Assembly: GCA_015055965.1 (NCBI GenBank)
Contig: SVHG01000008.1
Coordinates: forward strand, 1 to 64,000
Source: Clostridiales bacterium
GTDB lineage: Bacteria > Bacillota > Clostridia > Christensenellales > Borkfalkiaceae
Length of the DNA stretch: 64,000 nucleotides
Direction of reading: 5' to 3'
Shown here: positions 1 through 64,000 of the stretch, piece by piece
How the letters are laid out: each line of letters opens with the position of its first letter
Position numbering within the stretch: the stretch's first letter is position 1
Made by a program: the position numbers and the translations under genes
Notes under the pieces: generated by a model
Seen by the model: the letters and a program-made list of their open reading frames with translations, nothing else
The model's database searches: none
What the model was told of the DNA's origin: nothing

Positions 1-249
1 TTCTCCGCTGACAAGCGGAGAAAGGGTACCCTTTCTTTCAATTTTAACTATAACGGCGTTTTTTTACCTTTTTTTGATTTTTTAACCTTTTTTAAATTTA
101 AGCCTTAAATCGCAAAAGAACGCCTTTTTAAATAACGTAACTTTTTTTTAAAACAAATTTGTGAATAAAAATATTTACAAACTATTTTACCAATAATAAT
201 ATTCCCTTAGTACTTGTTTTATTTATTACTCAAGTCTTTCGCATACTTA
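1..249 (-). other. leader region of an off-window leftward gene
   Basis: No ORF is supported here. The stretch lies downstream of the leftward promoter at 250-277, so it is probably the untranslated leader, or the start of the transcribed region, of a gene beyond the left edge. It opens with a perfect hairpin (TTCTCCGC, loop TGACAA, GCGGAGAA, bases 1-22) followed by a second small palindrome (AAAGGGTACCCTTT). The rest is AT-rich with several T-runs. No known RNA family was recognised. Confidence 0.4.
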
Positions 250-277
250 AGTATACCACATATTTGAAATTTGTCAA
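250..277 (-). promoter_or_regulatory. sigma-A promoter firing leftwards out of the window
   Basis: Read on the minus strand there is a -35 TTGACA (272-277) and a -10 TATACT (250-255) with a 16 bp spacer. It points left, away from glgP, so it serves a gene outside the window. The palindromic operators at 284-311 lie just upstream of the -35 box. Confidence 0.65.
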
Positions 278-283
278 TACTAA

Positions 284-311
284 TCGAAAAATTTTTCGAA
301 AGAATTTCGAA
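284..311. promoter_or_regulatory. overlapping palindromic operators (LacI-type)
   Basis: Two palindromes overlap. TCGAAAAATTTTTCGA (284-299) is perfect. TTCGAAA and TTTCGAA flank a 3 bp centre at 295-311. Both share half-sites with the palindrome over the malQ transcription start (4204-4220), so the LacI regulator encoded at 4452-5438 probably acts here too and links the leftward off-window operon to malQ-glgP. The binding assignment is inference. Confidence 0.55.
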
Positions 312-2615
312 TTATAGCTTCCAAATATTTTTTGCGTATTCTTTAACGGAACGGTCTGAAGAGAATTTTCCTGCCTTTGAAGCGTTAATTATGCACTTAC
401 GGGTAAACTCTTCACTACCGTAATCGTTTAATAATTGAGTTTTTACTTGTATGTAGCTACGGAAGTCGTGAAGCACTAAGTAGTGGTCTGCGCTCCAACC
501 GCCAAAAAGCGATTGCTTTAAGCTTGCAAGCATACCGGTTCCGTTGTCGTTAAACGTTCCGTCGTCTAAGGTATCAACTATGCGCTTAAGATCCTTATCT
601 GCCATATATACTTCGTAAGGCTTGTAATCCTTCTTAACGCGGGCAACCTCTTCTACGTCCGCACCGAATATATATTCATTTTCTTTTCCGGCTTCCTCGC
701 AAATTTCTACGTTTGCGCCATCCATAGTACCAAGCGTAACAGTTCCGTTCAACATAAACTTCATATTGCCCGTTCCGCTTGCTTCAAAGCCTGCAGTTGA
801 AATTTGTTCAGATACGTCTGCCGCGCAGAATATCTTTTCTGCATAGGATACGTTGTAATCACTTACAAATACCACGCGAAGCTTATCCTTGGTATCAGGA
901 TCGTTATTAACCTTTTCTGCTATGCAGTTAATAAACTTAATGATTGCCTTAGCATTGTAATAGCCCGGTGCAGCCTTTGCTCCAAATATAAACGCCGTGG
1001 GCTTAAAGTCAGGCATTCTACCCTCTTTAATTTCAAAATAGTAATATAAAATAGAGAAGGCGTTTAACAACTGGCGCTTATATTCGTGTAAACGCTTTAC
1101 CTGTATATCAAACATGAAGTTAGAGGGAATTTCTACCCCTTCTCTTTTTAAAATAAAATCAGAAAGCTGTTGTTTTTTAGCTTGTTTCATTGCTTTAAAC
1201 TTAGCAACGAATTTCTCGTCATCAACAAATTTAGCAAGCTCGGCAAGCCTTTCTAAATTATTTTGCCAACCGTCACCAATATATTCTGTTATAAGTGAAG
1301 AAAACTCCTCATTACATACGGCAAGCCAACGTCTTGGTGTTATACCGTTAGTTACGTTTTTAAAACGCTCGGGATAAACCTCATACCAATCCTTAAAGGT
1401 ATCTTGCTTTAAAATATCAGTATGCAACTGAGCAACGCCGTTTGTTGCCGAAGAACAATAAATAGCAACGTTTGCCATATGCACGGTTTCATCCTTTATG
1501 ATAAATAGCTTTTCATTCTGCAAGTTCTTTTCTATATGCTTTTGCATCATTCTAAGAACCCTTGCTATTTGAGGAATGAGTTTTTTAACTCTTCTCATAT
1601 CCCATCTTTCTAGCGCTTCACCCATAATTGTATGGTTGGTAAAATTAAACACCTTACGAGATATCTCAAAGGCCTTGTTAAAGGTCATATTTTCTTCCAT
1701 AAGTAGGCGTATAAGCTCGGGAATAGCAAATACGGGGTGCGTATCGTTTAACTGTAACGATAGGCTTTCATGTAATTTTTCAAGTGGTTTACCGCTTGCT
1801 TTATGCTTGCGAACAAGGTCTTGAATAGTAGCAGACGTAAAGAAATATTCCTGCCTTAATCTTAAAAGTCTACCTTTTTCCGTTGAGTCATTAGGGTATA
1901 AAACGTAACAAATTTCTTCTGCTCTTACCTTACGCGTAGCAATGACTTGAGTTTTCATTTCATTGAATAAATCAAAGTCAAAATCATCCGCCTCTTCACT
2001 TTGCCAAAGTCTTAAGGTATTAATAGTATTTCCGCCGTAACCGATAACCGGCATATCGTAGGGAACAGCCTTAACCTTATAATCTGCAAAGCTTACGGTA
2101 ACGCTTTCGTCATCCTTTCTAAAGCTCCAAGGATCGCCGGCCTTTTGCCAATCGTCTGCAACCTCACGTTGAAAGCCATCCTCTATGCGTTGACGGAAAA
2201 GACCGTAACGATATCTAATGCCATAGCCGTCTAAGGGAATATTTACGCTTGCACCCGATTCTAAATAACAGGCAGCAAGTCTACCTAAACCGCCGTTACC
2301 TAAAGCGGCGTCTTCTATATCCTCAAACATAGTAATATCCATACCGCGCAAAGCAAGCTCTTCTTTAACGCCGTTTAATATTCCTAAATTGAATAAGTTT
2401 GCGTAAATTGACCTACCAATTAAAAATTCAGCAGATAAATATCCCACTCTCTTTTTACCGTTGGTAACGCCTTTATTCCAACCCTCTGCAATTTCTGCCA
2501 TAACTGCGCGACTTATAGCGCAATATACTTCTGAAACACAAGCATCTTCTAGCTTTTTGCCCGAATTTGCCTTTACTATAATTTCTGCATTTTTTATAAT
2601 CTGTTTATAATTCAT
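312..2615 (-). CDS. glgP: glycogen/maltodextrin phosphorylase
   Basis: Cytoplasmic GT35 alpha-glucan phosphorylase that releases glucose-1-phosphate from glycogen or maltodextrin ends. The 767-residue protein is slightly short for the family (about 800-850). The active-site stretch GTGNMKF with the pyridoxal-phosphate lysine (about K619) and the following NGTVTLGTMDGANVEI are intact. The early glycine-rich stretch ALGNGGLGRLAACYLES is also present. It lies 80 bp behind malQ on the same strand, so the two are likely one operon: MalQ extends and rearranges maltodextrins and GlgP phosphorolyses them. No separate promoter was seen between them. Family assignment is firm; glycogen versus maltodextrin preference cannot be decided. 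Confidence 0.97.
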   Translation of the reverse strand: MNYKQIIKNAEIIVKANSGKKLEDACVSEVYCAISRAVMAEIAEGWNKGVTNGKKRVGYLSAEFLIGRSIYANLFNLGILNGVKEELALRGMDITMFEDIEDAALGNGGLGRLAACYLESGASVNIPLDGYGIRYRYGLFRQRIEDGFQREVADDWQKAGDPWSFRKDDESVTVSFADYKVKAVPYDMPVIGYGGNTINTLRLWQSEEADDFDFDLFNEMKTQVIATRKVRAEEICYVLYPNDSTEKGRLLRLRQEYFFTSATIQDLVRKHKASGKPLEKLHESLSLQLNDTHPVFAIPELIRLLMEENMTFNKAFEISRKVFNFTNHTIMGEALERWDMRRVKKLIPQIARVLRMMQKHIEKNLQNEKLFIIKDETVHMANVAIYCSSATNGVAQLHTDILKQDTFKDWYEVYPERFKNVTNGITPRRWLAVCNEEFSSLITEYIGDGWQNNLERLAELAKFVDDEKFVAKFKAMKQAKKQQLSDFILKREGVEIPSNFMFDIQVKRLHEYKRQLLNAFSILYYYFEIKEGRMPDFKPTAFIFGAKAAPGYYNAKAIIKFINCIAEKVNNDPDTKDKLRVVFVSDYNVSYAEKIFCAADVSEQISTAGFEASGTGNMKFMLNGTVTLGTMDGANVEICEEAGKENEYIFGADVEEVARVKKDYKPYEVYMADKDLKRIVDTLDDGTFNDNGTGMLASLKQSLFGGWSADHYLVLHDFRSYIQVKTQLLNDYGSEEFTRKCIINASKAGKFSSDRSVKEYAKNIWKL

Positions 2616-2674
2616 TATACACCTATAATTTTTTTCCTTTTGTAACGATTAAAACCTAGCTTTTTAATTAGCTT

Positions 2675-2704
2675 TGCCCTAATGGTTATAGGCAATTATC
2701 TGCC
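2675..2704 (+). repeat. weak copy of the dispersed CGATTA motif
   Basis: The segment around GTTATAGGCAATTATC partly matches the 30 bp intergenic motif described in the findings and overlaps the malQ stop codon. It is the weakest copy apart from the one at 62303. Confidence 0.3.
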
Positions 2705-4183
2705 CGATTTTTTAACAAGGCCTGCAATAATTTGCGCCCTGCTTTTCTTTAAGTGTTCACCCTTTAATCTCCAGCTCCAGTTCCAAGTTCCCAAAGTTCC
2801 GGGGTGATTTATTCTTGACTCTCTGCCTAAAAGCAATAAATCCTGTAACGGCATTATTACGAAGCGAGCCTTACTTAAATATGCGAGCTGAACAACCGCC
2901 TTGGTTGCTTGCAATTTGCAATTTCTGGTTAACTCTACACCAAACTTTGCACATTCTTTTCTTAAATCGTCAAAGAAAATTTTTCTGTATTTTGCGGGTA
3001 AATCCTCTATATATTCTATAAAAGTCGCGTTATCGTGCGTACCTGTGTATACAACGCAATTTTCACCGTAATTAGAGGGCTTATATTCGTGTTTAGGGTT
3101 GCCGTCGAATGCAAACTGTAAAATTTTCATTCTTGGAAAGCCGGTATTCTTCATAAGGCGATAAACACCGTCGTCTAAAAGTCCCAAATCCTCCGCTACG
3201 ATATTCCAATCAAGCTTATCTTCAAATAGAGCTTCCTTAGGTCCGTCATACCATCTGCCAATCTTAGCATCAGTCATACCTTCAGGAATAGCATAGAAAC
3301 GGTCAAACCCTCTAAAATGGTCAATACGCACGTAATCATACATAGAAAGCGCTTTTCTAAGCCTATTCGTCCACCATTTATAGCCGTCTTTTTTCATTTC
3401 ATCCCAATTATATAAAGGATTTCCCCATAACTGGCCGGTTTCGCTAAAATAATCGGGTGGAACGCCTGCAACCTCTTTTAATCTACCGTTTTCGTCAAGC
3501 ATAAATAATTCGGGATTAGCCCAAACCTCAACGCTATCGTCTGAAACGTAAAGAGGCATATCTCCCATAATGGAAATACCGCGGTCGTTTGCATATTTTT
3601 TAATTTCTTTCCACTGCTTAAAGAAAGTATATTGGGTAAACTGCCAAAATAATATATCTTCTTGATGTTCTTTTTCGAACTGCTTTAACGCGCCTTCGTT
3701 ACGTAAACGCAATTCTTCATTCCACTTAGAAAATGGAAGCCAATCATTATTTTCCTTTATAGCCATAAATAAAGCAAACTGAGCAAATTCACCTTCATTT
3801 ATGAACTGCAAAAATTTACCGTCCTCTTTATTGAAACGCTTGAATGCCAATTTTAAAAGAGGTATTCTGCGATAAAAAAGCTGTTCGTAGTTAACTCTTT
3901 CGCTTTCACAAGAATACTCGTTGGCCTCTTCTTCGGTAAGTAAGCCTTCGTTTATAAGCTTTCTTATATCAATAAGATAGGGACTTCCTGCCGTAGCACA
4001 GGTGGACGCGTAAGGAGAATCTCCGTAGCCGGTGGGAACCAATGGTAAAACCTGCCAAAGATTTTGGCGCGCAGTTACCAAAAAGTCTATAAAATTTTCC
4101 GCTTCCTTGCCTAAAGTGCCAACGCCGTATTGCGAAGGTAATGCGGTTACAGGGAGCAACACGCCTAAATAACGATTGGTCAT
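2696..4183 (-). CDS. malQ: 4-alpha-glucanotransferase
   Basis: GH77 amylomaltase that transfers alpha-1,4-glucan segments between maltodextrins and releases glucose. The open frame extends upstream to 4252, but the ATG at 4183 is chosen because AAGGAG sits 7 nt before it and the family-typical N-terminus (TNRYLGVLLPVTALPSQYGVGTLG region) begins there. The upstream part would also overlap the promoter and operator. This gives 495 residues, normal for the family. Catalytic motifs are visible: RIDHFRGFDRF (nucleophile Asp), AEDLG (acid/base Glu) and TGTHDN (transition-state Asp). It is the first gene of the malQ-glgP operon, with a strong promoter and a palindromic operator directly upstream. 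Confidence 0.96.
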   Translation of the reverse strand: MTNRYLGVLLPVTALPSQYGVGTLGKEAENFIDFLVTARQNLWQVLPLVPTGYGDSPYASTCATAGSPYLIDIRKLINEGLLTEEEANEYSCESERVNYEQLFYRRIPLLKLAFKRFNKEDGKFLQFINEGEFAQFALFMAIKENNDWLPFSKWNEELRLRNEGALKQFEKEHQEDILFWQFTQYTFFKQWKEIKKYANDRGISIMGDMPLYVSDDSVEVWANPELFMLDENGRLKEVAGVPPDYFSETGQLWGNPLYNWDEMKKDGYKWWTNRLRKALSMYDYVRIDHFRGFDRFYAIPEGMTDAKIGRWYDGPKEALFEDKLDWNIVAEDLGLLDDGVYRLMKNTGFPRMKILQFAFDGNPKHEYKPSNYGENCVVYTGTHDNATFIEYIEDLPAKYRKIFFDDLRKECAKFGVELTRNCKLQATKAVVQLAYLSKARFVIMPLQDLLLLGRESRINHPGTLGTWNWSWRLKGEHLKKSRAQIIAGLVKKSGR

Positions 4184-4203
4184 TTGAATCTCCTTAAATG
4201 TTT

Positions 4204-4220
4204 TTCGAAAACTTTTCGAA
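4204..4220. promoter_or_regulatory. operator over the malQ transcription start
   Basis: TTCGAAAACTTTTCGAA is a perfect 8+1+8 palindrome. It lies immediately downstream of the malQ -10 box, covering the expected +1, a classic repressor position. The divergent LacI-family gene next door is the obvious ligand-responsive repressor. Confidence 0.7.
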
Positions 4221-4223
4221 TAT

Positions 4224-4252
4224 ATTGTAACATTCATTTCTAACGTTGTCAA
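4224..4252 (-). promoter_or_regulatory. malQ-glgP sigma-A promoter
   Basis: On the minus strand, -35 TTGACA (4247-4252) and -10 TACAAT (4224-4229) are separated by exactly 17 bp. The operator palindrome begins next to the -10 box. Confidence 0.8.
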
Positions 4253-4394
4253 TATTTTTTTAAAATTTTTTATCTCTTAAGCAAAAAAAAAATTAAATTT
4301 ATAGCATTTTTAAAATCTAAAACCACAAAAATAGTGCAAATTTTCAGCAATTTTAACTATTTTACAAAAATTTCGTAAAATTTCGTAAATTTCG

Positions 4395-4423
4395 TTGTTT
4401 TTTAGAAAAAAAGATGATATACT
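4395..4423 (+). promoter_or_regulatory. promoter of the LacI regulator gene
   Basis: -35 TTGTTT (4395-4400) and -10 TATACT (4418-4423) with a 17 bp spacer. Just upstream, AATTTCG recurs three times at roughly 10-11 bp intervals (about 4365-4395). These resemble half-sites of the TTTCGAA operators and suggest autoregulation. Confidence 0.6.
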
Positions 4424-4451
4424 AAAACCAGCAAACAAAAGAGGAAACTTT

Positions 4452-5438
4452 ATGACTATTAAAGAAATAGCAAGCGCTTTAGGAATTTCCACAAGTACCG
4501 TTTCAAAGGCTCTTAATAACGCAACCGACGTTAGCGAAAAAACACGCAGAAAGGTTCAAGAATATGCAGACTCAGTTGGCTTTTCATTTAAGAATGCAGG
4601 CCCACAAAAACGTATTTGCATGCTATTCGAAAATATGGATTCGCAAAGCAATTTACAGGTTGGTTATTCCGTTCTAACAGGCTTTCAGCACGCGGCAAAC
4701 AACTTTCATTACGAGGTTGTTGTTGAACACTGCACCGATACTTGCGCGCCAAATTTAAAAGAGCTTTGCCGTGACAATAATTTTATTGGGGTTATGGTTT
4801 TGGGAACTAAGCTTACGAGTGATATCATTAAACAGCTTGAAGAAACAGACGTTCCCGTTATGTTAATGGACTCTTACGTAAAAAACCCAAAGGTTTCTTG
4901 TATTAGCAGTGATAATATAAACTCTATTTCTGCAATCGTAGAACAACTAATAAAGGATGGCCACGTTAATATTGGCTTTTTAGGTGGCGAAAAGAGTTCC
5001 CTTGTAAGCCGTGAAAGATTTGCAGGCTACGTTACAGCCCTTAACGGCGCAAATATAGAATACAATTCTAATTTTGTTTGTTACGGCAACTTCACAGAAG
5101 AAGGAGGCAGGTCATGCGCCAAGCACTTCATTGATAATAAGGTTACTGCCGTTGTTTGCGCTTCTGATATTATGGCTATTGGTCTTATTAGGGGCTTAAA
5201 AGAGCTTGGTGCAAAAGTTCCGGATGATATTTCCGTTAGCGGATTTGACGATTTAGAAATTACAAGATACTTCTCACCTGCTCTAACAACCGTAAAGCAA
5301 GATTTCTTTATGCTTGGCAAAACCGCATTTACCATTTTACGCCAATCAATAAAGGGCTATGAAACAAAAAGAATTATTTTGCAAGCAGAGCCCATTTTTA
5401 GAAAATCAACCTGTAAAGCTTCAAACAAAAATAGTTAA
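4452..5438 (+). CDS. LacI-family repressor of the malQ-glgP region
   Basis: The LacI/GalR-type N-terminal helix-turn-helix (IKEIASALGISTSTVSKALN) is followed by the hinge and a periplasmic-binding-protein-like effector domain. The frame is open upstream to 4395, but the ATG at 4452 has GAGGAAAC just before it and begins the HTH at the usual place, giving 328 residues. It is divergent from malQ-glgP, with a perfect palindrome over the malQ start and related palindromes at 284-311. It probably represses alpha-glucan genes and responds to a maltodextrin-like sugar. The effector is inferred from context only. A terminator follows at 5574. Confidence 0.9.
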   Translation: MTIKEIASALGISTSTVSKALNNATDVSEKTRRKVQEYADSVGFSFKNAGPQKRICMLFENMDSQSNLQVGYSVLTGFQHAANNFHYEVVVEHCTDTCAPNLKELCRDNNFIGVMVLGTKLTSDIIKQLEETDVPVMLMDSYVKNPKVSCISSDNINSISAIVEQLIKDGHVNIGFLGGEKSSLVSRERFAGYVTALNGANIEYNSNFVCYGNFTEEGGRSCAKHFIDNKVTAVVCASDIMAIGLIRGLKELGAKVPDDISVSGFDDLEITRYFSPALTTVKQDFFMLGKTAFTILRQSIKGYETKRIILQAEPIFRKSTCKASNKNS

Positions 5439-5573
5439 CGTAAATTAATAAAAACGTTATCTCTGTCAAGCAGCACCGACTAAGCCGATAGCTTGATTAA
5501 ACGCTTCAAGCGCATAGTACCAACAGCGCTACTCGCACTCGAATCAACTAACACTCGCACAACCCATACAGCA

Positions 5574-5597
5574 GCCACCTTTTAGGTGGCTTTTTAC
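5574..5597 (+). terminator. intrinsic terminator downstream of the LacI gene
   Basis: GCCACC, loop TTTTA, GGTGGC, then TTTTTACTT. It lies 135 bp after the stop codon of the LacI regulator. Nothing recognisable fills the intervening stretch. Confidence 0.7.
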
Positions 5598-5670
5598 TTA
5601 CTTCCTTTTACCGACTCACCGGTAAACCTCAACAGCCCTACACGACTATAGTATGGTTTTTATTTATATC

Positions 5671-5700
5671 AAAAAAGTGCCTATATAGGTCGATTAACGG
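5671..5700 (+). repeat. dispersed CGATTA motif, copy
   Basis: AAAAAGTG, then CTATATAGGTCGATTA. This is a clear match to the 30 bp intergenic consensus. Confidence 0.65.
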
Positions 5701-5760
5701 CTATTTTAAAGTAAATTTTACCTTTTTCTTTGAATTTTTACTAAAAAATAATGAAATATA

Positions 5761-5790
5761 GCAAATAATCAACTTATAGCCCGACTTTTT
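5761..5790 (-). repeat. dispersed CGATTA motif, copy
   Basis: On the minus strand AAAAAGTCGGG then CTATAAGTTGATTAT. One base of the core differs from the consensus. Confidence 0.6.
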
Positions 5791-5869
5791 ATTTTTTTAA
5801 CACAACAAAAAAACGGCCTTTTTATTATAGCTAAGAAAGCAACAAAAACAGTCATTTAGCAAATAAAAA

Positions 5870-5904
5870 ATGCACCACCAAAAGGTCTAACTTTGGGGGT
5901 GCAT
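5870..5904. repeat. GGTCTAAC hairpin element, copy 1
   Basis: ATGCACC and CCAAA pair with TTTGG and GGTGCAT around the loop GGTCTAAC. The following bases ATCAATAT are also shared with the second copy at 45808-45847. Confidence 0.6.
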
Positions 5905-6300
5905 ATCAATATATGGTTGCGGTTTTTATTTTTCGGGCATAGCCCTTGCTCACCGGCTAGCGCAAACGTGCTTTTTATTGACTTGCCGGTTATGAAGTTA
6001 TTACCTGCTACCCGTCAACGGGTTTCACTTTTGCCTTCTCCTGCGGGAGAAGGTGTCACGAGTTTTCGAGTGACGGATGAGGAGTTGTATAATTAGCGCT
6101 TTAATTTTTATTTATATTTTTTACCAAAACACCTCATCCACCACTAACGTAGTCCCCTTCCCCCCACTGGGGAAGGCTCTTTTCCACTCACCGGTAAACC
6201 TCTACTGAACCACGCGACTATCGCGTGGTTTTTCTTTATATCAAAAAAACGACAAGACTAGTCTTGCCGTTCAATTTTAATGGTTTATTGTTTTTTTAAC

Positions 6301-6330
6301 CCAAAAGTACCGATATAGGTCGATTATCAG
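6301..6330 (+). repeat. dispersed CGATTA motif, copy
   Basis: CAAAAGTACC then GATATAGGTCGATTATC. It lies just past the 3' end of the fructan locus. Confidence 0.65.
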
Positions 6331-6348
6331 CACTTTCATATAAATTAA

Positions 6349-6378
6349 AAGCGTTTTTCAAAAACTGAAAAACGCTTC
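6349..6378. terminator. terminator at the end of the fructan locus
   Basis: AAGCGTTTTTC and GAAAAACGCTT form a long stem around AAAAACT, a few bases past the GH32 stop codon, with T-rich sequence on both sides. It probably works in both directions. Confidence 0.65.
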
Positions 6379-6382
6379 TTTT

Positions 6383-7744
6383 TTATGCTTTTAAAATAAC
6401 GTTCGCCCTTTCGTAAATACAGCTATCTGCCTTAACGGCAATTTCTAATCGGTCTGCATCAGCAGGGGGATATATGGTAGAGGATAACGCTCTGCCGTCT
6501 TCAAATATTTCCACAGAGAACTCATCCATAACGATAGTTAAGGTTATTTCCCTATTATTTGAACAAGGCATACGGCGAATACCGTTTAAAGAGTCTAAAT
6601 CCTTTTCTACGCCCGTTATAGCCTCGCCGGAGTTGGAACGGTCAAATACCCATTCACCATCCTTTAAAGTCAAATAGGTATAATTAACGCCGTTAGAACG
6701 CATTTTTATATTAATATCTTTTAAGTTGGTTACTTTTACCGTAATAACTCCCTTGGTAAGCCTATCACAAAGCCGGTCTTTAACCTCAGCTTTAACCGCT
6801 TTTTCGCAGTTTACGATTGGTTCTTGATATAAACGGCCATCCTTAACTGAAACACTTCTTGGAATGGTTAGCATACCCGCAAAGCCGTATTTTTCAGAAG
6901 GCACGTTTCTATCCCACATATTAAGCCAACCGATTAGCACGTTTTTACCTGCTACCGTTTGAGGGGCGTACATATCAAATCCGTAATCCACGATTCCGCG
7001 ATTTACCTCATTGAATTTGCCGGTAGAATAATCTATTTTACCAATATGCCAACGGGAGGTATGTACGTTTAAATGTATTCCGTTTTCACTTGGCTGAAAC
7101 TGTTCGCAAGAAAGCAAATAACCTAACTCTTCGTTATAGTCGGGACATTCTATCATAGTACCCTTGCTATCTTCGCCAAATAGGTCGTTAACGAAATCCC
7201 AATGCAATAAATCTTTAGATTTATACAATAAAATTCTACCGCGACCTTCTATTTTTCTTACGGCAATAACGCACCAAAAGAAATCGTTAAAGAACCAAAC
7301 CTTAGGATCGCGGAAATCGCAAGGCGCGTAACCGCTTGGTAAAAGCTCTTCCCCAATAACGATACCGTGCTTTTTAAAGGTTATACCGTCTGCGCTTTCT
7401 GCTAAGCATTGAACCTGCCTAATGCTTTCACCGCCTTGATTTTCTATAAAGCCGGTGTACATAAGCCATAGCTTGCCGTTATATACGATTGCGCTACCGG
7501 AAAAACAGCCGTTCTTATCGCATTCATCCCCGGGTTTTAAAGCAAAGGGTAAATACTTCCAGTTAGTTAAATCATCACTAACCACGTGTCCCCAATGCAT
7601 AGGTCCCCACTTTGTATCGTAAGGATAATGCTGAAAAAAGGCATGGTATTGGCCGTTGTAAAAGATCAATCCGTTTGGATCGTTTATCCAACCTGTTTCC
7701 CCGGTTATATGAAAAGCGGGTTGTTTAGTTTTAATAATAGTCAT
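6383..7744 (-). CDS. cytoplasmic GH32 beta-fructosidase / sucrose(-6-P) hydrolase
   Basis: 453 residues without a signal peptide, so cytoplasmic. The GH32 catalytic triad is complete: nucleophile D22 in WINDPNG, transition-state D146 in FRDP, and acid/base E199 in ECPDY. A short beta-sandwich C-terminal part follows, normal for SacA/ScrB-type enzymes. It is the last gene of the fructan locus, 78 bp behind the giant lipoprotein. Import here is by an ABC system rather than PTS, so the natural substrates are probably unphosphorylated sucrose, kestose or short oligofructosides. The released fructose would go to the kinase at 26401-27306. Exact substrate is unresolved. Confidence 0.92.
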   Translation of the reverse strand: MTIIKTKQPAFHITGETGWINDPNGLIFYNGQYHAFFQHYPYDTKWGPMHWGHVVSDDLTNWKYLPFALKPGDECDKNGCFSGSAIVYNGKLWLMYTGFIENQGGESIRQVQCLAESADGITFKKHGIVIGEELLPSGYAPCDFRDPKVWFFNDFFWCVIAVRKIEGRGRILLYKSKDLLHWDFVNDLFGEDSKGTMIECPDYNEELGYLLSCEQFQPSENGIHLNVHTSRWHIGKIDYSTGKFNEVNRGIVDYGFDMYAPQTVAGKNVLIGWLNMWDRNVPSEKYGFAGMLTIPRSVSVKDGRLYQEPIVNCEKAVKAEVKDRLCDRLTKGVITVKVTNLKDINIKMRSNGVNYTYLTLKDGEWVFDRSNSGEAITGVEKDLDSLNGIRRMPCSNNREITLTIVMDEFSVEIFEDGRALSSTIYPPADADRLEIAVKADSCIYERANVILKA

Positions 7745-7762
7745 AATATATCTCGCTTTTAC

Positions 7763-7791
7763 GCTTCCCCCACCCTATTGGCGGGGGAAGC
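7763..7791. other. GC-rich hairpin between giant lipoprotein and GH32
   Basis: GCTTCCCCC and GGGGGAAGC form a perfect 9 bp stem around an 11 nt loop in the 78 bp gap. There is no strong T-run, so an RNA-processing or mRNA-stability stem separating the last gene from the rest of the operon is more likely than a full terminator. Part of its sequence recalls the repeat fragments at 6131-6180. Confidence 0.5.
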
Positions 7792-7822
7792 CCTTTAATT
7801 AAATTAGAATGCTTTTAAACGA

Positions 7823-10800
7823 TTATCTAATTGCGGCAATAAATCCTTCGGGAGCGCTTGCTAGATTTACTCTGAAATCGTCAACTACTACACAACCGTA
7901 GTTAGCGGTTGAATTATCGTATACTCTAAAGAAGCAGTCTGCAGTTTCACCCGTATAGCAATAATAGTAAGCGTACATTTCAGTATTTACCTTACCGGGA
8001 GCTTCGTTATAGAAGGTTGCAATAACTGTACCGTCCTTTCTGCAAAGCTGAATATTTACTTCACGCGTGCCTGCACCACCAAATCTAAACGATAGGTAAG
8101 CGCCTTGCTTTAGAGTAAACGTAGAGCTTTCTAAACTACCCTTAGTGTTTTCACAGTTGATACCGTCCGGATGGTAGAAGGTAAATAAATTATTACCGTC
8201 TTTACGACCGTCGTTTACGGTATACCAACCTTCTGCGCGTTCGTTGCTCGTTACCCAACCTAAGGTGTTGTGAGCGCCAGCTTCGGTTATATTCATAGTC
8301 CAACCGTCAATATTACCGGTTTCAAAGCTACCGTTAGCAATATCGTAAGTGCCTTGGAATAGGTTATTTGCAGTAATGCCTGCGGGTAAGTTATCTTTGT
8401 TTGCATAGTAGGTCTTAACGTTATCGAATGATACGCATCCCCAACCGCTGCTTGCATAATCCACAACTTGAATTCTTGCGGTTCTGCCAATATATGCGCT
8501 TAAATCTGCAACGTACTGAATAAGTTTAGCATCTTGCTGTGCTTGTTGATGGTATCTTGCAAGAACTTCGTTAGTAGCAACGTCAATTACTTGAACGTAA
8601 CATAATTCGTTTCCGCCACCGCCTAGCATAAATGAAATCCAACCAGAGCCACCAATTTCAAAGGTAGAACTAGAAAGAACACCGCGGTTACCTTCTCTCA
8701 TGGTATCAGCGCCAAAGCTTTCTACGCCGGTGAATAGATATTCGCCATCTTTACCGTAAGGAATATTGTCGCCCCAGTAACCGGTTGCATTTGTAACTAC
8801 GCCGATTTCGCCGTTGTTTAACCAACCTTGAACGTTGTTCATTTCAAATCCGCCGTTAAATAGATCGTAAATAGTACCTGAAACGGTATAACCTACGGGT
8901 GTTGCAGTATTAAATTCTGCAGGCTCGCTTTCGTAATAGGTAATAAAGCTATCAGCAAAGAATAGTCCGTAACCGCTATCTGCGTTATCGCTAACGCGGA
9001 AGAATACCTCTTCGCCCATAAATGCAGATAGGTCTGCCTTGTAAGCAATAAGACTGCAACCGCTCTTTAAGCCGTTAGTATATTCTGCCCATAAGCCGTT
9101 ATAGTAACGTGCAATAATTTGCTTGGTGTTAGCGTTAACAACGTCTACGTAAACGTAGTTACCATCCTTCATTGCGCCAACCTTAAAGGTAACGAATCCT
9201 GAACCGCCAACGGTGAAGGTTGAGCTGGTTAAAGTACCTGCAACTACTTCTAATGCGCCCGGAGCGTATGCAGAGAACATCTTTGCTCCGTCCATACCGA
9301 ATTCATAGCCCAAGCCGTTATTTTCCCAAGATTCTACCCAGTAATGGCTTTCCGTGCTTACGTCACCGATATTACCAACCTTAGTCCAACCCTCTAAGCC
9401 TTCTTCAAAGCCACCGTTTGCAAGCTGGAATAAGGTGCTATCCGTCATAGCTAAAATATAGTTATATTCAATAGAAGAGCTTTCGCCGTTTGCTACGAAT
9501 GAAACTACTACGCTAAAGGTTTCGTATACTACTACGTCTGAATAAGTGCCAAACGTGAAGGTATATGAAGTTCCGTTAAGAGTTAAAGCTTCGCCGTTAT
9601 ACTTAACTGAATAAGTAAGAGCTAAATTACCCTCGTTATCTACGTTCTTAGCAAAATCAAGTGTGATAGCACTCTTATTTTCTAAAGCGTAAATATCGTA
9701 TTTTTCAACCACCTCTTGATTGAATAAGGTGGGAGCTAAGTCGTTAGTAATTTGAATTGATAATTCAACTGCTAATTTTGCTTCGCCCTTATAAGATACC
9801 GTGATAACTACGGTAACGGTAGTAGCTTGAGTTACGTTACCTGCAGTAACGGTAAACTTACCGTCTGCAAGAGCGCTTACGGTTGCAAGCTCACTATTTG
9901 ACTTAACGCTATAAGTAATACTGCTTAAACCGTTAACGTTGATATAATCTGCTAAAAGAATTTCCTTATCGTTACCTGAGGTTAATCTAAACGCCTTGTT
10001 TGCGCCTTCTACCTCTTCAATAGCTCTTACGGTAAGCGCTAAACGAGCTTGAGTAAGCGCGTTTACTGCGTTATCTACGGTTGCTTGAGTAACTGCTATA
10101 TCGTTTACTAACGCCTTTGCTTCTGCTAGCTTTGCTACGTATGCTTCGTAAGAAGCTAAGGTGTAATCCCCTTGTTCGCTTACTTCTAACGCTAATTCTG
10201 CGTTAAGTGCTTCTTTGTTTGCTAATAGGTTTTCTGCTACTAATAGACCTTCGGGTAATACGTCCGCTGCTCCGTAGTAGGTGTTAAGCTCGTCAAAGTA
10301 TACAACGCCCCATCCGCTTGATGCGTAATCGTGAATTACGAATCTTACTTCTTCGCCCATAAAGTCTGCTAAGCTTACCTTGTAGCCTACGAAGTTTGCA
10401 AGGAATACGGTGTTACCGATCATTGCTCTTCTTTCTTCAAGGCTGTAATCGCCTGCGGGGAAGTCGGTAAAGCGAGTGTTACGGTAAAGTCCTAATACTT
10501 CGCCTGCTTTGTTTTCGATAGTGATATATACGTAGTGGTTTCCGCCGCCACCTAGCATATAAGTTGCGTACTGGCTATTTACAACGAAATATGATGATTC
10601 TAGCTTACCGTGTGAGTTTTCTGATGCGCCGTCTGCGTATGCAGAGAAGTAGTTGCCTACGTTATTCATAACGTATCCTTCTACCCAGAAGGTGCTCTTG
10701 TTATCTACACCTGCAAAGGGTTCGTTACCATAAGTGTTAGTTAACGTCCAACCCTCTAATCCGCTGTTAAAGTTTCCGTTTACAACGCGGTAAGCAGTGG

Positions 10801-13549
10801 TATCGTTAAGAGCTAACTTATAGGTATATTCAACGCTACCTGCTTGTCCGTTTGCTACGAATGACGCTACAACGCTAAAGGTTTCATATACTACTTCGCC
10901 GGTGTAAGAACCAAAGGTAAAGGTGTATGCAGAACCTTCTAAGGTTATATCCTCGCCGTTAAGCTTTACGGAATAGGTTAAAGGTAAATTATCCTCGTTG
11001 TTTACGTTCTTAGCAAAATCAATAGTAATATTAGTTTTGTTTTCTAATGCGTAAATATCGTAAGCCTTAACGATTTCTTGGCTGGTTACGGTAGGAGTGA
11101 TTTCGCTGGTAGCTAGAACGGCTAGTTCAACTACTAATTTTTGTTCACCCTTGTAAGATACGGTAATAGTTACTGTTACTGCAACATCTTCATTTACGTT
11201 GCCTGCAGTAAGAACGAACTTGCCGTTTTCGATAGCGCCTACTGCAACTAACGCGTTGTTTGATACAACTGCGTAAGTAACGTTACTTAAGCCATTATCG
11301 TTAACGTAATCAGTTAAAGTAATTTCTCTATTCTTATTAGAGATTATTCTGAACGCCTTGTTTGCGTCTTCAACCTCTTCAATAGCTCTTACGGTAAGCG
11401 CTAAACGAGCTTGAGTAAGCGCGTTTACTGCGTTATCTACGGTTGCTTGAGTAACTGCTATATCGTTTACTAACGCCTTTGCTTCTGCTAGCTTTGCTAC
11501 GTATGCTTCGTAAGAAGCTAAGGTGTAATCCCCTTGTTCGCTTACTTCTAACGCTAATTCTGCGTTAAGTGCTTCTTTGTTTGCTAATAGGTTTTCTGCT
11601 ACTAATAGACCTTCGGGTAATACGTCCGCTGCTCCGTAGTAGGTGTTAAGCTCGTCAAAGTATACAACGCCCCATCCGCTTGATGCGTAATCGTGAATTA
11701 CGAATCTTACTTCTTCGCCCATAAAGTCTGCTAAGCTTACCTTGTAGCCTACGAAGTTTGCAAGGAATACGGTGTTACCGATCATTGCTCTTCTTTCTTC
11801 AAGGCTGTAATCGCCTGCGGGGAAGTCGGTAAAGCGAGTGTTACGGTAAAGTCCTAATACTTCGCCTGCTTTGTTTTCGATAGTGATATATACGTTGTGG
11901 TTTCCACCGCCACCTAGCATATAAGTTGCGTACTGGCTATTTACAACGAAATATGATGATTCCAGCTTACCGTGTGAGTTTTCCGATGCGCCGTCTGCAT
12001 ATGCAGAGAAGTAGTTACCTACGTTATTCATAACGTATCCTTCTGCCCAGAAGGTGCTCTTGTTATCTACACCTGCAAAGGGTTCGTTACCATAGGTATT
12101 AGTTAAAGTCCAACCTTCTAATCCGCTGTTAAAGCTTCCGTTTGCAACGCGGTAAGCGGTGGTATCGTTAAGAGCTAGCTTATAGGTATATTCAACGCTA
12201 CCTGCTTGTCCGTTTGCTACGAATGAAGCTACAACGCTAAAGGTTTCGTATACTACTTCGCCGCTGTAAGAACCAAAGGTAAAGGTGTATGTAGAACCTT
12301 CTAAGGTTATATCCTCGCCGTTAAGCTTTGCAGAATAAGTTAAAGGTAATTCGCTTTCGTTAATTACGTTTTCTGCAAAATCAATAGTAATATTAGTTTT
12401 GTTTTCTAATGTGTAAATATCGTAAGATTTAACGATTTCTTCACTAGATAAAACGGGAGCAGCTTCGTTAGTAATCTTAAGAGCTAATTCTACGGCTAGT
12501 TGCTGTTCGCCCTTATAAGATACCTTAACGGTTATAACTACGTTAGTGTTTTCACTAACCTCGCCTGCGGTAACGGTGAACTTACCGTTTTCTATTGCGC
12601 TTAATAACGCGCAATCCTTATCCGCTACTACTTCGTAAGTGATATTGCTTAAGCTGTTTTCGTTAACGTAGTCTGCTAAAGTGATTTCCTTGCTGTCGCC
12701 TGAAGTTAGTCTGAACGCCTTATTTGCGCCTTCAACCTCTTCAACCGTTCTTACAGTAAGAGCTAGACGGGCTTGAGTAAGCTCTGCAGTTATTTTATCT
12801 ACCCTTTCTTGAGTTGCTTCTTCATCACCGGCAACCGCTTTTGCTTCTGCCAGCTTTGCTTGGTATGCTTCGTAAGAAGCTAGGGTGTAATCCCCTTGCT
12901 CGCTTACTTCTAACGCAATTTCTGCATTAAGAGCAGTTTTATCTACCACTACTCTTTCTACCACGGTGCTTTCTACGCTTTCTTGCTTATCGTATTCGCC
13001 TGCGCTGTTTTCAACTGCTCCTGCAATATAAGAACGAATATTCTTTAAAGATAGAGCTTCTTCTTCAAAAGAGGTTTCAAACTCAATTTCGTAAGCAATA
13101 ATACTGTAATTGGTAAATTGGTCGTTACCGTATAAATCCTGCGCGCCAAGCTTCGCAACGCCATTTTCAGTCTTTAACGCTACGGTAGCGTAATAAAGAG
13201 AGGTTTTATTTCTATCTAATTTAGCAGTATCAACCTCTACGCCGTTTAGCGTAAATTTGTAACCAATAAAATAAAGATTACCTATTTCTATAACGGAATC
13301 GTCAAAGGCAGATAATAGTAAAAGATATTTTCCGTCCGTAGAAACCTGTACTATTATTTCCTTTAACGTTCCACCGTTTGCCTGAATTGATTGCTCTGGG
13401 CTATATTCGGCATAAGTACCCTTTGTGGCGTATTCACCGCGATAATGAGCTTCCTTTTGGTCAAAGGTCTTACAACCAACGGCCATAAAAGCCAGAGTTA
13501 AAGCAATTAATACCGCAATTAAATTATTTTTGGTAAATAATTTTTTCAT
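7823..13549 (-). CDS. giant surface lipoprotein with FIVAR-like, Ig-like and jelly-roll modules
   Basis: A 1908-residue lipoprotein (lipobox AVGC, Cys26), probably anchored to the outer face of the membrane. An N-terminal domain (about 30-200) precedes three long repeats of about 454 residues. Each begins with a helical FIVAR-like segment (ALNAEIALEVSEQGDYTLAS and its variants), continues with Ig-like strands (ANKAFRLTSG..., SYKGE...), and ends with a jelly-roll module starting NGxFxxGLEGWT. Two more jelly-rolls end the protein, giving five in all. The modules resemble galactose-binding-fold carbohydrate-binding domains; fructan as ligand is inferred from the flanking GH32 enzymes. Repeats 2 and 3 are nearly identical in DNA. 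A start with AAGGAG lies 36 bp behind the next lipoprotein gene. Confidence 0.85.
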   Translation of the reverse strand: MKKLFTKNNLIAVLIALTLAFMAVGCKTFDQKEAHYRGEYATKGTYAEYSPEQSIQANGGTLKEIIVQVSTDGKYLLLLSAFDDSVIEIGNLYFIGYKFTLNGVEVDTAKLDRNKTSLYYATVALKTENGVAKLGAQDLYGNDQFTNYSIIAYEIEFETSFEEEALSLKNIRSYIAGAVENSAGEYDKQESVESTVVERVVVDKTALNAEIALEVSEQGDYTLASYEAYQAKLAEAKAVAGDEEATQERVDKITAELTQARLALTVRTVEEVEGANKAFRLTSGDSKEITLADYVNENSLSNITYEVVADKDCALLSAIENGKFTVTAGEVSENTNVVITVKVSYKGEQQLAVELALKITNEAAPVLSSEEIVKSYDIYTLENKTNITIDFAENVINESELPLTYSAKLNGEDITLEGSTYTFTFGSYSGEVVYETFSVVASFVANGQAGSVEYTYKLALNDTTAYRVANGSFNSGLEGWTLTNTYGNEPFAGVDNKSTFWAEGYVMNNVGNYFSAYADGASENSHGKLESSYFVVNSQYATYMLGGGGNHNVYITIENKAGEVLGLYRNTRFTDFPAGDYSLEERRAMIGNTVFLANFVGYKVSLADFMGEEVRFVIHDYASSGWGVVYFDELNTYYGAADVLPEGLLVAENLLANKEALNAELALEVSEQGDYTLASYEAYVAKLAEAKALVNDIAVTQATVDNAVNALTQARLALTVRAIEEVEDANKAFRIISNKNREITLTDYVNDNGLSNVTYAVVSNNALVAVGAIENGKFVLTAGNVNEDVAVTVTITVSYKGEQKLVVELAVLATSEITPTVTSQEIVKAYDIYALENKTNITIDFAKNVNNEDNLPLTYSVKLNGEDITLEGSAYTFTFGSYTGEVVYETFSVVASFVANGQAGSVEYTYKLALNDTTAYRVVNGNFNSGLEGWTLTNTYGNEPFAGVDNKSTFWVEGYVMNNVGNYFSAYADGASENSHGKLESSYFVVNSQYATYMLGGGGNHYVYITIENKAGEVLGLYRNTRFTDFPAGDYSLEERRAMIGNTVFLANFVGYKVSLADFMGEEVRFVIHDYASSGWGVVYFDELNTYYGAADVLPEGLLVAENLLANKEALNAELALEVSEQGDYTLASYEAYVAKLAEAKALVNDIAVTQATVDNAVNALTQARLALTVRAIEEVEGANKAFRLTSGNDKEILLADYINVNGLSSITYSVKSNSELATVSALADGKFTVTAGNVTQATTVTVVITVSYKGEAKLAVELSIQITNDLAPTLFNQEVVEKYDIYALENKSAITLDFAKNVDNEGNLALTYSVKYNGEALTLNGTSYTFTFGTYSDVVVYETFSVVVSFVANGESSSIEYNYILAMTDSTLFQLANGGFEEGLEGWTKVGNIGDVSTESHYWVESWENNGLGYEFGMDGAKMFSAYAPGALEVVAGTLTSSTFTVGGSGFVTFKVGAMKDGNYVYVDVVNANTKQIIARYYNGLWAEYTNGLKSGCSLIAYKADLSAFMGEEVFFRVSDNADSGYGLFFADSFITYYESEPAEFNTATPVGYTVSGTIYDLFNGGFEMNNVQGWLNNGEIGVVTNATGYWGDNIPYGKDGEYLFTGVESFGADTMREGNRGVLSSSTFEIGGSGWISFMLGGGGNELCYVQVIDVATNEVLARYHQQAQQDAKLIQYVADLSAYIGRTARIQVVDYASSGWGCVSFDNVKTYYANKDNLPAGITANNLFQGTYDIANGSFETGNIDGWTMNITEAGAHNTLGWVTSNERAEGWYTVNDGRKDGNNLFTFYHPDGINCENTKGSLESSTFTLKQGAYLSFRFGGAGTREVNIQLCRKDGTVIATFYNEAPGKVNTEMYAYYYCYTGETADCFFRVYDNSTANYGCVVVDDFRVNLASAPEGFIAAIR
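10019..12742. repeat. 1362 bp tandem duplication inside the giant lipoprotein gene
   Basis: Bases from 10019 are repeated at 11381, a shift of 1362 bp or exactly 454 codons. About 515 bp (10019-10534 and 11381-11896) appear identical and the following several hundred are nearly so. The 5' part of the gene (12743-13000) holds a more diverged third FIVAR-like unit. This indicates recent duplication or gene conversion. Confidence 0.85.
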
Positions 13550-13586
13550 CTTTTTCTCCTTTTATCATTAAAAATTTTATTATCAA

Positions 13587-16091
13587 TTAATTATTTGCAA
13601 GCTTATTTTCAATAAGTATTGCTTCAGGTAAAACATCAATTGACTGATAATGAGTAATAAAGCTATCTACTGCTAAACAACCCCACGCGTTTTCTGCATT
13701 ATCTACAACTCTAATATAAACCTCAGTACCCATAAATTGAGTTAAATCAGCTTTGAATAGGAACATGTAACCTTCGTTACCTTCCTTATCGTTGTGATAT
13801 TTTGCTACCGCTTGATTGGTTGAAGCGTCAACTATTTCAATATAACATTCGGGGTTGTAACCGCCACCTAATTTAAAGGTGATGAATCCGCAACCGCCAA
13901 CCGTAAAGGTAGAGCTCGTTAAAGTACCTTTTGCAGCTTCCATGCTTCCCTTAACGTCTTCTATACCGGTAAATAGGAATCTACCGTCCTTATTGTAAGG
14001 CTTATCTGCATTTCTCCAGAAAACCTCTTGCTCTGAAAGGTAACCGATTTCCGTTTCGCCACCGGTTTTTTCAAGAGTCCAACCGGTTAAATCACCGGAT
14101 TCAAAGTCGCCGTTAAGCACTTGATAGGGATCGTTTTCGCCAAGAACGGTATCAGGTAGAGGCTCGGGCATAATATCAACCGCTTCGTAAGCCTTAGTGG
14201 GTACGCCTACTAATTCTCTGTAATAGGTAACGAAGCTATCTACGGTAATTAAGCCCCAACCGCTAGTAGCGTTATCTACTACGCGAATCTTTAAGCTTCT
14301 TCCCATAAATTCAGAAAGGTCTGCCTTATACCATACCATGTTTGCAAGGTTACTGCCGTTGTTTATGATGCCAATACCCTTATCGTTAAAGAGTCTGTTA
14401 GCAAAACGAGCAACCTCTTCTTCCGTTTCTGCGTCAATAATAGAGATGTAACATTCTAAGGGGTTGCCACCACCGCCAAGTAAGTAAGTGATGTAACCGC
14501 TACCGCCAACGGTGAACGCAGAGCTTGTTAAAGTACCCTTATGAGATTCTAATACGCCTGCGCCTTCGTCAACTATACCGGAGAATAAGTGAGCACCCTT
14601 CTTGTTGTAGGGTAGATTTTCTGCCCACCAGCCTGAAGCGTTGGTTACCTTACCTATCTTTTGACCTTCTAAGGTCCAACCGGTTAAGTCGCCCGTTTCA
14701 AAGCCACCGTTTACTACTTGATATTCACTATCAGGCATAACGTCTGCGTCGTATACTGCAAGGAAGGATTCCTTATCCATCCATACGGGCTTTTCTTCCC
14801 AGTAGGTTTGAACGCTATCTAAGGTAATACAGCCTAATTCGTCGCTAGAGGTGTTGTTATCTATTACTTCAATATACATGGTTTCGCCAATATACGCAGA
14901 AAGATCTGCATAATACTGAACCATATTTAATAAACGCATGCCGTTTTGTACGTATGGGAATTGGAAGTTCCAATATTTGAAGTTAGAATATCTTGCAACC
15001 TCAAAGGCTTCGTCGCCCTGCTTAATCATAAATCTTATGTAGGTTTTGCTATTATCTTGGCAACCGCCAAGCTTATACGTTACGTAACCTGAACCGCCTA
15101 AAACAAATTCTGAAGAACGCATAACGCCGGTTGCGGTGGGCATATATTTACCGTAATGGTAATTACCGTCACGCGAATAGGGAATGTTTTCATTCCACCA
15201 AACCTTTTCGGTATTTACACCGTCGTTAGAAAAGGCTTCGCCTTCAACAACCGTCCAACCTGCAAGTGAGCCTAGTTCAAATCCGCCGTTTTTGATTTCG
15301 TAAATAGAAGGAGCAACCGCTTCGGTTTCGTAATCGGTTACCTTAGTAAAGAAAACGCCTTCCGTTTGAGAATCGCTATCGCTACCGATTTTAATATCGT
15401 CTACTGCGATATAGCCGTAATAATAGCTTTCGTCGTTATCTACGATTCTAATATAGATTTCCTTATTTGCATATTCAGCTAAATCAACGTAATATTCGTA
15501 AAAGTTATCCGTATTATATACGCCTGCAGCGTATCTTTCGGGGATAACGTAGCTTTCGGTATGCTCGTGGAAATATTGGTTGGTTTGCATTGCGATAAGC
15601 TTATCGTTTTCTGCTAAATAAAAACCAACGAAGCAAAGTCTTTCCTTTGCCTTTTGGGGAGCGCCCGTGCCCTTACCTACCGTTAACGCGCCACCTGCTA
15701 GCTTTAAGCTAACAGAGCCGTCTTCGGGTAAAGTAAAGGTGTTAGAACGAAGAGCGCCCGTTCTTGCGCCTGAATATTTACCGTGATAGCCTTTACCGGT
15801 AAGATACCAATTACCCGTTTGGTTAATTGATAGCATATTGTTATTAGCATCCTCTTCATACATAAAGTATTTTTGTGAAGAAACGCAGTCGTCGTCAAAG
15901 GCGTCGCCGTATTCAACCGTCCAACCGGATAAATCAGCTGATTCAAATCCACCGTTTAACAGTACCTTTTGTTGGGTAGAGCCTTGATTGCCACCCTGCT
16001 GTTGCTGTTCGTCGTTTTTACAACCAACTGCGCCAACACACAAACACGCTACACATAAAACACTTAAAAGTGATATTAATTTTTTACGCAT
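13587..16091 (-). CDS. surface lipoprotein with four jelly-roll modules
   Basis: 834 residues with a lipoprotein signal (lipobox AVGC, Cys24) and a Gln/Gly-rich linker, then four successive modules. Each starts NGGFESxDLSGWT or a close variant, contains LxSxxFxxGGSGYxxYxLGGG, and closes with YxADLSxFMGxxxxIRVVDN followed by DSFxTYY. The same module occurs five times in the adjacent giant lipoprotein. The beta-sandwich pattern is that of carbohydrate-binding modules, but no catalytic motif is seen. Sitting between the LamG-GH32 enzyme and the giant lipoprotein, it is probably a fructan-capture protein. The ligand is unproven. Confidence 0.82.
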   Translation of the reverse strand: MRKKLISLLSVLCVACLCVGAVGCKNDEQQQQGGNQGSTQQKVLLNGGFESADLSGWTVEYGDAFDDDCVSSQKYFMYEEDANNNMLSINQTGNWYLTGKGYHGKYSGARTGALRSNTFTLPEDGSVSLKLAGGALTVGKGTGAPQKAKERLCFVGFYLAENDKLIAMQTNQYFHEHTESYVIPERYAAGVYNTDNFYEYYVDLAEYANKEIYIRIVDNDESYYYGYIAVDDIKIGSDSDSQTEGVFFTKVTDYETEAVAPSIYEIKNGGFELGSLAGWTVVEGEAFSNDGVNTEKVWWNENIPYSRDGNYHYGKYMPTATGVMRSSEFVLGGSGYVTYKLGGCQDNSKTYIRFMIKQGDEAFEVARYSNFKYWNFQFPYVQNGMRLLNMVQYYADLSAYIGETMYIEVIDNNTSSDELGCITLDSVQTYWEEKPVWMDKESFLAVYDADVMPDSEYQVVNGGFETGDLTGWTLEGQKIGKVTNASGWWAENLPYNKKGAHLFSGIVDEGAGVLESHKGTLTSSAFTVGGSGYITYLLGGGGNPLECYISIIDAETEEEVARFANRLFNDKGIGIINNGSNLANMVWYKADLSEFMGRSLKIRVVDNATSGWGLITVDSFVTYYRELVGVPTKAYEAVDIMPEPLPDTVLGENDPYQVLNGDFESGDLTGWTLEKTGGETEIGYLSEQEVFWRNADKPYNKDGRFLFTGIEDVKGSMEAAKGTLTSSTFTVGGCGFITFKLGGGYNPECYIEIVDASTNQAVAKYHNDKEGNEGYMFLFKADLTQFMGTEVYIRVVDNAENAWGCLAVDSFITHYQSIDVLPEAILIENKLANN

Positions 16092-16100
16092 ATTGCCCCC

Positions 16101-18626
16101 CTATTCTCCTAAATTACCCATATTTCCGTAATAAGGAGGAGTTACTGTTTCGCTGTAAGCGCTACCCATACGGTAAATATTAAGCTCGGTAATCTTAAGA
16201 TTTGCATTGTTATCGAAAACTCTTAAATAATCAGAGTTTCCGTACTTAGGATAAATTCTGGTTGTAAAGCTAATAAGTCCGTCAACGTAAACCTCTAACA
16301 TAGAACGGTCTAAAAGTATAACAACCTCGTATTCGTTTTTAACGCGTCCCCAAAGGTGGCTGGGCTGACGGTTAACGTAGTCTAGTAATGAAGACTGATT
16401 TCTTTCAACTAAAACGCCTTCGTTAGAAAATCTAATTTCAGTTCTTTCAGTCTTGCCGTCTACGACGTTGGGATTATATCTTACGTAAATACCCGCAGAA
16501 TATTGGGGAGCAGTAGGTGCAACCTCTATCTTTGCTCTGATTTCCAATAAATCTCCGCGAATACTTGATATTTCACTATTGATTTCATCAGCAGTTTTGC
16601 CTTCGCCACTGTAAGAATATAGGGTTTCCTTTCTTAAAGAAGCGATTTCTTTAATGGGTTCACGAATTACTTCCTTACCGTCATCTGAAAGCCATAATTC
16701 TAGGGGAATTGCAAAGTTATGCGCCCAACCTGCCGTGTAGTTTTGAGCAGTACCTGCATCCTTACCCTGCGCGATAGCGTAAATAACCGTTCTACCCTGT
16801 TCGTAGTTGGTTTTTCCTGCAGCAATATCTTCTTCGGTTAAGAAGCAGTAGCCGTTTTGACCGGTATATACCCCTCTTCCTAAATCAAATAGCTTAGGTT
16901 GATCGTCGTCAGCAATAAATCTGCAGGTGTTTTTATCAAACGTACCAATCCAATAGTAACATTCAACGATATATCCGTCTACGGTATATTGAGGACAGTC
17001 AAATAAAATATATTTGGTTTGAGAGCCGTCTTTAGTGGTAATAGGTAACATTACTACGCATTCCCAATGCGCTCCCTGTTCGGGATATCTGTTGTAATCG
17101 CATTGATATATATAACCGCGGTGTTCCCATTCCCTCATATTTTCAGAGGTATAAATTACCGCTGAACCGCCCGCTCCGGGAATAGAGGTAGAAACCATCA
17201 TGTAGTAAGTTCCGTCGTCGTACCAAACGAAGGGATCACGGAATTGCTCTCTTTCACCTTGAGAGTTGTCGCTAGGTTGAGTAATTACCAGCTTATCTTC
17301 AACAACCCAATCTGCTAAATAGGGATCGCTGGGATCTTTTGCGTGCGCAAAAGCAACATTTTGACCGGTCCAAGTGGTGGTATTAGTACCTGCGGTTATA
17401 ACTAACCAAGGTAAACCGTCAGGGCCGATGCAAGCGCCACCCGTCCAAACACCTTCAGGACAAATACCTGCGGTAGGAACTACGGCGTCTTTAACGTATT
17501 CCCAATGAATCATATCCCTACTTGCAATATGTCCCCAACGGATTTGTGACCAGTAAGGACCTGCGGGATTGTGTTGATATAATACGTGATACATACCGTT
17601 GTAGTAGAAGGGTGAATGGGGTTCGTTCATCCAAACTGCGGGGGGTAAAGCGTGATATTGAGGACGGTAACGGTCGCCTTCGTAAACTGAAGAATCTAAC
17701 GCGATATCCTTCCAATCTAAATAGGGATGCTCACCTGCAGTATCGGTATCGTTATAAATATTCTTAACTTCCTTGGGAGTTAAAGCTGATGAATAAATTT
17801 TAACCTCGTCTAAAAGACCGGAAATCATCTGTCTTTTAATACCGAATTCAATTTGGGGGTTAACGTAACAGCCTATACGTAAGGGCTCTTCCGTACCGAT
17901 TATGCTGGTTGCAACAAGCTCGGGAATAAGCGCCTCGTAAGACTTTTGACCGTTAAAGAATAGGCCGATATAACCGGTGTTACCGTCAAATGAAACGGCA
18001 ACGTGTGACCATTCGTATAAGGGTAAAGCGTTCATGGGATCGTAAAAACCAACCACGAAGTCTTCATCCGTTTCGTTATTATGTAACGCTAGCTGAATGC
18101 CCCAAAGACCTAATCTTCCGTAGCCCAGTAAGAAGCCTTCGCACATTTCTATATCGCCTTTATTGATGATAGAAGTCATACGGGTATGACCTGCTGCATC
18201 AGAAGCGCCGTCATAGTGAACTATATTTTCAAAAACTCTGGGAGCTACCCATGCAGACATGGTTATTGCTGAAGAGGGAGCTATAAAGTCCCTATTAACG
18301 ATATTGTTTGAAAAACCGTCCATGTATAAGGCGTTACCCTTTACGCCCTCTCTTCTTAAAGGATCGTTGGGTTCTTTAAAAAGATCGTTTGCGTTTTGAG
18401 CGTTAAATACGTAGTTAATGGTATAATCCTTACCGCTAACAGATTCTTTTGCAAGATTGCCGGTAGATTCATCAAGAGAATAATGTAACGCTAAGGTGCT
18501 TTTACCTGCGTTTGAGTTATTATTTCCTGAGCCAGCGCTACTGTTATTAGGATTTTCACATCCCGCAGCTACGCTGAATAACATCATTAAAACTATTATG
18601 AATGCTGTGATTTTATTAAATTTCAT
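16101..18626 (-). CDS. LamG-GH32 lipoprotein (fructan hydrolase-like)
   Basis: 841-residue lipoprotein (lipobox VAAGC, Cys23). Residues about 45-290 form a LamG/concanavalin-like domain and about 320-830 a GH32 five-bladed propeller plus C-terminal sandwich. The stabilising Asp (FRDP, D464) and the acid/base Glu (WEC, E522) are present. The nucleophile block reads WMNEPHSP rather than WMNDPNG, so residue 335 is Glu where Asp is expected. This may be a GH32 subgroup with altered specificity rather than a dead enzyme, since the other two acids remain. It is encoded 6 bp after the MalG-like permease, which ties surface cleavage to import. Confidence 0.88.
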   Translation of the reverse strand: MKFNKITAFIIVLMMLFSVAAGCENPNNSSAGSGNNNSNAGKSTLALHYSLDESTGNLAKESVSGKDYTINYVFNAQNANDLFKEPNDPLRREGVKGNALYMDGFSNNIVNRDFIAPSSAITMSAWVAPRVFENIVHYDGASDAAGHTRMTSIINKGDIEMCEGFLLGYGRLGLWGIQLALHNNETDEDFVVGFYDPMNALPLYEWSHVAVSFDGNTGYIGLFFNGQKSYEALIPELVATSIIGTEEPLRIGCYVNPQIEFGIKRQMISGLLDEVKIYSSALTPKEVKNIYNDTDTAGEHPYLDWKDIALDSSVYEGDRYRPQYHALPPAVWMNEPHSPFYYNGMYHVLYQHNPAGPYWSQIRWGHIASRDMIHWEYVKDAVVPTAGICPEGVWTGGACIGPDGLPWLVITAGTNTTTWTGQNVAFAHAKDPSDPYLADWVVEDKLVITQPSDNSQGEREQFRDPFVWYDDGTYYMMVSTSIPGAGGSAVIYTSENMREWEHRGYIYQCDYNRYPEQGAHWECVVMLPITTKDGSQTKYILFDCPQYTVDGYIVECYYWIGTFDKNTCRFIADDDQPKLFDLGRGVYTGQNGYCFLTEEDIAAGKTNYEQGRTVIYAIAQGKDAGTAQNYTAGWAHNFAIPLELWLSDDGKEVIREPIKEIASLRKETLYSYSGEGKTADEINSEISSIRGDLLEIRAKIEVAPTAPQYSAGIYVRYNPNVVDGKTERTEIRFSNEGVLVERNQSSLLDYVNRQPSHLWGRVKNEYEVVILLDRSMLEVYVDGLISFTTRIYPKYGNSDYLRVFDNNANLKITELNIYRMGSAYSETVTPPYYGNMGNLGE

Positions 18627-18632
18627 AAGTCC

Positions 18633-19553
18633 TCACATTTTAAGCCCGGCTGTACCGAAGCCTTGTACGATATATTTTTGTGCCGCAACGTAAATTACGA
18701 AAATAGGAATACTTGTAATAACTAACGAAGCCATTATTTCACCGGTAGTAATACCTTCTATACTCTTTATAGAAATAAGCGCCGTTTGTATTGGTAATAA
18801 GGGCCAAGAGCCGTCGTCTGCAGAAGGCAGAATCATTGAAGGCCATAGATAATCGTTCCAAACACCGATAAAGCAGAAAACTGCTACCGTTGCGATTATG
18901 GGTTTAGATAAAGGCATTATTACCTTTACAAAAACACCTAAAGTGTTTGCCCCGTCTATATGGGCTGCTTCTTCGTATTCCTTGGGAATATTTTGAAAGA
19001 ATTGCGTGAATAAGAAAACGTTAAAAATACTTATTGCCGCAGGAAGAATTACACCTAAAACAGACATTTGCTGTTTTAACCCAAGCATTATTTTAACGAT
19101 TGAGTATAAAGGAATAATTGAAGTTTCTACCGGAACTACTATTAAAAAGATTATTAAGAAAGATAAAAATCTTTTACCGGGGAAACGTAGCTTTGCCATA
19201 ACGTAACCTGCAAGGCCGTTGATTAGCACGTTGAGCACTATAACTATTGCAGCGTATATTAAACTGTTTAAAGCGTATTTCCAAATATCGTAATTTAGTA
19301 AAACGCTTTTATAATTTTCAAACGCAGTTCCTGAATTTGCAAAGTCGGGCAAGAACATGTTTACCGTTCCTATGCTTTCTGCATAAGAAACCTCGCTTTT
19401 AGTAGAGGTTGCTAACATATATAAAATAGGTAGCAAGAACACTAAAGATAAGCATATTCCCACGATATGATAGATAATTTCTTTAACGGTTTTCTTAACG
19501 GGTGTTTTATTGGGTTTAAAGTTAGGTAAATTCTTGATTAAGCGTTTATCCAT
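18633..19553 (-). CDS. sugar ABC transporter permease, MalG/UgpE type
   Basis: 306-residue inner-membrane protein with six predicted helices. The permease EAA loop (EYEEAAHIDGANTLGVFVKV...P) contacts the ATPase. It pairs with the permease encoded directly upstream (1 bp gap) and the solute-binding lipoprotein to form a CUT1 importer for oligosaccharides. The likely substrate, from the surrounding GH32 genes, is fructo-oligosaccharide. The ATPase is probably the MsmX-like protein at 28640-30217. Confidence 0.93.
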   Translation of the reverse strand: MDKRLIKNLPNFKPNKTPVKKTVKEIIYHIVGICLSLVFLLPILYMLATSTKSEVSYAESIGTVNMFLPDFANSGTAFENYKSVLLNYDIWKYALNSLIYAAIVIVLNVLINGLAGYVMAKLRFPGKRFLSFLIIFLIVVPVETSIIPLYSIVKIMLGLKQQMSVLGVILPAAISIFNVFLFTQFFQNIPKEYEEAAHIDGANTLGVFVKVIMPLSKPIIATVAVFCFIGVWNDYLWPSMILPSADDGSWPLLPIQTALISIKSIEGITTGEIMASLVITSIPIFVIYVAAQKYIVQGFGTAGLKM

Positions 19554-19554
19554 A

Positions 19555-20529
19555 TTACTTTTCCTCCCTAAACATTCTACGTTGTATAAGCGTTATTCCA
19601 CCAATAAATATCGTCATAAGTAACGCAACTGCTGATGAATAACCTACCCAACGTTCGGTGTAACCCTTGTTATACATGTAGTAAGATAAGGTTACGGTAT
19701 GGTCCATATAACCCGTCATTAACATAGGCTGAGTTAAAATTCTGCAAGCGCCAATGAATACCGTTATAAGTATGTAAACGAAGGTTGAACGTAATCCTAC
19801 CCAAGTAACCAGCCAGAATTTACGCCACCAATTCGCGCCGTCTAATGAGGCTGCTTCGTAAAGGTCTTTACGAATATTAGAAAGGCCAGATAGGAAAATT
19901 AGCATTTGGTAACCGCAACCCTGCCATGCGCTAAGCACTATAATACAAGGCATTGCCGTTTTGGGATCGCGTAGCCAATCACGCGGGGGAACGCCGAAAA
20001 CTCCTAATAAAGAGTTTAATAATCCACCTGCATCCGGCGCTAAGATTTGTTCCCATAAAAACGCCGTAACGGAAAGTGAAATTACAACGGGCGCAAAAAA
20101 GCAAACCTTAAAGATTTTACTTCCTATACCGGGACGGTTAACAAAGAGCGCAAGTAATAGCGCAAGCCCTATTTGCAAGGGAACTACCCCTATTACGAAG
20201 GTTAAGGTGTTCTTTATCGCATTATAAAGGGTGCCTTTGGTTGCAAGCTCTTCAAAGAAGTCTTTAAAATTATCTAGGTATATAAAGTTGATATCGTTTG
20301 GTCTTAGTAAATAATAATCGGTAAAAGCGTAGCCCAAAGAATATAAAATGGGTAATAATATAAACAAAAAGGCAAGAATTACCGCCGGCAAAAGCATAAG
20401 ATATGCCGTTGCCGAGGATTTTACGCGGTAAACTTCTTTACGCTTCTTTGCGGTGGCTAAGTCGTATAAAACAAAGCCACCGAAAGCGAATAAAAATAAT
20501 ACTAAAATAATTATTGAGGTTTTAAGCAT
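19555..20529 (-). CDS. sugar ABC transporter permease, MalF/UgpA type
   Basis: 324-residue membrane protein with an N-terminal helix, a short charged cytoplasmic stretch (ATAKKRKEVYR), then the permease domain. The EAA loop reads LYEAASLDGANWWRKFWLVTW. It is the partner of the MalG-like permease. A GGGAGG ribosome-binding site for the downstream gene lies at its end, so translation is probably coupled. It sits 58 bp behind the solute-binding protein gene in the order typical of CUT1 operons. Confidence 0.93.
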   Translation of the reverse strand: MLKTSIIILVLFLFAFGGFVLYDLATAKKRKEVYRVKSSATAYLMLLPAVILAFLFILLPILYSLGYAFTDYYLLRPNDINFIYLDNFKDFFEELATKGTLYNAIKNTLTFVIGVVPLQIGLALLLALFVNRPGIGSKIFKVCFFAPVVISLSVTAFLWEQILAPDAGGLLNSLLGVFGVPPRDWLRDPKTAMPCIIVLSAWQGCGYQMLIFLSGLSNIRKDLYEAASLDGANWWRKFWLVTWVGLRSTFVYILITVFIGACRILTQPMLMTGYMDHTVTLSYYMYNKGYTERWVGYSSAVALLMTIFIGGITLIQRRMFREEK

Positions 20530-20587
20530 TTTTTCCCTTTGCTAATTAATTAATAATTAGGCTCTTTCCTTTTGCTAATTTTAAATA

Positions 20588-21919
20588 TTATTTAAGATTT
20601 TTTAATCTGTTCATTTCAGTTTGTAAGGTGTTGGTTGCAGAGGTTAAAAGAGTAGAAACGTCGCCGTTACCTAAACCTGCAATTACTTGGTTAAAGGTAG
20701 TTGAGAAGGTGGGATATGCAACGGTTACAGGGCGTTCTCTTCCGCTTAATTCTAACTGTTTAAGTAAGGTGTATTCAGGTGAACCGGGTTGATAGCTCTT
20801 TTCTACGTCGTTACGAGCGGGAATCATACCGGTTGCATCAGTAATAGCCTTTGAGCTTTCTGCTGAAGTCATCCACTTGAGTAATTCTAAAATAGCAGTT
20901 TTATCGGTGTGGTGGTTGTTGGTAATTGCGTAAGACCAGCTACCGGTTGCGCTTGCTGCTACTACGTCCTTAGGATAAGGTAATAAGCCCCAATCGTCAC
21001 GTGAAGCAAAGTTATCTCTGTACTTGTTATCTAAATCGGGAATAGTCCAACCTGAAGATAAATACATACCTACTTTACCGGTGAAGAAATCGGTAGGTCC
21101 AATTGCGTAAGAGGTGTATCCGCTGGAAATTAAATCCTTAATAAATTGGAAGCCCTTAGCGGTTGCTGCAGAATCGTAATAACCGGTTGCAGTATAACCG
21201 TCGCCAGAAGTAAAGTCACCGCCGGCTGCGTAAATAAAGGGATATAGTAAGTAAGGAGCGGTTTCGTCCTTAGTAGCGTCAATACGCATATCTACTGCAG
21301 CGATTTCACAATGAGCTTTTAATCTTGAGCAAACCTCTTTAAATTGAGCGAAAGTCCAGGGATTTTCAGCTGAAAAAGCGCTAACGTCTATGCCGGCTTG
21401 ACGGAAAATCTTCTTATTGTAGTAAAAGCCTGCGCTTGATTCTTGAATGGGCAAACCGTATAGTTTACCTTCATATTTGTTTAATGAATAGAATTTTGCT
21501 TGCTCTTCTGCAGAAATTAAACTACTAATATCGTAAAGTAAGCCTGATTTTGCGTAAGCAGCAGTGTTGGGAGCGTCGAAGGTAATAATATCTGCAAGAG
21601 TACCTTCTAGTTGGTTGTTTAAAAGCTCGGTTTCGTAACCTGAAGCGCCTGCGCTACGTGCTTTAAACACGCCTTGTGCTTTGATGTTTTTATCCTTGTA
21701 AGCATTGTTGAATGCGTTAATTCTCTTTTGATAAGCTTGACCTTCGGTTGAAGACTTATCAACGTGGAACATGATTTTAACGATAGTGTTACCTTCGCTG
21801 TCTACAGCGCCACTGTCGCCTTCGCCACCGTCACCGGTGCCACCGCCACATGCCGTCATACCTAATGCTAATACAACTGCAAACATCATTGAAAAAATTG
21901 ATTTTAAAAGTTTTTTCAT
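20588..21919 (-). CDS. sugar ABC transporter solute-binding lipoprotein
   Basis: 443 residues with a lipoprotein signal (MTACGGG, Cys24) and a Gly/Asp-rich linker, then an extracellular solute-binding domain of the MalE/UgpB class. Typical stretches are SAGFYYNKKIFRQAGID and GKVGMYLSSGWTIPDLDNKY. It delivers oligosaccharides to the two permeases encoded next. The fructan context suggests fructo-oligosaccharides. It is preceded by the LacI gene with a 56 bp gap. Confidence 0.93.
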   Translation of the reverse strand: MKKLLKSIFSMMFAVVLALGMTACGGGTGDGGEGDSGAVDSEGNTIVKIMFHVDKSSTEGQAYQKRINAFNNAYKDKNIKAQGVFKARSAGASGYETELLNNQLEGTLADIITFDAPNTAAYAKSGLLYDISSLISAEEQAKFYSLNKYEGKLYGLPIQESSAGFYYNKKIFRQAGIDVSAFSAENPWTFAQFKEVCSRLKAHCEIAAVDMRIDATKDETAPYLLYPFIYAAGGDFTSGDGYTATGYYDSAATAKGFQFIKDLISSGYTSYAIGPTDFFTGKVGMYLSSGWTIPDLDNKYRDNFASRDDWGLLPYPKDVVAASATGSWSYAITNNHHTDKTAILELLKWMTSAESSKAITDATGMIPARNDVEKSYQPGSPEYTLLKQLELSGRERPVTVAYPTFSTTFNQVIAGLGNGDVSTLLTSATNTLQTEMNRLKNLK

Positions 21920-21975
21920 AGTTTTCTCCTTTTTCAGCTTTCGCCGTTTTCCTTTTTATCAAAATTTTTTTATTT

Positions 21976-22944
21976 TTATCTGGTTGTAGTACCCAAAACG
22001 AATTTCGTTTTAAGCACCGTTCTAACACACGTTTCTTCGCCACGGATTTTTTTAATAAGCAATCTAACTACCTGTCTTGCCATTTCCTCAATGGGCTGCT
22101 CTACGCTGGTCATATTGCTCGTGCTCCATTGTTTAAAAATACCGTCGTAAGAAACTATTTGCAAATCTTCAGGAATTTTTTTACCTAGCTCTAGCGCCGC
22201 TTCCTTAAAGAATTGCGATAACGTGTATCCTGAAACGAACACGCTATCTACGTCGGCGTATTTTTCAAGAAAGCTTGCAACTATAGCAGATTCCTCGCCG
22301 TGTTGCATAACCTCGTTTACCATACGAATTGGCATACCGTACTCCTTCATAGAGTCTAAGTACGCCCTTTCTCTTTCCATAACCTCTGAAGCAACTAAAG
22401 GCTTAGAGCCAAGAAAGCCAACCTTCTTAGCGCCGCGCTCTATCATATACTTAATTGCCTTTTTCGTTGCGTCGTAGTTATCGCTTGTAACGTAAGGAAT
22501 ATTTTTTCCAAACGCCCTATCTATTGAAATAATGGGGCAATTTTTTAATTCCTCTTCCTCGTGCATATAGTGGGTAACGAAAACGGCTCCGTCTACCTCT
22601 CTATGCCTAATTCTCTTTATAATTTCGGTTTCCTTTTCTACTCTTTGCTGTGAAGATACCAAAATTACGGAATAACCGAATTTATCAGCCTCATCCTCTA
22701 CGTAATAAGCTAGCTTTGCAAAGAAGGGATGGCTAACGACGGGAACTAACAAGGCAATAATACGCGTTTCGTTTTTTCTTAACTGAGATGCCATGTTGTT
22801 TGGCGAATAGTTAAGCTCGTTCATTGCTTCCAGTACTTTCTTTCGCGTTTTTTCACCAACGCCCTTTTCGTTATTAATAACTCTTGATACGGTACCTATC
22901 CCTACCCCTGCGAGCTTTGCTACGTCTTTAATCGTCGTTGCCAA
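21976..22944 (-). CDS. LacI-family regulator of the fructan locus
   Basis: 322-residue LacI/GalR regulator: HTH at residues 5-25 (IKDVAKLAGVGIGTVSRVIN), hinge with NNMASQLRKN, then a periplasmic-binding-like domain. The start is TTG, supported by AGGAGG 8 nt upstream. It is embedded in the transport operon between the secreted GH32 and the solute-binding protein, so it most likely controls this locus, plausibly through the near-palindrome TTGGAATCGTTTCCAA upstream of the first gene (30314-30329). The ligand may be sucrose, a kestose or fructose; this is inference. Confidence 0.9.
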   Translation of the reverse strand: MATTIKDVAKLAGVGIGTVSRVINNEKGVGEKTRKKVLEAMNELNYSPNNMASQLRKNETRIIALLVPVVSHPFFAKLAYYVEDEADKFGYSVILVSSQQRVEKETEIIKRIRHREVDGAVFVTHYMHEEEELKNCPIISIDRAFGKNIPYVTSDNYDATKKAIKYMIERGAKKVGFLGSKPLVASEVMERERAYLDSMKEYGMPIRMVNEVMQHGEESAIVASFLEKYADVDSVFVSGYTLSQFFKEAALELGKKIPEDLQIVSYDGIFKQWSTSNMTSVEQPIEEMARQVVRLLIKKIRGEETCVRTVLKTKFVLGTTTR

Positions 22945-23016
22945 TCTTTTATCCTCCTAAATAATAACCGTGCTTGTAAATCTTTTGTTTTAGTTACAGT
23001 TAAGCGTTACGTGCTA

Positions 23017-26000
23017 TTATTCCAGAGTTACCGTAACGGTCTTATCGCCGTTAATGATTACGGTGTTGACTGCTTCCGTTAATAAGCCTGCGTTAACGGT
23101 TAAAGTAAAGTTCTTAACCTTATATTCTTCTTGGGTAAGCTGTTTTCCGTTAAGGATAATTGAATCAACTTCAACGTTTCCTAAATATATAACTGCGTTA
23201 CAACCCTTTTGAATAACTATATCCTTTAAAGTGGTTTGAGTAACTGCGGTAACGGTTACCGTAAATTCGTAAGCAGTTGAACCGCCTGCCGCCTTAAAGG
23301 TGTAAGTTCCAACGGGTAATAATTCAAAATAAGAGGCGTCTATGGTAAGATTTCTTCCGCTACTCGTATAGAACGCTCTATCTACCTTGGTATTGTTTAA
23401 GGTTTTGTTGTAAAGAGCGGTTACGGTTTGTCTTGAATCGCCAACTACTAATAAGCTACCACTTCCGTTATAGGTGTATTTATCGTTAAAGTTTACTACT
23501 GATTTAAAGGTTGCGTTACCTGAGAATACGTTTAATCCAAATAAGCCTTCGGTGGGCTCGTTTTCATTTAAGGTAACGTTAATAACTAAGTTTCCGTTGA
23601 TGTAAGCTTTAATTAAAGTACCCTTTGCTTCAACTCTTAAAACTACGTTATCGGTATTTACGTTATGAGCGTTTGCTCTGCCGATTTCGCCGTTAGGTGA
23701 CCACATTTTAACGATCTTTTCGTTGTTATCGTAGTTAAATATAATGTATTCACTCATGCTTGCGTTTGCTCTGAATATAAACGCAGCTGCAACCGCATCA
23801 AGTGAAAAGGCTACTGAACAGTTAAAGTCGCTTGCGCTTTGACTTGATAAAATGTAACCGTCGCCTGCGGGGCTTTGAGCAATAATATCTTTACCTTTTG
23901 CAATCCAAGTTCCGGAAATTATACCGCTTGATGCAAAGGGAATATCACTATCGGGTGAGCTTTCGTAAACGGTAACGGTTATTAGCTTTTGTTGGTTACC
24001 TGAAGATACTACTAAGGTTGCGTTACCGGGCTTTAAGGATTTAACTATAACACCGCCAATCGTGTGTTCAAGCTCAATAACGTCGCTACCCGTTTCTAAT
24101 TCCCAAGTAATTTCTTCGCCGGAGGTTGCGTATGCGGTTACTAATTTTTCTTTAGTAATGCAGGTATCTAATTCTACCTTTTCTTCGCTAACGTATAAAA
24201 CGGTTTCGCCCTTTACGCTTTCTTCGTTACGCCATACGGTTGCAATTTCGTTAAGAACAAGCCTTTCAACCGTTACTTCGCCTTCTACTGAAAGCTCAGC
24301 ACCTACTGAATAGGGGGAAGCTAAGGTTAGTACGTAGAAGGGAATTTTGAAATCGTCACAGAATACTTCTACACCGCCGTTATCTGATAGAATATAGAAG
24401 TTTTGTGAACCGAAGCTTCTAGGTCCGGAAGTGAATTTAAAGTGATAATCCTTAATGTTTAATCCTGCTGAAGAGGTATGAGTACGGTCTACGAAATAAC
24501 CGTCTTCCTTATTCCAACCAATTTCAGTATATTCGTTAGCGCTTACGTTAATCTTTATAGAAATTGCTTCGTCGTTGGGGTTGTCAATACTTAAATCCAT
24601 TTCAAAAATATGAGTATTAACCTCTTCAAGAAGATTTTGACTGTTTTCGTTAATCGTTTGATTATCAATATTAATTAAGTTTGATTTATTGAAAGCTGAG
24701 CTGGTTTTTAAAACGGGGGTTTGAGTTAAAATATAACCTTCTCCTTCGGTTTCTAAGCCCCAAATTACGGGAGTAGTCATACCGCTACCGTTCCAAACCT
24801 TTCTTGCAAGAGCGTAAATACCGCTATCGGTATCTGCAGGAACGCCTGCGTACCAGCTGATAGATACTACCTTTCCAAAATAATCGCTTTCGCTATCTCT
24901 TATGCTAAAGGTTTGGGTTGCGTAAGAGTCAGGACCAAAGTCCATTTTTTGGAAGTCGCTTTGATCAATAGCATCACCGTTTATATCGCTAAAGGTAATG
25001 GTGTTTCCGTCGTAAGATAACTTACCAACTACGTACTCTCTTGCGGTTAATGATAATACGGTGTATTCTTCGCCGTCGTCAGCAGTTAAGGTAACTACGT
25101 CGGGACATTCGGGAGCGTAAGCATCAAATCCGCCTGCATAAGACCAATCTAAAAGGTTTTCTGATTTTAAAAACCAAACTCTGTTTTCTTGCTGACCGGT
25201 AACAACCATACCCCACGCGGTGGTTTTACCGTTTTCAACCTTAACGGGGAAAACCTTGGGGTCACGGCAAGCAACCTTGTGATGTATTCCTTCAGGACCG
25301 GTTGCAACCGTTTGGGGAATAATTTTACGCTTAGTCCAAGTCATACCGCCGTCGTCACTAGACATAATCATTTGATCCTGCATACCGCCGTCACGGGTAT
25401 AGAAAGCAATTATACCGTTACCCTCGCCGTTGGGGAACCAATTAAGCTCGTCAATAGCAGCGCTATCGCCTAATCTGTATTCGTAAGCAGAGCCCGACCA
25501 CATATAACCTGCTCCAGCACCCCAATCCTCATCAGGGAATAAGCATATAGGTAATAATTCCCAATGAGCAAGGTCGGTACTTCTTGCATGTCCCCAATAC
25601 ATATCGCCCCAGTAATTGTTATAAGGATGGTGCTGATAGTAAATATGGTAATAACCGTCGTAGTATATTAAACCGTTGGGGTCGTTATTCCAATGCGCGT
25701 ATTGTGAGAAATGATATTGGTTACGGTATAATTCCGTATAGTAAGAATAGTCGCTCTTACCGTAATAAATATCAGAAAAGCTAACCTTTGAATTAAAGCA
25801 GTTAAAGCCGATATTACCGCCACCGTAGGTTACTCCTTCGGGTAATAAAGATAGGCTGTTAAGATCTATAGTGTTATCAATACCGAATCTGCGAATGTTA
25901 TCTGCGTAAAATTCTGCGTAAACAGCCTCTTCTTCAGGCGTGATAATTACTTTAAGCTGAACCTTATCTATATTTGCAACCTTAGCCCCTACTAAGCGTC

Positions 26001-26382
26001 TTTCACTATCAGTCATCTTATCGTTACCGATAAAATAGTCCGTTAATAGCTCTATTGCGCTAGTTTGACCGTTTTCAACCGTAAAATAAAGAAGCTTTAC
26101 TCTGTTGGCTGCTCTATCTACGTTAAATACCCAATAGTGTGAATCCTGTTCTGAGCCGAACGCAAGACCTGAAGCCACACCGCTTTCAAAAGAAACTGTT
26201 GCGGTATAAACGAACTTTTCATCTGCCTCGTAAGATTTTTCTGAAAGGGTAAAGCTGTCCGTTGCGCTTTCCATGTTAACTGCCTTAGCCGTTCTCGTGT
26301 TTAAGTAAGCAAAAGTAGCAAAAACACAGCTTGCAACGGCAATCAATGCTAAAATTGAAATTCTAAAACTCTTTTTCATCAT
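23017..26382 (-). CDS. secreted multidomain GH32 levanase/inulinase-like enzyme
   Basis: About 1121 residues. The frame opens at a TTG at 26400, but the ATG at 26382 is preferred because AAGGAAAGAG precedes it and the signal peptide (KKSFRISILALIAVASCVFA..., likely cut after TAKA) starts there. Order: a CBM66-like sandwich (about 40-210), a GH32 propeller with WNNDPNG (nucleophile), CRDP and PECPD (acid/base), its C-terminal sandwich, a Big_2-like Ig domain, a second CBM66-like domain with the repeated FIFRAN and FNYDNN strands, and an X2-like module at the end. All three catalytic acids are present. No sortase motif or lipobox is seen, so it is probably secreted. It is the main candidate for depolymerising fructan outside the cell. 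Confidence 0.9.
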   Translation of the reverse strand: MMKKSFRISILALIAVASCVFATFAYLNTRTAKAVNMESATDSFTLSEKSYEADEKFVYTATVSFESGVASGLAFGSEQDSHYWVFNVDRAANRVKLLYFTVENGQTSAIELLTDYFIGNDKMTDSERRLVGAKVANIDKVQLKVIITPEEEAVYAEFYADNIRRFGIDNTIDLNSLSLLPEGVTYGGGNIGFNCFNSKVSFSDIYYGKSDYSYYTELYRNQYHFSQYAHWNNDPNGLIYYDGYYHIYYQHHPYNNYWGDMYWGHARSTDLAHWELLPICLFPDEDWGAGAGYMWSGSAYEYRLGDSAAIDELNWFPNGEGNGIIAFYTRDGGMQDQMIMSSDDGGMTWTKRKIIPQTVATGPEGIHHKVACRDPKVFPVKVENGKTTAWGMVVTGQQENRVWFLKSENLLDWSYAGGFDAYAPECPDVVTLTADDGEEYTVLSLTAREYVVGKLSYDGNTITFSDINGDAIDQSDFQKMDFGPDSYATQTFSIRDSESDYFGKVVSISWYAGVPADTDSGIYALARKVWNGSGMTTPVIWGLETEGEGYILTQTPVLKTSSAFNKSNLINIDNQTINENSQNLLEEVNTHIFEMDLSIDNPNDEAISIKINVSANEYTEIGWNKEDGYFVDRTHTSSAGLNIKDYHFKFTSGPRSFGSQNFYILSDNGGVEVFCDDFKIPFYVLTLASPYSVGAELSVEGEVTVERLVLNEIATVWRNEESVKGETVLYVSEEKVELDTCITKEKLVTAYATSGEEITWELETGSDVIELEHTIGGVIVKSLKPGNATLVVSSGNQQKLITVTVYESSPDSDIPFASSGIISGTWIAKGKDIIAQSPAGDGYILSSQSASDFNCSVAFSLDAVAAAFIFRANASMSEYIIFNYDNNEKIVKMWSPNGEIGRANAHNVNTDNVVLRVEAKGTLIKAYINGNLVINVTLNENEPTEGLFGLNVFSGNATFKSVVNFNDKYTYNGSGSLLVVGDSRQTVTALYNKTLNNTKVDRAFYTSSGRNLTIDASYFELLPVGTYTFKAAGGSTAYEFTVTVTAVTQTTLKDIVIQKGCNAVIYLGNVEVDSIILNGKQLTQEEYKVKNFTLTVNAGLLTEAVNTVIINGDKTVTVTLE

Positions 26383-26400
26383 CAATTCTCTTTCCTTCAA

Positions 26401-27306
26401 TTATTTATTAAGATACTTATTCACGGTATCTAAATCGGGTAAGTTATCTATCGCACCGCGACCTGTGGTATTTAACGCACCCGCAATATTACCAAATTTT
26501 AAAGCCCGGTTAAGCGTTTGTTCCGTCAAGGGGCTTCCCACCTTTTTATCTAAAACGGAAAGAGCTCCTGCAAAAAAGGCATCCCCCGCCCCGGTCGTGT
26601 CTATCGGCTTAACCGTAATAGTGGATACTTGGTTTTTCTTACCCTTATATCTCCACTCACTACCATCTTTACCTAAGGTTATTAAAACCAACTTATCGGT
26701 TAAGGTGTTAACGTACTCTTCAGTAAAGGTTTCAACCTCGTCTTCAGAAAACTTAACGATATCCGCAACGGCCAAAATTCTTTTATACGTTTGTACCGCG
26801 CTTTCCTTATCCTTATAAATATCGGTACGGTAGTTAACGTCAAATGCAACCGTTTTTCCAAATGCGTGCGCGCGTTCTATAACGTCAAGCGCAAAATCCA
26901 CACCCCTTGGATGGGATAGCATTAACGAGCCAACGCACACGATATCTGCCAATTTAATAAGCTCGTCGTTAACCGCCGGCATAACGTAATCTGCCGTATT
27001 TTTGCGGTAAAAGCAAAAATCTCTATCCCCGTCCTCGTTTAGTTCAACGAAGGCAAGTGTTGTATTACGCTCGCTATCCTTATGAATATAAGTGGTATCC
27101 ATGCCAAAATCCTTGGCGTATTTTATTAAAAACTTACCTATTAAATCGTCGCCGACGTTACCAACGAATTTAACGCTTGCGCCAAATTTTTTTAATGCGC
27201 ACGCTACGTTAAAGGGCGCTCCGCCGGCCTTTCTTTCATAGGTAGTAGTTCCGTTTTTTTCTTCGCCGATCATATCGGCAAGAATTTCACCAATGCAAAG
27301 TAACAA
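26401..27306 (-). CDS. fructokinase, PfkB family
   Basis: 301-residue ribokinase/PfkB-family sugar kinase with the N-terminal GGAPFNVACALKKFG signature and the C-terminal catalytic DTTGAGDAFFAGAL (Asp base in GAGD). It phosphorylates fructose released inside the cell by the GH32 at 6383-7744. The start is TTG, with GGAGG 7 nt upstream lying inside the last codons of the preceding gene, so translation is coupled. Resemblance to ScrK/FrkA and the locus context favour fructose over other ketoses. Confidence 0.92.
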   Translation of the reverse strand: MLLCIGEILADMIGEEKNGTTTYERKAGGAPFNVACALKKFGASVKFVGNVGDDLIGKFLIKYAKDFGMDTTYIHKDSERNTTLAFVELNEDGDRDFCFYRKNTADYVMPAVNDELIKLADIVCVGSLMLSHPRGVDFALDVIERAHAFGKTVAFDVNYRTDIYKDKESAVQTYKRILAVADIVKFSEDEVETFTEEYVNTLTDKLVLITLGKDGSEWRYKGKKNQVSTITVKPIDTTGAGDAFFAGALSVLDKKVGSPLTEQTLNRALKFGNIAGALNTTGRGAIDNLPDLDTVNKYLNK

Positions 27307-27307
27307 A

Positions 27308-28636
27308 TTAAACCTCCGTTCCTACTCTTTCTTCCTGTTGCTCTAACTGTTTTATATACGCTTGAGATTCCTTTACCGCAAATATTATAGCTCTAACTGC
27401 AAGAGTTATAAAAAAGAATACCAGCGGTAACGCGTTAATCATGCTTCTTTGAACGAAAAATGCGATTATTACCGTTAACACGGTTGATATTAAAGCAGAA
27501 AACCAAACGTAAGAACCAATAATTTTAAACGCAGAGCCCAACGTGTTTATGCTTTCTACACCGCGTAATTTAAGTAGCGAATACGCTAGTAAAGTAACAA
27601 CCATAGGCATAAGCGCTATAAACGGCGCTAGAGATAAGGTGTTCATTGCGTGGGCGTATAAGCTTAAAGAGATAATTGAGCCGTAAGCACTCTTTATAAA
27701 CTTATCTACCAGCTCGTTTGCCTTAGCCTGTTCAACCCCTTCTGCAATTAAAATTCCGTTATCTACGTCGTTATAAAACCCGTAAAATGAAAGGATTATC
27801 CCCTTTTGAGTTGTAAACGAGCCTGCTAAATAATCGTCAAATATAAATAGGTAATCGCTAATTCCCTTATTTATATATTGATGATAGTAATAATTTCGTA
27901 AAAGCGGTACTTTAGAGCTGCTTTCATATTCCTTTATACTTGGATAATAATTCGTAAAGTATAACTCGTAAATAGCCCTATAATATTCCGCTTGGGTTAT
28001 CTTACCTTCAGCAAAATCACTTGCGAGCTTTTCAGTTGCCTGCTTGTTTTCTTCACTTAATCCTTCTAGGTAAGCTTTATAGCCTTCAACTAATTCGCCG
28101 TTTAGCTCAAGCGCCTTGCCCGTATATTTTAATTTAAAATCAAAATTAAGCTTGTTCGCCTCGTTTAAAGCAAGATATTCTTGGTAGGTAATTTCAAGAT
28201 TTGCACCGTTGTTAGAAACACAATAGGCCTCTACCTCTGCAAGCGTATCTGCGGGGCGTAAATCTATAACGGCTTCACAGCCGTTTACCGAATAGCTTTG
28301 TTTATCATCAGCGTTTTCAAGGGTATTTACTAAAAGCTCTTTACCGTATTCACCGCCCTGCTTTTTGGCGTTTAAGCGGTTATTTTGTATTTCTACCGTA
28401 ATGCGCTTTTCTGCGCTTACGTTTGCAAGTAAGGCGTGCGCCGTTGCCTGAAAGCTGGGCGAACGGTTATAATGGGCGTTAAAGGGCAACATATCGCCAC
28501 CTGCAAAGCCCAGCCATAGAAATACCAGAGCTAAAATTAATGCTATAAAAAAGCTCGTATAACTGCGTTTTTCTGCTTCCTTAGAAATTTTATTAGAAAA
28601 AAAGCTAAGGCAGAAAAATTTAAACCATTTTTTCAT
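27308..28636 (-). CDS. polytopic membrane protein of unknown function
   Basis: 442 residues, not recognised. One helix near residues 28-46, then a long hydrophilic segment (about 50-290) predicted to lie outside or in a large loop, then four or more helices (about 315-420) and a short charged tail. The C-terminal half (LAPFIALMPMVVTLLAYSLLKL...) looks like a small transporter-type bundle, but no EAA loop is seen. It is locked between the ATPase (3 bp gap) and the fructokinase (1 bp gap), so it is almost certainly expressed with the importer. It could be an accessory subunit of the sugar transporter or an envelope protein. Confidence 0.75.
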   Translation of the reverse strand: MKKWFKFFCLSFFSNKISKEAEKRSYTSFFIALILALVFLWLGFAGGDMLPFNAHYNRSPSFQATAHALLANVSAEKRITVEIQNNRLNAKKQGGEYGKELLVNTLENADDKQSYSVNGCEAVIDLRPADTLAEVEAYCVSNNGANLEITYQEYLALNEANKLNFDFKLKYTGKALELNGELVEGYKAYLEGLSEENKQATEKLASDFAEGKITQAEYYRAIYELYFTNYYPSIKEYESSSKVPLLRNYYYHQYINKGISDYLFIFDDYLAGSFTTQKGIILSFYGFYNDVDNGILIAEGVEQAKANELVDKFIKSAYGSIISLSLYAHAMNTLSLAPFIALMPMVVTLLAYSLLKLRGVESINTLGSAFKIIGSYVWFSALISTVLTVIIAFFVQRSMINALPLVFFFITLAVRAIIFAVKESQAYIKQLEQQEERVGTEV

Positions 28637-28639
28637 AAA

Positions 28640-30217
28640 TTACTTATTACCGTACTCTCTGGTCATAATAGACTGTTCGCTTTCTTTATCAAAAAGATGA
28701 ATGAACTTTTCGTTAAACTTAATGTTTACAACGTCGCCGGGTAATAAATCGTTTCTTTCAGGAACGCTTACGATAAAGTCGTTACCCTTTTCTTCTAAGT
28801 GAAGGAACAACTGGGTTGTGTTACCTAAAACCTCTTTAATGGTAAGAGTTGCTTTAATACCCTTTTCGTCAACCTTCATATTTTCCCCTCTTGCGCCAAG
28901 ATATACGCTATGAGAGTTACCGTCTAGGTATTCTTCTTGAATGGTGCGTAATTTTGAAAGCTCTAGCTGAATGGTTTGTCCGTCCTTAAAGGTAACGTTA
29001 AGCATTTCCTTCTCACGCTTAATATCAACCTCGAAGAAGTTCATTTGAGGAGTACCTATAAAGCCTGCAACGAACTTGTTTTCGGGATAATCGAATAAGT
29101 TAGTGGGCGTATCTATTTGTTGAATAACGCCAAGCTTCATAACTACTATTCTAGTACCCATAGTCATAGCCTCTATTTGGTCGTGAGTAACGTAAATAAA
29201 GGTGGTTTTAAGTTGGTTATGTAGCTTAACTATTTCCGCTCTCATTGCCGTTCTTAGCTTAGCGTCTAGGTTAGATAGGGGCTCGTCTAGTAAGAAAACC
29301 TTAGGTCCGCGAACCATTGCGCGACCAAGCGCTATACGTTGACGTTGACCGCCAGACATTTCAGAGGGCTTAGAATCAAGTAATTCTTCAATGCCTAAAA
29401 CACCTGCAGCCCATTGTACCTTTTCATCTATCTCACTCTTAGACATGTGAACGTAATTGAATAAGGGAACTTGGGTGGTTTTGTAATATTCTAAATCCCT
29501 TTCAGCGTCCTCTATGCGTTTTTCAAGTAAAGCTCTCTTTTCGCTATAGTAAGCAATATCCTTTTCTACCTGAGCTTTTGCATCCTTTGCATCTTCAAGC
29601 CTTGCGTTTAACTTCTTAATAAGCTTTGCGTTTTCTTCCGCTTGCTCTTTAGAAAGGGCTTCTAACTGCTCCGTTAAAGCGCTTATTTTAGCTTGCCAAG
29701 CTTGGGTTGCATTTTCACCCTGCTCTAAGGATTTTACTAATGAAGCCTTATCCTTATAAAGCTTTTTTAATCTCTTAGATATTTCTGCAATCTTCTTATT
29801 ATCAATCGCTATTACCTGATTACCCTCTTTATCAAGCTTGGGCACGGATTTTTTGCGAATTTTAAGACCGAACGCAATATTATCGTAAGCGCTAAGGTGG
29901 GGATAAAGCGCGTAGCTTTGGAAAACCATTGCTATATCTCTATCTTTAGCGTCTATATCGTTAACCAAACGGTCGTCTATATAAAGCTCGCCACCGCTTA
30001 TTTCTTCTAAGCCGGCAATCATTCTTAAGGTGGTTGATTTACCGCAACCGGAAGGGCCAACGAATACTATAAATTCGCCGTCTTTAATTTCCATGTTAAA
30101 ATCACTAACTGCAACAAAATCACCGCTTCTCTTTTTTGCTTCGCCTTTAGCATTCTTTTTTGCTCTGCCAATACCGGGGTAAATTTTGTAAACGTGTCTT
30201 AATAATAATCTTGCCAT
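28640..30217 (-). CDS. MsmX/UgpC-type sugar ABC ATPase with coiled-coil insertion
   Basis: 525 residues against about 370 for MsmX/MalK. Walker A GPSGCGKST (54-62), Q-loop FQSYALYPH (Q100), signature MSGGQRQR (287-294), Walker B VFLLDEP (307-313) and H345 are intact, and a C-terminal OB-like regulatory domain follows. Between the Q-loop and the signature, residues about 126-258 form an extra segment rich in Lys, Glu and Ala with heptad character. It lies in the helical subdomain that contacts the permeases. The gene is first in the locus, behind its promoter. It probably energises the permeases at 18633-20529. Confidence 0.93.
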   Translation of the reverse strand: MARLLLRHVYKIYPGIGRAKKNAKGEAKKRSGDFVAVSDFNMEIKDGEFIVFVGPSGCGKSTTLRMIAGLEEISGGELYIDDRLVNDIDAKDRDIAMVFQSYALYPHLSAYDNIAFGLKIRKKSVPKLDKEGNQVIAIDNKKIAEISKRLKKLYKDKASLVKSLEQGENATQAWQAKISALTEQLEALSKEQAEENAKLIKKLNARLEDAKDAKAQVEKDIAYYSEKRALLEKRIEDAERDLEYYKTTQVPLFNYVHMSKSEIDEKVQWAAGVLGIEELLDSKPSEMSGGQRQRIALGRAMVRGPKVFLLDEPLSNLDAKLRTAMRAEIVKLHNQLKTTFIYVTHDQIEAMTMGTRIVVMKLGVIQQIDTPTNLFDYPENKFVAGFIGTPQMNFFEVDIKREKEMLNVTFKDGQTIQLELSKLRTIQEEYLDGNSHSVYLGARGENMKVDEKGIKATLTIKEVLGNTTQLFLHLEEKGNDFIVSVPERNDLLPGDVVNIKFNEKFIHLFDKESEQSIMTREYGNK

Positions 30218-30277
30218 ATACGACTTCCTCTAATTTTTCTTAAGATTTTCTTAAAGAAACAATTCTTCTCATTTAGC

Positions 30278-30306
30278 ATTATACAATAAGTAAAATAATA
30301 ATGCAA
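30278..30306 (-). promoter_or_regulatory. sigma-A promoter of the fructan locus
   Basis: On the minus strand, -35 TTGCAT (30301-30306) and -10 TATAAT (30278-30283) are spaced by 17 bp, about 60 bp before the ATPase start codon. It is the only strong promoter seen upstream of the 24 kb cluster. Confidence 0.75.
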
Positions 30307-30313
30307 CTAATTT

Positions 30314-30329
30314 TTGGAATCGTTTCCAA
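30314..30329. promoter_or_regulatory. LacI- or CcpA-type operator upstream of the fructan locus
   Basis: TTGGAATCGTTTCCAA is a near-perfect palindrome with a central CG, the form of LacI/GalR operators. It also resembles a catabolite-responsive element. It lies 7 bp upstream of the -35 box. Candidate binders are the LacI protein at 21976-22944 or CcpA. Confidence 0.55.
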
Positions 30330-30588
30330 TTTTTTTATATTTTTTTACTTTTTTGTTTAAAAACAGGGGTTTAATACACAAAATCTATATTTTTGCTTAA
30401 TATTAATGCAAAAACTGACCTTAAAACGTGATTTTTAGAAAAATTACCAAAATTTTTATTAATGATTACTTTAAAGGTTATTTGCAAGCGTTTTGCTATA
30501 ATATATAAATAATTAAAGTCGCGCGAAAGAAAAAAAACAACTATTTAGGCAGTTCCTATTAGGGAATTTTTGTTCTTAATAAAAGTAT

Positions 30589-30865
30589 AGCACACTATAC
30601 TTCACTAAAAGTGAAATGTAGTGTGCTTTTCATATCCACAAAAGATTAAACATATATGAGTTATATTTTTAGCCTTATGGCTAAAAGTGATATGCAAAAC
30701 AAGTTTTGCGTTAGATTGCGACTTGCGGTCACAGTTATATTAAATAAATCCATAACTCGCCGTAAGGCGAATATAACTGCGTAGCAATATCACTTGTCGT
30801 TAGACAAATATCACAAATCCGTTCACGGATTTATTTAGTTGCCGAATCCCTTGTAGGGACTCGGC
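30589..30865. repeat. hairpin-ladder array 1
   Basis: The array opens with a two-tier hairpin (AGCACACTA with TAGTGTGCT outside, TTCACT with AGTGAA inside, 30589-30627) and closes with another (GCCGA with TCGGC, TCCC with GGGA, 30841-30865). Between them are short hairpins such as TTTAGCC/GGCTAAA, GCAAAAC/GTTTTGC, CGCC/GGCG, TTGTC/GACAA and AAATCCG/CGGATTT. The spacers AGTTATAT and GTGATAT on the left match the complements ATATAACT and ATATCAC on the right. No ORF is supported. The remaining intergenic DNA from 30330 to 30588 is AT-rich and featureless to me. Confidence 0.7.
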
Positions 30866-30914
30866 TTTTAGCCACCTCTTTTTTGTATTTATATTTTATT
30901 TTTTATTACAAACT

Positions 30915-30944
30915 AGCCGATAATCGACCTATTCAAGCACTTTT
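30915..30944 (-). repeat. dispersed CGATTA motif, copy
   Basis: On the minus strand AAAAGTGC then TTGAATAGGTCGATTATCGG, about 60 bp past the stop of the zinc-ribbon gene. Confidence 0.6.
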
Positions 30945-30961
30945 GATTAATTTGCAACAAA

Positions 30962-30988
30962 AAAAGCAAGCGCTTTAGACTTGCTTTT
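30962..30988. terminator. terminator of the zinc-ribbon protein gene
   Basis: AAAAGCAAG and CTTGCTTTT form a stem just past the stop codon. A- and T-runs on both sides allow bidirectional use. The same GCAAG stem recurs at 32477 and about 35206. Confidence 0.6.
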
Positions 30989-31002
30989 AATTGATTTAAT
31001 TA

Positions 31003-31470
31003 TTAATTTACGGAAGAGCCACAGCTGGGGCATTTTACTTCGTTTTGCAAAAGCGTACTGCCACAATAAGCGCAACGGCGTTCGATGGGCTCAATAGGCT
31101 CTATGCGTTGCAAGGTATTACCGTCAAAGAAATAACCTTCTAAATAACCGCGCTTAATGCAACGCTCAATGCACTCCTTTGCACTGTTATACGCCATACC
31201 GGTTGCGGAAGCTAGGTCCGATACAGAGCCAAGACCGTAACTGTTTATTGCGCGAATAAGGCGCACGTCTTTAGCAGAGTTTGCCATAGCGATAGCGTAA
31301 AAAGTGATGCCAAAAAAGGCATGCACCGCAAGCGTAATGCACACAGCCATAAGAAAAAATTGCTTATTAATAGCGAAAAGTACTATGCCGGGTATGCTTG
31401 CCACGCCTGTTATAGCGGTAAGCAAAGTCACCCAAAACCAAATGCGCCAACTCTTTTTTGCTTGTTTCAT
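31003..31470 (-). CDS. membrane protein with winged-helix-like segment and zinc ribbon
   Basis: 155 residues, family not recognised. Two N-terminal helices (about 9-30 and 36-60) anchor it in the membrane. A middle segment (DVRLIRAINSYGLGSVSDLA...KRGYLEGYF) reads like a small winged helix, and the C-terminus carries a zinc ribbon (CAYCGS...CPSCGSS). The layout suggests a membrane-tethered regulator or assembly factor. AAGAGG precedes the ATG. It stands alone between repeat-filled intergenic regions. Confidence 0.7.
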   Translation of the reverse strand: MKQAKKSWRIWFWVTLLTAITGVASIPGIVLFAINKQFFLMAVCITLAVHAFFGITFYAIAMANSAKDVRLIRAINSYGLGSVSDLASATGMAYNSAKECIERCIKRGYLEGYFFDGNTLQRIEPIEPIERRCAYCGSTLLQNEVKCPSCGSSVN

Positions 31471-31635
31471 AAAATAACCTCTTCGTTATAGAACTTATAT
31501 ATCTTTATTATATAATATGAAATAAAATTAACCCAAAAATTAATATATATTTACTACGAATGCAAATTTTTTAGTTATGGTTACTATTTTTTACAAGGGT
31601 TTACCCTGAAATTAGCCCGTCAAATTGAAATTTGA

Positions 31636-32385
31636 TTATTTGCTTGAATATGTATATTTTGCGATTAAAGTTTGCTCAACACCATCATCTGTTGTATCTG
31701 CAAAAAGGGTTCTTTCGTAAGTATAGCTTTCGTGTTCAAGGCAAACTTCCAACATAAAAAGGAATATGCCCATATCAATTTTATTGTAATACCGCACTTT
31801 ATCGGCAGGCATAATTCCTCTCTTGCCGGACTTCTTGAATCTATATATCATCAAGTTATTGCTTGTATTTTCCACAATCCAAGGTTGTGTATTACAAGCA
31901 CTTGGAGTGAAACGAACAATCTCTGCAACACGAAGTGTATCACCAATCCAAAGTTCATTCAAGGATTTTCTCTTAGATTTGAACATATCTTTGCGGAACA
32001 TATCTTCGGGCATTTTTGCTATTGAGATCATAATGACAAAATCAAGACCGTTCACCTTCATATTTTGCGGTTTTCCGATACCAAACCACAAAGCACCTAT
32101 ATTCTGTGATGCAAGATATAAATCAATCTGTTCGCCTATGTATCCGATATTTCGTAAATATTCACCCTTTGTTTCGCTGTAAAACAAGATGCAGTATTGC
32201 CCACCTCTTTTGCAAGTAGTTTCGCTCTCGGGAACAATGCAAATCTCTCTTTTGATTTCAGGATTGAGCGGTTTTGTCGTTTTAATAAAGTTTTTTAGTC
32301 CTTGAACTTCGCCCTCGGTCAGCGTATCAGTATTTTTGAATATATGAAAGGACTTTCGTTTGAATATTTGCTTGTAGTAATCCAT
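31636..32385 (-). CDS. putative nitroreductase (TM1586-like)
   Basis: 249 residues resembling flavin-dependent nitroreductases of the TM1586 type. Conserved-looking stretches are LWIGDTLRVAEIVRFTPSAC followed by NTQPW (typical FMN-site block) and GIFLFMLEVCLEH. The physiological substrate is unknown. Leu and Arg codon choice (CTG, CTC, CGA) looks different from neighbouring housekeeping genes, which could mean recent acquisition, but no mobility gene is adjacent. Confidence 0.8.
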   Translation of the reverse strand: MDYYKQIFKRKSFHIFKNTDTLTEGEVQGLKNFIKTTKPLNPEIKREICIVPESETTCKRGGQYCILFYSETKGEYLRNIGYIGEQIDLYLASQNIGALWFGIGKPQNMKVNGLDFVIMISIAKMPEDMFRKDMFKSKRKSLNELWIGDTLRVAEIVRFTPSACNTQPWIVENTSNNLMIYRFKKSGKRGIMPADKVRYYNKIDMGIFLFMLEVCLEHESYTYERTLFADTTDDGVEQTLIAKYTYSSK

Positions 32386-32476
32386 TTTCTCTCCGTCAAA
32401 TTCTTATTTATCGGCAATTTAATTATATCACACACCTATAATCACAGTCAAGGAATTGCTTAAAAATCATTAAAAC

Positions 32477-32511
32477 AAAAAAAGCAAGCACTTTTTGTAC
32501 TTGCTTTTTTT
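32477..32511. terminator. terminator between nitroreductase and membrane protein genes
   Basis: AAAAAAAGCAAG and CTTGCTTTTTTT form the stem around an 11 nt loop. It is nearly identical to the hairpin at 35206 on the far side of the 32.6-34.9 kb genes. Confidence 0.7.
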
Positions 32512-32641
32512 GTGTGAGTAATCTAAAATTTTGATACCATATTATAATGGGTGCAAATTTTGGAATTATGGGTTCACTTTTTTTGCAAAAAATGGGTTCA
32601 AATTTAACGAATGGGTGCATTTTTATAGTCTGTAGAATAGA

Positions 32642-33034
32642 TTATTTCACTTCTCCGTTTCGAATGTTCTTGACCAAGGCGAATGGGTATACAACAACCG
32701 AAAGGGCAAGTCCGAGAATAATTGCAAGAAGACCGAAAAGAGTTGCGAGCAAAAATCCAAGCACCCAAAACAGAAGTTTTACCGTAATAAGCCAAATGAT
32801 TCCATCAAGGTCAAGAGTAAAGATTAAACCCGGAAATCTAACAAATCCCCAACTAAAAATTTGAAGAATCATATCACCAATGAAATTATTACCAAGTATA
32901 AGACAAGATACAAGAGTGAATCCTGTTAAAGCAAGGATGGTGAAGAGCAAGATGTTTCCGGTAGCGATACCTATGATGAACAAAACTACTGAGGTAACTG
33001 AACCCCAAATAAATGATTTGTTTCTAAGTGACAT
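32642..33034 (-). CDS. small polytopic membrane protein
   Basis: 130 residues with about four hydrophobic segments (10-28, 30-48, 75-95, 97-120) and a short basic tail (KNIRNGEVK). No family was recognised. GGGGAGGAT precedes the ATG. It starts 17 bp after the stop of the InlB-repeat lipoprotein, so the two are probably co-transcribed from the leader at 35105. Confidence 0.6.
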   Translation of the reverse strand: MSLRNKSFIWGSVTSVVLFIIGIATGNILLFTILALTGFTLVSCLILGNNFIGDMILQIFSWGFVRFPGLIFTLDLDGIIWLITVKLLFWVLGFLLATLFGLLAIILGLALSVVVYPFALVKNIRNGEVK

Positions 33035-33051
33035 ATTATCCTCCCCTGCTT

Positions 33052-34872
33052 CTATAATGTTATTTTTGTGCCTATATATGCGAGTATAACATCAACGTTA
33101 AAGGCTTCTTTGTTCTCGGTAAATATCGGTACTAGCTCGGCGTAAGAAGTCATCAGTTGTTCGACGTCCTCATCGATAACAGTTACATGCGCATTTACGT
33201 TGTTGGTGGACTTGACATCATCGTTGAGAGAATCGTAATAATCCTCTTGAACGAAGAGCATAGGAACTTGAATCATATGTACGGTATATTCCTGTGTAGT
33301 AGAATCGTAAGAAGTTACATACTGAGTTCTAAACTCAATATCAAAGCGTCTGGAGAATGACGCAAGCGAGAAACCTCCTACAGTTTTACTTTTCCATTCT
33401 TCGCTCAATCCGTTTACATAAAGCTTGGCAGCATTGTTTTGGGTAGCGGCAACATACTTGATAGAATTAAGACCACTCACGTTTTTGAGATTAAACCAAA
33501 GCGTATCAAAATTGACGGTAACACCAAGTTTCTCGGCGGTTTCGTTCACCTCATAGCCAAGCATTTTACCGGTATTCGTGTTGTAAAGCTCACAAATCGT
33601 ATTGGAAAAACCAACAAGACCGTCAGCCTTGTTACCTACGATAGAGGCATAGCTGTTAGTAATATAAAATTCAGCAGAGCTTGCGACGTCAACAGAAGAT
33701 ACGGTGAGGTATTCGTATATCTTGCCACTAATATCCCCATTGTCATCTCTTGCAATAGAGAACATAGCCCTTCTTGCGCCAAGATATTTGATGGCGAACT
33801 CATAGGCATTCTCTCTGACAGTATATGCGAGCGCATTTGCATCACCAAGCTGAATTCGTACACTCTTTTCACCGGTTTCGGCTATCATAGCCATAGCAAT
33901 CTGAGCGGTTACATTGCCGATTGTGGGAATGTTGGCGGTGTAATCAACAACATAATAAAGAACTTCACCGTCGAATTTAATAGCAATATTATAGATGCCG
34001 TTTTCAAACGTATAATGTGCTGTGTCTGCAGGATTTTGGTCGAAATAGTTGTTAAATGCAGTGATAGAGGTTGAAGAAATAGTTTCAACCACAGTCAATG
34101 CGTTGAAGAAAAGCATAGACTGATCTATGTTGTTAAGAACCATGTACCACTGTTCACCAAAACCGTAGGTAATATCCGATACATTCACGAAGTCGGAGTA
34201 ATCGGTAACGATATCCTCGGGTGCAACAAGGTTTTTACTGTAATCAAGTCTCATAGCTTCCGGAATATATGCATACGGATTGAGATTGTATCCGTTCAAA
34301 AGCGAGGCAAGAAGGCTCTTGATATCTAAAATCTTGTTCCATACCGCAAAATATTCTGTATTGCCGGTGATAGCCCTTTCAAAGTCTACTTCAATAACTT
34401 CATTTTGAGAAGAACTCCAACCTACAAACCTGTAACCCTCATAAGCTGGGGGATCAGGAATGGCAGCCTTACTACCGTATTCAACAGTCTGGGATGCTAC
34501 CGAACTTCCGCCCAATGTATTAAAGGTTACAGTATATTTCCGTTTAACGGCAGTTATCTTAGCGTAATACGTTGAGTTTTGAGTCGCTTCAGGGATTTCG
34601 ATAAGCACCTCCCCATCGGCAGACGCTGACCAACCTATAAAGGTGTAATCCCATTCATCCGTATCGCTCTTTGTATAACTGTAATTGGGGACAGAACCTT
34701 CTTCGACTTGCGCTGAAGAAATGGTGTTTCCATTTTCATCCACCCAAGTTATAGTGTACTTTGTTTTTTCAGGGTTATCTGAAGGGTCACCACTTTCGTC
34801 GCCATTATTACAAGCAGTAAAAATCATAAACGTGGCTAGCAAAAGACATAAGAGGTAAAGTAGCTTTTTCAT
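33052..34872 (-). CDS. lipoprotein with InlB-type beta repeats
   Basis: 606 residues with a lipoprotein signal (FTACNNG, Cys21). Two Listeria-Bacteroides (InlB B / Flg_new) repeats follow: one around YTITWVDENGNTISS to GWSASADG, and one around YTVTFNTLGGSSVAS to FVGWSSSQ. The remaining about 430 residues are an unrecognised, probably beta-rich domain with no visible catalytic motif. It is a surface-exposed adhesin or binding lipoprotein by analogy. AAGGAG precedes the ATG. A structured leader with a terminator immediately upstream suggests control by transcription attenuation. Confidence 0.8.
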   Translation of the reverse strand: MKKLLYLLCLLLATFMIFTACNNGDESGDPSDNPEKTKYTITWVDENGNTISSAQVEEGSVPNYSYTKSDTDEWDYTFIGWSASADGEVLIEIPEATQNSTYYAKITAVKRKYTVTFNTLGGSSVASQTVEYGSKAAIPDPPAYEGYRFVGWSSSQNEVIEVDFERAITGNTEYFAVWNKILDIKSLLASLLNGYNLNPYAYIPEAMRLDYSKNLVAPEDIVTDYSDFVNVSDITYGFGEQWYMVLNNIDQSMLFFNALTVVETISSTSITAFNNYFDQNPADTAHYTFENGIYNIAIKFDGEVLYYVVDYTANIPTIGNVTAQIAMAMIAETGEKSVRIQLGDANALAYTVRENAYEFAIKYLGARRAMFSIARDDNGDISGKIYEYLTVSSVDVASSAEFYITNSYASIVGNKADGLVGFSNTICELYNTNTGKMLGYEVNETAEKLGVTVNFDTLWFNLKNVSGLNSIKYVAATQNNAAKLYVNGLSEEWKSKTVGGFSLASFSRRFDIEFRTQYVTSYDSTTQEYTVHMIQVPMLFVQEDYYDSLNDDVKSTNNVNAHVTVIDEDVEQLMTSYAELVPIFTENKEAFNVDVILAYIGTKITL

Positions 34873-34889
34873 TGTTTTTTCTCCTTAAT

Positions 34890-34925
34890 AAAAATAAAAA
34901 GTGCGGCAACCGAAGTTAACCGCAC
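34890..34925 (-). terminator. intrinsic terminator inside the lipoprotein leader
   Basis: On the minus strand GTGCGG and CCGCAC form the outer stem, AAC and GTT the inner stem, closed by a TTCG tetraloop, followed by TTTTTATTTTT. It lies directly before the AAGGAG of the lipoprotein gene, between that gene and its promoter. Confidence 0.8.
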
Positions 34926-35105
34926 CGAAAAACGCAAACTCCGATTGTCGCCAAACAAATTTAATAGAATTAGAGTATCTCTACCATAATCGCTATTCGG
35001 AATTTGTGCTTTTACCAAATTCTAAAAATGATTATGGCAAAAAAAGGGTATAATTATCCCATAAAGAAAAAGATACCGCTAATTCTACTATTAAATTTGT
35101 TTGGC
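34926..35105 (-). ncRNA. structured leader RNA or small RNA upstream of InlB lipoprotein
   Basis: The predicted transcript starts at about 35105 and folds into a nested rod. The outer stem pairs 35079-35105 with 34950-34973 (about 24 bp, one 3 nt bulge) and continues through AGATAC with GTATCT. An inner stem pairs GATTATGG (35030-35037) with CCATAATC (34984-34991), and a terminal stem pairs CAAATTC with GAATTTG. The terminator at 34890-34925 follows. It is either an attenuation leader for the lipoprotein gene or a stand-alone 6S-like RNA of about 215 nt. No known riboswitch class was recognised. Confidence 0.6.
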
Positions 35106-35111
35106 ATACTT

Positions 35112-35140
35112 ATTATACACTTTTTTAGAAAATATTTCAA
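35112..35140 (-). promoter_or_regulatory. promoter of the structured leader/lipoprotein gene
   Basis: On the minus strand, -35 TTGAAA (35135-35140) and -10 TATAAT (35112-35117) have a 17 bp spacer. The expected start coincides with the first base of the long leader stem. Confidence 0.75.
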
Positions 35141-35205
35141 TAGTTTTAGAGAAAAAAGGTGAATTTTTTATAAAAAATAGGAATTTGTTTTTATTTATTA
35201 AACAA

Positions 35206-35232
35206 AAAAAGCAAGCACTTTTTGTACTTGCT
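35206..35232. terminator. hairpin matching the 32477 terminator
   Basis: AAAAAAAGCAAG...CTTGC repeats the stem and loop of 32477-32511, but is followed by TAAAAATT rather than a T-run. It could be a relic or a terminator for minus-strand transcription from the right. Confidence 0.45.
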
Positions 35233-35290
35233 AAAAATTAATATTCCATTTATTAAACACGCACCTGCTTTATTTGTAAGATTTACTTGC

Positions 35291-35423
35291 GGGACTTGAA
35301 TTCTTGCATTTTGCAAAGCAATCCTTCCATAACTCATTCTTTATGCTTTGCAAAACACTTCGCACAAGCCTAAAAACAGTGGGTGTCCACTGTTTTCCGG
35401 GCGCTCTTGTTCAAGTCCCTTCA
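35291..35423. other. inverted tRNA-Leu T-arm fragments
   Basis: GTTCAAGTCCCTTCA (35409-35423) matches the T-arm and 3' end of the neighbouring tRNA-Leu gene (35489-35503) in opposite orientation. GGGACTTGAA (35291-35300) is its inverted partner. It could be a tRNA relic or an old integration scar. Nothing else is recognised in this gap. Confidence 0.35.
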
Positions 35424-35443
35424 AATTACTTTATCACAACAAC

Positions 35444-35478
35444 AAAAAAGGAAAGTACAAATCGTACTTTCCTTTTTT
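35444..35478. terminator. terminator of the tRNA cluster
   Basis: AAAAAAGGAAAGTAC, loop AAATC, GTACTTTCCTTTTTT: a perfect stem directly after the encoded CCA of tRNA-Leu. It is symmetric and can act both ways. Confidence 0.8.
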
Positions 35479-35562
35479 GTGGTGCGGATGAAGGGACTTG
35501 AACCCCCACGTCGTGGACACTAGCTCCTAAGGCTAGCGCGTCTGCCATTTCGCCACATCCGC
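35479..35562 (-). tRNA. tRNA-Leu(TAG)
   Basis: 84 nt with encoded CCA. Acceptor GCGGATG pairs with CATCCGC. The anticodon loop CTTAGGA holds TAG. A long variable arm, as expected for tRNA-Leu, is present. Confidence 0.95.
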
Positions 35563-35608
35563 TTTTAACTATTAAATTTACAACCAGTAATACAAGGTCT
35601 TTTTTTTG

Positions 35609-35684
35609 TGGTGCGCCTTCGGGGACTCGAACCCCGGACCCACTGATTAAGAGTCAGTTGCTCTACCAACTGAGCTAAAGGCGC
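35609..35684 (-). tRNA. tRNA-Lys(CTT)
   Basis: 76 nt with encoded CCA. Anticodon stem ACTGA/TCAGT with loop CTCTTAA gives CTT. Confidence 0.95.
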
Positions 35685-35690
35685 ATTTAC

Positions 35691-35766
35691 TGGTGATCCA
35701 TCGGAGACTCGAACTCCGGACACCGTGATTAAAAGTCACGTGCTCTACCGCCTGAGCTAATGGACC
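35691..35766 (-). tRNA. tRNA-Lys(TTT)
   Basis: 76 nt with encoded CCA. Loop CTTTTAA gives TTT. Only 6 bp separate it from tRNA-Lys(CTT), so both lysine isoacceptors are processed from one transcript. Confidence 0.95.
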
Positions 35767-35780
35767 TTGTAAATTTTTAC

Positions 35781-35855
35781 TGGCTGGGGTGGCAGGATTT
35801 GAACCTACGAATGCCGGAATCAAAATCCGGTGCCTTACCGCTTGGCGACACCCCA
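35781..35855 (-). tRNA. tRNA-Gln(TTG)
   Basis: 75 nt with encoded CCA. Anticodon stem CCGGA/TCCGG with loop TTTTGAT gives TTG. Acceptor TGGGGTG is typical for Gln. Confidence 0.95.
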
Positions 35856-35869
35856 ACGCTGAAAAATAA

Positions 35870-35946
35870 TGGGGCGATAGAAGGGTTTTGAACCCTCGAC
35901 CTCCAGGACCACAATCTGGCGCTCCACCAATTGAGCTACTACCGCC
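35870..35946 (-). tRNA. tRNA-His(GTG)
   Basis: 77 nt including the encoded extra G at -1 and the discriminator C, both histidine identity elements. Loop TTGTGGT gives GTG. The top anticodon-stem pair next to the loop is an A-C mismatch. Confidence 0.94.
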
Positions 35947-35957
35947 GTATGCATTCA

Positions 35958-36034
35958 TGGCGCGCCTTGAGGGACTCGAACCCCCCACACACGGCTTAGA
36001 AGGCCGTTGCTCTATCCATCTGAGCTAAAGGCGC
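35958..36034 (-). tRNA. tRNA-Arg(TCT)
   Basis: 77 nt with encoded CCA. Stem ACGGC/GCCGT with loop CTTCTAA gives TCT. Confidence 0.95.
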
Positions 36035-36065
36035 ACGTTCGTGTGTGTGACGGCATACGCTTTTT

Positions 36066-36139
36066 TGGAGCGGGTGATGGGAATCGGACCCACGCAACCA
36101 GCTTGGAAGGCTGGTGTTCTACCATTGAACTACACCCGC
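36066..36139 (-). tRNA. tRNA-Gly(TCC)
   Basis: 74 nt with encoded CCA. Loop CTTCCAA gives TCC. It is the first gene of the cluster behind the promoter at 36160-36188. Confidence 0.95.
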
Positions 36140-36159
36140 ACTTCACACAATGCCTAACG

Positions 36160-36188
36160 ATTATAGCAAAAGCGACATTTATTGTCAA
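36160..36188 (-). promoter_or_regulatory. promoter of the seven-tRNA cluster
   Basis: On the minus strand a perfect TTGACA (36183-36188), 17 bp spacer and TATAAT (36160-36165), as expected for stable-RNA genes. The rest of the gap to 36343 is AT-rich with nothing recognised. Confidence 0.85.
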
Positions 36189-36343
36189 ACATTTTTTCGC
36201 CATTTTTTAAAAAAATATTTTTATTTTTCACTTTTTTATTATAATTGTTTTTAAGCCTTTCTTTTACGCCTTTACCTTATTTTTACTAAAAACCTTCGTT
36301 TAAAGCATTTTTTACTTCTTATTGTTACTGCCGTTATGCAAAA

Positions 36344-36368
36344 AAACCGCGGTAAAAAACCGCGATTT
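36344..36368. terminator. terminator of the ferritin-like gene
   Basis: AAACCGCGG and CCGCGATTT pair around TAAAAAA, about 40 bp past the stop codon. Confidence 0.6.
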
Positions 36369-36380
36369 AGTTAAAAATAT

Positions 36381-36410
36381 AGCGATAATCGACTTATAGC
36401 CCCACTTTTA
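36381..36410 (-). repeat. dispersed CGATTA motif, copy
   Basis: On the minus strand AAAAGTGGGG then CTATAAGTCGATTATCGC. It overlaps the stop codon of the ferritin-like gene. Confidence 0.65.
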
Positions 36411-36908
36411 CAAATTTGGAAGCTCGTTAAACAACCTATAAAACTCTTCGTTTAAAAGCTTAACGTGGTGCTCTTCATCCATAGCAATACGTGTTAAAAG
36501 CTCCCTTAAGGTTTGGTTTTGAGTTTTATAAGCAAGCTCTAAATAAGCCCTTCTTGCATCTTCTTCGCCGTTTATATTAGCAGTTAAAAAGTCGCGAACG
36601 TCCTTTGAATAATTGGTATACCCGCAAGAAAAATAATTATACCGCCCTGCAAAAACGGGATCTGCGCCCAAAGTCATAAGCGCTTTACCAAGCCTTTCAC
36701 AATGCTCCATTTCAGTAATAGAAATACGTAAAAGAAGCTTTGCTAGCTGCGTATCATTACAAATAATTGACTGATAAATATAGCTTGTTATTGCAGTTAA
36801 TTCAGAAAATCTGCCCGCGTAAAGATCGTATAAATCTTCTATTTCACGCGCGCTTGCCTCCCCCGATATTTCAGGATAAGGCAAATTTAAATTATATTCC
36901 CCTTCCAT
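36408..36908 (-). CDS. ferritin-like diiron protein
   Basis: The ATG at 36908 is chosen over the in-frame TTG at 36914 because AAGGAAGGA lies 7 nt before it, giving 166 residues. It is a four-helix ferritin-like protein. Putative metal ligands sit at E37, E66 with H69 (EMEH), E115/E116 and E145-H148 (DEEHH). The rubrerythrin rubredoxin domain is absent. Such proteins handle iron or peroxide in anaerobes, and related ones occur in spore coats. The gene is monocistronic, and a terminator of the next gene lies 60 bp upstream. Confidence 0.8.
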   Translation of the reverse strand: MEGEYNLNLPYPEISGEASAREIEDLYDLYAGRFSELTAITSYIYQSIICNDTQLAKLLLRISITEMEHCERLGKALMTLGADPVFAGRYNYFSCGYTNYSKDVRDFLTANINGEEDARRAYLELAYKTQNQTLRELLTRIAMDEEHHVKLLNEEFYRLFNELPNL

Positions 36909-36967
36909 AAACAAATCCTTCCTTACTAATATACTCTTAAACTTAACCGTTTGTTAAAAGGAACAAA

Positions 36968-37006
36968 AAAAAATAAGCGCCAAAGCAATTAGCGCCTATT
37001 TTTTTT
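36968..37006. terminator. terminator of the 161-residue protein gene
   Basis: An A-run, AATAAGCGC, loop, GCGCCTATT, then T8. It lies 31 bp past the stop codon and is usable in both directions. Confidence 0.7.
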
Positions 37007-37036
37007 GTGTGTATGAGGAGTATCAGTAAAGAGCTT

Positions 37037-37522
37037 TTAATTTTCGCTTCTTAAAGGGAATGAGCAATTAACTTCGCCGTTAAAGGGAATATAATCACGC
37101 ACGCAAGAAGCAATAACGCGCGCTTTGTTTAATTGCCATTCTTTAAAACGCATATCCTTATTAATTAAATCCGCCGTGTTAGAATAGGTAATATCACTAC
37201 CGAATAGAACCATATTTTTAACCGCACAAATGCTTTTAGCAAATGCTAGCGAGTTCTTTTGATTTTTATTAGCCTTCTCATCTACGAATAAAACGTAAAA
37301 TATCTTACTGCCTGTAAATTCCGTGCGTCCCATAGTGATTAAGCTTTTAGCCTTGCAAAGCATAGAATAATCGGCTATTAAAAAATACGGTCTTTCAGAA
37401 AATAGAGCGGACGTATCCCCCACCGCTATTTTTTTAGTGGCGTCAAAAACCTCGTCCCCCGTGATTTCTTGAATATATTTGCAAAGATATTCATCCTTTT
37501 GCTTGGTATAATTTATTATCAT
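37037..37522 (-). CDS. conserved-looking protein of unknown function
   Basis: 161 residues, not recognised. It is soluble, with no signal peptide or helix. The alternating hydrophobic stretches (KIFYVLFVDE, NMVLFGSDITYS) suggest an alpha/beta fold. It is alone between two terminators. Codon use matches its neighbours, so I take it as a real gene. Confidence 0.65.
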   Translation of the reverse strand: MIINYTKQKDEYLCKYIQEITGDEVFDATKKIAVGDTSALFSERPYFLIADYSMLCKAKSLITMGRTEFTGSKIFYVLFVDEKANKNQKNSLAFAKSICAVKNMVLFGSDITYSNTADLINKDMRFKEWQLNKARVIASCVRDYIPFNGEVNCSFPLRSEN

Positions 37523-37700
37523 ATTTACCCCTTTGTTCTTTTAAGTTCACGTTTATTATAGCATACGAAGGTAAATTTAGCGTTAAAGTTTAGTTAAATT
37601 ACGGTAAACTTTAATTTTATACCCACAAAGTATTTTTTTAAAGAATACCTTAAAAGCAATATAATAAAAATCAAATAGCAAGGGTTATTGCATAAAAAAA

Positions 37701-37719
37701 GCCCCGCTAAAAGCGAGGC
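37701..37719 (-). terminator. gapA terminator
   Basis: On the minus strand GCCTCGC, loop TTTTA, GCGGGGC, then TTTTTTTATG, 18 bp past the gapA stop codon. Confidence 0.85.
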
Positions 37720-37736
37720 TTAATTTTACTTAATAA

Positions 37737-38786
37737 TTAGTTAAGTTCTGCAAAGTATTTGATGGTTCTAACCATTTGGCTGGTGTAAGAGTTTTCGTTA
37801 TCATACCAAGAAACAACTTGAACTTGAGTTTCATTAGTTTCAGGCATGTACTTAACCATGGTTTGAGTAGCATCAAATAAAGAACCGTAAGTGATACCGA
37901 TAACGTCTGAAGATACTAATTGTTCTTCGGTGTAACCGAATGAATCGTTAGCAGCAGCCTTCATAGCTTCGTTAACTTGTTCCTTAGTAACTTCGCCCTT
38001 AACAACAGCAACTAAAATAGTGGTTGAACCGGTGCAAACGGGAACACGTTGAGCAGAACCGATAAGCTTACCGTTAAGTTCAGGAATAACAAGACCGATT
38101 GCCTTTGCAGCGCCGGTAGAGTTGGGAACGATATTAACAGCAGCAGCACGTGCTCTTCTTAAGTCGCCCTTTCTGTGAGGTCCGTCAAGAACCATTTGGT
38201 CGCCGGTGTAAGCGTGAACGGTAGTCATGATACCGCTTTGGATTTCTGCAAGCTTGTTAAGAGTGTTAGCCATAGGAGCTAAGCAGTTGGTGGTGCAAGA
38301 TGCAGCAGAGATGATCTTGTCTTCAGCGGTAAGAGTTTTTTCGTTAACGCTGTAAACGATAGTGGGAAGATCGTTACCTGCAGGAGCAGAAATAACAACT
38401 TTCTTTGCGCCAGCCTTGATGTGAGCTTCAGCTTTAGCCTTAGAAGTGTAGAAACCGGTACATTCTAAAACAACGTCTACTCTGTTCTTCTTCCAGGGGC
38501 AGTTAGCTGCGTCCTTTTCAGCGTAGATATTGATCTTTTTGCCTTTAACGATAACAGCGCCCTTGGGTTGCTTGTCGCCAGCGCCTTCGTAAATTTCGTA
38601 AGAAACTTCGTCAGCGTATTTGTATCTGCCCTGAGCTGAATCGTACTTTAATAGGTGTGCTAGCATCTTTGCGTCGGTAAGATCGTTGATAGCTACTACT
38701 TCGTAGCCCTTAGCGTCAAACATTTGTCTGAAAGCAAGACGGCCAATACGACCGAAACCGTTGATAGCAACTCTAACTTTTGCCAT
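37737..38786 (-). CDS. gapA: glyceraldehyde-3-phosphate dehydrogenase
   Basis: 349-residue glycolytic enzyme converting glyceraldehyde-3-phosphate to 1,3-bisphosphoglycerate. NAD-binding GFGRIGR is at residues 10-16 and the catalytic Cys lies in [12 protein letters not shown] (first Cys after SAAS). HAYTGDQ, S-loop [20 protein letters not shown] and WYDNE are present. A GGAGGA site precedes the ATG. Transcribed alone from its own promoter (38888-38916) and terminated at 37701. Confidence 0.98.
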
Positions 38787-38887
38787 TTTTTTTGTCCTCC
38801 AAAAAACTGAAAAATTTATTTTTTAAACTGAATTATACCGTGAGAAATTGTGGAAATTCTTTCAATTCCCCTCTCTCACCACCTGTA

Positions 38888-38916
38888 ATTATACACTTTT
38901 AGTTTTGTCAAGTCAA
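38888..38916 (-). promoter_or_regulatory. gapA promoter
   Basis: On the minus strand, TTGACT (38911-38916), 17 bp spacer and TATAAT (38888-38893). The 100 nt leader has no obvious structure. Confidence 0.75.
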
Positions 38917-39070
38917 ACCTTTTTTAGTCTTTTATTAAAAAGTTTGGTATTTTTATTATAAGATTTGCTAGCTTTTTTAATTTTTATAAGCTTTTTCCTT
39001 ATTATTTAATAATGAACTTTTGTTTTTAGTAATAACCGAATATTTTTAGTAACTGCAGTTAACTTTATAT

Positions 39071-39101
39071 CAATAAAAACGCCTGCAAATTCGCAAGCGT
39101 T
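39071..39101 (-). terminator. terminator after eda
   Basis: On the minus strand AACGC...GCGTT then TTTTATTG, 11 bp past the eda stop codon. Confidence 0.65.
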
Positions 39102-39111
39102 AGAATTATTT

Positions 39112-39768
39112 TTACTTTGCAGCTTTTACAGCAGATAAAAGAGCTTTTGCCTTATTGGTTACGTAATTAAAATCGCCCGCATTTATCGCCTTTAAGCTTA
39201 TAAGCTCGCTACCGATACCCGCGCCAATAGCGCCTGCTGAAATATATTCGCCAATATTATCACAGGTAACGCCGGCAAACGCCAATAAAGGTATATCGCC
39301 AAATGGGGCTTTTATAGCCTTAAAATAGCTAGGACCTAAAACGTTTGCAGGGAATATTTTAATAAAATCTGCACCCCATTGATGGGCGTTGCATATTTCT
39401 GTTGGTGAAAAAGCTCCACTTATAATGCACATTCCCTTTTGATTGCAAAATTCAATTACCTCTTTATTTACGTTGGGGGCAACTATGAATCTAGCGCCCG
39501 CTTTAAAGGCAAGCTCTGCCCTTGTTAAATTAGTGACCGTGCCTGCGCCGATAAACATTCTATCACCCGCAAAATCCACAGCTTTTTGAATTAATTCAAC
39601 CGTTTCGTTATCGTTAAGCCAACCAAAAGTGATTTCCGCAACCTTTAAACCGCCTAAATAAAGCGCATCTAAAAGCGGGGGGATATTCTTATCCTCTACC
39701 CCCCTAATTATAGCTATAACGCCTTGATCTTTAATTGTGGAAACAATTTGGCTTTTACAATTATTCAT
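39112..39768 (-). CDS. eda: KDPG/KHG aldolase
   Basis: 218-residue class I aldolase of the KDPG/KHG type, which cleaves 2-keto-3-deoxy-6-phosphogluconate to pyruvate and glyceraldehyde-3-phosphate. IAIIRG at the N-terminus, the GAGTV strand and the Schiff-base lysine in DFIKIFPA are intact. No 6-phosphogluconate dehydratase is in the window, so the source of its substrate is unclear. Uronate degradation elsewhere is possible. It lies 15 bp behind trxB, so likely the same transcript. Confidence 0.93.
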   Translation of the reverse strand: MNNCKSQIVSTIKDQGVIAIIRGVEDKNIPPLLDALYLGGLKVAEITFGWLNDNETVELIQKAVDFAGDRMFIGAGTVTNLTRAELAFKAGARFIVAPNVNKEVIEFCNQKGMCIISGAFSPTEICNAHQWGADFIKIFPANVLGPSYFKAIKAPFGDIPLLAFAGVTCDNIGEYISAGAIGAGIGSELISLKAINAGDFNYVTNKAKALLSAVKAAK

Positions 39769-39783
39769 TTTATCCTTTAAGAA

Positions 39784-40692
39784 TTACAGTTTATCTATAT
39801 AGTTACACGCAGAAATTGCAGCAATAGCTCCGTCTGATATAGCGGTTGTAAGCTGGCGCACCTTTTTAACCCTGCAATCCCCTGCAACGAAAAAGCCTTC
39901 CGTTTTGGTAGACATATCCTCGCCAGCAATAAAATATCCGTTATTATCAAGCTCGCTAAGCTCTTTAAACAAGCCGTTATCCGGCACTTGACCGATTGCA
40001 ACGAATACCCCGGGAACTTCTAAATTCTTAATTTCGCCAGTCGTTCTATCTTCATAAGAAACAGAATTAAGGGTGTTTTCGCCATTAAAGGCAACCGTTT
40101 GAGTGTTAGGCATGTGGATTATGTTTTCTTTAGAGCGAATAACGCGCTCTAACGCCTTATCGCCGAAGAATTTTTCCGTCCACGTTAAAATATACACCTT
40201 TTTACAAATATTTGCAAGCAAAATAGCGTACTGCATTGCAGTATTTCCGTCACCAATTAGAGCAACCTCTTTATCCTTATAAAAAGGACCGTCGCAAAGA
40301 GCGCAATAATAAACGCCTTTACCAAGCAATTCACGCTCGCCGGGAACGCCAATATGCTTATGCTTAACGCCAACCGCGGCAACCACGCTTTTAGCCTGAT
40401 ATTCGCCGTAATTAGTTTTTACGGTAAATACTCCATTTTCCTTGGTAACGGAAATAACCTTATCAAACTCAAACTCCGCGCCACGTTCTTCAATTTGCGT
40501 CATAAACTTATCGGCAAGCTCTTCACCGCTAATTTCCATAAAGGTCGGGAAGTTTTCTACCTTGGGTGAATTTACTATTTGACCACCAAAGGAATCCCCT
40601 TCAAAAATAGCAACCCTTTTGCCGTTTCTAAGCGCGTAAAGTGCGCAGTTCATACCTGCAACACCACCGCCAATTATTATAATATCATACAT
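39784..40692 (-). CDS. trxB: thioredoxin reductase
   Basis: 302-residue flavoprotein disulfide reductase. FAD motif GGGVAGMNCA (8-17), redox-active CALC (C130, C133), NAD(P) motif GDGNTA (147-152) and a second FAD stretch FVAGDCR near the C-terminus. The NADPH-binding loop lacks the usual HRR-type motif after GDGNTA (here LTWTEKF), so the electron donor might not be NADPH. It lies between nrdD and eda on the same strand. The reductase could recharge the glutaredoxin-like tail of NrdD. Confidence 0.93.
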   Translation of the reverse strand: MYDIIIIGGGVAGMNCALYALRNGKRVAIFEGDSFGGQIVNSPKVENFPTFMEISGEELADKFMTQIEERGAEFEFDKVISVTKENGVFTVKTNYGEYQAKSVVAAVGVKHKHIGVPGERELLGKGVYYCALCDGPFYKDKEVALIGDGNTAMQYAILLANICKKVYILTWTEKFFGDKALERVIRSKENIIHMPNTQTVAFNGENTLNSVSYEDRTTGEIKNLEVPGVFVAIGQVPDNGLFKELSELDNNGYFIAGEDMSTKTEGFFVAGDCRVKKVRQLTTAISDGAIAAISACNYIDKL

Positions 40693-40811
40693 ATTTATAC
40701 CTATTTATATCAACAAAGACCATTTGATGTTCCCAAAAAGTGATTTTTAATTACACCTTTAACACCTTTTAAAGTCTTTTACAATTTCTTTGTAAATTTG
40801 TTATTTAAATT

Positions 40812-40849
40812 AAGGCTCTACCACAGAAAAAATCCTTCGGCAGAGCCTT
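40812..40849. terminator. hairpin between nrdD and trxB
   Basis: AAGGCTCTaCC and GGcAGAGCCTT form a strong stem 11 bp past the nrdD stop codon. The T-run on the minus strand is poor (TTAATTTAAAT), so it may attenuate rather than fully end transcription into trxB. Confidence 0.6.
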
Positions 40850-40860
40850 AAAAATACAGT

Positions 40861-43245
40861 TTATCTTAAATTTTCGTCGTAGAATTTACGAATTTCGCCC
40901 TCTCCCCTGAAGATTTTAGCGCCGTCTGCAGTGGGAACTACTAAGGTGGGAGCGTTAGTTACGCCGTAAGCATTAACTAAATCAATATTTTCATAACAGT
41001 CAACGGTATCAAAATCAACGTTACCCTTGTTAAAAATCATCTTAATAGCTTTACATCTTGGACAAGTAGCGGTGGTAAATAAGGTCATTTTAGAAAGCTG
41101 AGGAGCGGTAGTGCTTTGAGCTTCACTTTCACACTCACAACCGCCGTTATTCACACCTTTGGGTTGATAATTGGGGTTATTAACGTCATAAAGCTTTCTT
41201 GCCTTGAATTCTTGTGCCTTACCTGCGTTCCAGTTTTGAACGGGACGGTAGTAACCGGTAATTCTGCTGTAAACCTCCGTTGCCTGACCGCATACGGGGC
41301 AAGTATAAAGCTCGCCTTTAATATAGCCGTGATCTTTACAAACTGAATAAGTGGGAGAAATAGTATAGTAAGGAAGCTCGTAATTTTCTGCAATCTTTCT
41401 AACAAGGTTAGCAGCAGACTTCCAGTCGGGCATTTTTTCGCCGATAAACGCATGGAATACCGTACCTGAAGTGTAAAGGGTTTGAAGCTGATCTTGAATA
41501 TCTAATGCAGAAAAAATATCTTCCGTATAGTCAACGGGTAAGTGTGAGCTGTTGGTGTAGTAAGGGGTTTCGCCCTCTTTTGCCGCAGTTATAATATCCG
41601 GGAATGCCTTAACGTCGTGTTTTGCCATTCTATAAGTGGTAGATTCTGCGGGAGTAGCTTCTAAGTTATATAAATCGCCGTACTGTTCTTGGTAGTCAGA
41701 AAGTCTTTCTCTCATGTGGTTAAGAACAGCTTTGGTAAATTCTTGAGCGGTTTTATCCGTTAAGTCCTTTCTAATCCAGTTAGCATTTAAGCACGCTTCG
41801 TTCATACCGATAAGACCAATTGTAGAGAAGTGGTTATTGAAAGTTCCTAAGTAACGCTTGGTGTAAGGATATAAGCCTTCGTCTAATAGCTTAGAAATAA
41901 CCGTTCTTTTAATTTTTAACGAGCGGGCTGAAATATCCATAAGTCTATCTAAGCGAGCGTAAAAATCAGCTTCATCCTTAGCTAAATATGCAATTCTAGG
42001 CATATTAATAGTAACAACACCAACAGAACCGGTGCTTTCACCGCTACCGAAGAAACCGCCTGATTTCTTACGTAATTCTCTTAAATCCAATCTTAAACGG
42101 CAGCACATACTTCTAATGTCGCTAGGCTCCATATCGCTGTTGATATAGTTACTAAAGTAAGGAGTACCGTACTTAGCAGTCATTTCAAAAAGAAGCTTGT
42201 TGTTTTCCGTTTCAGACCAGTCAAAGGTTTTGGTAATAGAGTAAGTGGGAATGGGATATTGGAAGCCTCGGCCGTTAGCGTCACCTTCAATCATGATTTC
42301 GATAAACGCCTTGTTTATCATATCCATTTCTGCCTTACAGTCCTTATACTTGAAATCCATTTCCTTACCGCCAACGATTGCAGGAAGCTCTGCTAAATCG
42401 GCAGGAACGGTCCAGTCTAACGTAATGTTAGAGAATGGAGCTTGCGTTCCCCAGCGACTGGGAGTGTTAACACCGTAAATAAAGGATTCTATGCACTTTT
42501 TAACTTGACTATAGGTTAAATTATCAACCTTTACGAAGGGTGCTAGATATGTATCGAATGAAGAAAATGCCTGCGCGCCTGCCCATTCGTTTTGCATAAT
42601 ACCTAAGAAGTTTACCATTTGGTTACATAAGGTAGATAAATGGCTTGCAGGTGAAGAGGTAATTTTGCCGGGAACACCGCCTAAGCCCTCTTTAATGAGC
42701 TGTTTTAAAGACCAACCTGCGCAGTAACCTGTAAGCATTGAAAGGTCGTGAATGTGAATTTCCGTATTTCTGTGCGCGTCTGCAATTTCTTGATCGTAAA
42801 TTTCGCTAAGCCAATAGTTAGCCGTTACCGCGCCGGAGTTACTTAAAATTAAACCGCCAACCGAATACGTAACGGTTGAATTTTCTTTAACACGCCAGTC
42901 AATAGAATTAACGTAACTGTTTACTATTTCCTTATAATCTATAATAGTAGACTTAATATTACGCATTTTTTCGTGGTTCTTGCGGTAAAGTATATAACAT
43001 TTTGCAACGTCAAAATAGCCGGATTCACTTAAAACCTTTTCTACGCTATCTTGAATTTGTTCAACTGCAATTCTACCTTTTTTTACCTTCTTCGCAAAGT
43101 CCGCGGTAACCTTAAGCGAAATAAAGTCTATTATATTCTCGTCATAATCCTTTTGAGTTGCTTCAAAAGCCTTCGTTATAGCAACTTTAATTTTTTCTAA
43201 ATCGAAATTAACAACGTTGCCATCTCTTTTAACAACTAAATACAT
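40861..43245 (-). CDS. nrdD: anaerobic ribonucleotide reductase with glutaredoxin-like tail
   Basis: 794-residue class III ribonucleotide triphosphate reductase. An ATP-cone (about 1-90) is followed by the glycyl-radical core. The C-terminal zinc site (C636, C649-x-x-C652) and the radical loop YRPVQNWNAGK (Gly about 675) are present. Unusually, residues about 715-794 form a fused thioredoxin-fold domain with CPRC (728-731) and the cis-proline block TNAPTLVV. This suggests thiol-driven rather than formate-driven reduction. The activase gene nrdG is not in the window. AAGGAGG precedes the ATG. NrdR boxes lie upstream. Confidence 0.95.
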   Translation of the reverse strand: MYLVVKRDGNVVNFDLEKIKVAITKAFEATQKDYDENIIDFISLKVTADFAKKVKKGRIAVEQIQDSVEKVLSESGYFDVAKCYILYRKNHEKMRNIKSTIIDYKEIVNSYVNSIDWRVKENSTVTYSVGGLILSNSGAVTANYWLSEIYDQEIADAHRNTEIHIHDLSMLTGYCAGWSLKQLIKEGLGGVPGKITSSPASHLSTLCNQMVNFLGIMQNEWAGAQAFSSFDTYLAPFVKVDNLTYSQVKKCIESFIYGVNTPSRWGTQAPFSNITLDWTVPADLAELPAIVGGKEMDFKYKDCKAEMDMINKAFIEIMIEGDANGRGFQYPIPTYSITKTFDWSETENNKLLFEMTAKYGTPYFSNYINSDMEPSDIRSMCCRLRLDLRELRKKSGGFFGSGESTGSVGVVTINMPRIAYLAKDEADFYARLDRLMDISARSLKIKRTVISKLLDEGLYPYTKRYLGTFNNHFSTIGLIGMNEACLNANWIRKDLTDKTAQEFTKAVLNHMRERLSDYQEQYGDLYNLEATPAESTTYRMAKHDVKAFPDIITAAKEGETPYYTNSSHLPVDYTEDIFSALDIQDQLQTLYTSGTVFHAFIGEKMPDWKSAANLVRKIAENYELPYYTISPTYSVCKDHGYIKGELYTCPVCGQATEVYSRITGYYRPVQNWNAGKAQEFKARKLYDVNNPNYQPKGVNNGGCECESEAQSTTAPQLSKMTLFTTATCPRCKAIKMIFNKGNVDFDTVDCYENIDLVNAYGVTNAPTLVVPTADGAKIFRGEGEIRKFYDENLR

Positions 43246-43480
43246 TTTTTCCTCCTTTTGTTTTTTAATTTTTTGTGATTATAACAGTAAACGCTAAACC
43301 CACCTTTTATGGGAAAGCAGTAAGTAAATCAAATTAAGCAAAACCCGCTTTTTAACCCGTTTTTTTTACCGTTTTACCAATTTAAGGGGTAAAAAAAACA
43401 GCCACGGTATAATAACTTATAATGGCGTTTTAGTGTTTTTTTTAGGGCTAGCAAATTATTGCTTTAACGATTGTGCCACT

Positions 43481-43509
43481 ATAATATCATAAGAAATTTG
43501 TCCTGTCAA
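43481..43509 (-). promoter_or_regulatory. nrdD promoter
   Basis: On the minus strand TTGACA (43504-43509), 17 bp spacer, TATTAT (43481-43486). The leader to the ATG is about 230 nt with no clear structure. Confidence 0.7.
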
Positions 43510-43525
43510 GCAAAATATGCGCCAA

Positions 43526-43574
43526 ATACAATATATTGTGTATGAATTTTTTTTCCACACACAATATGTTGTGT
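43526..43574. promoter_or_regulatory. tandem NrdR boxes upstream of nrdD
   Basis: ATACAATATATTGTGT (43526-43541) and ACACAATATGTTGTGT (43559-43574) both match the NrdR consensus and are 33 bp apart centre to centre, about three helical turns, the classic arrangement. They lie just upstream of the -35 box and predict dATP/ATP-responsive repression. Confidence 0.85.
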
Positions 43575-43786
43575 AATTATTCATTTTGTAAATATTTATT
43601 CAAAGCCAATTTTTTAACCAAAAAACAGTTTGCAATTGCTTTTAATCATTATAAACAACCCTTTTTTGCAAGCCCTTGAATACGCCGTGCAGAAGCCAAA
43701 GCAAAAAGTCGTTTTAAACTCAAAAAACATAGCGTTAAACTGTTTGTGAAATTATTCATTTTATGAATACTAAAATTTTTTATTCA

Positions 43787-43802
43787 CCACAAGATATTGT
43801 GT
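43787..43802. promoter_or_regulatory. third, solitary NrdR-like box
   Basis: CCACAAGATATTGTGT fits the NrdR consensus but sits about 220 bp further upstream without a partner. It could be a relic, or could serve looping. Confidence 0.45.
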
Positions 43803-43850
43803 TTGCATTTAACGCATTAGTTATTTCTTTTTTTTAAATCATATCCCCCA

Positions 43851-44190
43851 CTCGTTCCAAAGAAACAAAAACAAATACTCGTCATTCTGGAGCGTTAGCG
43901 ATAGAATCTCTTTTACGTAAGCAATCACGCATCTATGCGTGTATGTAATTGTTTACGTAGTAAACGTATGTAATCAGTCGCAGACTGTATGTCATCACAC
44001 CACGAGGTGTGTATATAATACGAGCCCACTTAATTCGCACGGGTGCGAACATCATTTTGCATTAGCAAAACATCATTTGCTTTAGCAATATCATTACGTT
44101 AGTTTTTAGACTCTATCACTTCGCTTTGCTCGTTCCAGAGTGACAAAAAACAAATACTCGTCATTCTGGAGCGTTAGCGATAGAATCTCT
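43851..44190. repeat. hairpin-ladder array 2 between 60 bp direct repeats
   Basis: A direct repeat containing ACAAATACTCGTCATTCTGG and AGCGTTAGCGATAGAATCTC occurs at 43851-43911 and 44129-44190. Between the copies lies a hairpin array: CACGCAT/ATGCGTG, GTTTACG/CGTAAAC-like, GTCGCAGAC, ACACC/GGTGT, CGCAC/GTGCG, TTTGC/GCAAA and TTGC/GCAA, separated by TATGTAAT-type spacers on the left and AACATCATT-type spacers on the right. A shorter relative of the direct repeat (GTCATTCCGAGCGGAA) follows at about 44203. No gene is supported. Confidence 0.7.
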
Positions 44191-44312
44191 AAATCATACT
44201 CAGTCATTCCGAGCGGAATAAAATGCAGTCGAAGAATCTCTTTATTCTAATTTACCGCTAAAAGCAAAAAAATAATTTGGCTTTAACTATTTGCTTAAAG
44301 GCTTAAAAAGCG

Positions 44313-44341
44313 TTGACAAATTATTTAATTATATATAAAAT
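44313..44341 (+). promoter_or_regulatory. glyS promoter
   Basis: TTGACA (44313-44318), 17 bp spacer, TAAAAT (44336-44341). The leader is only about 50 nt, too short for a T-box. Confidence 0.7.
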
Positions 44342-44395
44342 ATATAAGTAATATTTGCGCTTAAAATCCATTAAGCGTTAAAATAAGGAGATTTT

Positions 44396-45775
44396 ATGGA
44401 AGAAAAAAGAACTGTAACCATGGATAAGTTGGTTAACCTTTGTAAGTCACGCGGTATTATTTTTCCCGGTAGCGAAATCTACGGCGGAATGGGAAACACT
44501 TGGGATTACGGCCCTGTTGGCGTTGAAATTAAAAACAACGTAAAACGCGCTTGGTGGAAGAGATTCGTGCAAGAAAGCGATAACTCTTACGGTATAGACG
44601 CGGCTATTCTTATGAACCCCACCGTTTGGGAGGCAAGCGGACACACGGCTTCATTCTCTGACCCTAAGATGGACTGTAAGGAATGCAAAACCCGTCACAG
44701 AGCGGATACTTTAATAGAAAACCACTCTAAGGGCGCTGTTAACCCCGACGCTATGACCAACGAAGAAATGGAACGATATATCTTTGAAAATAAGGTTGTA
44801 TGCCCCAAGTGCGGAAAATCTAACTTTACCAATATTAGAACCTTTAACCTTATGTTTGAAACCTCTCGCGGTGTAACCGAAGGCGATAAGGATACCATTT
44901 ACCTCCGCCCTGAAACCGCTCAAGGTGAATTCGTTAACTTCCTTTCCGTTCAACGCACCACAAGAGCCAAAGTTCCCTTTGGAATAGGTCAAATCGGTAA
45001 GGCGTTTAGAAATGAAATTACCCCCGGTAACTTTATCTTTAGAACTATAGAATTTGAACAAATGGAACATCAATGGTTCTGCAAGGAAGGAACGGACGGC
45101 GAATTTTATGAATTCTATAAGCAAAAGGCTCACGAATTCTTAAAAGACCTTGGCATTAACGAAGCTCACTTACGCTTTAAAGATCACGAAAAGCTTGCGC
45201 ACTACGCTCGCGCTGCTTGCGATATTCAATACTTATTCCCCATAGGCTGGTCAGAGCTTAACGGTATTCACAACAGAACTGACTTTGACTTAAAGCGCCA
45301 CCAAGAATATTCCGGCAAGAGTATGCTTTATAACGATCCTTATACCAACGAAAAGTATATTCCCTTCGTTATTGAATACTCTATCGGTGCAGATAGACTT
45401 ATGCTTGCCCTTCTTTCTGAAGCCTACGAGGAAGAAGCTCTTGAAGGCGGAGATACGAGAGTTGTTATGCACTTCCACCCCGCTATTGCCGCTTACAAGG
45501 TTGCTATTTTACCCTTACAGAAAAACCTTGGCGAAAAGGGCCGTGAAATTTACCGTAAGCTTTCCAAGCACTTTATGTGCACCTACGACGAAGCAGGCTC
45601 TATTGGTAAACGCTACCGCCGTCAAGACGAAATCGGCACGCCTTATTGCTTAACCGTTGACTTCGATACCTTAGAAGATAACACCGTTACCATTCGTGAC
45701 CGTGATACCATGAGTCAAATTAGAATTTCGGTTGACGAGGTTGTATCATTCATTAAAGAAAAAATTGAATTTTAA
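44396..45775 (+). CDS. glyS: glycyl-tRNA synthetase (alpha2 type)
   Basis: 459-residue class II synthetase that charges tRNA-Gly. It is the single-chain, archaeal/eukaryotic-like dimeric form, not the bacterial alpha2beta2 type. Motif 1 region (GSEIYGGMGNTWDYGPVGVEIKNN), a CxxC pair (CKEC...CPKCGK), motif 2 (FRNEITPGNFIFRTIEFEQMEHQWF) and motif 3 (YSIGADRLMLALL) are intact, then the anticodon-binding domain. An AAGGAG site precedes the ATG. It is monocistronic, with a terminator at 45794. Confidence 0.97.
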   Translation: MEEKRTVTMDKLVNLCKSRGIIFPGSEIYGGMGNTWDYGPVGVEIKNNVKRAWWKRFVQESDNSYGIDAAILMNPTVWEASGHTASFSDPKMDCKECKTRHRADTLIENHSKGAVNPDAMTNEEMERYIFENKVVCPKCGKSNFTNIRTFNLMFETSRGVTEGDKDTIYLRPETAQGEFVNFLSVQRTTRAKVPFGIGQIGKAFRNEITPGNFIFRTIEFEQMEHQWFCKEGTDGEFYEFYKQKAHEFLKDLGINEAHLRFKDHEKLAHYARAACDIQYLFPIGWSELNGIHNRTDFDLKRHQEYSGKSMLYNDPYTNEKYIPFVIEYSIGADRLMLALLSEAYEEEALEGGDTRVVMHFHPAIAAYKVAILPLQKNLGEKGREIYRKLSKHFMCTYDEAGSIGKRYRRQDEIGTPYCLTVDFDTLEDNTVTIRDRDTMSQIRISVDEVVSFIKEKIEF

Positions 45776-45793
45776 TTAAATACAAAATAAAGA

Positions 45794-45866
45794 GCCACCC
45801 TAATATGATATGCACCTCCAAAAGTGTCTAACTTTTGGGGTGCATATCAATATCGGGTGGTTTTTA
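45794..45866 (+). terminator. glyS terminator carrying an inserted hairpin element
   Basis: GCCACCC (45794-45800) pairs with GGGTGG (45855-45860), followed by TTTTTATTT. The loop is filled by the hairpin element at 45808-45847. Confidence 0.65.
45808..45847. repeat. GTCTAAC hairpin element, copy 2
   Basis: ATATGCACC and GGTGCATAT form the outer stem and CCAAAAGT with ACTTTTGG the inner stem around GTCTA. It shares loop, stem and trailing ATCAATAT with the copy at 5870-5904. Confidence 0.6.
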
Positions 45867-45889
45867 TTTATATTATTTATATTAAGCAA

Positions 45890-45925
45890 AAGGACCTTCG
45901 CTAAAATGCGAAAGGCCCTTTTTCT
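45890..45925. terminator. terminator between glyS and spo0A
   Basis: CCTTCGC and GCGAAAGG pair inside a longer AAAGG/CCTTT stem. T-runs on both sides serve the convergent genes. Confidence 0.7.
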
Positions 45926-45976
45926 TTTGAGATTGGCAATTTATTTAGAACTATGAGATAAGTCTTACGTTTTTTC

Positions 45977-46732
45977 TTATGATATGCCGTCTAATAACAA
46001 ACGGTCTGCAATTAGCGCTATAAATTCGCTATTAGTAGGCTTTTCGTTCTCGCTATATATTTTAACGCCGAATAAAGCGTTAAAGCTTTCTACCCTGCCC
46101 TTGTTCCAAGCAACCTCTATTGCGTGGCGAATAGCCCGTTCTACCTTGCTTGCGCTAGTACCAAACTTTTCGCCAATAGTAGGGTAAAGCTTTTTCGTTA
46201 TACTGTTTATTATTTCCGGCTTAACAACGGCTAGCTTAACGCCTTCCCTTAAATAACCGTATCCCTTAATATGCGGTGGAATACCCATTCCAATAAAAAT
46301 ACGGCTAATTTTCTCATCTATACTCTTGTTAGCCTTTTCACGCTCTAATACCTGTTGAGTTTTTATAAGCGATATCGAGCTCATGCCCAACATTCTCTCT
46401 ATTAAAGCGTTATAATCAACAGGCTTAATCATATAATAGCTTGCGCCTGCATCTACTGCGCTTTGCACGTGCTCCATTCCGGAAAGCACGCTTACTACTA
46501 TACACTTGGTATTTGGCGAAGCTTCCTTCGTTCTTTTTATAACGGTAATGCCGTCACTTCTTTTTAAGGTTAACGAAAGAACTAAAAAATCGGGTTTTTC
46601 TTTTGCAATAAAATTAAAAGCGACTTCAGCGTCTGCAGTATACCCCACTATTTCAAAACTACGTGATAAACGCTCTGCACACTCTAGCGCTTCTTCATCA
46701 CTTGACTGTAAAACGACAACTGATTTTTGCAT
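45977..46732 (-). CDS. spo0A: Spo0A homologue with degenerate receiver
   Basis: 251 residues. The C-terminal DNA-binding domain is a clear Spo0A domain: IPPHIKGYGYLREGV, ITKKLYPTIGEKFGT, SKVERAIRHAIEVAWNKGR and KPTNSEFIALIADRL. The N-terminal receiver keeps the fold and the lysine (K103 in MIKPVD) but lacks the acidic site. The pair equivalent to D10/D11 of Bacillus reads S10-S11, the phosphoacceptor D56 position is S53 (VLSLTLKRSDG), and the switch Thr is Ser. It therefore cannot be phosphorylated in the usual way. Tandem TGTCGAA-like boxes lie upstream. It is the master sporulation regulator by homology; control must be by level, ligand or partner. Confidence 0.92.
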   Translation of the reverse strand: MQKSVVVLQSSDEEALECAERLSRSFEIVGYTADAEVAFNFIAKEKPDFLVLSLTLKRSDGITVIKRTKEASPNTKCIVVSVLSGMEHVQSAVDAGASYYMIKPVDYNALIERMLGMSSISLIKTQQVLEREKANKSIDEKISRIFIGMGIPPHIKGYGYLREGVKLAVVKPEIINSITKKLYPTIGEKFGTSASKVERAIRHAIEVAWNKGRVESFNALFGVKIYSENEKPTNSEFIALIADRLLLDGIS

Positions 46733-46767
46733 ATAAGCTTCCCTCTCTCTTTTTATGTTGTACTCTA

Positions 46768-46795
46768 ATTATAGCATATAAAAAAATAAAGTAAA
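46768..46795 (-). promoter_or_regulatory. spo0A promoter
   Basis: On the minus strand TTTACT, 16 bp spacer and TATAAT (46768-46773), 36 bp before the ATG. Confidence 0.6.
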
Positions 46796-46825
46796 AGCTA
46801 TTTTAATTAATTTTGAAAAAAATTC

Positions 46826-46866
46826 GGTCGAATTTTGTTCAAAATTGTCGAATTTTGTTCAAAATT
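46826..46866. promoter_or_regulatory. tandem Spo0A-box-like repeats
   Basis: The 20 bp unit GTCGAATTTTGTTCAAAATT is repeated exactly twice (46827-46846 and 46847-46866), and most of it occurs again at about 46934-46953. The second unit contains TGTCGAA (46846-46852), the core 0A box. It lies about 50-90 bp upstream of the spo0A promoter and suggests autoregulation. Confidence 0.55.
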
Positions 46867-46886
46867 CAAAAAATGACTAAAAAGTA

Positions 46887-46916
46887 TGCAAATAATCGGC
46901 TTATAGGGGCATTTTT
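46887..46916 (-). repeat. dispersed CGATTA motif, copy
   Basis: On the minus strand AAAAATGCCC then CTATAAGCCGATTATTTGC, between the 0A-like repeats upstream of spo0A. Confidence 0.6.
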
Positions 46917-47208
46917 TAAATAAAATTGCAAAACGAATTTTGTTCAAAATTCATATTATTTGTAAAAAGCTTAATTATTTTGCTTAATTTTAAAGGGTAA
47001 AAAACTAAAAATTTTTAAAAGCGCGCACTAAAAAATATTATTAATAAATTTTCTTTATTTTATAAATTCTATTGTGATTTTTTAATTGCGTTGTATAATC
47101 TTATTATTAAATATACAGCTATATCGCAACGAGTAGTTGTTTTTACTTCTTAAAAAATTTAACCGTTATTTATGTGACCTCGCCTTAAAAAAACAAAACT
47201 CCCAAGCC

Positions 47209-47577
47209 ATAGCGTGATGCTCTTAACGGAGCATTCACGCTAAACGATGTTTGCCCTCACGGGCAAATGATGTTGCCTGCGGCAGTGATGTTCACTGCGT
47301 GAATGATGTTGTGCCTTCGGCACAGTGGGCAAACATCACATCATTGCGAGCTTGTATTTGCGTAGCAAATGGCGAGCAACATCATTATGCGGAGCATAAC
47401 ATCACTTTTGCGTCAGCAAAAACATCACTAATAGAAAAAAGAGAGGACATTTCGGCTACTCACCGATTTGTTCTCTCTTTATGTTTGTATAAGGGTCTGG
47501 GCTTAGCCCACATTTGCATTTGACCAGTCAAATGCGATGCTTGCACTTTTGTCAAATTGTTAATTCTCCGCTAAGGA
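47209..47577 (+). repeat. hairpin-ladder element, copy A (369 bp)
   Basis: Starts with a two-tier hairpin (TAGCGTG/CACGCTA and TGCTC/GAGCA, 47210-47242). Hairpins TGCCC/GGGCA, GCC/GGC, TTCAC/GTGAA-like and GTGCC/GGCAC follow, separated by TGATGTT. Then come TTTGC/GCAAA, TATGC/GCATA and TTTTGC/GCAAAA hairpins separated by AACATCA. A two-tier hairpin with AGAGAGGACA (47440-47478), GGGCT/AGCCC and a GCATTTG stem (47516-47535) end it at CTCCGCTAAGGA. The copy at 62689-63057 is nearly identical in reverse. It sits inside what looks like a split terminator (AAAACTCC...GGAGTTTT). The frame 47251-47523 is not considered coding. Confidence 0.85.
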
Positions 47578-47670
47578 CGTCATCCTCTTACTTAGGAGTT
47601 TTTATTTTTGTTTTATTTAATCACGTCACGTTTAGAGATTTAATAACCGCCAAAAGCTTTATTTTAAAAA

Positions 47671-48678
47671 TTATCTTCTGTTAATACGCAAACGAGCAAG
47701 TAATTTTTCATTTCCTGCAACCGCGCCACCGCCAACTGCAACTGCGTAAGCAGGCTCTGCGCATACGTTTGCTCTAATACCCATATTAAAACGGAAGTAT
47801 TCTTCTAAGCCGATAAACTTGGAAGTTCCACCCGCAAAATAAACCCCTTCCCTTCTGATATCCGCAGAAATTTCTGCAGGAAGCTTGGCCATAACCATAC
47901 CGGCAAGCTCAAAAATCTTATCGAAGAAGCCCTTAACAACGGGATAAATATCAGCAGAGCTAACCGTAATAGCCCTAGGCTTGCCCGTAATAATATCTCT
48001 ACCGTTAACTACGGTGGTAGTATCGTCCTTATTGAGCAAGCTACCAACTTGAATTTTTAAACGCTCTGCGGTTAGTCTGCCAATCTTAAGCTCAAAGCTT
48101 TCTTCCACAAAATCAATAAGCATGTTATCAAGACTCTTACCGCCAATATTTACGCTTATACCGGAAATTACACCACCTAAAGAAACGGTTGCAATATTAG
48201 TTGTTCCACCGCCGATATCAATAATGAAGCAGGGATTACTATCCGTTAAATGCACACCCGCGCCAATGGCTGCTAAAACGGGGGATTCTACGAAGTGTAT
48301 AGAGAAAACGTCACAGTCGTTTAAAACCTTTTCAAATCTCTTAATGGTAGCGTTATCTGCCCCGCAAGGAACTGCAAAAAGCACGGAAGGTCTTCTACCC
48401 AAGCGCTTTAAGGTAACCTTGTTTAAAAAGTTTTCTATCATAAGCTCGGCAGATTCTTCCTCCTGAATAGCCCCTTCAAATACGGGCGAGGTAACAACCG
48501 TTCCGTCTACCGTTTTGCCTATTAAATTTTTAGCATCTGCGCCAATAGCCTTAACCTTTTTTCTACCGGTTTCGCTAATAGCAATAACGCTGGGCTCAGA
48601 TAGCACCACGCCCGCGCCAATTTGATATATCTTGGTTACGGAAGAACCTAAGTCTATTGATAAGGTTGGTAATTTCAT
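47671..48678 (-). CDS. mreB: MreB-like actin homologue
   Basis: 335-residue bacterial actin. It has the phosphate-1 loop (IDLGSSVTKIY), phosphate-2 (FIIDIGGGTTNIATV) and adenosine motif (GVYFAGGTSKFIGL). It organises cell-wall elongation under the membrane. No mreC or mreD is adjacent, and the sequence is somewhat divergent (TGRKKVKAIGADAKNLIGK), so an Mbl- or MreBH-type paralogue is possible. It precedes maf, as in many Firmicutes. Separated from spo0A by the hairpin element. Confidence 0.9.
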   Translation of the reverse strand: MKLPTLSIDLGSSVTKIYQIGAGVVLSEPSVIAISETGRKKVKAIGADAKNLIGKTVDGTVVTSPVFEGAIQEEESAELMIENFLNKVTLKRLGRRPSVLFAVPCGADNATIKRFEKVLNDCDVFSIHFVESPVLAAIGAGVHLTDSNPCFIIDIGGGTTNIATVSLGGVISGISVNIGGKSLDNMLIDFVEESFELKIGRLTAERLKIQVGSLLNKDDTTTVVNGRDIITGKPRAITVSSADIYPVVKGFFDKIFELAGMVMAKLPAEISADIRREGVYFAGGTSKFIGLEEYFRFNMGIRANVCAEPAYAVAVGGGAVAGNEKLLARLRINRR

Positions 48679-48710
48679 AGCTTTTCCCCTTGTAAAATAG
48701 TTGCTTTTGT

Positions 48711-48740
48711 GTTAATAATCGCGCTATAGCCTAACTTTTA
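48711..48740 (-). repeat. dispersed CGATTA motif, copy
   Basis: On the minus strand AAAAGTTAGG then CTATAGCGCGATTATTAAC. It includes the stop codon of maf, so it lies in the maf-mreB junction. Confidence 0.6.
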
Positions 48741-49291
48741 AAACCAAACTCCTTTAAAAGTCTTTCAAAAACCTCCGTGGGAAAGCCCACGATATTGTTA
48801 TAGCTACCCTTAGTTTCTTTAACTAAGCCGTAACCGTCCTGTATGCCGTATCCGCCGGCTTTATCTAGCCCTAAACCGCTTTTTACGTAAGCTTGCTTGG
48901 TTTCTTCAGGAAGCTCGTTAAAGGTAACTAAGGACTCGTCTGCGCCAAACACCTGCTTTTGCGCGCTTAAAAAAGCATAGCCGGTGTATACCACGTGCGT
49001 TTTGCCGGAAAGCTTGGTTAGCATTGAATATTCTTCGTTATCGTCGGCAGGCTTTTGCAATATTTCATTGCCTAAAACAACGATAGTATCCGCGCCGATA
49101 ACCGCCGAATCTTGGTGCTTATTAAATATTTCATACGCCTTTGCCTTAGCAATACTCATTACGATTTCTTTAGGCGAAAGACTTTCATCAACCACTTCGT
49201 TGCCAACGGCGGGTATAATTTCAAATTCAACCCCCAAAGCAGAAAGAAGCTCCCTTCTTCTTGGAGATTTGCTTGCTAAAATTAGTTTCAT
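48731..49291 (-). CDS. maf: Maf-family nucleotide pyrophosphatase
   Basis: 186 residues. The Maf signature SKSPRRRELL at residues 8-17, ADTIVVLG and the RLSGKTH-like LTKLSGKTHVVYTG stretch are present. Maf proteins hydrolyse modified or canonical NTPs and influence septum formation. It lies 52 bp before mreB on the same strand, the common maf-mreB pairing, so both act in growth and division. Confidence 0.95.
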   Translation of the reverse strand: MKLILASKSPRRRELLSALGVEFEIIPAVGNEVVDESLSPKEIVMSIAKAKAYEIFNKHQDSAVIGADTIVVLGNEILQKPADDNEEYSMLTKLSGKTHVVYTGYAFLSAQKQVFGADESLVTFNELPEETKQAYVKSGLGLDKAGGYGIQDGYGLVKETKGSYNNIVGFPTEVFERLLKEFGFKS

Positions 49292-49470
49292 TTTAATTAC
49301 AATCCAACTTTAATTATTTAATATTATACCCTATAATTTGCCTTTTGTAAATCTTTTTTTGCGCTTTTACTTGCAAAATCACCACTAAAAATAACATTTT
49401 TTAATTTATAAATTAAAAACTCACTTAATAAGCGTTTTATAAAGGCATATCAGCTTTCTTTTTTAATTTT

Positions 49471-49499
49471 GCATACAAAAGCATTTTGGGAGCATAATA
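49471..49499 (+). promoter_or_regulatory. sigma-G-like promoter
   Basis: GCATA (49471-49475), 17 bp spacer and CATAATA (49493-49499) match the forespore sigma-G (and partly sigma-F) consensus. It lies 22 bp before the ATG of the 30-residue ORF. Confidence 0.55.
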
Positions 49500-49521
49500 A
49501 ATTGTGCAAGGAGGTAATATT

Positions 49522-49614
49522 ATGAGTACTACTAAACAAACTAAGACTTCTAACAAGAAGACTCAAAACAAAACACAAAACACTTCTAAGCAGTCTACTA
49601 AAGACTGTAAGTAA
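49522..49614 (+). CDS. 30-residue Lys/Thr/Asn/Gln-rich small protein
   Basis: Too short for usual gene calling, but with a perfect AAGGAGG 7 nt before the ATG and a terminator after it. The sequence starts STTKQTKTSNKKTQ and ends STKDCK: hydrophilic, basic, disordered. It resembles minor small acid-soluble or other tiny spore proteins in composition only. The sigma-G-like promoter supports forespore expression. Function is unknown; the single Cys near the C-terminus could crosslink. Confidence 0.65.
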   Translation: MSTTKQTKTSNKKTQNKTQNTSKQSTKDCK

Positions 49615-49619
49615 TTAAG

Positions 49620-49642
49620 GCGTTAAAGTAAACGCTTTTTGC
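49620..49642 (+). terminator. terminator after the 30-residue ORF
   Basis: GCGTT, loop AAAGTA, AACGC, then TTTTTG, 7 bp past the stop codon. Confidence 0.55.
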
Positions 49643-49683
49643 TAACTACGGCAATTTGCCTTAATATTACAAAGGAGAAAATT

Positions 49684-49824
49684 ATGAAAAAGAAAAATAA
49701 AGGAAACAAGAAGATTATTCTTCCACCGCCTATGACCTCCCCCTTTGACCCGCTTGGCAGTTATACGGGGACTTATTTAACGGGCTTTTATGAAGAACCC
49801 GTGCAAGACGTAGACGACCTTTAA
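49684..49824 (+). CDS. 46-residue conserved-looking small protein
   Basis: The longer frame begins at 49639, but the ATG at 49684 has AAAGGAGAAA just before it. A basic N-terminus (KKKNKGNKK) leads into IILPPPMTSPFDPLGSYTGT and an acidic end (EEPVQDVDDL). The central DPLGSYTG block looks like a conserved motif of small clostridial proteins, as I recall it. Function unknown; sporulation is possible from the neighbour. No signal or helix. Confidence 0.65.
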   Translation: MKKKNKGNKKIILPPPMTSPFDPLGSYTGTYLTGFYEEPVQDVDDL

Positions 49825-50202
49825 AAACGCCTTTAGTTACCTAACGGGCCTTATTTACGCTTGAGTATAACACCTTTTTATAATTAAAAAAGTAAAAAAC
49901 AAGCGTTAATCGCCTTATAGAGTGACTTTTAATAAAAAACAAAGGGCGTTAAAAAAGAGCAGATTGATTTCTGCTCTTTTTTTGCTTATTTTTAAATATG
50001 CCATTAACCTTTAAATTTTTTTTAATTTTATAAAGATTATTACAAAATTAACAGTAGCGATTTTTAATTTTTTTTGCAACCTAAAGGTTATTGCAAATTT
50101 CGACTAAAAGCTTATACATATCATAAAATTCGATAAGCTTTAATATATTAAAATAAAAGAAGTGGTGAGCTTTATGCTTTACTAATTAAACCTTCTTTTA
50201 CA
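49825..50202. other. intergenic region
   Basis: Contains a CGATTA motif (49901-49930), a clear terminator (AAAGAGCAGA/TCTGCTCTTT plus T-run, 49957-49987), and an inverted repeat AAAGCTTAT/ATAAGCTTT (50107-50115 and 50133-50141). Otherwise AT-rich with nothing recognised. Confidence 0.5.
49901..49930 (-). repeat. dispersed CGATTA motif, copy
   Basis: On the minus strand AAAAGTCACT then CTATAAGGCGATTAACGC. Confidence 0.6.
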
Positions 50203-51246
50203 ATGGATTTTTTTATGAGCGTTATCACCGTTAAAACAATAATTTTAAAGCCTTCTAGCAAGGGAAGTAATAATCTTACTAATGGGGGCGGAATTTTAAA
50301 GATTGATGCTTTAAAAAAACAAGCCACCCTTTCCCTTCTTTCGTTAAGCCACGATAACGGTAAAGAATGGTTACTTGTTCTTTACTGCGAAGAAAGGGGT
50401 TTTTACAACTTTAAAATTAACCCTTCGTTAAAAAAACAGGAGTTTTCATTTTGCAAAGAGCTTATTGATTGTAAAGGGGTAACCGCCGTTATAATTGATG
50501 CAAGCTTAAAAGAACCGGCCCCCGTTTTACAAGGAAGCTTTGGTGAAAGCGCAGTTGATTTTAAGGACCTAACGGAATATGCGAAGAGCGTTAAAAACGA
50601 GGAAGAAGATATTATTGCAACGAAGCAGGCTAACGCGCCTTGGACAAATGAAAGCGAGCAAACCGCTTACCACCAAGCCAACGAAGAAAAATTAGCCAAA
50701 AACCAAAAGATAGAAAATACTGATTATAACGACGAGGCTATTGCCGAAAGCAATTATTTTTTAAAGGACGATAAGGAACAAGAAAATGCAACCCTTCATA
50801 ACCAAAATGACGGAACTGAACACTCAAATAGCAACCAAAGCACGCAAGAAGAAAATTGCCATTCTTCACAGGGATATGAAGCTTCGCCTTGCGATACTCA
50901 ATGCCAAAAAGAGCCCGAATATTATTCCTCAATAAAGGATAAACTGTTGCCCCTTTTTGAAAAATACCCACCTATAAGCGCGTTAACGGCTATTATACCT
51001 TGCTCTAGCTGGGTTAAAATACCGTACGGCGAAAACAAGCATTACGCCGTGGGAACGGTTAAAGAAAACAACGTAGTTAAATATTTATGCTATGGTGTAC
51101 CCGGTGTATACGGCGTAAAACCAAAGGGGTTTGAGAGCTATTCTTACTTTATCCCCCTTAGTCTTTTTGATTTACTTGGCGACGGCTACTGGTGCGTTTT
51201 TCAGGAAGCGGAAAGCGGAAAAAGAGTTTACTGCAACCCAAATTAA
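50203..51246 (+). CDS. two-domain protein of unknown function with acidic linker
   Basis: 347 residues, or 343 if the in-frame ATG at 50215 is used; neither start has a strong Shine-Dalgarno site. The N-terminal domain (about 1-120) is mixed alpha/beta. Residues about 125-245 are low-complexity and acidic with many Asn and Gln. The C-terminal domain (about 245-347) contains LFEKYPPISAL, IPCSSWVKIPY, YLCYGVPGVYG and YFIPLSLF, which I recall as a widespread unassigned clostridial domain. Cytoplasmic. Function unknown. Confidence 0.75.
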   Translation: MDFFMSVITVKTIILKPSSKGSNNLTNGGGILKIDALKKQATLSLLSLSHDNGKEWLLVLYCEERGFYNFKINPSLKKQEFSFCKELIDCKGVTAVIIDASLKEPAPVLQGSFGESAVDFKDLTEYAKSVKNEEEDIIATKQANAPWTNESEQTAYHQANEEKLAKNQKIENTDYNDEAIAESNYFLKDDKEQENATLHNQNDGTEHSNSNQSTQEENCHSSQGYEASPCDTQCQKEPEYYSSIKDKLLPLFEKYPPISALTAIIPCSSWVKIPYGENKHYAVGTVKENNVVKYLCYGVPGVYGVKPKGFESYSYFIPLSLFDLLGDGYWCVFQEAESGKRVYCNPN

Positions 51247-51334
51247 GCACTTATTGATTTAAGCGGTGAAATCGGTTGTTATTTTTTGCGTTTAATGTTA
51301 TAATATCCTCACTTCTTTAAAAAGAGAGGTTGTT

Positions 51335-51598
51335 ATGGTAAAGCTTTGGACAAGAACAGTTAAAGACAATAAAACAATTTTAAAACACGATTTCGTTCGC
51401 GAAAAAGATATGGAATGGGCAGATTTTTTTGACTACGTTCGCGAAATTTGCCACGAAATGGATCTTCCCACCCCCGTAATTTTAAAAACTCATCTTTTTA
51501 ATTTTGCAAAGTTTAACTACGTTCGCTTTTTGCCAAGTGACTTTATAGAACAGGTTGACTTTGATTATTTAATAGTGGAAAACGTAAACAAGGGCTAA
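51335..51598 (+). CDS. small protein of unknown function
   Basis: 87 residues, soluble, acidic and aromatic-rich (EWADFFDYVREICHEMDLPTP). It has its own promoter (TTGTTA, 17 bp, TATAAT ending at about 51304) and AGAGG before the ATG, so it is a credible gene. The length and style fit a conserved clostridial hypothetical; nothing more can be said. Confidence 0.65.
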   Translation: MVKLWTRTVKDNKTILKHDFVREKDMEWADFFDYVREICHEMDLPTPVILKTHLFNFAKFNYVRFLPSDFIEQVDFDYLIVENVNKG

Positions 51599-51698
51599 CC
51601 TTTTTATTTGATGTATAATTTTAGTAAAATACGGAAAAACTAATTTATAAGTGGATTAACCTCGTGCGGTTAGTCAATTATTTATTAGGAGGTATTTT

Positions 51699-51908
51699 AT
51701 GAAAATTGCAAGCGTAATTTCAATGATTTTAGTCATAGTAGGCGCTATCGTTTGGCTACTCGTTGGCTTATTTGATTTTAATCTTGTAGCAATGCTTTTT
51801 GGTGATGCATCTATGGTAAGTCGCGTAATCTACTCTTTAGTAGGTCTTGCAGGGCTATTTACCATTTTCTTTATTTTTGCTTACCGTCCCTTCAAAACTG
51901 TACCCTAA
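51699..51908 (+). CDS. DUF378-like small membrane protein
   Basis: 69 residues with two helices (about 5-25 and 42-62) separated by LFDFNLVAMLFG, the pattern of DUF378/YuzA proteins. TAGGAGG precedes the ATG. Function of the family is unknown. A terminator follows at 51961. Confidence 0.8.
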   Translation: MKIASVISMILVIVGAIVWLLVGLFDFNLVAMLFGDASMVSRVIYSLVGLAGLFTIFFIFAYRPFKTVP

Positions 51909-51960
51909 GGTTTAGCGAAGGTTAAAAGCAATTAAAATTTACTAACAAGTATAAAAATGA

Positions 51961-51989
51961 AAGCGGACCAAGTTCGCTTTTATTTTTTT
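51961..51989 (+). terminator. terminator after the DUF378-like gene
   Basis: AAAGCG, loop GACCAAGTT, CGCTTT, then TATTTTTTT. Confidence 0.75.
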
Positions 51990-52050
51990 GTGCTTTTTAA
52001 GGTTATATTTTGCTATTTTTCAATTATTTGCTTTTATTTAATTAAAAGCG

Positions 52051-52079
52051 TTTACATTTTTTACCTTTTTAGGTATAAT
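52051..52079 (+). promoter_or_regulatory. tRNA-Arg promoter
   Basis: TTTACA (52051-52056), 17 bp spacer, TATAAT (52074-52079). Confidence 0.75.
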
Positions 52080-52123
52080 AATTAGGCTACTTTGCTTATT
52101 TAAAAGCAATTTTATAAAAAGGT

Positions 52124-52201
52124 GCACCCGTAGCTCAGTTGGATTAGAGCGTGAGATTCCGATTCTCAAGGCCGCAGGTTCGATCCCTGTCGGGTGCTCC
52201 A
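52124..52201 (+). tRNA. tRNA-Arg(CCG)
   Basis: 78 nt with encoded CCA. Acceptor GCACCCG pairs with CGGGTGC. Anticodon stem TGAGA/TCTCA with loop TTCCGAT gives CCG. Confidence 0.94.
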
Positions 52202-52204
52202 ACA

Positions 52205-52242
52205 AAAAACGCGTTTTTGTAAGTATGCAAAACGCGTTTTTT
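52205..52242 (+). terminator. tRNA-Arg terminator
   Basis: AAAAAACGCG and CGCGTTTTTT pair 3 bp past the CCA end. The hairpin array starts directly after it. Confidence 0.75.
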
Positions 52243-52419
52243 GAATGATGTTTACATACTGTAAATGATGTTAGCTTCGCCAATGATGACGGCTTCGCCT
52301 AATGATGCGCGCCATTCGGCTCATGAGTAAACATCTTATCATTGCGCCCTAAAAAGGCGCTGTATCATTTTGAATAAAATGAAAAACATCATATTACCGC
52401 AGGTAATGCATCATTTGAC
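52243..52419. repeat. hairpin-ladder array 3, next to the four-helix-bundle gene
   Basis: Left half: ATGATG spacers between the hairpins TTTACA/TGTAAA, TTAGC-TTCGCCAA, GGC/GCC and GCC/GGC. Right half: ATCAT or CATCAT spacers between GCGCC/GGCGC, TTTGA-TAAAATG and ATTACC/GGTAAT. The last spacer, CATCATT, runs into TTGACA of the next gene's promoter, so array and gene look like one unit. Confidence 0.7.
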
Positions 52420-52443
52420 ACGCTATTTCTTTTATGTTATAAT
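52415..52443 (+). promoter_or_regulatory. promoter of the four-helix-bundle gene
   Basis: Consensus TTGACA (52415-52420), 17 bp spacer, TATAAT (52438-52443), directly abutting the end of the hairpin array. Confidence 0.85.
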
Positions 52444-52461
52444 GATAAAAGCAGGTGTGTT

Positions 52462-52815
52462 ATGAAAGAAAATAAACTCATTGACCTATCAATGGAATTT
52501 TCCGTTGAAATTATAAATTTAGTAAAGATTCTAAAATCTAATCATGAGAGCATTATTGCTAATCAAATTGGCAGAAGCGGAACTTCTATCGGCGCTAATA
52601 TTCACGAAGCACAATATGCGCAAGGCACAAAAGATTTTGTATCCAAATTTGAAATTGCCCTTAAAGAGGCAAGTGAAACGGGATATTGGCTTGAATTACT
52701 ATATAAAACAAAGTATATTGATGAAGAAACCTTTAAAAGATTAAATTCTAAATGTACTTCTTTAAGAGTTATGCTAATTGCTTCCTGTAAAACGGCAAAG
52801 AATAATACGAAATAA
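52462..52815 (+). CDS. four-helix-bundle protein (S23/bAvd family)
   Basis: 117 residues, matching in length and pattern the four-helix-bundle family encoded in 23S rRNA intervening sequences and related to the Avd accessory protein of diversity-generating retroelements. Conserved blocks are IGRSGTSIGANIHEAQ and ALKEASETGYWLELL. The family is basic, oligomeric and thought to bind nucleic acid; its role outside retroelements is unknown. There is no reverse transcriptase or rRNA nearby. A consensus promoter begins where the hairpin array ends, which suggests the protein belongs to that element. AGGTG precedes the ATG. Confidence 0.88.
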   Translation: MKENKLIDLSMEFSVEIINLVKILKSNHESIIANQIGRSGTSIGANIHEAQYAQGTKDFVSKFEIALKEASETGYWLELLYKTKYIDEETFKRLNSKCTSLRVMLIASCKTAKNNTK

Positions 52816-52829
52816 TAAATAGGGGTTTT

Positions 52830-53948
52830 ATGAAATACTCAAAAAAGATTAAAAAGCATTTTGAATATATTAGTAATAAGGACTACTTGCAAGACTGCGC
52901 AAGCGACCTTTCTACCCTTAAATGCGCGGTAGCGTTATTAGAGGGGGCTTGCTGTCACTTTTCCACGGGGGAAAGTCCTTTAAAAAGAGTAAACGAGCTT
53001 GTTAAAACGGTAAACAAGGTGTTTACAAAGCAAGCAACTATTGATGGCGACGAGCAAATTAACCTTTACGGAAATATTTTAACGGCACTTTGCGCTTATA
53101 AAAAATGTACCGCGCTTAACGAAGCAGACGAGTTAATTGACGCTTGCGTTACCCCACTTTTAAACGCCCTGTTTACCCGTATAGATGCGCTTATTGAAGA
53201 AAATTCCTTACTTCCTGCAAGAAGCTTAAGCGCCCTAAACGGCATAGCGGACTTTTACGCTATTACCCGCGATAAGGACGCGCTTTTACTTTTTAATAAG
53301 GTTATAACCAACTTAAATAAGCTTAACTTTAATAATTCGCAAGATAACTGTTACGATTATTTATGCTTTATTTCGGGCGCGTTAAAATTAGCGCAAATGA
53401 GCGATAATATTGCCGTTTACGAGCCTATAGCGCGACTTTTTGATAATTTGTGCGTAAAGGCGCAAAGCCTTAATTACGGCGTTGCTATAAGCTTTATTAA
53501 CAAAAAGGAATGCTCTAGCGCGGCAACGGCAAAATCTTTAGAGGTAGCACTTACCTTTTACGCCTTACTGCAGGATGAAAGATATAAATCGCTTGCAAGA
53601 AGAATTTGGTTTAACGGATTACAGTTTTGCCAAAGAGAAAAGGGACAAACGGGCGCAGATACCTTTACCACGGAAGACGCCCCCAACCTTAAGGTTAGCC
53701 GTTACGAGGTTAAGCAAATAGTTACCCCACTTTACGCAATAGCCTTAAAGTGCTATGCGGCAAACAAAGAGCTGTTTGAAGAAAGCGGAGAGCTTTTTAA
53801 AGATAGAAGAGGCAGATATTTTATTGGCGACAAGATGTTCGCGCGTGACGTAAGCGGATTTTTTGGCCGTGATTTAATAGAAATCCCAACCCTTACCGCA
53901 TTCGACAGTCAAACGGCAATCCAGCTGGACTTTAAGCTAACCTTTTAA
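52830..53948 (+). CDS. alpha-helical protein, possibly alpha/alpha-toroid
   Basis: 372 residues, not recognised. It is helix-rich with recurrent motifs spaced like an (alpha/alpha) barrel (SLSALNGIADFYAITRDKDALLLF; SLEVALTFYALLQDERYKSLAR), similar in style to GH127-like or lanthionine-cyclase-like folds, but without confident catalytic residues. No signal peptide. It overlaps nothing and ends 1 bp before bioY, so both probably share a transcript. The relation to biotin uptake is unclear. Confidence 0.65.
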   Translation: MKYSKKIKKHFEYISNKDYLQDCASDLSTLKCAVALLEGACCHFSTGESPLKRVNELVKTVNKVFTKQATIDGDEQINLYGNILTALCAYKKCTALNEADELIDACVTPLLNALFTRIDALIEENSLLPARSLSALNGIADFYAITRDKDALLLFNKVITNLNKLNFNNSQDNCYDYLCFISGALKLAQMSDNIAVYEPIARLFDNLCVKAQSLNYGVAISFINKKECSSAATAKSLEVALTFYALLQDERYKSLARRIWFNGLQFCQREKGQTGADTFTTEDAPNLKVSRYEVKQIVTPLYAIALKCYAANKELFEESGELFKDRRGRYFIGDKMFARDVSGFFGRDLIEIPTLTAFDSQTAIQLDFKLTF

Positions 53949-53949
53949 T

Positions 53950-54492
53950 ATGAAAGCAAACGGAAGCAAAATAGCGCTTTGCGGACTTTATTTAGCGCTT
54001 TTAACCATTTCTGCAAAAATACAAATTCCATCCCCCATAGTTCCCTTTACCCTGCTAACGGCATGCTTTTTACTTTGCGTTTTCACCCTAAACGGATTCG
54101 CCCCCTTTTTTACCGTTGGCGCGTATATTTTTGCAGGGCTTATAGGGCTACCACTTTTTGCAAGTGGCGGTGGATTTTCTTACCTATTAAACCCGTCGTT
54201 TGGCTACCTTTTAGGCTTTTTAATTGCAAGCTTAGTTAAGTGCTTATTAGTTAAAAAAAGGCTAACCGATTACAAGCATTTACTGCTTATTTCATTAGCC
54301 CTTTTATTTATAATTCACTTAATAGGAAACCTTTACGTTTATATTATTTTAACCACACATTTATCCTTTAAAATAACCTTACTGCAAAGCTTTATTTCTT
54401 ACGGATTACTCTTTATTCCCATAGACCTTGCGTGGGCGCTAATTTGTCCGCTTGTAATAAAGCGAATAAACAGCCACGCAAACGTTAAATAA
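53950..54492 (+). CDS. bioY: biotin transporter substrate-binding subunit
   Basis: 180-residue S component of an ECF importer, with six predicted helices. The BioY signature GLPLFASGGGFSYLLNPSFGYLLGF is clear, plus the early block ISAKIQIPSPIVPFTLLT. It captures biotin and works with the shared EcfAA'T module, which is not in the window. The start codon lies 1 bp after the preceding stop. A terminator follows at 54503. Confidence 0.94.
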   Translation: MKANGSKIALCGLYLALLTISAKIQIPSPIVPFTLLTACFLLCVFTLNGFAPFFTVGAYIFAGLIGLPLFASGGGFSYLLNPSFGYLLGFLIASLVKCLLVKKRLTDYKHLLLISLALLFIIHLIGNLYVYIILTTHLSFKITLLQSFISYGLLFIPIDLAWALICPLVIKRINSHANVK

Positions 54493-54502
54493 CAACAATT
54501 AG

Positions 54503-54538
54503 AAATCGCGTTAATCAATCTATAACGCGATTTTTTTT
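54503..54538. terminator. bioY terminator overlapping a CGATTA-like motif
   Basis: AAATCGCGTT and AACGCGATTT form a perfect 10 bp stem followed by more T. The loop side contains a diverged copy of the dispersed motif (on the minus strand TTATAGATTGATTAACGC, 54503-54532). Confidence 0.8.
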
Positions 54539-54691
54539 ATTTATCAATATTGAAAGTTCAACAAAAATTGATATAACAACTTTTTATTTTTGTGCCCTTT
54601 TTTTAAGCCTTTTAAGGTTGATTTAAAGGAAGAATATTGCTATAATTTTAATAATAAAATTAAAGCAATATCACAAAAAAAGAGGAAAAAA

Positions 54692-55429
54692 ATGGCAAAA
54701 GAAAAAAAGGTTAAAAACAAAAGAAAATGGTATTTTGGCTTTTTAAAAAAGCTAATGAAAATCAAGTATAAACAGCCCACCTTTATTTACCTTGGCGAAG
54801 AGATAACGAGCGGGGGCGTAATACTTAGCAACCACGAGGGAACGGATGCGCCAATGGCGTTTGAAATTTATAGTAAAAAGCCCATTAGATTTTGGGGAAC
54901 GTACCAAATGAATTCGGGCTTAAAAATGATGTATAAATATCAATCTGAAGTATATTATCATGAAAAGAAGGGTTGGAAGCTATTCCCCGCAAAGCTATTT
55001 TGCTTGATCGCAAGCCCTTTAACAAACCTATTTTACAAGGGACTTAATCTTATTTCCACCTACCCTGACGCACGCTTTATAAAGACCATTCGCCAAAGCA
55101 TGGAAGCTATTAAAGCAGGCGAAAATATTATAATATTACCCGAAAAGTCTAACAACGGCTACCAACGCACGTTAGAGGGCTTTCACGGTGGCTTTGCTCT
55201 ATTTGCAGAGGCATGCTTAAGAGAAGGCATTGATTTGCCCGTTTTTATTTCTTATTATAACAAGAAAAAGAACTTATACTTAATAGACGTACCCATAAAA
55301 TATTCCCTTTTAAAGGAGCATTACCCAGATAGAGAAGAGCTTAGCCAAATGCTTTGCAACCGTTGTAACGCTCTTGGCGAAATGACTTACGACGATAGCT
55401 TTACCGCTAAATACCAAAAGGTAGCGTAA
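54692..55429 (+). CDS. PlsC-like acyltransferase
   Basis: The ATG at 54692 has AGAGGA before it and replaces an upstream in-frame start, giving 245 residues. The domain is that of 1-acylglycerol-phosphate acyltransferases: VILSNHEGTDAP corresponds to the NHxxxxD catalytic block and ILPEKSNNGYQRTLEGFHGG to the PEGTR-like block. The spacing is H-x3-D rather than the usual H-x4-D, which marks a subfamily or an altered active site. A basic N-terminus suggests membrane association. Role is probably in phospholipid or glycolipid acylation; substrate unknown. Confidence 0.8.
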   Translation: MAKEKKVKNKRKWYFGFLKKLMKIKYKQPTFIYLGEEITSGGVILSNHEGTDAPMAFEIYSKKPIRFWGTYQMNSGLKMMYKYQSEVYYHEKKGWKLFPAKLFCLIASPLTNLFYKGLNLISTYPDARFIKTIRQSMEAIKAGENIIILPEKSNNGYQRTLEGFHGGFALFAEACLREGIDLPVFISYYNKKKNLYLIDVPIKYSLLKEHYPDREELSQMLCNRCNALGEMTYDDSFTAKYQKVA

Positions 55430-55491
55430 AACAAATTAATTTAACCACACGAAATTCTTTTTTATGTTTTTCTTCCAATAAAAAAGTAACG

Positions 55492-55520
55492 AAAACCCCG
55501 TTCATTACGAACGGGGTTTT
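55492..55520. terminator. bidirectional terminator between convergent genes
   Basis: AAAACCCCGTTC, ATTAC, GAACGGGGTTTT: a perfect 12 bp stem serving the acyltransferase gene and the lipoprotein operon. Confidence 0.9.
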
Positions 55521-55547
55521 GCCGTTATATTAACTGTTTTTTACAAA

Positions 55548-57806
55548 TTACTGTAACGCTCTGTAATCGCCAAGAACGATACCCATGTAACCTGCGCTAC
55601 CTTGTTGAGCGTAGAATAGATTTAGATATCCGCTATCGCTAGCAATAGGAAGAGCTAAATGTTCGCCGGCTAAGAAGTTAACGTGAGTCATAGTGGGTAA
55701 TCCGGTTAAGGTGTAAACCAGAGGAGTTGCGCCACCGGTTGTGGAGTCTTGACCGCCGTAAGCAATAATACCGGCTTCAGTTGCGCCTTGGAAAATGGGC
55801 GCGCCCTTTTTGCTAAGACCGGCTAGGAAGGGAGCGGTATACGCGCCTTCAAAATCAAGCTTATGGTTTTCGCCAATTTCTACTTTACCTAAAATAGGAT
55901 CAAAAGTCATACCTTCTGCATCACCTGACTTAATTACGATCATAAGGTTTAGTAGGCTTTGAGTGTTACCGCCTTCGTCAGTAGTCTTGGTAACGAAGGT
56001 TCTCTTAAAGCTATTAAAGATAGCATCCGTTGCCATGATTTGGCCAACTGCTGATTGAGCGTTAAATTCTGCAAACCAAGCCTCCTGACCGGTTACGTAA
56101 GAAGCAACCTCTGAAGCTTCGTCGATTACGATATGGCTAGTCCAACCGCCGCTACCCGTTCTACCTGCGGTATTATCATCAGGGGTAACGTGATCGGCAA
56201 TAATTGCAGGACCGCCTGCGCCGTAAATTCTACTGTTCTTGATTTTTACAAGACCACCCCAAATGTAAAGAAGTGAGTTGTAAGAGTCTTCAAAGATACA
56301 GCTATCAATAACGAATTCGTGACCGGTTGCGTTTTGAGAAACGAAGTTATTAATATACCAGCTCTTAGAAACCATATTGTAGGTAGTACCCTTTGTTAAT
56401 TCAAACTTAGCTAAGATAAGACCGCCGGAGCTTTCAACGGTTTCCTGTCTGTTTAGGTTACCAATAAGGTTAACGTTGTTCATATGGAAGTCTTCCGTTG
56501 TGGTTGTAGAGTCTGCTGAAGCATTACCTCTAACGCGGAATAATGAAGCGTGGCTTACGATTGAAGTGGGAAGACGTTCTAGGTTATCGTCGCCATCCTC
56601 TTTCATAACGTAAGGAACAGCGCTTGCATCAAGAGTGAAGTAGTTACCTTCAAAGGTAAATTGACCGTTATCGCCAAGGTGTCTATCCAAAATGAATGAA
56701 TAATCCTTTAAAGAGCCTTGTAAACGAGCCTTCTTTTCATCAGATAAGCCTGCGAAATGATCTGCATCCCTTACTTCGTCGTAAATGTGGCAAGAGGGAA
56801 TATCGCTTGCAGTTAAAGCAATATTATTGTGAAGAACTAAAGCGCTAACTGTTGAAGCGTCAACGGTTATCCCCTTTTCTGCTCTGAATGCAGCAACATC
56901 TGCGTTATTGTTATCCCAAAGAAGAAGATCTGCTGCGGTATATACGTTATAACCATCTATAACCTTGAATTCTAAAGAGTTGCTTAGTTCAGCAATAACT
57001 TCAGCATCTTCACCGGCATCTTCTAATAATCTGGGGTAAACTACAAGCTTGAATGAATTACCGATTGCGCTTTCAGTAAAGTCGAATGAGGCGTTTAGTG
57101 CATCTACTTCTACGTAGGTAGCCATATCGCTAACCTCTACATATTCGCCTTCGGTTAAAACGTAAAGAGTAGCAACGATTTCTACTTCACCGGGAGCGTC
57201 AAAGTATAAAAGCTTGCCGTCTGCGTCGTAAGCAGCAACGATAGGACTGAATGAGAACGCACCGTCATCACCAACTAAGTAACCTTGAGTTTTATCCTTA
57301 AAGTTAGAGGTTGCGCCCTTGTTAGAAGCAAAAGCTGAAATAGAAGCGGGAACGGTTACAGAGTCTGCCCAGCAGTATACTCTTAAGCCTACTTCTACGC
57401 TAAATCCGTTATATTCGATTTCTGCAGTAGCAGCGCCAAGCTTAGAAGTATCACAGGTAACGGTTAAAGCTGACTTATCTAATTCTGCGTAAGTAGCTTC
57501 TTTAGAAGTACCGTCTGAATAAGAAAGCTCAAGAACTAATTCTTCAAATTCGGCGTCTGCGCCAAGCTCAAGATTGGTAACACCTGAAAGGTATTCAACG
57601 CCGGTAAGAACAGCCTGTTCTTCATTTCCACTAGAAGAGCTGTCATTTTCTGAAGAGTTAGAGTCTTCCGTAGATGAATCTTCTATTACGGGGGAAGAGT
57701 CTTGAGATTGAGATTCAGACGTACTGTCTGCATCGTCACAAGCAACTGCAAAAGATAAAGATAATGCAGTTAAAAGTGAAAGTAAAAGTAACCAAAACTT
57801 TTTCAT
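55548..57806 (-). CDS. large surface lipoprotein, Ig-like plus beta-helix-like
   Basis: 752 residues with a lipoprotein signal (FAVACDD, Cys23) and a Ser/Glu/Asp-rich linker (about 25-65). A Big_3-like Ig domain (VLTGVEYLSGVTNLELGADA) and a second beta domain follow. The middle (about 290-560) has repeated NNV, NNF and KNS strands typical of a right-handed beta-helix (HMNNVNLIG, YINNFVSQNATG, KIKNSRIYG). No catalytic residues are evident. It is the last gene of the four-gene ABC operon, so it could be an exported cargo or a surface partner of that transporter. Confidence 0.75.
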   Translation of the reverse strand: MKKFWLLLLSLLTALSLSFAVACDDADSTSESQSQDSSPVIEDSSTEDSNSSENDSSSSGNEEQAVLTGVEYLSGVTNLELGADAEFEELVLELSYSDGTSKEATYAELDKSALTVTCDTSKLGAATAEIEYNGFSVEVGLRVYCWADSVTVPASISAFASNKGATSNFKDKTQGYLVGDDGAFSFSPIVAAYDADGKLLYFDAPGEVEIVATLYVLTEGEYVEVSDMATYVEVDALNASFDFTESAIGNSFKLVVYPRLLEDAGEDAEVIAELSNSLEFKVIDGYNVYTAADLLLWDNNNADVAAFRAEKGITVDASTVSALVLHNNIALTASDIPSCHIYDEVRDADHFAGLSDEKKARLQGSLKDYSFILDRHLGDNGQFTFEGNYFTLDASAVPYVMKEDGDDNLERLPTSIVSHASLFRVRGNASADSTTTTEDFHMNNVNLIGNLNRQETVESSGGLILAKFELTKGTTYNMVSKSWYINNFVSQNATGHEFVIDSCIFEDSYNSLLYIWGGLVKIKNSRIYGAGGPAIIADHVTPDDNTAGRTGSGGWTSHIVIDEASEVASYVTGQEAWFAEFNAQSAVGQIMATDAIFNSFKRTFVTKTTDEGGNTQSLLNLMIVIKSGDAEGMTFDPILGKVEIGENHKLDFEGAYTAPFLAGLSKKGAPIFQGATEAGIIAYGGQDSTTGGATPLVYTLTGLPTMTHVNFLAGEHLALPIASDSGYLNLFYAQQGSAGYMGIVLGDYRALQ

Positions 57807-57865
57807 TTTGTTATAACCTCCGTTATAATTTATCTTTAATTTAATTTTTAACTATTGTTTTAAGC

Positions 57866-58321
57866 TTAGGTAAATCTAACGCTTATATAAACGCTATCTG
57901 AAAGTGATGCGTTTGCCTTAGCCGTTACGGTAACGGTTGCAGCAACTATAGGTCTACCCGAGGTAGGTCTTGTGAACACCAGCTGCCCCGCTTCGTTAAC
58001 CGTAATATTAGGATTACTGGGGTCAAAGCTGTAAACTACAGATTTATCAGTAGCGTCGTCCGGACCGATATTATATCTTAAATCAAAAACTAAAACGTCT
58101 TCGCCGGTTCTGATTTGAGAAAAATACTTATATTGAGCGCCCCCTTCCTTTTCGCCCACTTGATAATCTTCTACCTTATCTAAATAAGCAAGCTGAGTTA
58201 TCACTAAAGAAGTAGGCTTAATATTGGGTGCGTAAACTCTTACGTTTAAGCCGATAGTTCCTACTATACCGATAGAAAGAACGTAAACTGCAATTAAAAT
58301 TAGTATAACCGATTTTTTCAT
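57866..58321 (-). CDS. secreted or membrane-anchored Ig-like protein
   Basis: 151 residues: one N-terminal helix or signal (VILILIAVYVLSIGIVGTIG) and an extracellular beta domain with PTSGRPIVAATVTVTAKA strands, resembling a bacterial Ig-like fold. No lipobox. It lies 12 bp before the permease gene, in the same operon. Role unknown; possibly a transporter accessory subunit. Confidence 0.65.
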   Translation of the reverse strand: MKKSVILILIAVYVLSIGIVGTIGLNVRVYAPNIKPTSLVITQLAYLDKVEDYQVGEKEGGAQYKYFSQIRTGEDVLVFDLRYNIGPDDATDKSVVYSFDPSNPNITVNEAGQLVFTRPTSGRPIVAATVTVTAKANASLSDSVYISVRFT

Positions 58322-58333
58322 TTACAATACCCC

Positions 58334-59971
58334 CTATTTTTCGTAAAAATAAACTTTAATTTTAGTTACGAACATGTATATAAGAGCTACCATAAATACT
58401 ATGCCGATTAAACAGAGCTTAACGCAAGCGGTGGTTACCCCTTCCGGTATAATTACGTAAGAGAAGAATGCATATATTGCAGAAGCAATAAACGCCATAA
58501 CCGTTGCGGACGTTTCGTTGGGGTTATCGTCTACGTTGCCGGTGGTTGCATACGCTTCGTTTTGGGGATTCATTAAATCCGCCGTAGCGCAGAAGAATAC
58601 GTGCCCCCATTGCATGCCGATTAAACCGATTGCAAGTAAGGTTATTTCTACCCCGCTTAGTGAAACGAATCTAGAGAATACTATTACGCTTGCTATAATT
58701 GATATTGCAGAGCATATTAGCATGGGAATTACCTTTATAACGAGGGGAATAAGTGGGGTTAAGGGGAAGGTTTTTCTTAAGTAAGAAACTCTACCGTCAC
58801 GACTGTATAGCGTTGCAATAACCGCGTTAGACGCCATCAAGGGTAATATCATTATTAATAGGTTGAAGGAATAGGTCATATACTTTCCTTCGGTATCGGT
58901 ATCCATTGCCACGTACACCTTATTTAAAAGGAATATTAAAACGGGAACGGCAAGATACATTATGATAAAGGTTGCAGTAATACCCGAACGAAGAAGTGAG
59001 GAAAGCTCCGTTTTAAAGAAGGTTGCAATAACTCCTCTTTTCTTGTTGGGATTGGTTTTACTAATAAGCTTTTTCTCAAACTCAAAGGATTTACTCATCA
59101 TGCCGAAGAATAACGGGCGTGATAGGAAGAATACCAATGCGCTAAGAAGGACTATTATGCCAACCATTATGCCAAAATAAAGAAGTACGTTTAGATGCAG
59201 AATAGAATACTCAAAGCCCGTAGGATATCCCACTAACATACTTACTAAAAGGTTAACCGGGTAAACGTGATCCCCGCACCATTTTAATCCTTCTAAAACC
59301 ATTCTTTCAATAGTTCCGCGTTGTTCAATAAGATTAATTTTATCGGGAATTAAAGAAATTAGGCTAACTGAAGCAAATACCGCAGCCGCAGCAACCGCAG
59401 CGTAGGTTAAAAGCTTAACAACGGGTACTTTTCTAAAGAATCTGTAAATAAACATTGCAGGAATAGAAAGCACCGCACCAATTAAAACGGGAAGAGCGGA
59501 TATAAAGATGAAGGCTATAAATAACCAAACGGTATGAAGCCCAATCATTTTTGAAAATACTTCGTAACCTAAGAAAATGGGAATGGTTAAGAATAAGCTT
59601 CGCTTAAGCTCGAAGAAGTAATATATGATAAGCTTAGAAACGAAAATCATATTCGCGTTAACGGGGAAGGTAATTAGCACCTTATTATCGTCTGCAAAAT
59701 ACAAATTCTTCATTAAGCCAACCGTGCAGGATATCGTTGAAAGAATAAATATTAACCCAAATATAAAAACCATTATATTGGGCGGAACTCTACCGCTTGT
59801 AAACAGTAACATCGGTAGAAGCATAAATACTACGTAAGATACCGCCGTAACGATGCCGAACTTCAAAATCGTGAAAACTATTTTAGAAATAGTTCTTTGC
59901 TTTGAAGAAAGAAAGCTGAAATCTAGCTTATCTTTAAGCTGCATCATTACGAGCGCTTTAAGATGTTTCAT
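58334..59971 (-). CDS. ABC-2-type exporter permease
   Basis: 545 residues with about twelve membrane helices. The arrangement and the N-terminal cytoplasmic start (LKALVMMQLKDKLDFSFLSS) fit ABC-2 permeases of the putative exporter class. It pairs with the ATPase encoded 13 bp upstream. The substrate is unknown; the co-operonic lipoproteins suggest a role in the envelope. Confidence 0.82.
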   Translation of the reverse strand: MKHLKALVMMQLKDKLDFSFLSSKQRTISKIVFTILKFGIVTAVSYVVFMLLPMLLFTSGRVPPNIMVFIFGLIFILSTISCTVGLMKNLYFADDNKVLITFPVNANMIFVSKLIIYYFFELKRSLFLTIPIFLGYEVFSKMIGLHTVWLFIAFIFISALPVLIGAVLSIPAMFIYRFFRKVPVVKLLTYAAVAAAAVFASVSLISLIPDKINLIEQRGTIERMVLEGLKWCGDHVYPVNLLVSMLVGYPTGFEYSILHLNVLLYFGIMVGIIVLLSALVFFLSRPLFFGMMSKSFEFEKKLISKTNPNKKRGVIATFFKTELSSLLRSGITATFIIMYLAVPVLIFLLNKVYVAMDTDTEGKYMTYSFNLLIMILPLMASNAVIATLYSRDGRVSYLRKTFPLTPLIPLVIKVIPMLICSAISIIASVIVFSRFVSLSGVEITLLAIGLIGMQWGHVFFCATADLMNPQNEAYATTGNVDDNPNETSATVMAFIASAIYAFFSYVIIPEGVTTACVKLCLIGIVFMVALIYMFVTKIKVYFYEK

Positions 59972-59984
59972 GTTTTAGCTCTCC

Positions 59985-62189
59985 TTATTTATTGCTTGCA
60001 AGCACCTTTGCTGCAAACTCTTCGTCGTTAATGGTCTTTAAATAGAATTCTTCTAAGGGGCATTCTTCTTCTACCTCTGCAATAGTCTTACAGCACATAA
60101 TATTACCCTTTTTGATTATTGCAATACGGTCACAAATACGTTCAACGACGTCTATAATATGGCTAGAGAAGAATACGATATTGCCGGCTTCCGCGTGGCG
60201 ACGCATACATTCCTTAACCTGGAAAATACTGTTAGGATCTAAGCCGGTTAAGGGCTCGTCTAGTATCCAAAGCTTGGGATTGTGAACGAGCGCAGCCATA
60301 ATGGTTATCTTTTGCTTCATACCGTGTGAGTAGGTCTTCATAGAGTTATCAAAAGATCCTTCAAGCTCAAATAACGCAACCATTTCGTTTATTCTTGCAG
60401 TTCTATCTTCAACTGATACGTCGTATATATCTGCAATATAGTTAATGTATTCACGGCCGGTTAGCTTTTCGTATAAAGCGTAATGGTCGGGAACGTAACC
60501 GATTTGCGCTTTTGCAGAGCGAGGTTGGGTTGCGCAGTCAAATCCGCAAATCTCAATCGCTCCTTCAGTTATGGGTTGAATGCCTACTATGCTTTTAATA
60601 ATGGTAGACTTACCTGCGCCGTTAGGCCCTAAGAAGCCAAAGATTTCACCACCGTTTACGGTAAGACAAGCGTTCTTTACCGCGTATATTTTGCTGGTTG
60701 CATAGCGTTTAGAAAAGTTTTTAAGTTCAAGTTTTATTCCTGCATCGGGATTCATAGGTTCTTCAATACTCCTTCCGTCTAATTTTGCCTGCAGAGCAAG
60801 CTTATCTAATCTTATCTTTCTTTTACGCACGAGCATGTCGTAATGCGCGTCCGCTAAAATGAAAAATTCACTGTAAACAAACCAAATACCAAACGCAATA
60901 CCTACGTATACGATAAAGAACAGTAGTTGGTAGATGGGGTGGAACTCTAGGCTATGACCGGCTATGTTAATACTCGCCGTAATTTTGAATAAATCCTCTG
61001 CCCATTTGCCGAACTTATCGGGAATAAAGTCACTGTTTAGGAAGAAGAAGTCTACGTCGTGCCCCATTGAGGTGAATAACGCGTTAGCAAGTAACGCCAC
61101 GATAAAATAGAATAAAAAGCCTGCCATTGAATAGTAGAATTGCTTAATTTTTGGTCTTTCAAAAATCTTAAGCGCTACCAATAAAAGGGGCATAAAGAAT
61201 GCGGGATAGTGGTTAACCCAGAAGTTTACTAACGACCATTCAAATATTCTTGCTTCTTCGTAGTTGGGCATTATCATTGCTAAAAACGCGCCCATTACGT
61301 TTATAAAATAGGTGAAATAGAATAATTTCTTCGCTCTTAACAGTAAGCACACGGGAACTATGAACATTGCCGTATTACATAGGTGTAAGGGCCAATACCA
61401 AGGCTGTAAGAAGGTCGTATATTTAAATCTGGTACAGTAGCTTAGTAAAAGGGTTATACTTAGAAAGGTCATTGCAAACCTTCTAACCTCTAAATCCCTT
61501 TCTCTAAGCGCAAAGTAAATAATTACGGGAATTATAAAGCCTGCGTATAAGAACATTCTGTGGGTTGAAGTGAAATCGTCCACCACGAATGCGGCAGGAC
61601 CTCTGCCGAAAAGCACCTGTAATCCGTAAGAGGGGAAGGAGCTAAGCACCATAAAGAATAGGGCGATTATTAAAAGCCACCACTTTCCTTCCGGCTTATT
61701 CCACTTAAAGTCCTTTAGCCAGTAGGTTAAGCTTAAGAATAATCCAAACGCAACCTCTATACAATGCATTATCGCAGAGAAGCCGTAGTCAGAAAATTCA
61801 GGGCCCATTAAAAGATCAACCGTGTGTGGAACTAATACGCTTGCAAGTATATACGCGGGTAAGCAAAAATACTTTGCAAACAGCTTTAAAAAGTCTATCT
61901 TGTAAAAGGGGGCAAGCGCTAATACGCAAAAGCTAACTTGGGTAAACGCCACGCTTAAAAGAACCAACACCGTTACGAATTTTGAAGATAACGGCGTTTG
62001 ATCTAAACCAAACACGTTATCTATTGGGTACTCAACGTAAAAATAATAGCGGGCAACGTATATTGCAACGAAAATAAACGCTAATACCTTTGGTATTAAA
62101 GTGCTATTTCTGCCCTTTTCGTTTTTAAAAAGCAACGCTCCTACACCCGCCAATATGGCAAGCGAGCCGTAAGTGATTAAATATTGCAT
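59985..62189 (-). CDS. YwaF-like membrane domain fused to an ABC ATPase
   Basis: 734 residues. The N-terminal 450 contain about twelve helices. Residues about 205-440 resemble the YwaF/TMEM164 family (PWYWPLHLCNTAMFIVP with conserved His and Cys; GAFLAMIMPNY). A linker leads to an ABC ATPase (about 485-734): Walker A GPNGAGKST (521-529), signature YSHGMKQK (620-627), Walker B LWILDEP (640-646), then SSHIIDVVERICDRI. Two such parts in one chain is unusual. First gene of the operon, with the ABC-2 permease 13 bp downstream. Confidence 0.85.
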   Translation of the reverse strand: MQYLITYGSLAILAGVGALLFKNEKGRNSTLIPKVLAFIFVAIYVARYYFYVEYPIDNVFGLDQTPLSSKFVTVLVLLSVAFTQVSFCVLALAPFYKIDFLKLFAKYFCLPAYILASVLVPHTVDLLMGPEFSDYGFSAIMHCIEVAFGLFLSLTYWLKDFKWNKPEGKWWLLIIALFFMVLSSFPSYGLQVLFGRGPAAFVVDDFTSTHRMFLYAGFIIPVIIYFALRERDLEVRRFAMTFLSITLLLSYCTRFKYTTFLQPWYWPLHLCNTAMFIVPVCLLLRAKKLFYFTYFINVMGAFLAMIMPNYEEARIFEWSLVNFWVNHYPAFFMPLLLVALKIFERPKIKQFYYSMAGFLFYFIVALLANALFTSMGHDVDFFFLNSDFIPDKFGKWAEDLFKITASINIAGHSLEFHPIYQLLFFIVYVGIAFGIWFVYSEFFILADAHYDMLVRKRKIRLDKLALQAKLDGRSIEEPMNPDAGIKLELKNFSKRYATSKIYAVKNACLTVNGGEIFGFLGPNGAGKSTIIKSIVGIQPITEGAIEICGFDCATQPRSAKAQIGYVPDHYALYEKLTGREYINYIADIYDVSVEDRTARINEMVALFELEGSFDNSMKTYSHGMKQKITIMAALVHNPKLWILDEPLTGLDPNSIFQVKECMRRHAEAGNIVFFSSHIIDVVERICDRIAIIKKGNIMCCKTIAEVEEECPLEEFYLKTINDEEFAAKVLASNK

Positions 62190-62236
62190 AACTTAAAAAA
62201 AACTGATAATCTCCTATTATAATTTTATCTTTCATA

Positions 62237-62266
62237 ATATTATCACAATAATTCACAAATTGTCAA
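62237..62266 (-). promoter_or_regulatory. promoter of the ABC exporter operon
   Basis: On the minus strand TTGACA (62261-62266), 18 bp spacer, TAATAT (62237-62242). CACAAT and ATTGTG half-sites flank the -35 box and may be an operator. Confidence 0.65.
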
Positions 62267-62302
62267 CGAATTGTGGACTGTTTTATAATAATATTATAAA
62301 AA

Positions 62303-62332
62303 TCAAGCAATAACCGACTTGCGGTTACCCTT
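62303..62332 (-). repeat. weak copy of the CGATTA motif
   Basis: On the minus strand AAGGGTAACCGCAAGTCGGTT then ATTGC. The CTATA part is lost, so this is a doubtful member. Confidence 0.3.
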
Positions 62333-62615
62333 TTTTTATTATTTGTTTTCACGCGCTTTTATTTATCCGTTTTGCTTAAGCCAAAGCTTGCTTTTATAAT
62401 GACAAAAAAGATTTAGCTGAGCTGCTTTTTTTGCGCGATTTTGCGTCTATAAAATATTTCTTATGTATTATACAATCAAAAATAAAAAATTCCTTATAAA
62501 TTTTTAACTTTTTTCAACTATTTATTTGCTTTACCTTAAAAAATGCGTTTTTTCTTTTTAAATTTATGTTTAGATTTAAAGCGTTTTTAAGGAAATTTTT
62601 TAAAAGAAACAACTT

Positions 62616-62645
62616 AAAAAGGTATGCTATAGGTCGATTATCGCG
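62616..62645 (+). repeat. dispersed CGATTA motif, copy
   Basis: AAAAAGGTATG then CTATAGGTCGATTATCGCG: one of the best matches, 43 bp from hairpin element copy B. Confidence 0.65.
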
Positions 62646-62675
62646 CTTTTTATAAACAAAAACACCCGCTTGTAA

Positions 62676-62686
62676 ATTAAGGCGGG
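62676..62686. repeat. left 11 bp direct repeat of element copy B
   Basis: ATTAAGGCGGG, repeated at 63056-63066 on the other side of the element: a candidate target-site duplication. The site is in a CCCGC/GCGGG terminator-like stem. Confidence 0.6.
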
Positions 62687-62688
62687 TA

Positions 62689-63057
62689 TCCTTAGCGGAG
62701 AATTTACACTTTGACAAAAGTGCAAGCATCGCATTTGTCTGGACAAATGCAAAAGGGCTAAGCCCAAACCCTTAATACAAGCAGAAAGAGAGAACAAATC
62801 GGCTTAAATCCCGAAATGTCCTCTCTTTTTTCTGTTAGTGATGTTTTTGCTGTCGCAAAAGTGATGTTATGCTCCGCATAATAATGTTGCTCGCCATTTG
62901 CTACGCAAATACAAGCTCGCAATGATGTGATGTTTGCCCACTGTGCCGAAGGCACAACATCATTCACGCAGTGAACATCACTGCCGTAGGCAACATCATT
63001 TGCCCGCAAGGGCAAACATCGTTTAGCGTGAATGCTCCGTTAAGAGCATCACGCTAT
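62689..63057 (-). repeat. hairpin-ladder element, copy B (369 bp)
   Basis: Reverse-oriented near-identical partner of 47209-47577 with equal length and the same ends. Most differences fall in loops (TCAC to TTGC; GCCTGCGGC to GCCTACGGC). One is a compensatory pair: in the GCATTTG stem (62731-62750) an A-T pair of copy A is a T-A pair here. The frame 62758-63015 shares its artificial protein with copy A's frame and is not considered coding. Confidence 0.85.
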
Positions 63058-63066
63058 TAAGGCGGG
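63056..63066. repeat. right 11 bp direct repeat of element copy B
   Basis: ATTAAGGCGGG, identical to 62676-62686. One or two bases overlap the element end, so the exact duplication length is 9-11 bp. Confidence 0.6.
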
Positions 63067-63127
63067 CGCTTTGTTTTTTATACTGTTTTTAGGTTACAAA
63101 TAATTTTTATTTTTTAGTGTAAAGCCT

Positions 63128-64000
63128 TTATTTTAGCTCGCTAACGAAGTTAAGCATTTGCTCTACAAGATAGTTCACGTTTTCTTCCCTGCCAACGGTA
63201 TCTTTATTAGTGTGAATTTTGCCGGTATAAAACTTAACGAATTTTCCTTTCGTGCAAGCCATAACGCCTATTCCACGTTCAAAATTCTTATAATCGGAAT
63301 TAGAGGCGCTACCCTTGAAGGGTAAGAAATGTAAATTAAAACCCTCCTTTGCAGTTAAGGTGTTTTTTAAAATAGCGTATTCTTCACTTTCCTCCGCGCC
63401 CTTTTTAACGATAAAAATCATTTCGTTACCGTTTGCAACGCAGTCAAAGTTAATAACCGTTTTATCTTTAAGTAAATCCTTATACGCCTTACTCATTGCC
63501 TTAGAGCCTAAAAGTCCCTTTTCTTCATTATCAAAAAGAACGAATGCAACTTCCCTTTTGTTAATTTGCTTTGCTAGGCTTATGACGGTTGCCACACCGG
63601 AAGAGTTATCGTTTACGTTATTCTTATTAGTAACCATTCTGGTTGCCGCAAAAAAGGCAACGAAGTAAATTACTAAATAAAGAGCTACCGTGTAATAAAG
63701 CTCAAGGCTTAACAAACGACCTATACCAAACGCAACCGCCAAAGAAAGTAACGCAAGAATTAAGGGATAACCCAAGTGGTATAAATAATTTATAATCTTA
63801 TTCGCGGGAAGCATTAGGTTGGGCACGAGTGAGGTTGCAGGGGTATCGTAATGCGCGGTAAAGATTACCTTTGCGCTTTCTATATCACCTATTACTATAT
63901 TTTCATGCTCCTTTTCTAAAATATCCTTTTTTACTCTGTTTGGCTCAAATTCGCCGGATACGTAGTTGAAAAAAGCGCTCTTTTGCTCTTTAGTTCTTCT
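63128..64000 (-). CDS. M28-family metallopeptidase, membrane-anchored (5' part off window)
   Basis: The frame stays open from the stop at 63128 to the window edge (291 codons), so the true start lies beyond 64000; an internal GTG at 63826 is not the start. It contains FTAHYDTPA (first metal His and Asp), two helices (about residues 75-120 of the visible part), NVNDNSSGVA (bridging Asp), FDNEEKGLLGS (catalytic Glu-Glu) and a later NFDCVANG (metal Asp). The peptidase fold is interrupted by the membrane segment after HYD. It is probably a zinc aminopeptidase-like enzyme at the membrane. Confidence 0.85.
   Translation of the reverse strand, partial: RRTKEQKSAFFNYVSGEFEPNRVKKDILEKEHENIVIGDIESAKVIFTAHYDTPATSLVPNLMLPANKIINYLYHLGYPLILALLSLAVAFGIGRLLSLELYYTVALYLVIYFVAFFAATRMVTNKNNVNDNSSGVATVISLAKQINKREVAFVLFDNEEKGLLGSKAMSKAYKDLLKDKTVINFDCVANGNEMIFIVKKGAEESEEYAILKNTLTAKEGFNLHFLPFKGSASNSDYKNFERGIGVMACTKGKFVKFYTGKIHTNKDTVGREENVNYLVEQMLNFVSELK

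Follow-up and report, generated by a model that had tools for sequence, protein, structure and literature searches.

The locus considered here raises a simple question: what is the function of a near-consensus promoter that is followed, directly in front of a lipoprotein gene, by a long structured RNA and an intrinsic terminator? It occupies positions 34890-35140, and is read on the minus strand, of a 64,000-nt stretch from a member of the Borkfalkiaceae (contig SVHG01000008.1 of assembly GCA_015055965.1), hereafter the window. The first-pass annotation of this DNA had offered two answers, namely that the leader decides on termination as an undescribed riboswitch or protein-binding attenuator, or that the unit is a free, possibly 6S-like, RNA.

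Promoter, leader and regulated gene

The promoter (35140-35112, minus strand) comprises a -35 element TTGAAA (35140-35135), a 17-nt spacer and a -10 element TATAAT (35117-35112), and agrees with 11 of 12 consensus letters. Counting 6 nt from the -10 element, transcription probably starts with the G at 35105, and the outer stem begins with this same base, as the first-pass annotation had held; a promoter with the same spacing lies upstream of most homologues. The leader thus placed is about 210 nt long (35105-34896, minus strand), rather than the 215 nt given earlier. RNA spanning 35106-34890 folds at -74.1 kcal/mol, against -40.3 +/- 4.0 in 200 dinucleotide shuffles (z = -8.55), none of which folded equally well.

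The long nested rod described previously is borne out by folding and covariation (34950-35105, minus strand), but its supposedly continuous 24-bp outer stem resolves into 14 bp, a 3-nt bulge and 10 bp. With a further 8 bp these helices make up stem P1 (35105-35092/34963-34950, 35088-35079/34973-34964 and 35077-35070/34981-34974), and the bulge is a conserved AUA (35091-35089). There follow a small hairpin with a U tract, P2 (GGGAUAAUUAUACCC and UUUUUUU; 35060-35046), and a 10-bp stem, P3 (35039-35030/34991-34982), which carries at its tip the apical hairpin GAAUUUGGUAAAAGCACAAAUUCC (34999-35022). With its seven U inside the rod, P2, which is kept in the long type of the element described below, has the look of a pause site or a weak terminator. 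Instead of closing the apical hairpin, its 3' arm (35013-34999) can pair, as an anti-antiterminator, with the linker GACAAUCGGAGUUUGCGUUUUU (34949-34928), the switching strand of the leader. Beyond the linker lies the intrinsic terminator (34925-34896), built of GUGCGGUUAAC, a UUCG loop, GUUGCCGCAC and a U run at 34900-34896; a consensus terminator scan missed it, in our reading because its stem contains a one-base bulge. As first described, this UUCG-loop terminator stands just before the Shine-Dalgarno (SD) sequence AAGGAG (34886-34881) of the regulated gene (33052-34872, minus strand; ATG at 34872), which encodes a 606-aa lipoprotein (MKKLLYLLCLLLATFMIFTAC...) with Listeria-Bacteroides (InlB B) repeats (PF09479). 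Only 23 nt separate the U run from the ATG, which leaves no space for a second promoter.

Directly upstream of the element lies a cluster of seven tRNA genes (Gly, Arg, His, Gln, Lys, Lys, Leu; 35480-36139, minus strand), served by a full-consensus promoter, TTGACA-17-TATAAT, at 36188-36160 on the same strand. The region also holds a separate element of about 130 nt with internal inverted repeats (TTTTGCAAAGCA...TGCTTTGCAAAA; 35290-35425), which is found four times in the genome at 82-88% identity (the other copies at G000:C1:9536-9665, C10:12859-12990 and C17:145112-145246). The stretches around these copies also hold a tRNA-Leu cluster, tmRNA, tRNA-Arg and tRNA-Ser. Since, by eye, a copy of T-arm sequence flanks each of them, this repeat has the appearance of a very small element with the 3' ends of tRNA and tmRNA genes as its integration sites.

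Two architectures, their genes and their flanks

The suspicion that the RNA is undescribed was upheld by an Rfam 15 search with both architectures of the element, which returned no family at gathering score. The Rfam scans gave no T-box match, nor an RF00013 (6S) match at the element, and permissive scans yielded only weak matches below gathering scores, which we took as chance. No description emerged from the literature searched, and the supplements of PMC11109978, PMC8632094 and PMC8040213, which lay outside that search, may hold a candidate.

A DNA search revealed additional copies in the genome that holds the window, and matches in 144 of the 301 genomes covered from its family. A linker pattern, in which the variable linker position was unconstrained and the terminator played no part, retrieved at least 120 stretches from GTDB contigs; the 80 records listed among these matches are, by their titles, gut-type Clostridia MAGs or genomes. 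From the loci found by pattern and search we extracted 146 long elements, leaving out five odd ones, and 75 of these served to build a covariance model, R1. It matches three copies in the window's own genome, at least 39 of 200 genomes of the order and at least 71 of 291 of the class Clostridia, and in a sample of 199 genomes of the phylum, by a lower-bound count, the own genome only. All such counts are lower bounds, as the samples were drawn evenly from larger groups, matches were filtered strictly and the number of candidates was capped. Twelve genomes picked as rich hold 7-18 R1 matches each. The cultured Pumilibacter intestinalis CLA-AA-M10 is among the carriers, with a copy at locus L105; at L232 a second, poor match was set aside. 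A plasmid collection gave no match to the element, and a phage collection a single, unannotated record (L303, MT835503.1).

Weaker R1 matches proved to be a second, shorter architecture of about 133-200 nt (most 150-185), which lacks P2 and P3 and has promoter position, linker and terminator as in the long type, such that the two architectures share one 3' switch. A model of the short type, R2, finds matches in at least 79 of the 291 class genomes and in one of the 199 phylum genomes, again the window's own, where two further copies each stand 15-17 nt before a lipoprotein gene. The own genome therefore carries five copies, all before genes, four of which encode lipoproteins. Short elements also occur in tandem with no gene between them, three in L258 and two each in L259, L260, L261, L262 and L263, an arrangement known for some riboswitches.

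Both architectures are conserved at the level of structure. Across 37 pairs of the long type (P1, P3, apical hairpin and terminator), 93.0% of cells are paired and 24 pairs show changes in both partners; covariation scores 0.358, compared with 0.165 for shuffles that keep sequence relatedness (0/500) and at most 0.078 when the strands are slid. In the short type, 95.3% of cells are paired and 17 of 26 pairs have changed on both sides, with a score of 0.404 against 0.194 in shuffles of the same kind (0/500). Outer P1 is paired in 99.9% of cells across homologues (five of nine pairs changed on both sides), and the terminator helix in 97.5% (alignment A2). Conserved letters, several of them unpaired, lie in bulges and in the apical loop. 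Large portions of the rod vary freely, and the subtypes have few conserved letters in common outside apical arm and linker.

The element typically precedes a gene. Of 137 long elements, 102 have the start of an SD-led ORF (40 aa or longer) within 60 nt past the terminator, as against 7/125 on the divergent side and 55/685 at random points, and with a 120-nt limit the count is 126 of 145. Short elements have an SD-led gene within 110 nt in 37 of 68 cases, a lower count explained partly by their tandem copies; several of the others precede another element or a contig end. By simple in-house rules, 26 of 106 distinct downstream proteins are lipoprotein-like and 19 have an N-terminal CxxC, compared with 59 and 35, respectively, of 919 background ORFs under the same rules. 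Pfam assignments for 131 downstream proteins include BspA-type LRR_5 (25), Zn_Ribbon_1 (11) and MazE/AbrB-like families (5), together with many single families, an EcoRI-type methylase among them. The downstream gene set is not one metabolic pathway. A defence library searched against these proteins gave nothing general, with three families in one member each. In the phage record MT835503.1 the element (379-531) is followed by two ORFs; by our reading of them, one (382 aa) is methylase-like and the other (369 aa) is HNH-like at its C-terminus. They may form a restriction-modification or defence pair that the same switch controls; L110 and L114, too, have a related methylase gene behind the element.

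What lies downstream changes even between closely related copies. With six identical duplicate pairs left out, 41 pairs of elements are at least 81% identical, and in 40 of them the downstream 300 nt match at an unrelated level only (0.48-0.55, where random pairs give 0.51 +/- 0.02 with a maximum of 0.57); the one exception is L067/L127. Near-identical copies in unrelated flanks are the mark of a mobile element or cassette, and since near-identical elements stand before unrelated genes, the leader shuffles between loci. In the most recent pair, L034/L035, two elements from different genera are 98% identical; their similarity spans promoter and RNA, fades 50-75 nt upstream of the start and stops at the terminator. 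Divergence of the promoter spacer in older pairs makes the exact extent of the moving unit uncertain.

Competing pairings of the linker

The first-pass annotation had pointed to a possible pairing of 34926-34949 with the terminator stem that would exclude the terminator itself. Such a pairing can form, and the linker is the strand that switches: its positions 34947-34937 can pair with the arm and loop of the terminator (34917-34907), and its positions 34942-34928 with the apical arm. An antiterminator formed by rod stems pairing with the terminator was also sought and was not found; the linker fills that role. In the minimum free energy (MFE) fold of many elements the linker is paired to the 5' arm and loop of the terminator, and the terminator itself is not formed. 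When linker and terminator are folded together as the 3' segment, they gain more than 1 kcal/mol in MFE over the bare terminator; this holds for 98 of 146 long elements and for 57 of 68 short ones.

The linker-terminator pairing covaries in both types. Parsing succeeded for 137 of 166 elements (nine were dropped for unparsed linkers, mostly antisense matches, and 20 for terminators that were truncated or had another loop). In these, one variable linker position is either A, opposite terminator U in 55 and C in 4, or U, opposite A in 49, G in 23, U in 4 and C in 2. The pair is kept in 127 of the 137, though the terminator's own stem must change too. In alignment A2 the antiterminator helix is paired in 94.4% of cells and scores 0.160 against 0.094 (0/500 shuffles), with all 35 doubly changed cells in a single pair. 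The linker of the short type varies widely, and the terminator tracks it. Here an alignment-free test was used, as MAFFT left the terminator loops out of register: 38 distinct short linkers without the consensus AAUCGGAG pair with their own terminators at -11.5 kcal/mol, against -8.95 +/- 0.37 with swapped ones (0/2000), and the own terminator is among the best partners (median rank 6.5 of 38). Over the full set of 68 short elements the corresponding values are -17.6 and -13.9 +/- 0.35 kcal/mol. Shared composition accounts for part of this effect, as a control with reversed linkers likewise lay under its own shuffles (z = -4.1, where the true linkers gave -10.7). Taken across homologues, these elements combine an intrinsic terminator between promoter and start codon with a conserved, mutually exclusive antiterminator, the two hallmarks of a transcription attenuator.

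A third strand competes for the linker, namely the 3' arm of the apical hairpin. Complementarity between the two extends over 15 nt, with one mismatch in the window, and across 75 long elements 97.9% of the cells of this pairing are paired, against 28-60% when the strands are slid; these pairs are held more strictly than several local pairs of the apical hairpin. Covariation between the two strands is practically absent from the window's subtype, where 405 of 500 partner shuffles were equally good in a test that included several rows of antisense artefacts, and where swapping partners among long elements changed the paired fraction only from 97.9% to 97.8%. This is because the strands are near-invariant and most loci were found via an exact linker pattern. 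In the 68 short elements the strands vary together (-12.0 against -10.46 +/- 0.25; 0/1000), with a reversed-linker control at z = +0.6, and in the own genome's two short copies, by eye, apical GUAUUCUCUC matches linker GAGAGAUAC.

The linker stretches used by apical arm and terminator overlap at GGAGU, which makes the two pairings mutually exclusive. In a crude energy sum that ignores pseudoknot entropy and kinetics, the state that combines the apical-linker pairing with the terminator is the lowest in all 146 long elements. In the window the states differ little, at -74.3 kcal/mol for this state and -72.4 for the antiterminator, again as a crude sum in which pseudoknot entropy is ignored.

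The element as a probable attenuator and a possible mobile unit

We consider it likely that the element is a cis-acting transcription attenuator, riboswitch-like and of a class absent from Rfam. This reading draws on the conserved architecture, on the covariation of rod, terminator and antiterminator, on the complementarity of apical arm and linker, and on the position of the genes. The idea that the leader decides on termination is well supported, given that the antiterminator pairs covary, that the apical arm competes with them and that a gene follows most copies. We rate the class as new, and the kind, attenuator leaders, as already known. RNA polymerase would start at the built-in promoter and make rod, linker and terminator in that order. 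If the apical arm of the rod held the linker, then the terminator hairpin could form and transcription would stop after about 210 nt; a free linker would instead pair with the 5' arm and loop of the terminator, block it, and allow the downstream gene to be transcribed. Pairing by the apical arm would require the rod, about 40 bp long, to bend back far enough for its tip to meet the linker. Which strand takes the linker would be decided by a signal acting on the rod, be it a small molecule, a protein or an RNA. Strand order and energies suggest that the apical pairing is the OFF state; presumably the pairings act in the cell, and a signal exists. Ribosome-mediated attenuation through a small upstream ORF was discarded, since by eye there is no SD-led ORF and the leader starts with a stem at +1.

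A more specific version of the attenuator reading, and not an alternative to it, is that of a strict riboswitch, whose rod would have a small molecule as its ligand; since the genes form no metabolic pathway, this might be a signalling nucleotide. We give this somewhat less than an even chance. The expression platform is typical of riboswitches, as are conserved letters in bulges and apical loop and the tandem copies. Yet the rod is largely variable, the subtypes share little outside apical arm and linker, no known class is matched in Rfam 15, and the regulon points to no ligand, so that a protein or a trans-acting RNA fits equally. The covarying antiterminator speaks against a constitutive insulator, that is, a strong terminator with a fixed low leak and nothing sensed: such a device would suit the terminated state being lowest in every long element by the crude sum, but would have no need of a conserved antiterminator with covarying partners, and seems quite unlikely.

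The same covariation would serve no purpose in a free-standing regulatory RNA of about 210 nt, whether 6S-like or a base-pairing sRNA, to which the gene was a mere neighbour. Such an RNA would be in keeping with a promoter placed so that the rod-like fold begins at +1, with a terminator that closes the unit, with several conserved unpaired letters, and with the 35 of 137 copies that lack a gene close behind. Against it, most copies have a gene about 20 nt past the terminator, with no room for another promoter, and these genes differ; we regard it as improbable. The 6S-like form raised by the first-pass annotation is made less likely still by the lack of a family match, by several copies per genome (five in the own), and by a canonical 6S RNA elsewhere in the same genome (G000:C17:125518-125721; 55.6 bits, over the cut-off), which is its single RF00013 match. 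Finally, the unrelated flanks of near-identical copies in 40 of 41 pairs might recall a DNA-level repeat, MITE-like or an attC-like hairpin, in which promoter and terminator are incidental. The unit is nonetheless asymmetric (promoter, rod, linker, terminator), mostly points at a gene, and shows covariation of RNA type that includes mutually exclusive helices; no recombinase gene was noticed, and we hold this explanation to be very unlikely. An attC-like cassette, considered on account of the changing flanks, was dropped, there being no tandem gene arrays, and a promoter and terminator built in.

Read as an attenuator, the element has several known relatives in design. Terminator/antiterminator riboswitches likewise place a leader with sensor domain, switching strand and intrinsic terminator between promoter and gene, and occur in tandem, but the element has no known aptamer (no Rfam 15 match), precedes surface, zinc-ribbon and accessory genes rather than those of a single pathway, and shuffles. 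T-box leaders are long, structured RNAs with mutually exclusive antiterminator and terminator, in many copies per genome in Firmicutes; the element has these general features in common, but has no T-box match, and its genes are neither those of aminoacyl-tRNA synthetases nor amino-acid genes. With 6S RNA (RF00013) it shares a rod of about 200 nt with its own promoter and terminator, and differs in an internal region that is a junction with hairpins, and in being a multi-copy leader before genes. The processive antitermination RNAs put and EAR are cis RNAs that carry polymerase through a terminator, as the element could; its terminator, unlike theirs, itself pairs with the leader, such that no change to polymerase is required, and no Rfam match links them. 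The raiA-motif RNA, too, is found upstream of a gene, and resembles the element in that position. A further likeness is that raiA-motif RNA, or ModT, is a structured RNA of Bacillota (PMC11706538). The element differs in lacking an Rfam match to it, and in its multiple copies, variable genes and linker switch.

More tentatively, and with the balance of probability somewhat against it, the attenuator may be a mobile, self-contained regulatory cassette of promoter, sensor RNA and terminator, which would pass from locus to locus and from genus to genus in gut Clostridia whatever the gene behind it, and so put variable genes under one shared signal. If so, variable surface genes, zinc-ribbon genes and even restriction-modification genes would come under one signal via a three-strand switch. 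Terminated copies might then act on one another in trans, which is conceivable because all copies of a subtype share linker and apical arm.

Attenuator RNAs that have many copies per genome and a gene set outside any one pathway are rare, and tend to report signalling or stress. The element is present in about a quarter of the sampled Clostridia genomes, with up to at least 18 copies in one, mostly in genomes known only as MAGs, and its downstream genes include those for adhesin-like BspA/LRR proteins, lipoproteins and small zinc-ribbon proteins. That an entire promoter-switch unit should shuffle between genes is unusual in itself, and is the most unusual point of the element. Its signal, once found, would provide a handle on surface-gene switching in these gut bacteria.

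Follow-up and report, generated by a model that had tools for sequence, protein, structure and literature searches.

We suggest that the spo0A gene in the window (the whole stretch of 64,000 nucleotides analyzed here, from a Clostridiales bacterium of the family Borkfalkiaceae) is a genuine spo0A passed down by vertical descent, that the receiver it encodes has turned into a pseudo-receiver, and that its product works without phosphate, with autoregulated amount as the probable means of control. Taken as one statement, this is a reading toward which we lean modestly. Judged from its sequence, the protein is Spo0A by descent and by its DNA-binding half, and is not a phospho-activated one. Extended to the whole clostridial family, which is large, uncultured, and of gut type, the prediction is that spores, or a sporulation program, are directed by a never-phosphorylated Spo0A; that the kinases acting on Spo0A have disappeared, in some small genomes together with all other histidine kinases; that the decision is made by the amount of Spo0A or by a new ligand that the pseudo-receiver binds; and that similar losses have occurred more than once in the order. 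This wider picture we place a shade below even.

Identity of the gene and residues of the receiver

The positions of the gene and of its regulatory features are given in Table 1. Its DNA-binding half is, as had been claimed, that of a textbook Spo0A: the C-terminal half of the protein matches the Pfam domain Spo0A_C (PF08769) end to end (1-104 of 104 positions, 131 bits), and the whole protein scores above the cutoff of the NCBI Spo0A equivalog model (TIGR02875, 212.8 bits versus 200). The closest solved structures are the Spo0A DNA-binding domains 1lq1 and 1fc3. The receiver half is still recognized by PF00072 (51.4 bits, with a cutoff of 30.2) and matches receivers of known structure at the sequence level. 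A search for a second, intact Spo0A, which would have made this gene a paralog, yielded no other Spo0A_C domain in the source genome (2.06 Mb, 96% complete), and hence spo0A is a single-copy gene.

Table 1. Features of the spo0A locus and their positions in the window
Feature	Position	Strand	Basis
spo0A gene with predicted pseudo-receiver, 251 aa	45977..46732	-	ORF, Pfam and TIGR02875 matches
Receiver-like domain, approximately aa 1-118 (PF00072 match at aa 25-113), predicted to lack phosphorylation chemistry	46379..46732	-	Pfam, alignments
Gln9-Ser10 codons, at the metal-binding Asp10-Asp11 positions	46703..46708	-	Alignments
Ser53 codon, at the phospho-acceptor Asp56 position	46574..46576	-	Alignments
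Spo0A_C DNA-binding domain, aa 142-245	45998..46309	-	Pfam
Perfect 0A box TGTCGAA upstream of spo0A (coding strand TTCGACA)	46846..46852	+	Motif match
0A box GGTCGAA with one mismatch, 20 bp away from the perfect box	46826..46832	+	Motif match
Half-site-like TGTTCAA between the two boxes, 10-bp pitch	46836..46842	+	Motif/alignment
TGTTCAA resembling a half-site, 10 bp past the perfect box	46856..46862	+	Motif/alignment
Sigma-70-type promoter-like TTTACT - 16 nt - TATAAT, TG before the -10	46768..46795	-	Consensus match only
Terminator-like stem-loop downstream of spo0A	45895..45914	-	Consensus match only

Alignment of the receiver with B. subtilis Spo0A and some 150 related sequences places Ser53 at the position of the phospho-acceptor Asp56, Gln9-Ser10 at the positions of Asp10-Asp11, Ser81 at that of the switch Thr, and K103 at that of the conserved Lys. 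That is, three of the five phosphotransfer residues (DD, D, T/S, and K) are replaced, namely at Q9, S10, and S53, while S81 and K103 remain. An earlier note on this DNA had read Ser at the phospho-acceptor position and a retained Lys, and the alignment bears out both. It had also described the acidic pair as lost to Ser10-Ser11; both true positions are indeed non-acidic, but the residues are Q9-S10, the reading being one position off register. Finally, it had listed Ser in place of the switch Thr among the changes. Ser81 is present, but it is not a lesion, and was rejected as such, since Ser is the commonest residue at this position (48/68) in ordinary Spo0As of the same order; these 68 proteins, picked from families with ordinary-looking receivers, are a yardstick and not a random sample. 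With both Asp56 and the metal pair gone, normal phospho-control of this Spo0A looks impossible, as the note had concluded. Further, the Pro at D+4, which is found in 65 of the 68 ordinary Spo0As versus 4/55 in the window's family, is replaced here by K57, and the T+1 position is occupied by a bulky Val.

The receiver might still be phosphorylated elsewhere, by Ser/Thr phosphorylation of Ser53 or on a displaced Asp. The source species does have Ser at the site, and atypical response regulators such as RitR are phosphorylated on Ser/Thr (cited in PMC4395418). However, the residue varies, being S, A, and S within the genus and G, D, S, N, E, or A across the family; the metal pair is gone as well, and histidine kinases are missing altogether from some relatives. 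Ser53 was rejected as a conserved phosphorylation site because it is not conserved within the genus, and we consider phosphorylation of another residue quite improbable.

Distribution of the loss and constraint on the receiver

The Spo0A_C domain is present in 338 of 398 genomes of the window's family. Among 55 full Spo0A sequences from 16 genera of this family, Asp56 is absent in 42, with G in 15, S in 10, N and E in 8 each, and A in one. The Lys is retained in 50 of them, but the acidic pair, Asp56, and Lys occur together in only two: of the 13 sequences that retain Asp56, 11 have no acidic partner or no Lys. Two genus mates of the source species carry Q-S-A and Q-T-S at the acidic pair and Asp56. 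The loss is therefore lineage-wide, which was the question that an alignment of related Spo0As had been proposed to settle. A loss confined to one species was rejected given these genus mates and the other Spo0As of the family, and a base-calling error is excluded, as the two separately assembled genus mates also lack the sites. More generally, we assign a negligible probability to an artifact or a decaying gene, whether through faulty sequencing or as a dying copy accompanying an intact Spo0A: evidence for it was sought and none was found, the gene is present in a single copy with its frame open in three separately assembled species, its dN/dS is far below 1, and the upstream array of 0A boxes is retained.

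In a sample spread evenly over 30 families of the order, ordinary receivers are kept in the families denoted f3, f12, f13, f15, f16, f28, and f29, and decayed ones are found in f22, f8, f18, f9, f25, f26, and partly in f6 and f10. On a tree of 146 Spo0As the sequences cluster by family, the window Spo0A grouping with those of sister families, and the window's family forms one side of a branch, with an SH-aLRT support of only 68. Its neighbors on the tree are f8 and f22 (the forks have supports of 89 and 88), both without intact sites. The state of Asp56 changes at least nine times on this tree, though the number of separate losses is rough, since the tree was made quickly and has several long branches. 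In three f22 proteins (L149, L151, and L155) the receiver is degraded, with the pocket Lys or most landmarks unrecognizable, and the DNA-binding domain is intact.

Within genera of the window's family, dN/dS of the receiver is mostly 0.05-0.3 (the highest value is 0.44), compared with 0.03-0.55 for ordinary receivers of related families and 0.00-0.12 for the family's DNA-binding domain; all these ratios are approximate, as dS is near saturation at high divergence. Mean receiver identity is 0.35 in the window's family versus 0.38 in the ordinary families. Because its dN/dS is like that of ordinary receivers, the receiver of this family is, by this sequence measure, constrained by purifying selection and not decaying.

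That the receiver is kept whole under purifying selection, though receiver-less Spo0A_C paralogs occur in the family, makes gating by a ligand or a partner the main rival to control by amount. The pseudo-receiver would then be gated by a small ligand, the redox state, or a protein partner that sets dimerization, so that the activity of Spo0A and not its amount would be controlled. Such gating is favored by the near-constant retention of the K-3 Tyr and of the pocket Lys in the family, and both partner-dependent and direct mechanisms have been discussed for other pseudo-receivers (PMC12632262). However, the neighbors of spo0A in the window, encoding MreB, Maf, and a class II tRNA synthetase of the glycyl type, include no candidate partner gene, and the acidic sites carry different replacements in different genera, a pattern that does not point to a single shared ligand pocket. 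We regard gating as a serious but doubtful alternative. Elsewhere in the window, positions 50203-51246 encode a 347-aa protein with no Pfam match.

0A boxes and sporulation genes

The 0A array of the window stands upstream of consensus -35 and -10 elements, although promoter-like matches in this region occur in numbers near the mean of shuffled sequences. In the window's family, TGTCGAA ranks above every other 7-mer in the sequences preceding spo0A, being found in 34/53 sequences and in 14/15 genera, versus 2.6 sequences (maximum 7) in dinucleotide-preserving shuffles. It is oriented one way in 38 of 41 cases, and in the alignment the boxes are flanked by weaker TGnnnAA half-sites with a 10-bp pitch. 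The same motif precedes spo0A in other families, including those with ordinary receivers (42/95 versus 3.4 expected). The pattern suggests that Spo0A molecules sit in tandem on the DNA and control their own gene, and that the DNA-binding half is still in use. The earlier note had proposed that sporulation may be governed by the amount of Spo0A. The conserved array supports this indirectly but is no proof of it: being ancestral and common to relatives with ordinary receivers, the array argues for an active DNA-binding half. The idea of a unique, new autoregulatory promoter was rejected on the same ground.

The palindrome GAATTTTGTTCAAAATTC was considered as an operator of a second regulator and set aside: aligned across the family, it keeps the 10-bp register of the 0A boxes, as would a weaker half-site for Spo0A. 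A third copy of this palindrome lies at positions 46935-46952, some 70-90 bp farther upstream than the 0A array, with no adjacent TGTCGAA.

Candidate sites were also found upstream of sporulation genes. In the source genome a perfect 0A box lies 94 bp upstream of spoIIE, and such boxes precede spoIIE in 4/16 family members (0.44 expected, with none of 200 shuffles as high) and spoIIGA in 3/21 (0.6 expected, p 0.035). Occurring in a minority of members, these boxes would lend weaker support to a downstream link.

The spoII and spoIV genes, for which a search had been recommended, are present. The clusters spoIIAA-spoIIAB-sigF and spoIIGA-sigE-sigG-ylmC are intact in the source genome, SpoIVA scores above the cutoff of its sporulation-specific equivalog model, and SpoIIE is full length, although, as in almost every genome tested, its score stays under the model cutoff. 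SpoIVA and SpoIIE were found in nearly all sampled members of the family, the exception being SpoIVA in genus g2. In the g2 genomes G005, G013, G016, and G028 SpoIIE is kept, Spo0A is kept in most, and matches to SpoIVA are fragmentary or none. The reverse case is G445 (f28, genus g45), which has an ordinary receiver and 19 HisKA matches, with no SpoIVA and no full SpoIIE.

Genes for the α/β SASP (PF00269) were not found in any of the 22 family genomes and were found in only three of 14 other genomes tested; overall they were not found in 33/36, with SpoIVA and SpoIIE mostly present. This absence may call into question whether the program ends in ordinary spores, and in the order as a whole either the protectant of spore-core DNA may have been replaced or the spores may be atypical. 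It is not directly linked to the change in the receiver, since SASP are also missing from families with ordinary receivers.

Because the SASP genes were not found, a new role for Spo0A has to be weighed as the second rival: Spo0A would no longer start sporulation, and the early spo genes would be reused, for instance in asymmetric division or vegetative gene control, with no ordinary spore formed. Such reuse of the program would also agree with genus g2, where Spo0A and SpoIIE occur with no convincing SpoIVA, and with the fact that no cultured spore-former of the window's family was identified. On the other hand, a SpoIVA above the curated cutoff of a sporulation-specific model and the intact sigF and sigE-sigG clusters are not expected under it, and the SASP absence does not track the receiver. 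We consider reuse for a non-spore role unlikely.

Histidine kinases, proposed control, and known pseudo-receivers

A search for Spo0A kinases had also been recommended by the earlier note. The source genome encodes five histidine kinases, four of the HisKA type and one DcuS-like, but each adjoins its own response regulator and no unpaired kinase was found in this genome, although at 96% completeness a single kinase may have escaped the assembly. Among Clostridia that have no relay, the kinases known or presumed to act on Spo0A are orphans (PMC11210211). All 18 kinase loci from 12 other genomes of the family are paired as well; however, so are two control loci from f29, which has ordinary receivers, and thus pairing alone is not discriminating.

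The genomes G255 (window's family, 96% complete) and G421 (f25, 100% complete) are more telling than kinase pairing. Both encode Spo0A, SpoIVA, SpoIIE, SpoIIGA, and SpoIIAB, and neither has a histidine kinase: every HATPase match is GyrB/ParE, MutL, HtpG, or SpoIIAB, named from the N-terminal sequences as read and not by a family search. There is no HisKA match in G355 and none in two of the 83 family genomes that are at least 95% complete. Further, the f25 genomes G461 and G487 have only HATPase matches of the same sizes as those of G421 and seem to be without histidine kinases.

We propose the following scheme. The pseudo-receiver, which keeps the receiver sequence signature, the pocket Lys, and the switch-path Tyr but has no residues that bind Mg2+ or accept phosphate, would hold Spo0A in the dimeric DNA-binding state, or let it reach that state, without phosphate. 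Dimerization would be constitutive or DNA-driven. Spo0A, probably active as made, would bind 0A boxes in tandem, among them the ones in the spo0A promoter. The output would be set by the amount of Spo0A from the autoregulated spo0A promoter, perhaps with a contribution of other regulators of this promoter, and not by histidine kinases. The likely target is the core sporulation program, namely the sigF and sigE modules, spoIIE, and spoIVA. Activity without phosphate, this mode of dimerization, and control by amount are what we infer to be most likely.

In the described sporulators, Spo0A is activated by phosphorylation via a relay or orphan kinases (PMC6136694, PMC11210211). The window Spo0A shares with Spo0A of Bacillus and Clostridia the domain order, the DNA-binding domain, the 0A motif, and the tandem boxes at its own gene, but it lacks Asp56 and Asp10-Asp11, and its genome lacks a detected unpaired kinase. 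Regulators with pseudo-receivers or aspartate-less receivers include ChxR, HP1043, FrzS, and the plant pseudo-response regulators (PMC12632262, PMC4395418). The marks of the class are, above all, loss of the acid at the second metal position, and also loss of the D+4 Pro and a larger T+1 residue (PMC12632262). Its control has been called a mystery, and the indirect mechanisms discussed for it, namely constitutive dimers and control by synthesis or degradation (PMC12632262), are ones that the proposed control by amount fits. The window receiver resembles this class in being PF00072-positive with the catalytic residues gone, a non-acidic second metal position, no D+4 Pro, and the K-3 Tyr kept. 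It differs from the known pseudo-receivers in belonging to the master regulator of a developmental program and in being spread over a family and parts of several others.

Receiver deletions and Sad-type alleles of B. subtilis Spo0A are active without phosphate. The window Spo0A would be like them in that its DNA-binding half can work without phosphate; those alleles, however, are laboratory-made, whereas here the protein is natural and its constrained receiver is full length.

No natural example of a Spo0A pseudo-receiver is given in the two papers on the class, since Spo0A is absent from PMC12632262 and occurs only as a mutant in PMC4395418. In the open literature, subscription papers being outside the scope of the search, no earlier description of a naturally occurring Spo0A that lacks the phosphorylation site was found. 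Pseudo-receivers are known and Spo0A is known, and a natural Spo0A pseudo-receiver appears to be unreported in that literature. To our knowledge, Spo0A phosphorylation is regarded as the gate through which all endospore formation begins. If the proposed scheme is true, this gate can be rebuilt on principles other than phosphate, and the family supplies a natural set of pseudo-receivers for studying the class. There is also a consequence for annotation: standard models label the protein without a phosphosite as an ordinary Spo0A, and metagenome surveys use the presence of spo0A to mark a potential for sporulation (PMC11536998).

Finally, Spo0A_C proteins of other forms occur in the order. Extra receiver-less proteins of about 110-139 aa, amounting to stand-alone DNA-binding domains of Spo0A, accompany a full-length Spo0A in the family genera g13 and g17 (L072, L073, L074, and L075) and as the second matches in G234, G403, and G430. 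The f25 genomes G421, G443, G461, G487, G498, G509, G520, and G531, of 0.8-1.2 Mb, carry three to five Spo0A_C matches each.

Follow-up and report, generated by a model that had tools for sequence, protein, structure and literature searches.

Two near-identical copies of a DNA element consisting of an ordered series of short hairpins are present in the window, i.e., the whole 64,000-nucleotide stretch analysed here, which raises the question of what kind of unit they represent and how it came to lie where it does.

Two copies of a hairpin ladder

The original prediction of two near-identical copies of 369 bp, the second of them inverted, was borne out: they were present at 47209-47577 (+ strand) and 62689-63057 (- strand) and were 94% identical. 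The ends assigned to the unit required correction, as copy A begins near 47211 and ends near 47585, slightly past 47577 (Table 1). The order of the hairpins and the complementarity of the spacers, TGATGTT in the left half and AACATCA in the right half, were also found as described, and the pattern TGATGTT-N4..24-TGATGTT occurred nine times in the window (versus 0.01 expected). Copy A folded with a z-score of -8.6 as RNA and -9.2 as DNA, with no shuffle equally good. The double change of a stem pair from A-T to T-A was real (A47523-T47528 in copy A versus T62743-A62738 in copy B) and this pair covaried across 25 homologues (AU in 16 and UA in 7).

Table 1. Features of copies A and B in the window.
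Feature	Position	Strand	Remark
Interrupted host terminator of copy A, left arm AAAACTCCCAAG	47195-47206	+	Complementary to 47592-47603 at 11 of 12 bases
Dinucleotide AT flanking copy A (site of the family's 2-bp duplication)	47209-47210	+	Right-hand counterpart not kept here; among 55 other copies, duplicated at its two positions in 51 and 49
Copy A, gene-less ladder form of the element	47211-47585	+	
Left terminal hairpin TAGCGTGATGCTC..GAGCATTCACGCTA	47210-47242	+	Constant part across all dialects
Left half of ladder, weak Rfam Gut-1 match	47242-47314	+	37.4 bits, below cut-off; siblings above cut-off
Left spacers TGATGTT, with hairpins between them	47268-47274, 47286-47292, 47304-47310	+	
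Right spacers AACATCA, complementary to the left ones	47378-47384, 47398-47404, 47421-47427	+	
Internal hairpin AAAAAGAGAGGACA..TGTTCTCTCTTT	47435-47481	+	Covarying helix 13
GGGTCTGGGCTTAGCCC plus covarying hairpin GCATTTGAC..GTCAAATGC	47493-47537	+	Covarying helix 15
Right end TTCTCCGCTAAGGACGTCATCC, imperfect inverted repeat of left end	47564-47585	+	
Interrupted terminator, right arm CTTAGGAGTTTT and start of T-run	47592-47603	+	
Copy B, right end partly lost	62684-63055	-	
CCCGCCTTAAT, first copy of 11-bp direct repeat around copy B	63056-63066	-	
Terminator hairpin ACCCGCCTTAATTTACAAGCGGGT, containing second direct-repeat copy (62676-62686)	62664-62687	-	

A second ladder was observed at about 52245-52418, after a tRNA terminator and ahead of a 23S_rRNA_IVP gene (52462-52815). 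A right end was looked for at this locus and none was found; the ladder is therefore a relative in layout, with membership in the family unproven.

Covariation and spacer dialects

RNAalifold, applied to an alignment of the 25 homologues alone, yielded a rod formed by the spacers (columns 62-68/226-232, 78-86/203-211, and 98-107/178-187), together with side-arm hairpins and a pairing of both element ends. The imperfect inverted ends were complementary over about 12 pairs in the 25 sequences. Covariation was scored on this structure plus one added hairpin: 98.0% of the cells were paired, and 141 double-changed cells were counted in the 25 homologues, compared with 47 after shuffling and no more than 16 with the partners slid, the latter control flattering the structure because it was derived from the same alignment. 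For the rod alone, there were 52 double-changed cells versus 23.

The spacers provide more independent evidence than the slid control, as they exist in several dialects. Six of these (TGATGTT, TGAAGTT, TGATATT, TGAAATC, TTATGA, and TCGATATG) were scored with their complements in 106 loci; the two halves matched in all 68 elements having at least two spacer copies per side, with no mixed element, and a seventh dialect, TGAATTG/CAATTCA, was found in another locus (L181). As the copies are related, the independent dialect switches number at least five or six rather than 68. Covariation and dialects thus support the proposal that the spacers zip into a rod bearing the hairpins as side arms, and that selection acts on structure. 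A protein-coding reading was rejected, since frames of 85-90 amino acids were broken among homologues by gaps that were not multiples of three. Wobble pairs favoured the + strand (20 versus 11 pairs), which was not significant (p = 0.15), and no difference beyond shuffles was observed between the folding energies of the two strands.

Placement in terminator hairpins

Left flanks of the copies finish with an A-run and an arm, and right flanks open with a complementary arm and a T-run, the arm sequences varying from site to site. Exact complementary arms were present in 42 of 55 copies versus 4% of mismatched flank pairs, the criterion (at least 7 nt, with at least 3 G or C) having been set up after seeing the data in order to leave out the A- and T-runs. 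An earlier flank score, which included these runs, separated less sharply (39 out of 55 above the 95th percentile of mismatched flanks). The 13 copies out of 55 without a 7-nt exact arm count against reading the element as a terminator cassette.

The left bases -3 and -2 equalled the right bases +4 and +5 in 51 and 49 of the 55 copies, respectively (z = 7.5 and 5.6), i.e., a 2-bp duplication is usually present at the hairpin centre. Flanks joined through a single copy of the dinucleotide gave near-perfect terminator hairpins, such as AAAAAGGACGAGAATTCTCGTCCTTTTTG. Longer direct repeats (about 11 bp around copy B, 6 bp in L160, and 19 bp in L049) count against the cassette reading. Moreover, the dinucleotide was clustered on the element tree (14 changes versus 19.3 in within-dialect shuffles), and the six close relatives of the window copies all had AT on the left. 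Such clustering exceeds what free target duplication predicts and leaves doubt about the origin of the duplication, giving room for recombination at a shared dinucleotide rather than fresh duplication.

Neighbouring genes were convergent in 27 of 47 cases, versus a 24% background, and divergent in one of the 47; both orientations of the element relative to the genes occurred. In one case, the only clear empty site, an orthologous gene from another genus had an uninterrupted terminator. At closer candidate empty sites for the C19 copy, in two genomes (G001 and G002), the gene matched and the intergenic sequence was different. No strain-level presence/absence polymorphism was seen, which also counts against a mobile cassette. 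In a modelled transcript carrying the element, the terminator arms paired at 0.94, versus 0.89 with shuffled inserts; the ladder may aid terminator closure, but the effect is small and is derived from an energy model only.

Family size and distribution

Although both predicted copies are present, they are far from being the whole family. The copies in their own genome numbered about eight, with identity falling to about 72% over partial lengths, and our scans revealed more than 100 further loci. Matches were found in 10 of 61 genomes (own genome counted), one of which, from another family, had a copy of 95% identity, and identities of 94-98% were observed between copies at unrelated sites as well as between copies from different families. 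A scan of named genomes with the left-end pattern gave at least 116 stretches; among the matches listed, all came from Clostridia, Clostridiales, or Oscillospiraceae MAGs, and those with a stated source came from ruminant guts. The left hairpin, with at most 2 mismatches, was present in 5 of 396 genomes of the order, belonging to five families (control, 0). The distribution is therefore patchy; as all genomes are MAGs, binning errors are possible. A phage or plasmid element was rejected: no similar DNA was found in phages or plasmids, and viral matches to the end pattern were coding coincidences.

Gene-carrying relatives

In five relatives (L142, L174, L180, L183, and L191), the left hairpin and ladder preceded a promoter-like sequence (-10 box TATAAT or similar), one or two genes, and a terminator. 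A conserved leader preceded the gene in four of them, and the family right end followed the cargo in L142, L174, L180, and L183. L191, whose cargo is an IVP gene plus a NUDIX gene, showed no recognisable right end; its ladder, promoter, and IVP gene are ordered as at the window locus near 52245. Host terminator arms flanked L142, L174, L183, and L191, and in L180 a matching arm was found about 330 bp past the right end. By eye, the 47493-47537 segment of copy A resembles the leader that precedes cargo genes in other dialects. The promoter-leader segment had 2 to 32 matches per genome in 20 of 28 carrier genomes, some of which may be leader-like bits of gene-less elements, because gene-less TGATATT elements contain an inverted version of it; it was matched in 9 of 391 genomes of the class, mostly weakly.

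From the fetched loci, we extracted 57 distinct cassettes, with 50 cargo proteins that showed essentially no relation to one another. Among these were seven GNAT acetyltransferases and single matches to MatE, Imm33, EamA, NUDIX, HAD, HTH_3, MazG, HIT, DUF3885, and DUF7660; most of the remaining proteins had no family match, and PADLOC matches were few. No transposase or integrase was found among the 50 proteins in the matches listed (25 of 29 families), and the gene-less copies have no gene inside. A different left end, CTCTCTGCATTCTTAGCGGAGAAAT followed by a short hairpin and no ladder, is present in many gene cassettes, which counts against the cassette reading; their right end and terminator placement are those of the ladder elements, with terminator arms in 17 of 25 members of a set that also takes in some gene-less elements. 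A common end core and the cases combining ladder and gene link both kinds. With many unrelated small genes carried between common ends, these relatives look like an undescribed gene-cassette system, and we found no description of terminator-loop cassettes in the open papers that could be searched.

Search for a partner enzyme

Y1, IS30, and IS110 transposases were each considered as partners and found no support, as none tracked the carriers: the Y1 domain (PF01797) was absent from the own genome, which is 96% complete; HTH_38 was not found in G001, G035, and G048, the own genome having one IS30 gene without ends of the element type; and the IS110 DEDD domain (PF01548) was absent from G000, G001, G002, G035, and G048. 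No transposase or recombinase was found lying between ends of the element type, a further point against the cassette reading.

Proposed mechanism and alternative explanations

We regard the 369-bp element as probably the gene-less form of a family of non-autonomous mobile insertion cassettes that target terminators; its mobility is inferred from sequence, in MAGs only. The ends are imperfect inverted repeats, GYGTGATNYTCTTAACGGAG on the left, within the hairpin, and GGGTGATGTYCTTAGCGGAG on the right, read inwards. The element would insert into the middle of an intrinsic terminator hairpin, in most cases duplicating 2 bp and leaving one arm of the interrupted terminator on each side. Members sharing the left hairpin, ladder, and right end additionally contain a promoter-like sequence, a leader, one or two cargo genes, and a terminator. 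A putative transposase or recombinase would act in trans on the ends and on the palindromic target, possibly extruded or single-stranded. More tentatively, the rod and its hairpins may be the structure that is recognised or may let the insert collapse and the host terminator close. The original prediction was therefore sound in its structural half and missed the terminator loops, the duplication, the inverted ends, and the gene-carrying relatives, which change the identity of the element.

We tentatively go further, with slightly less than even confidence, and propose a separate gene-cassette system of gut Clostridia, in which a candidate enzyme would read the folded ends (terminal hairpin and ladder) and put accessory genes with their own promoter, leader, and terminator into terminator loops, where insertion would be cheap for the host; the Gut-1 'RNA' would then be a piece of the left end. 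If true, an orphan Rfam RNA family would be explained, intrinsic terminators would emerge as places where mobile genes systematically land, and a large number of uncharacterised accessory genes would be added to those of gut Clostridia. The ladder, which covaries dialect by dialect, is a structural puzzle open to direct testing.

A variant that retains the rest of this explanation replaces the fresh 2-bp duplication with conservative site-specific recombination at a shared dinucleotide, in the style of serine recombinases or bridge RNAs. Inheritance of the dinucleotide along the element tree beyond chance, and the left AT in each of the six close relatives of the window copies, point towards it, but at least 14 dinucleotide changes among 55 copies and the lack of PF01548 in the five carriers searched make it rather unlikely. 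A selfish RNA-level insert, folding out of the transcript and spreading through an RNA or single-stranded DNA intermediate, is improbable. In its favour, intervening sequences of 23S rRNA are likewise hairpin-loop inserts whose ends are complementary and which code for the S23/IVP protein (PMC4990558), ladders precede IVP genes both in L191 and in the window, and the arms stay paired in the modelled transcript. Against it, the element occurs in both orientations, a DNA transposase is suggested by the 2-bp duplication and the inverted ends, no reverse transcriptase was found among the cargo matches listed, and IVP is cargo in few cases only. Slightly less probable is a family of structured noncoding RNAs (Gut-1 broadly defined) acting in trans, with terminator placement being secondary. 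Strong covariation, the Rfam classification of Gut-1 as a likely noncoding RNA, and the lean of wobble pairs to the + strand agree with it; against it stand the non-significance of that lean, strand energies equal within shuffles, both orientations relative to genes, and the lack of a promoter-like site in copy A, and it leaves the inverted ends, the dinucleotide repeat, and the terminator placement unexplained. Finally, an extension of terminators or 3' ends that benefits the host (e.g., for RNA stability) and is spread by descent would suit sites at gene ends only and arms that stay paired in the folded transcript, but is very improbable given the patchy occurrence at unrelated genes, the orthologous terminator without the element, the gene-carrying versions, and the small folding effect.

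Comparison with known systems

Integron gene cassettes comprise many unrelated small accessory genes, commonly GNATs, with strongly folded DNA at their ends, and are defined by a tandem array at attI with an integron integrase and attC sites. Our cassettes share the varied small genes, the common GNATs, and the folded ends, but are dispersed single insertions with their own promoter and terminator, and no array was seen. IS30-family elements generate a 2-bp duplication and use palindromic targets, as is observed here, whereas no IS30 transposase was found with these ends and HTH_38 does not track the carriers.

The original prediction knew of no named family with this layout, which was right only in part: copy A scored 37.4 bits against Rfam Gut-1 (RF01706), below the cut-off of 50, and three siblings (L104, L069, and L114) passed it, the three scores being 56.5, 54.9, and 50.1 bits. 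In 2010, Gut-1 was catalogued among likely noncoding RNAs, with occurrences in the human gut only (PMC2864571). Its whole model is matched by the left half of the ladder, above the cut-off in these three elements, and judging from sequence Gut-1 appears to be that half; it covers just three hairpins and their spacers, whereas the element described here measures 350-1200 bp.

Like the intervening sequences of 23S rRNA, which lie in hairpin loops, have complementary ends, and encode S23/IVP (PMC4990558), the element is a hairpin-loop insert with complementary ends and S23/IVP as possible cargo; unlike them, it is flanked by terminators of many protein genes and no rRNA, and its cargo is mostly something else or none. 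Mobile insertion cassettes, such as MIC231A1 of Bacillus cereus and mic-qnrD, have inverted repeats, no transposase gene, a target duplication (2 bp for mic-qnrD), and a passenger gene (PMC3913671). This published description applies here except for the trans-acting transposase: the element is bounded by two inverted repeats, albeit imperfect, no transposase gene was found inside it (in the cargo matches listed and the gene-less copies), and the target-site duplication is of 2 bp, although tree clustering leaves its origin in doubt. It differs from these cassettes in targeting terminator loops, in the many different cargo genes that share one frame, and in its covarying hairpin ladder and many copies per genome.

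Variation at the ends and in the content of the elements

The direct repeats flanking the 369-bp hairpin-ladder elements and their relatives, usually of 2 bp, were longer around copy B (about 11 bp) and at the loci L160 (about 6 bp) and L049 (about 19 bp). In all three cases, these longer repeats consist of the left arm of the host terminator. Elements without a right end were observed at L209, L116 and L205, yet matching terminator arms lie close by on both sides, as if the arms had been respected by insertion or by later deletion.

At L108:527 and L190:6203, the terminator loop holds a solitary left hairpin, which the terminator arms extend into a single long perfect hairpin. Composite elements were also observed (L137, L146 and L167), with a left hairpin at each end or with one element near or within another. 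A single cassette, at L394, carries a MatE-family transporter and a second reading frame, which looks like a MarR-type regulator.

Other hairpin ladders

A second ladder in the window, with TGATGTT/CATCA spacers, begins directly 3' of a tRNA terminator, and a 23S_rRNA_IVP gene lies downstream of it. Similar ladders were found at L009 (G000:C9:44524), 3' of a tRNA gene and its terminator, and at L050, 3' of an apparent RNA gene end.

Coordinates of the features in the window
Feature	Positions
Ladder of the other dispersed family	43918-44096
Second ladder together with the 23S_rRNA_IVP gene	52245-52815
23S_rRNA_IVP gene	52462-52815
Copy B with its flanking direct repeats	62676-63066

A different dispersed ladder family has a spacer motif in common with the 369-bp elements (TGATGTTTGAGTGATACTCAAATGATGTTTTGCTACCGCAAAATGATGTT). 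Here, the TGATGTTTGAGTGATACTCAAATGATGTTTTGCTACCGCAAAATGATGTT ladder adjoins a ladder with GTATGTAATCA spacers, and the two spacers are non-complementary. About 60 further pattern matches were detected in the same genome. The family forms tandem arrays of about 123-125 bp (C9:182287 and C19:139923), and several contigs terminate within it.
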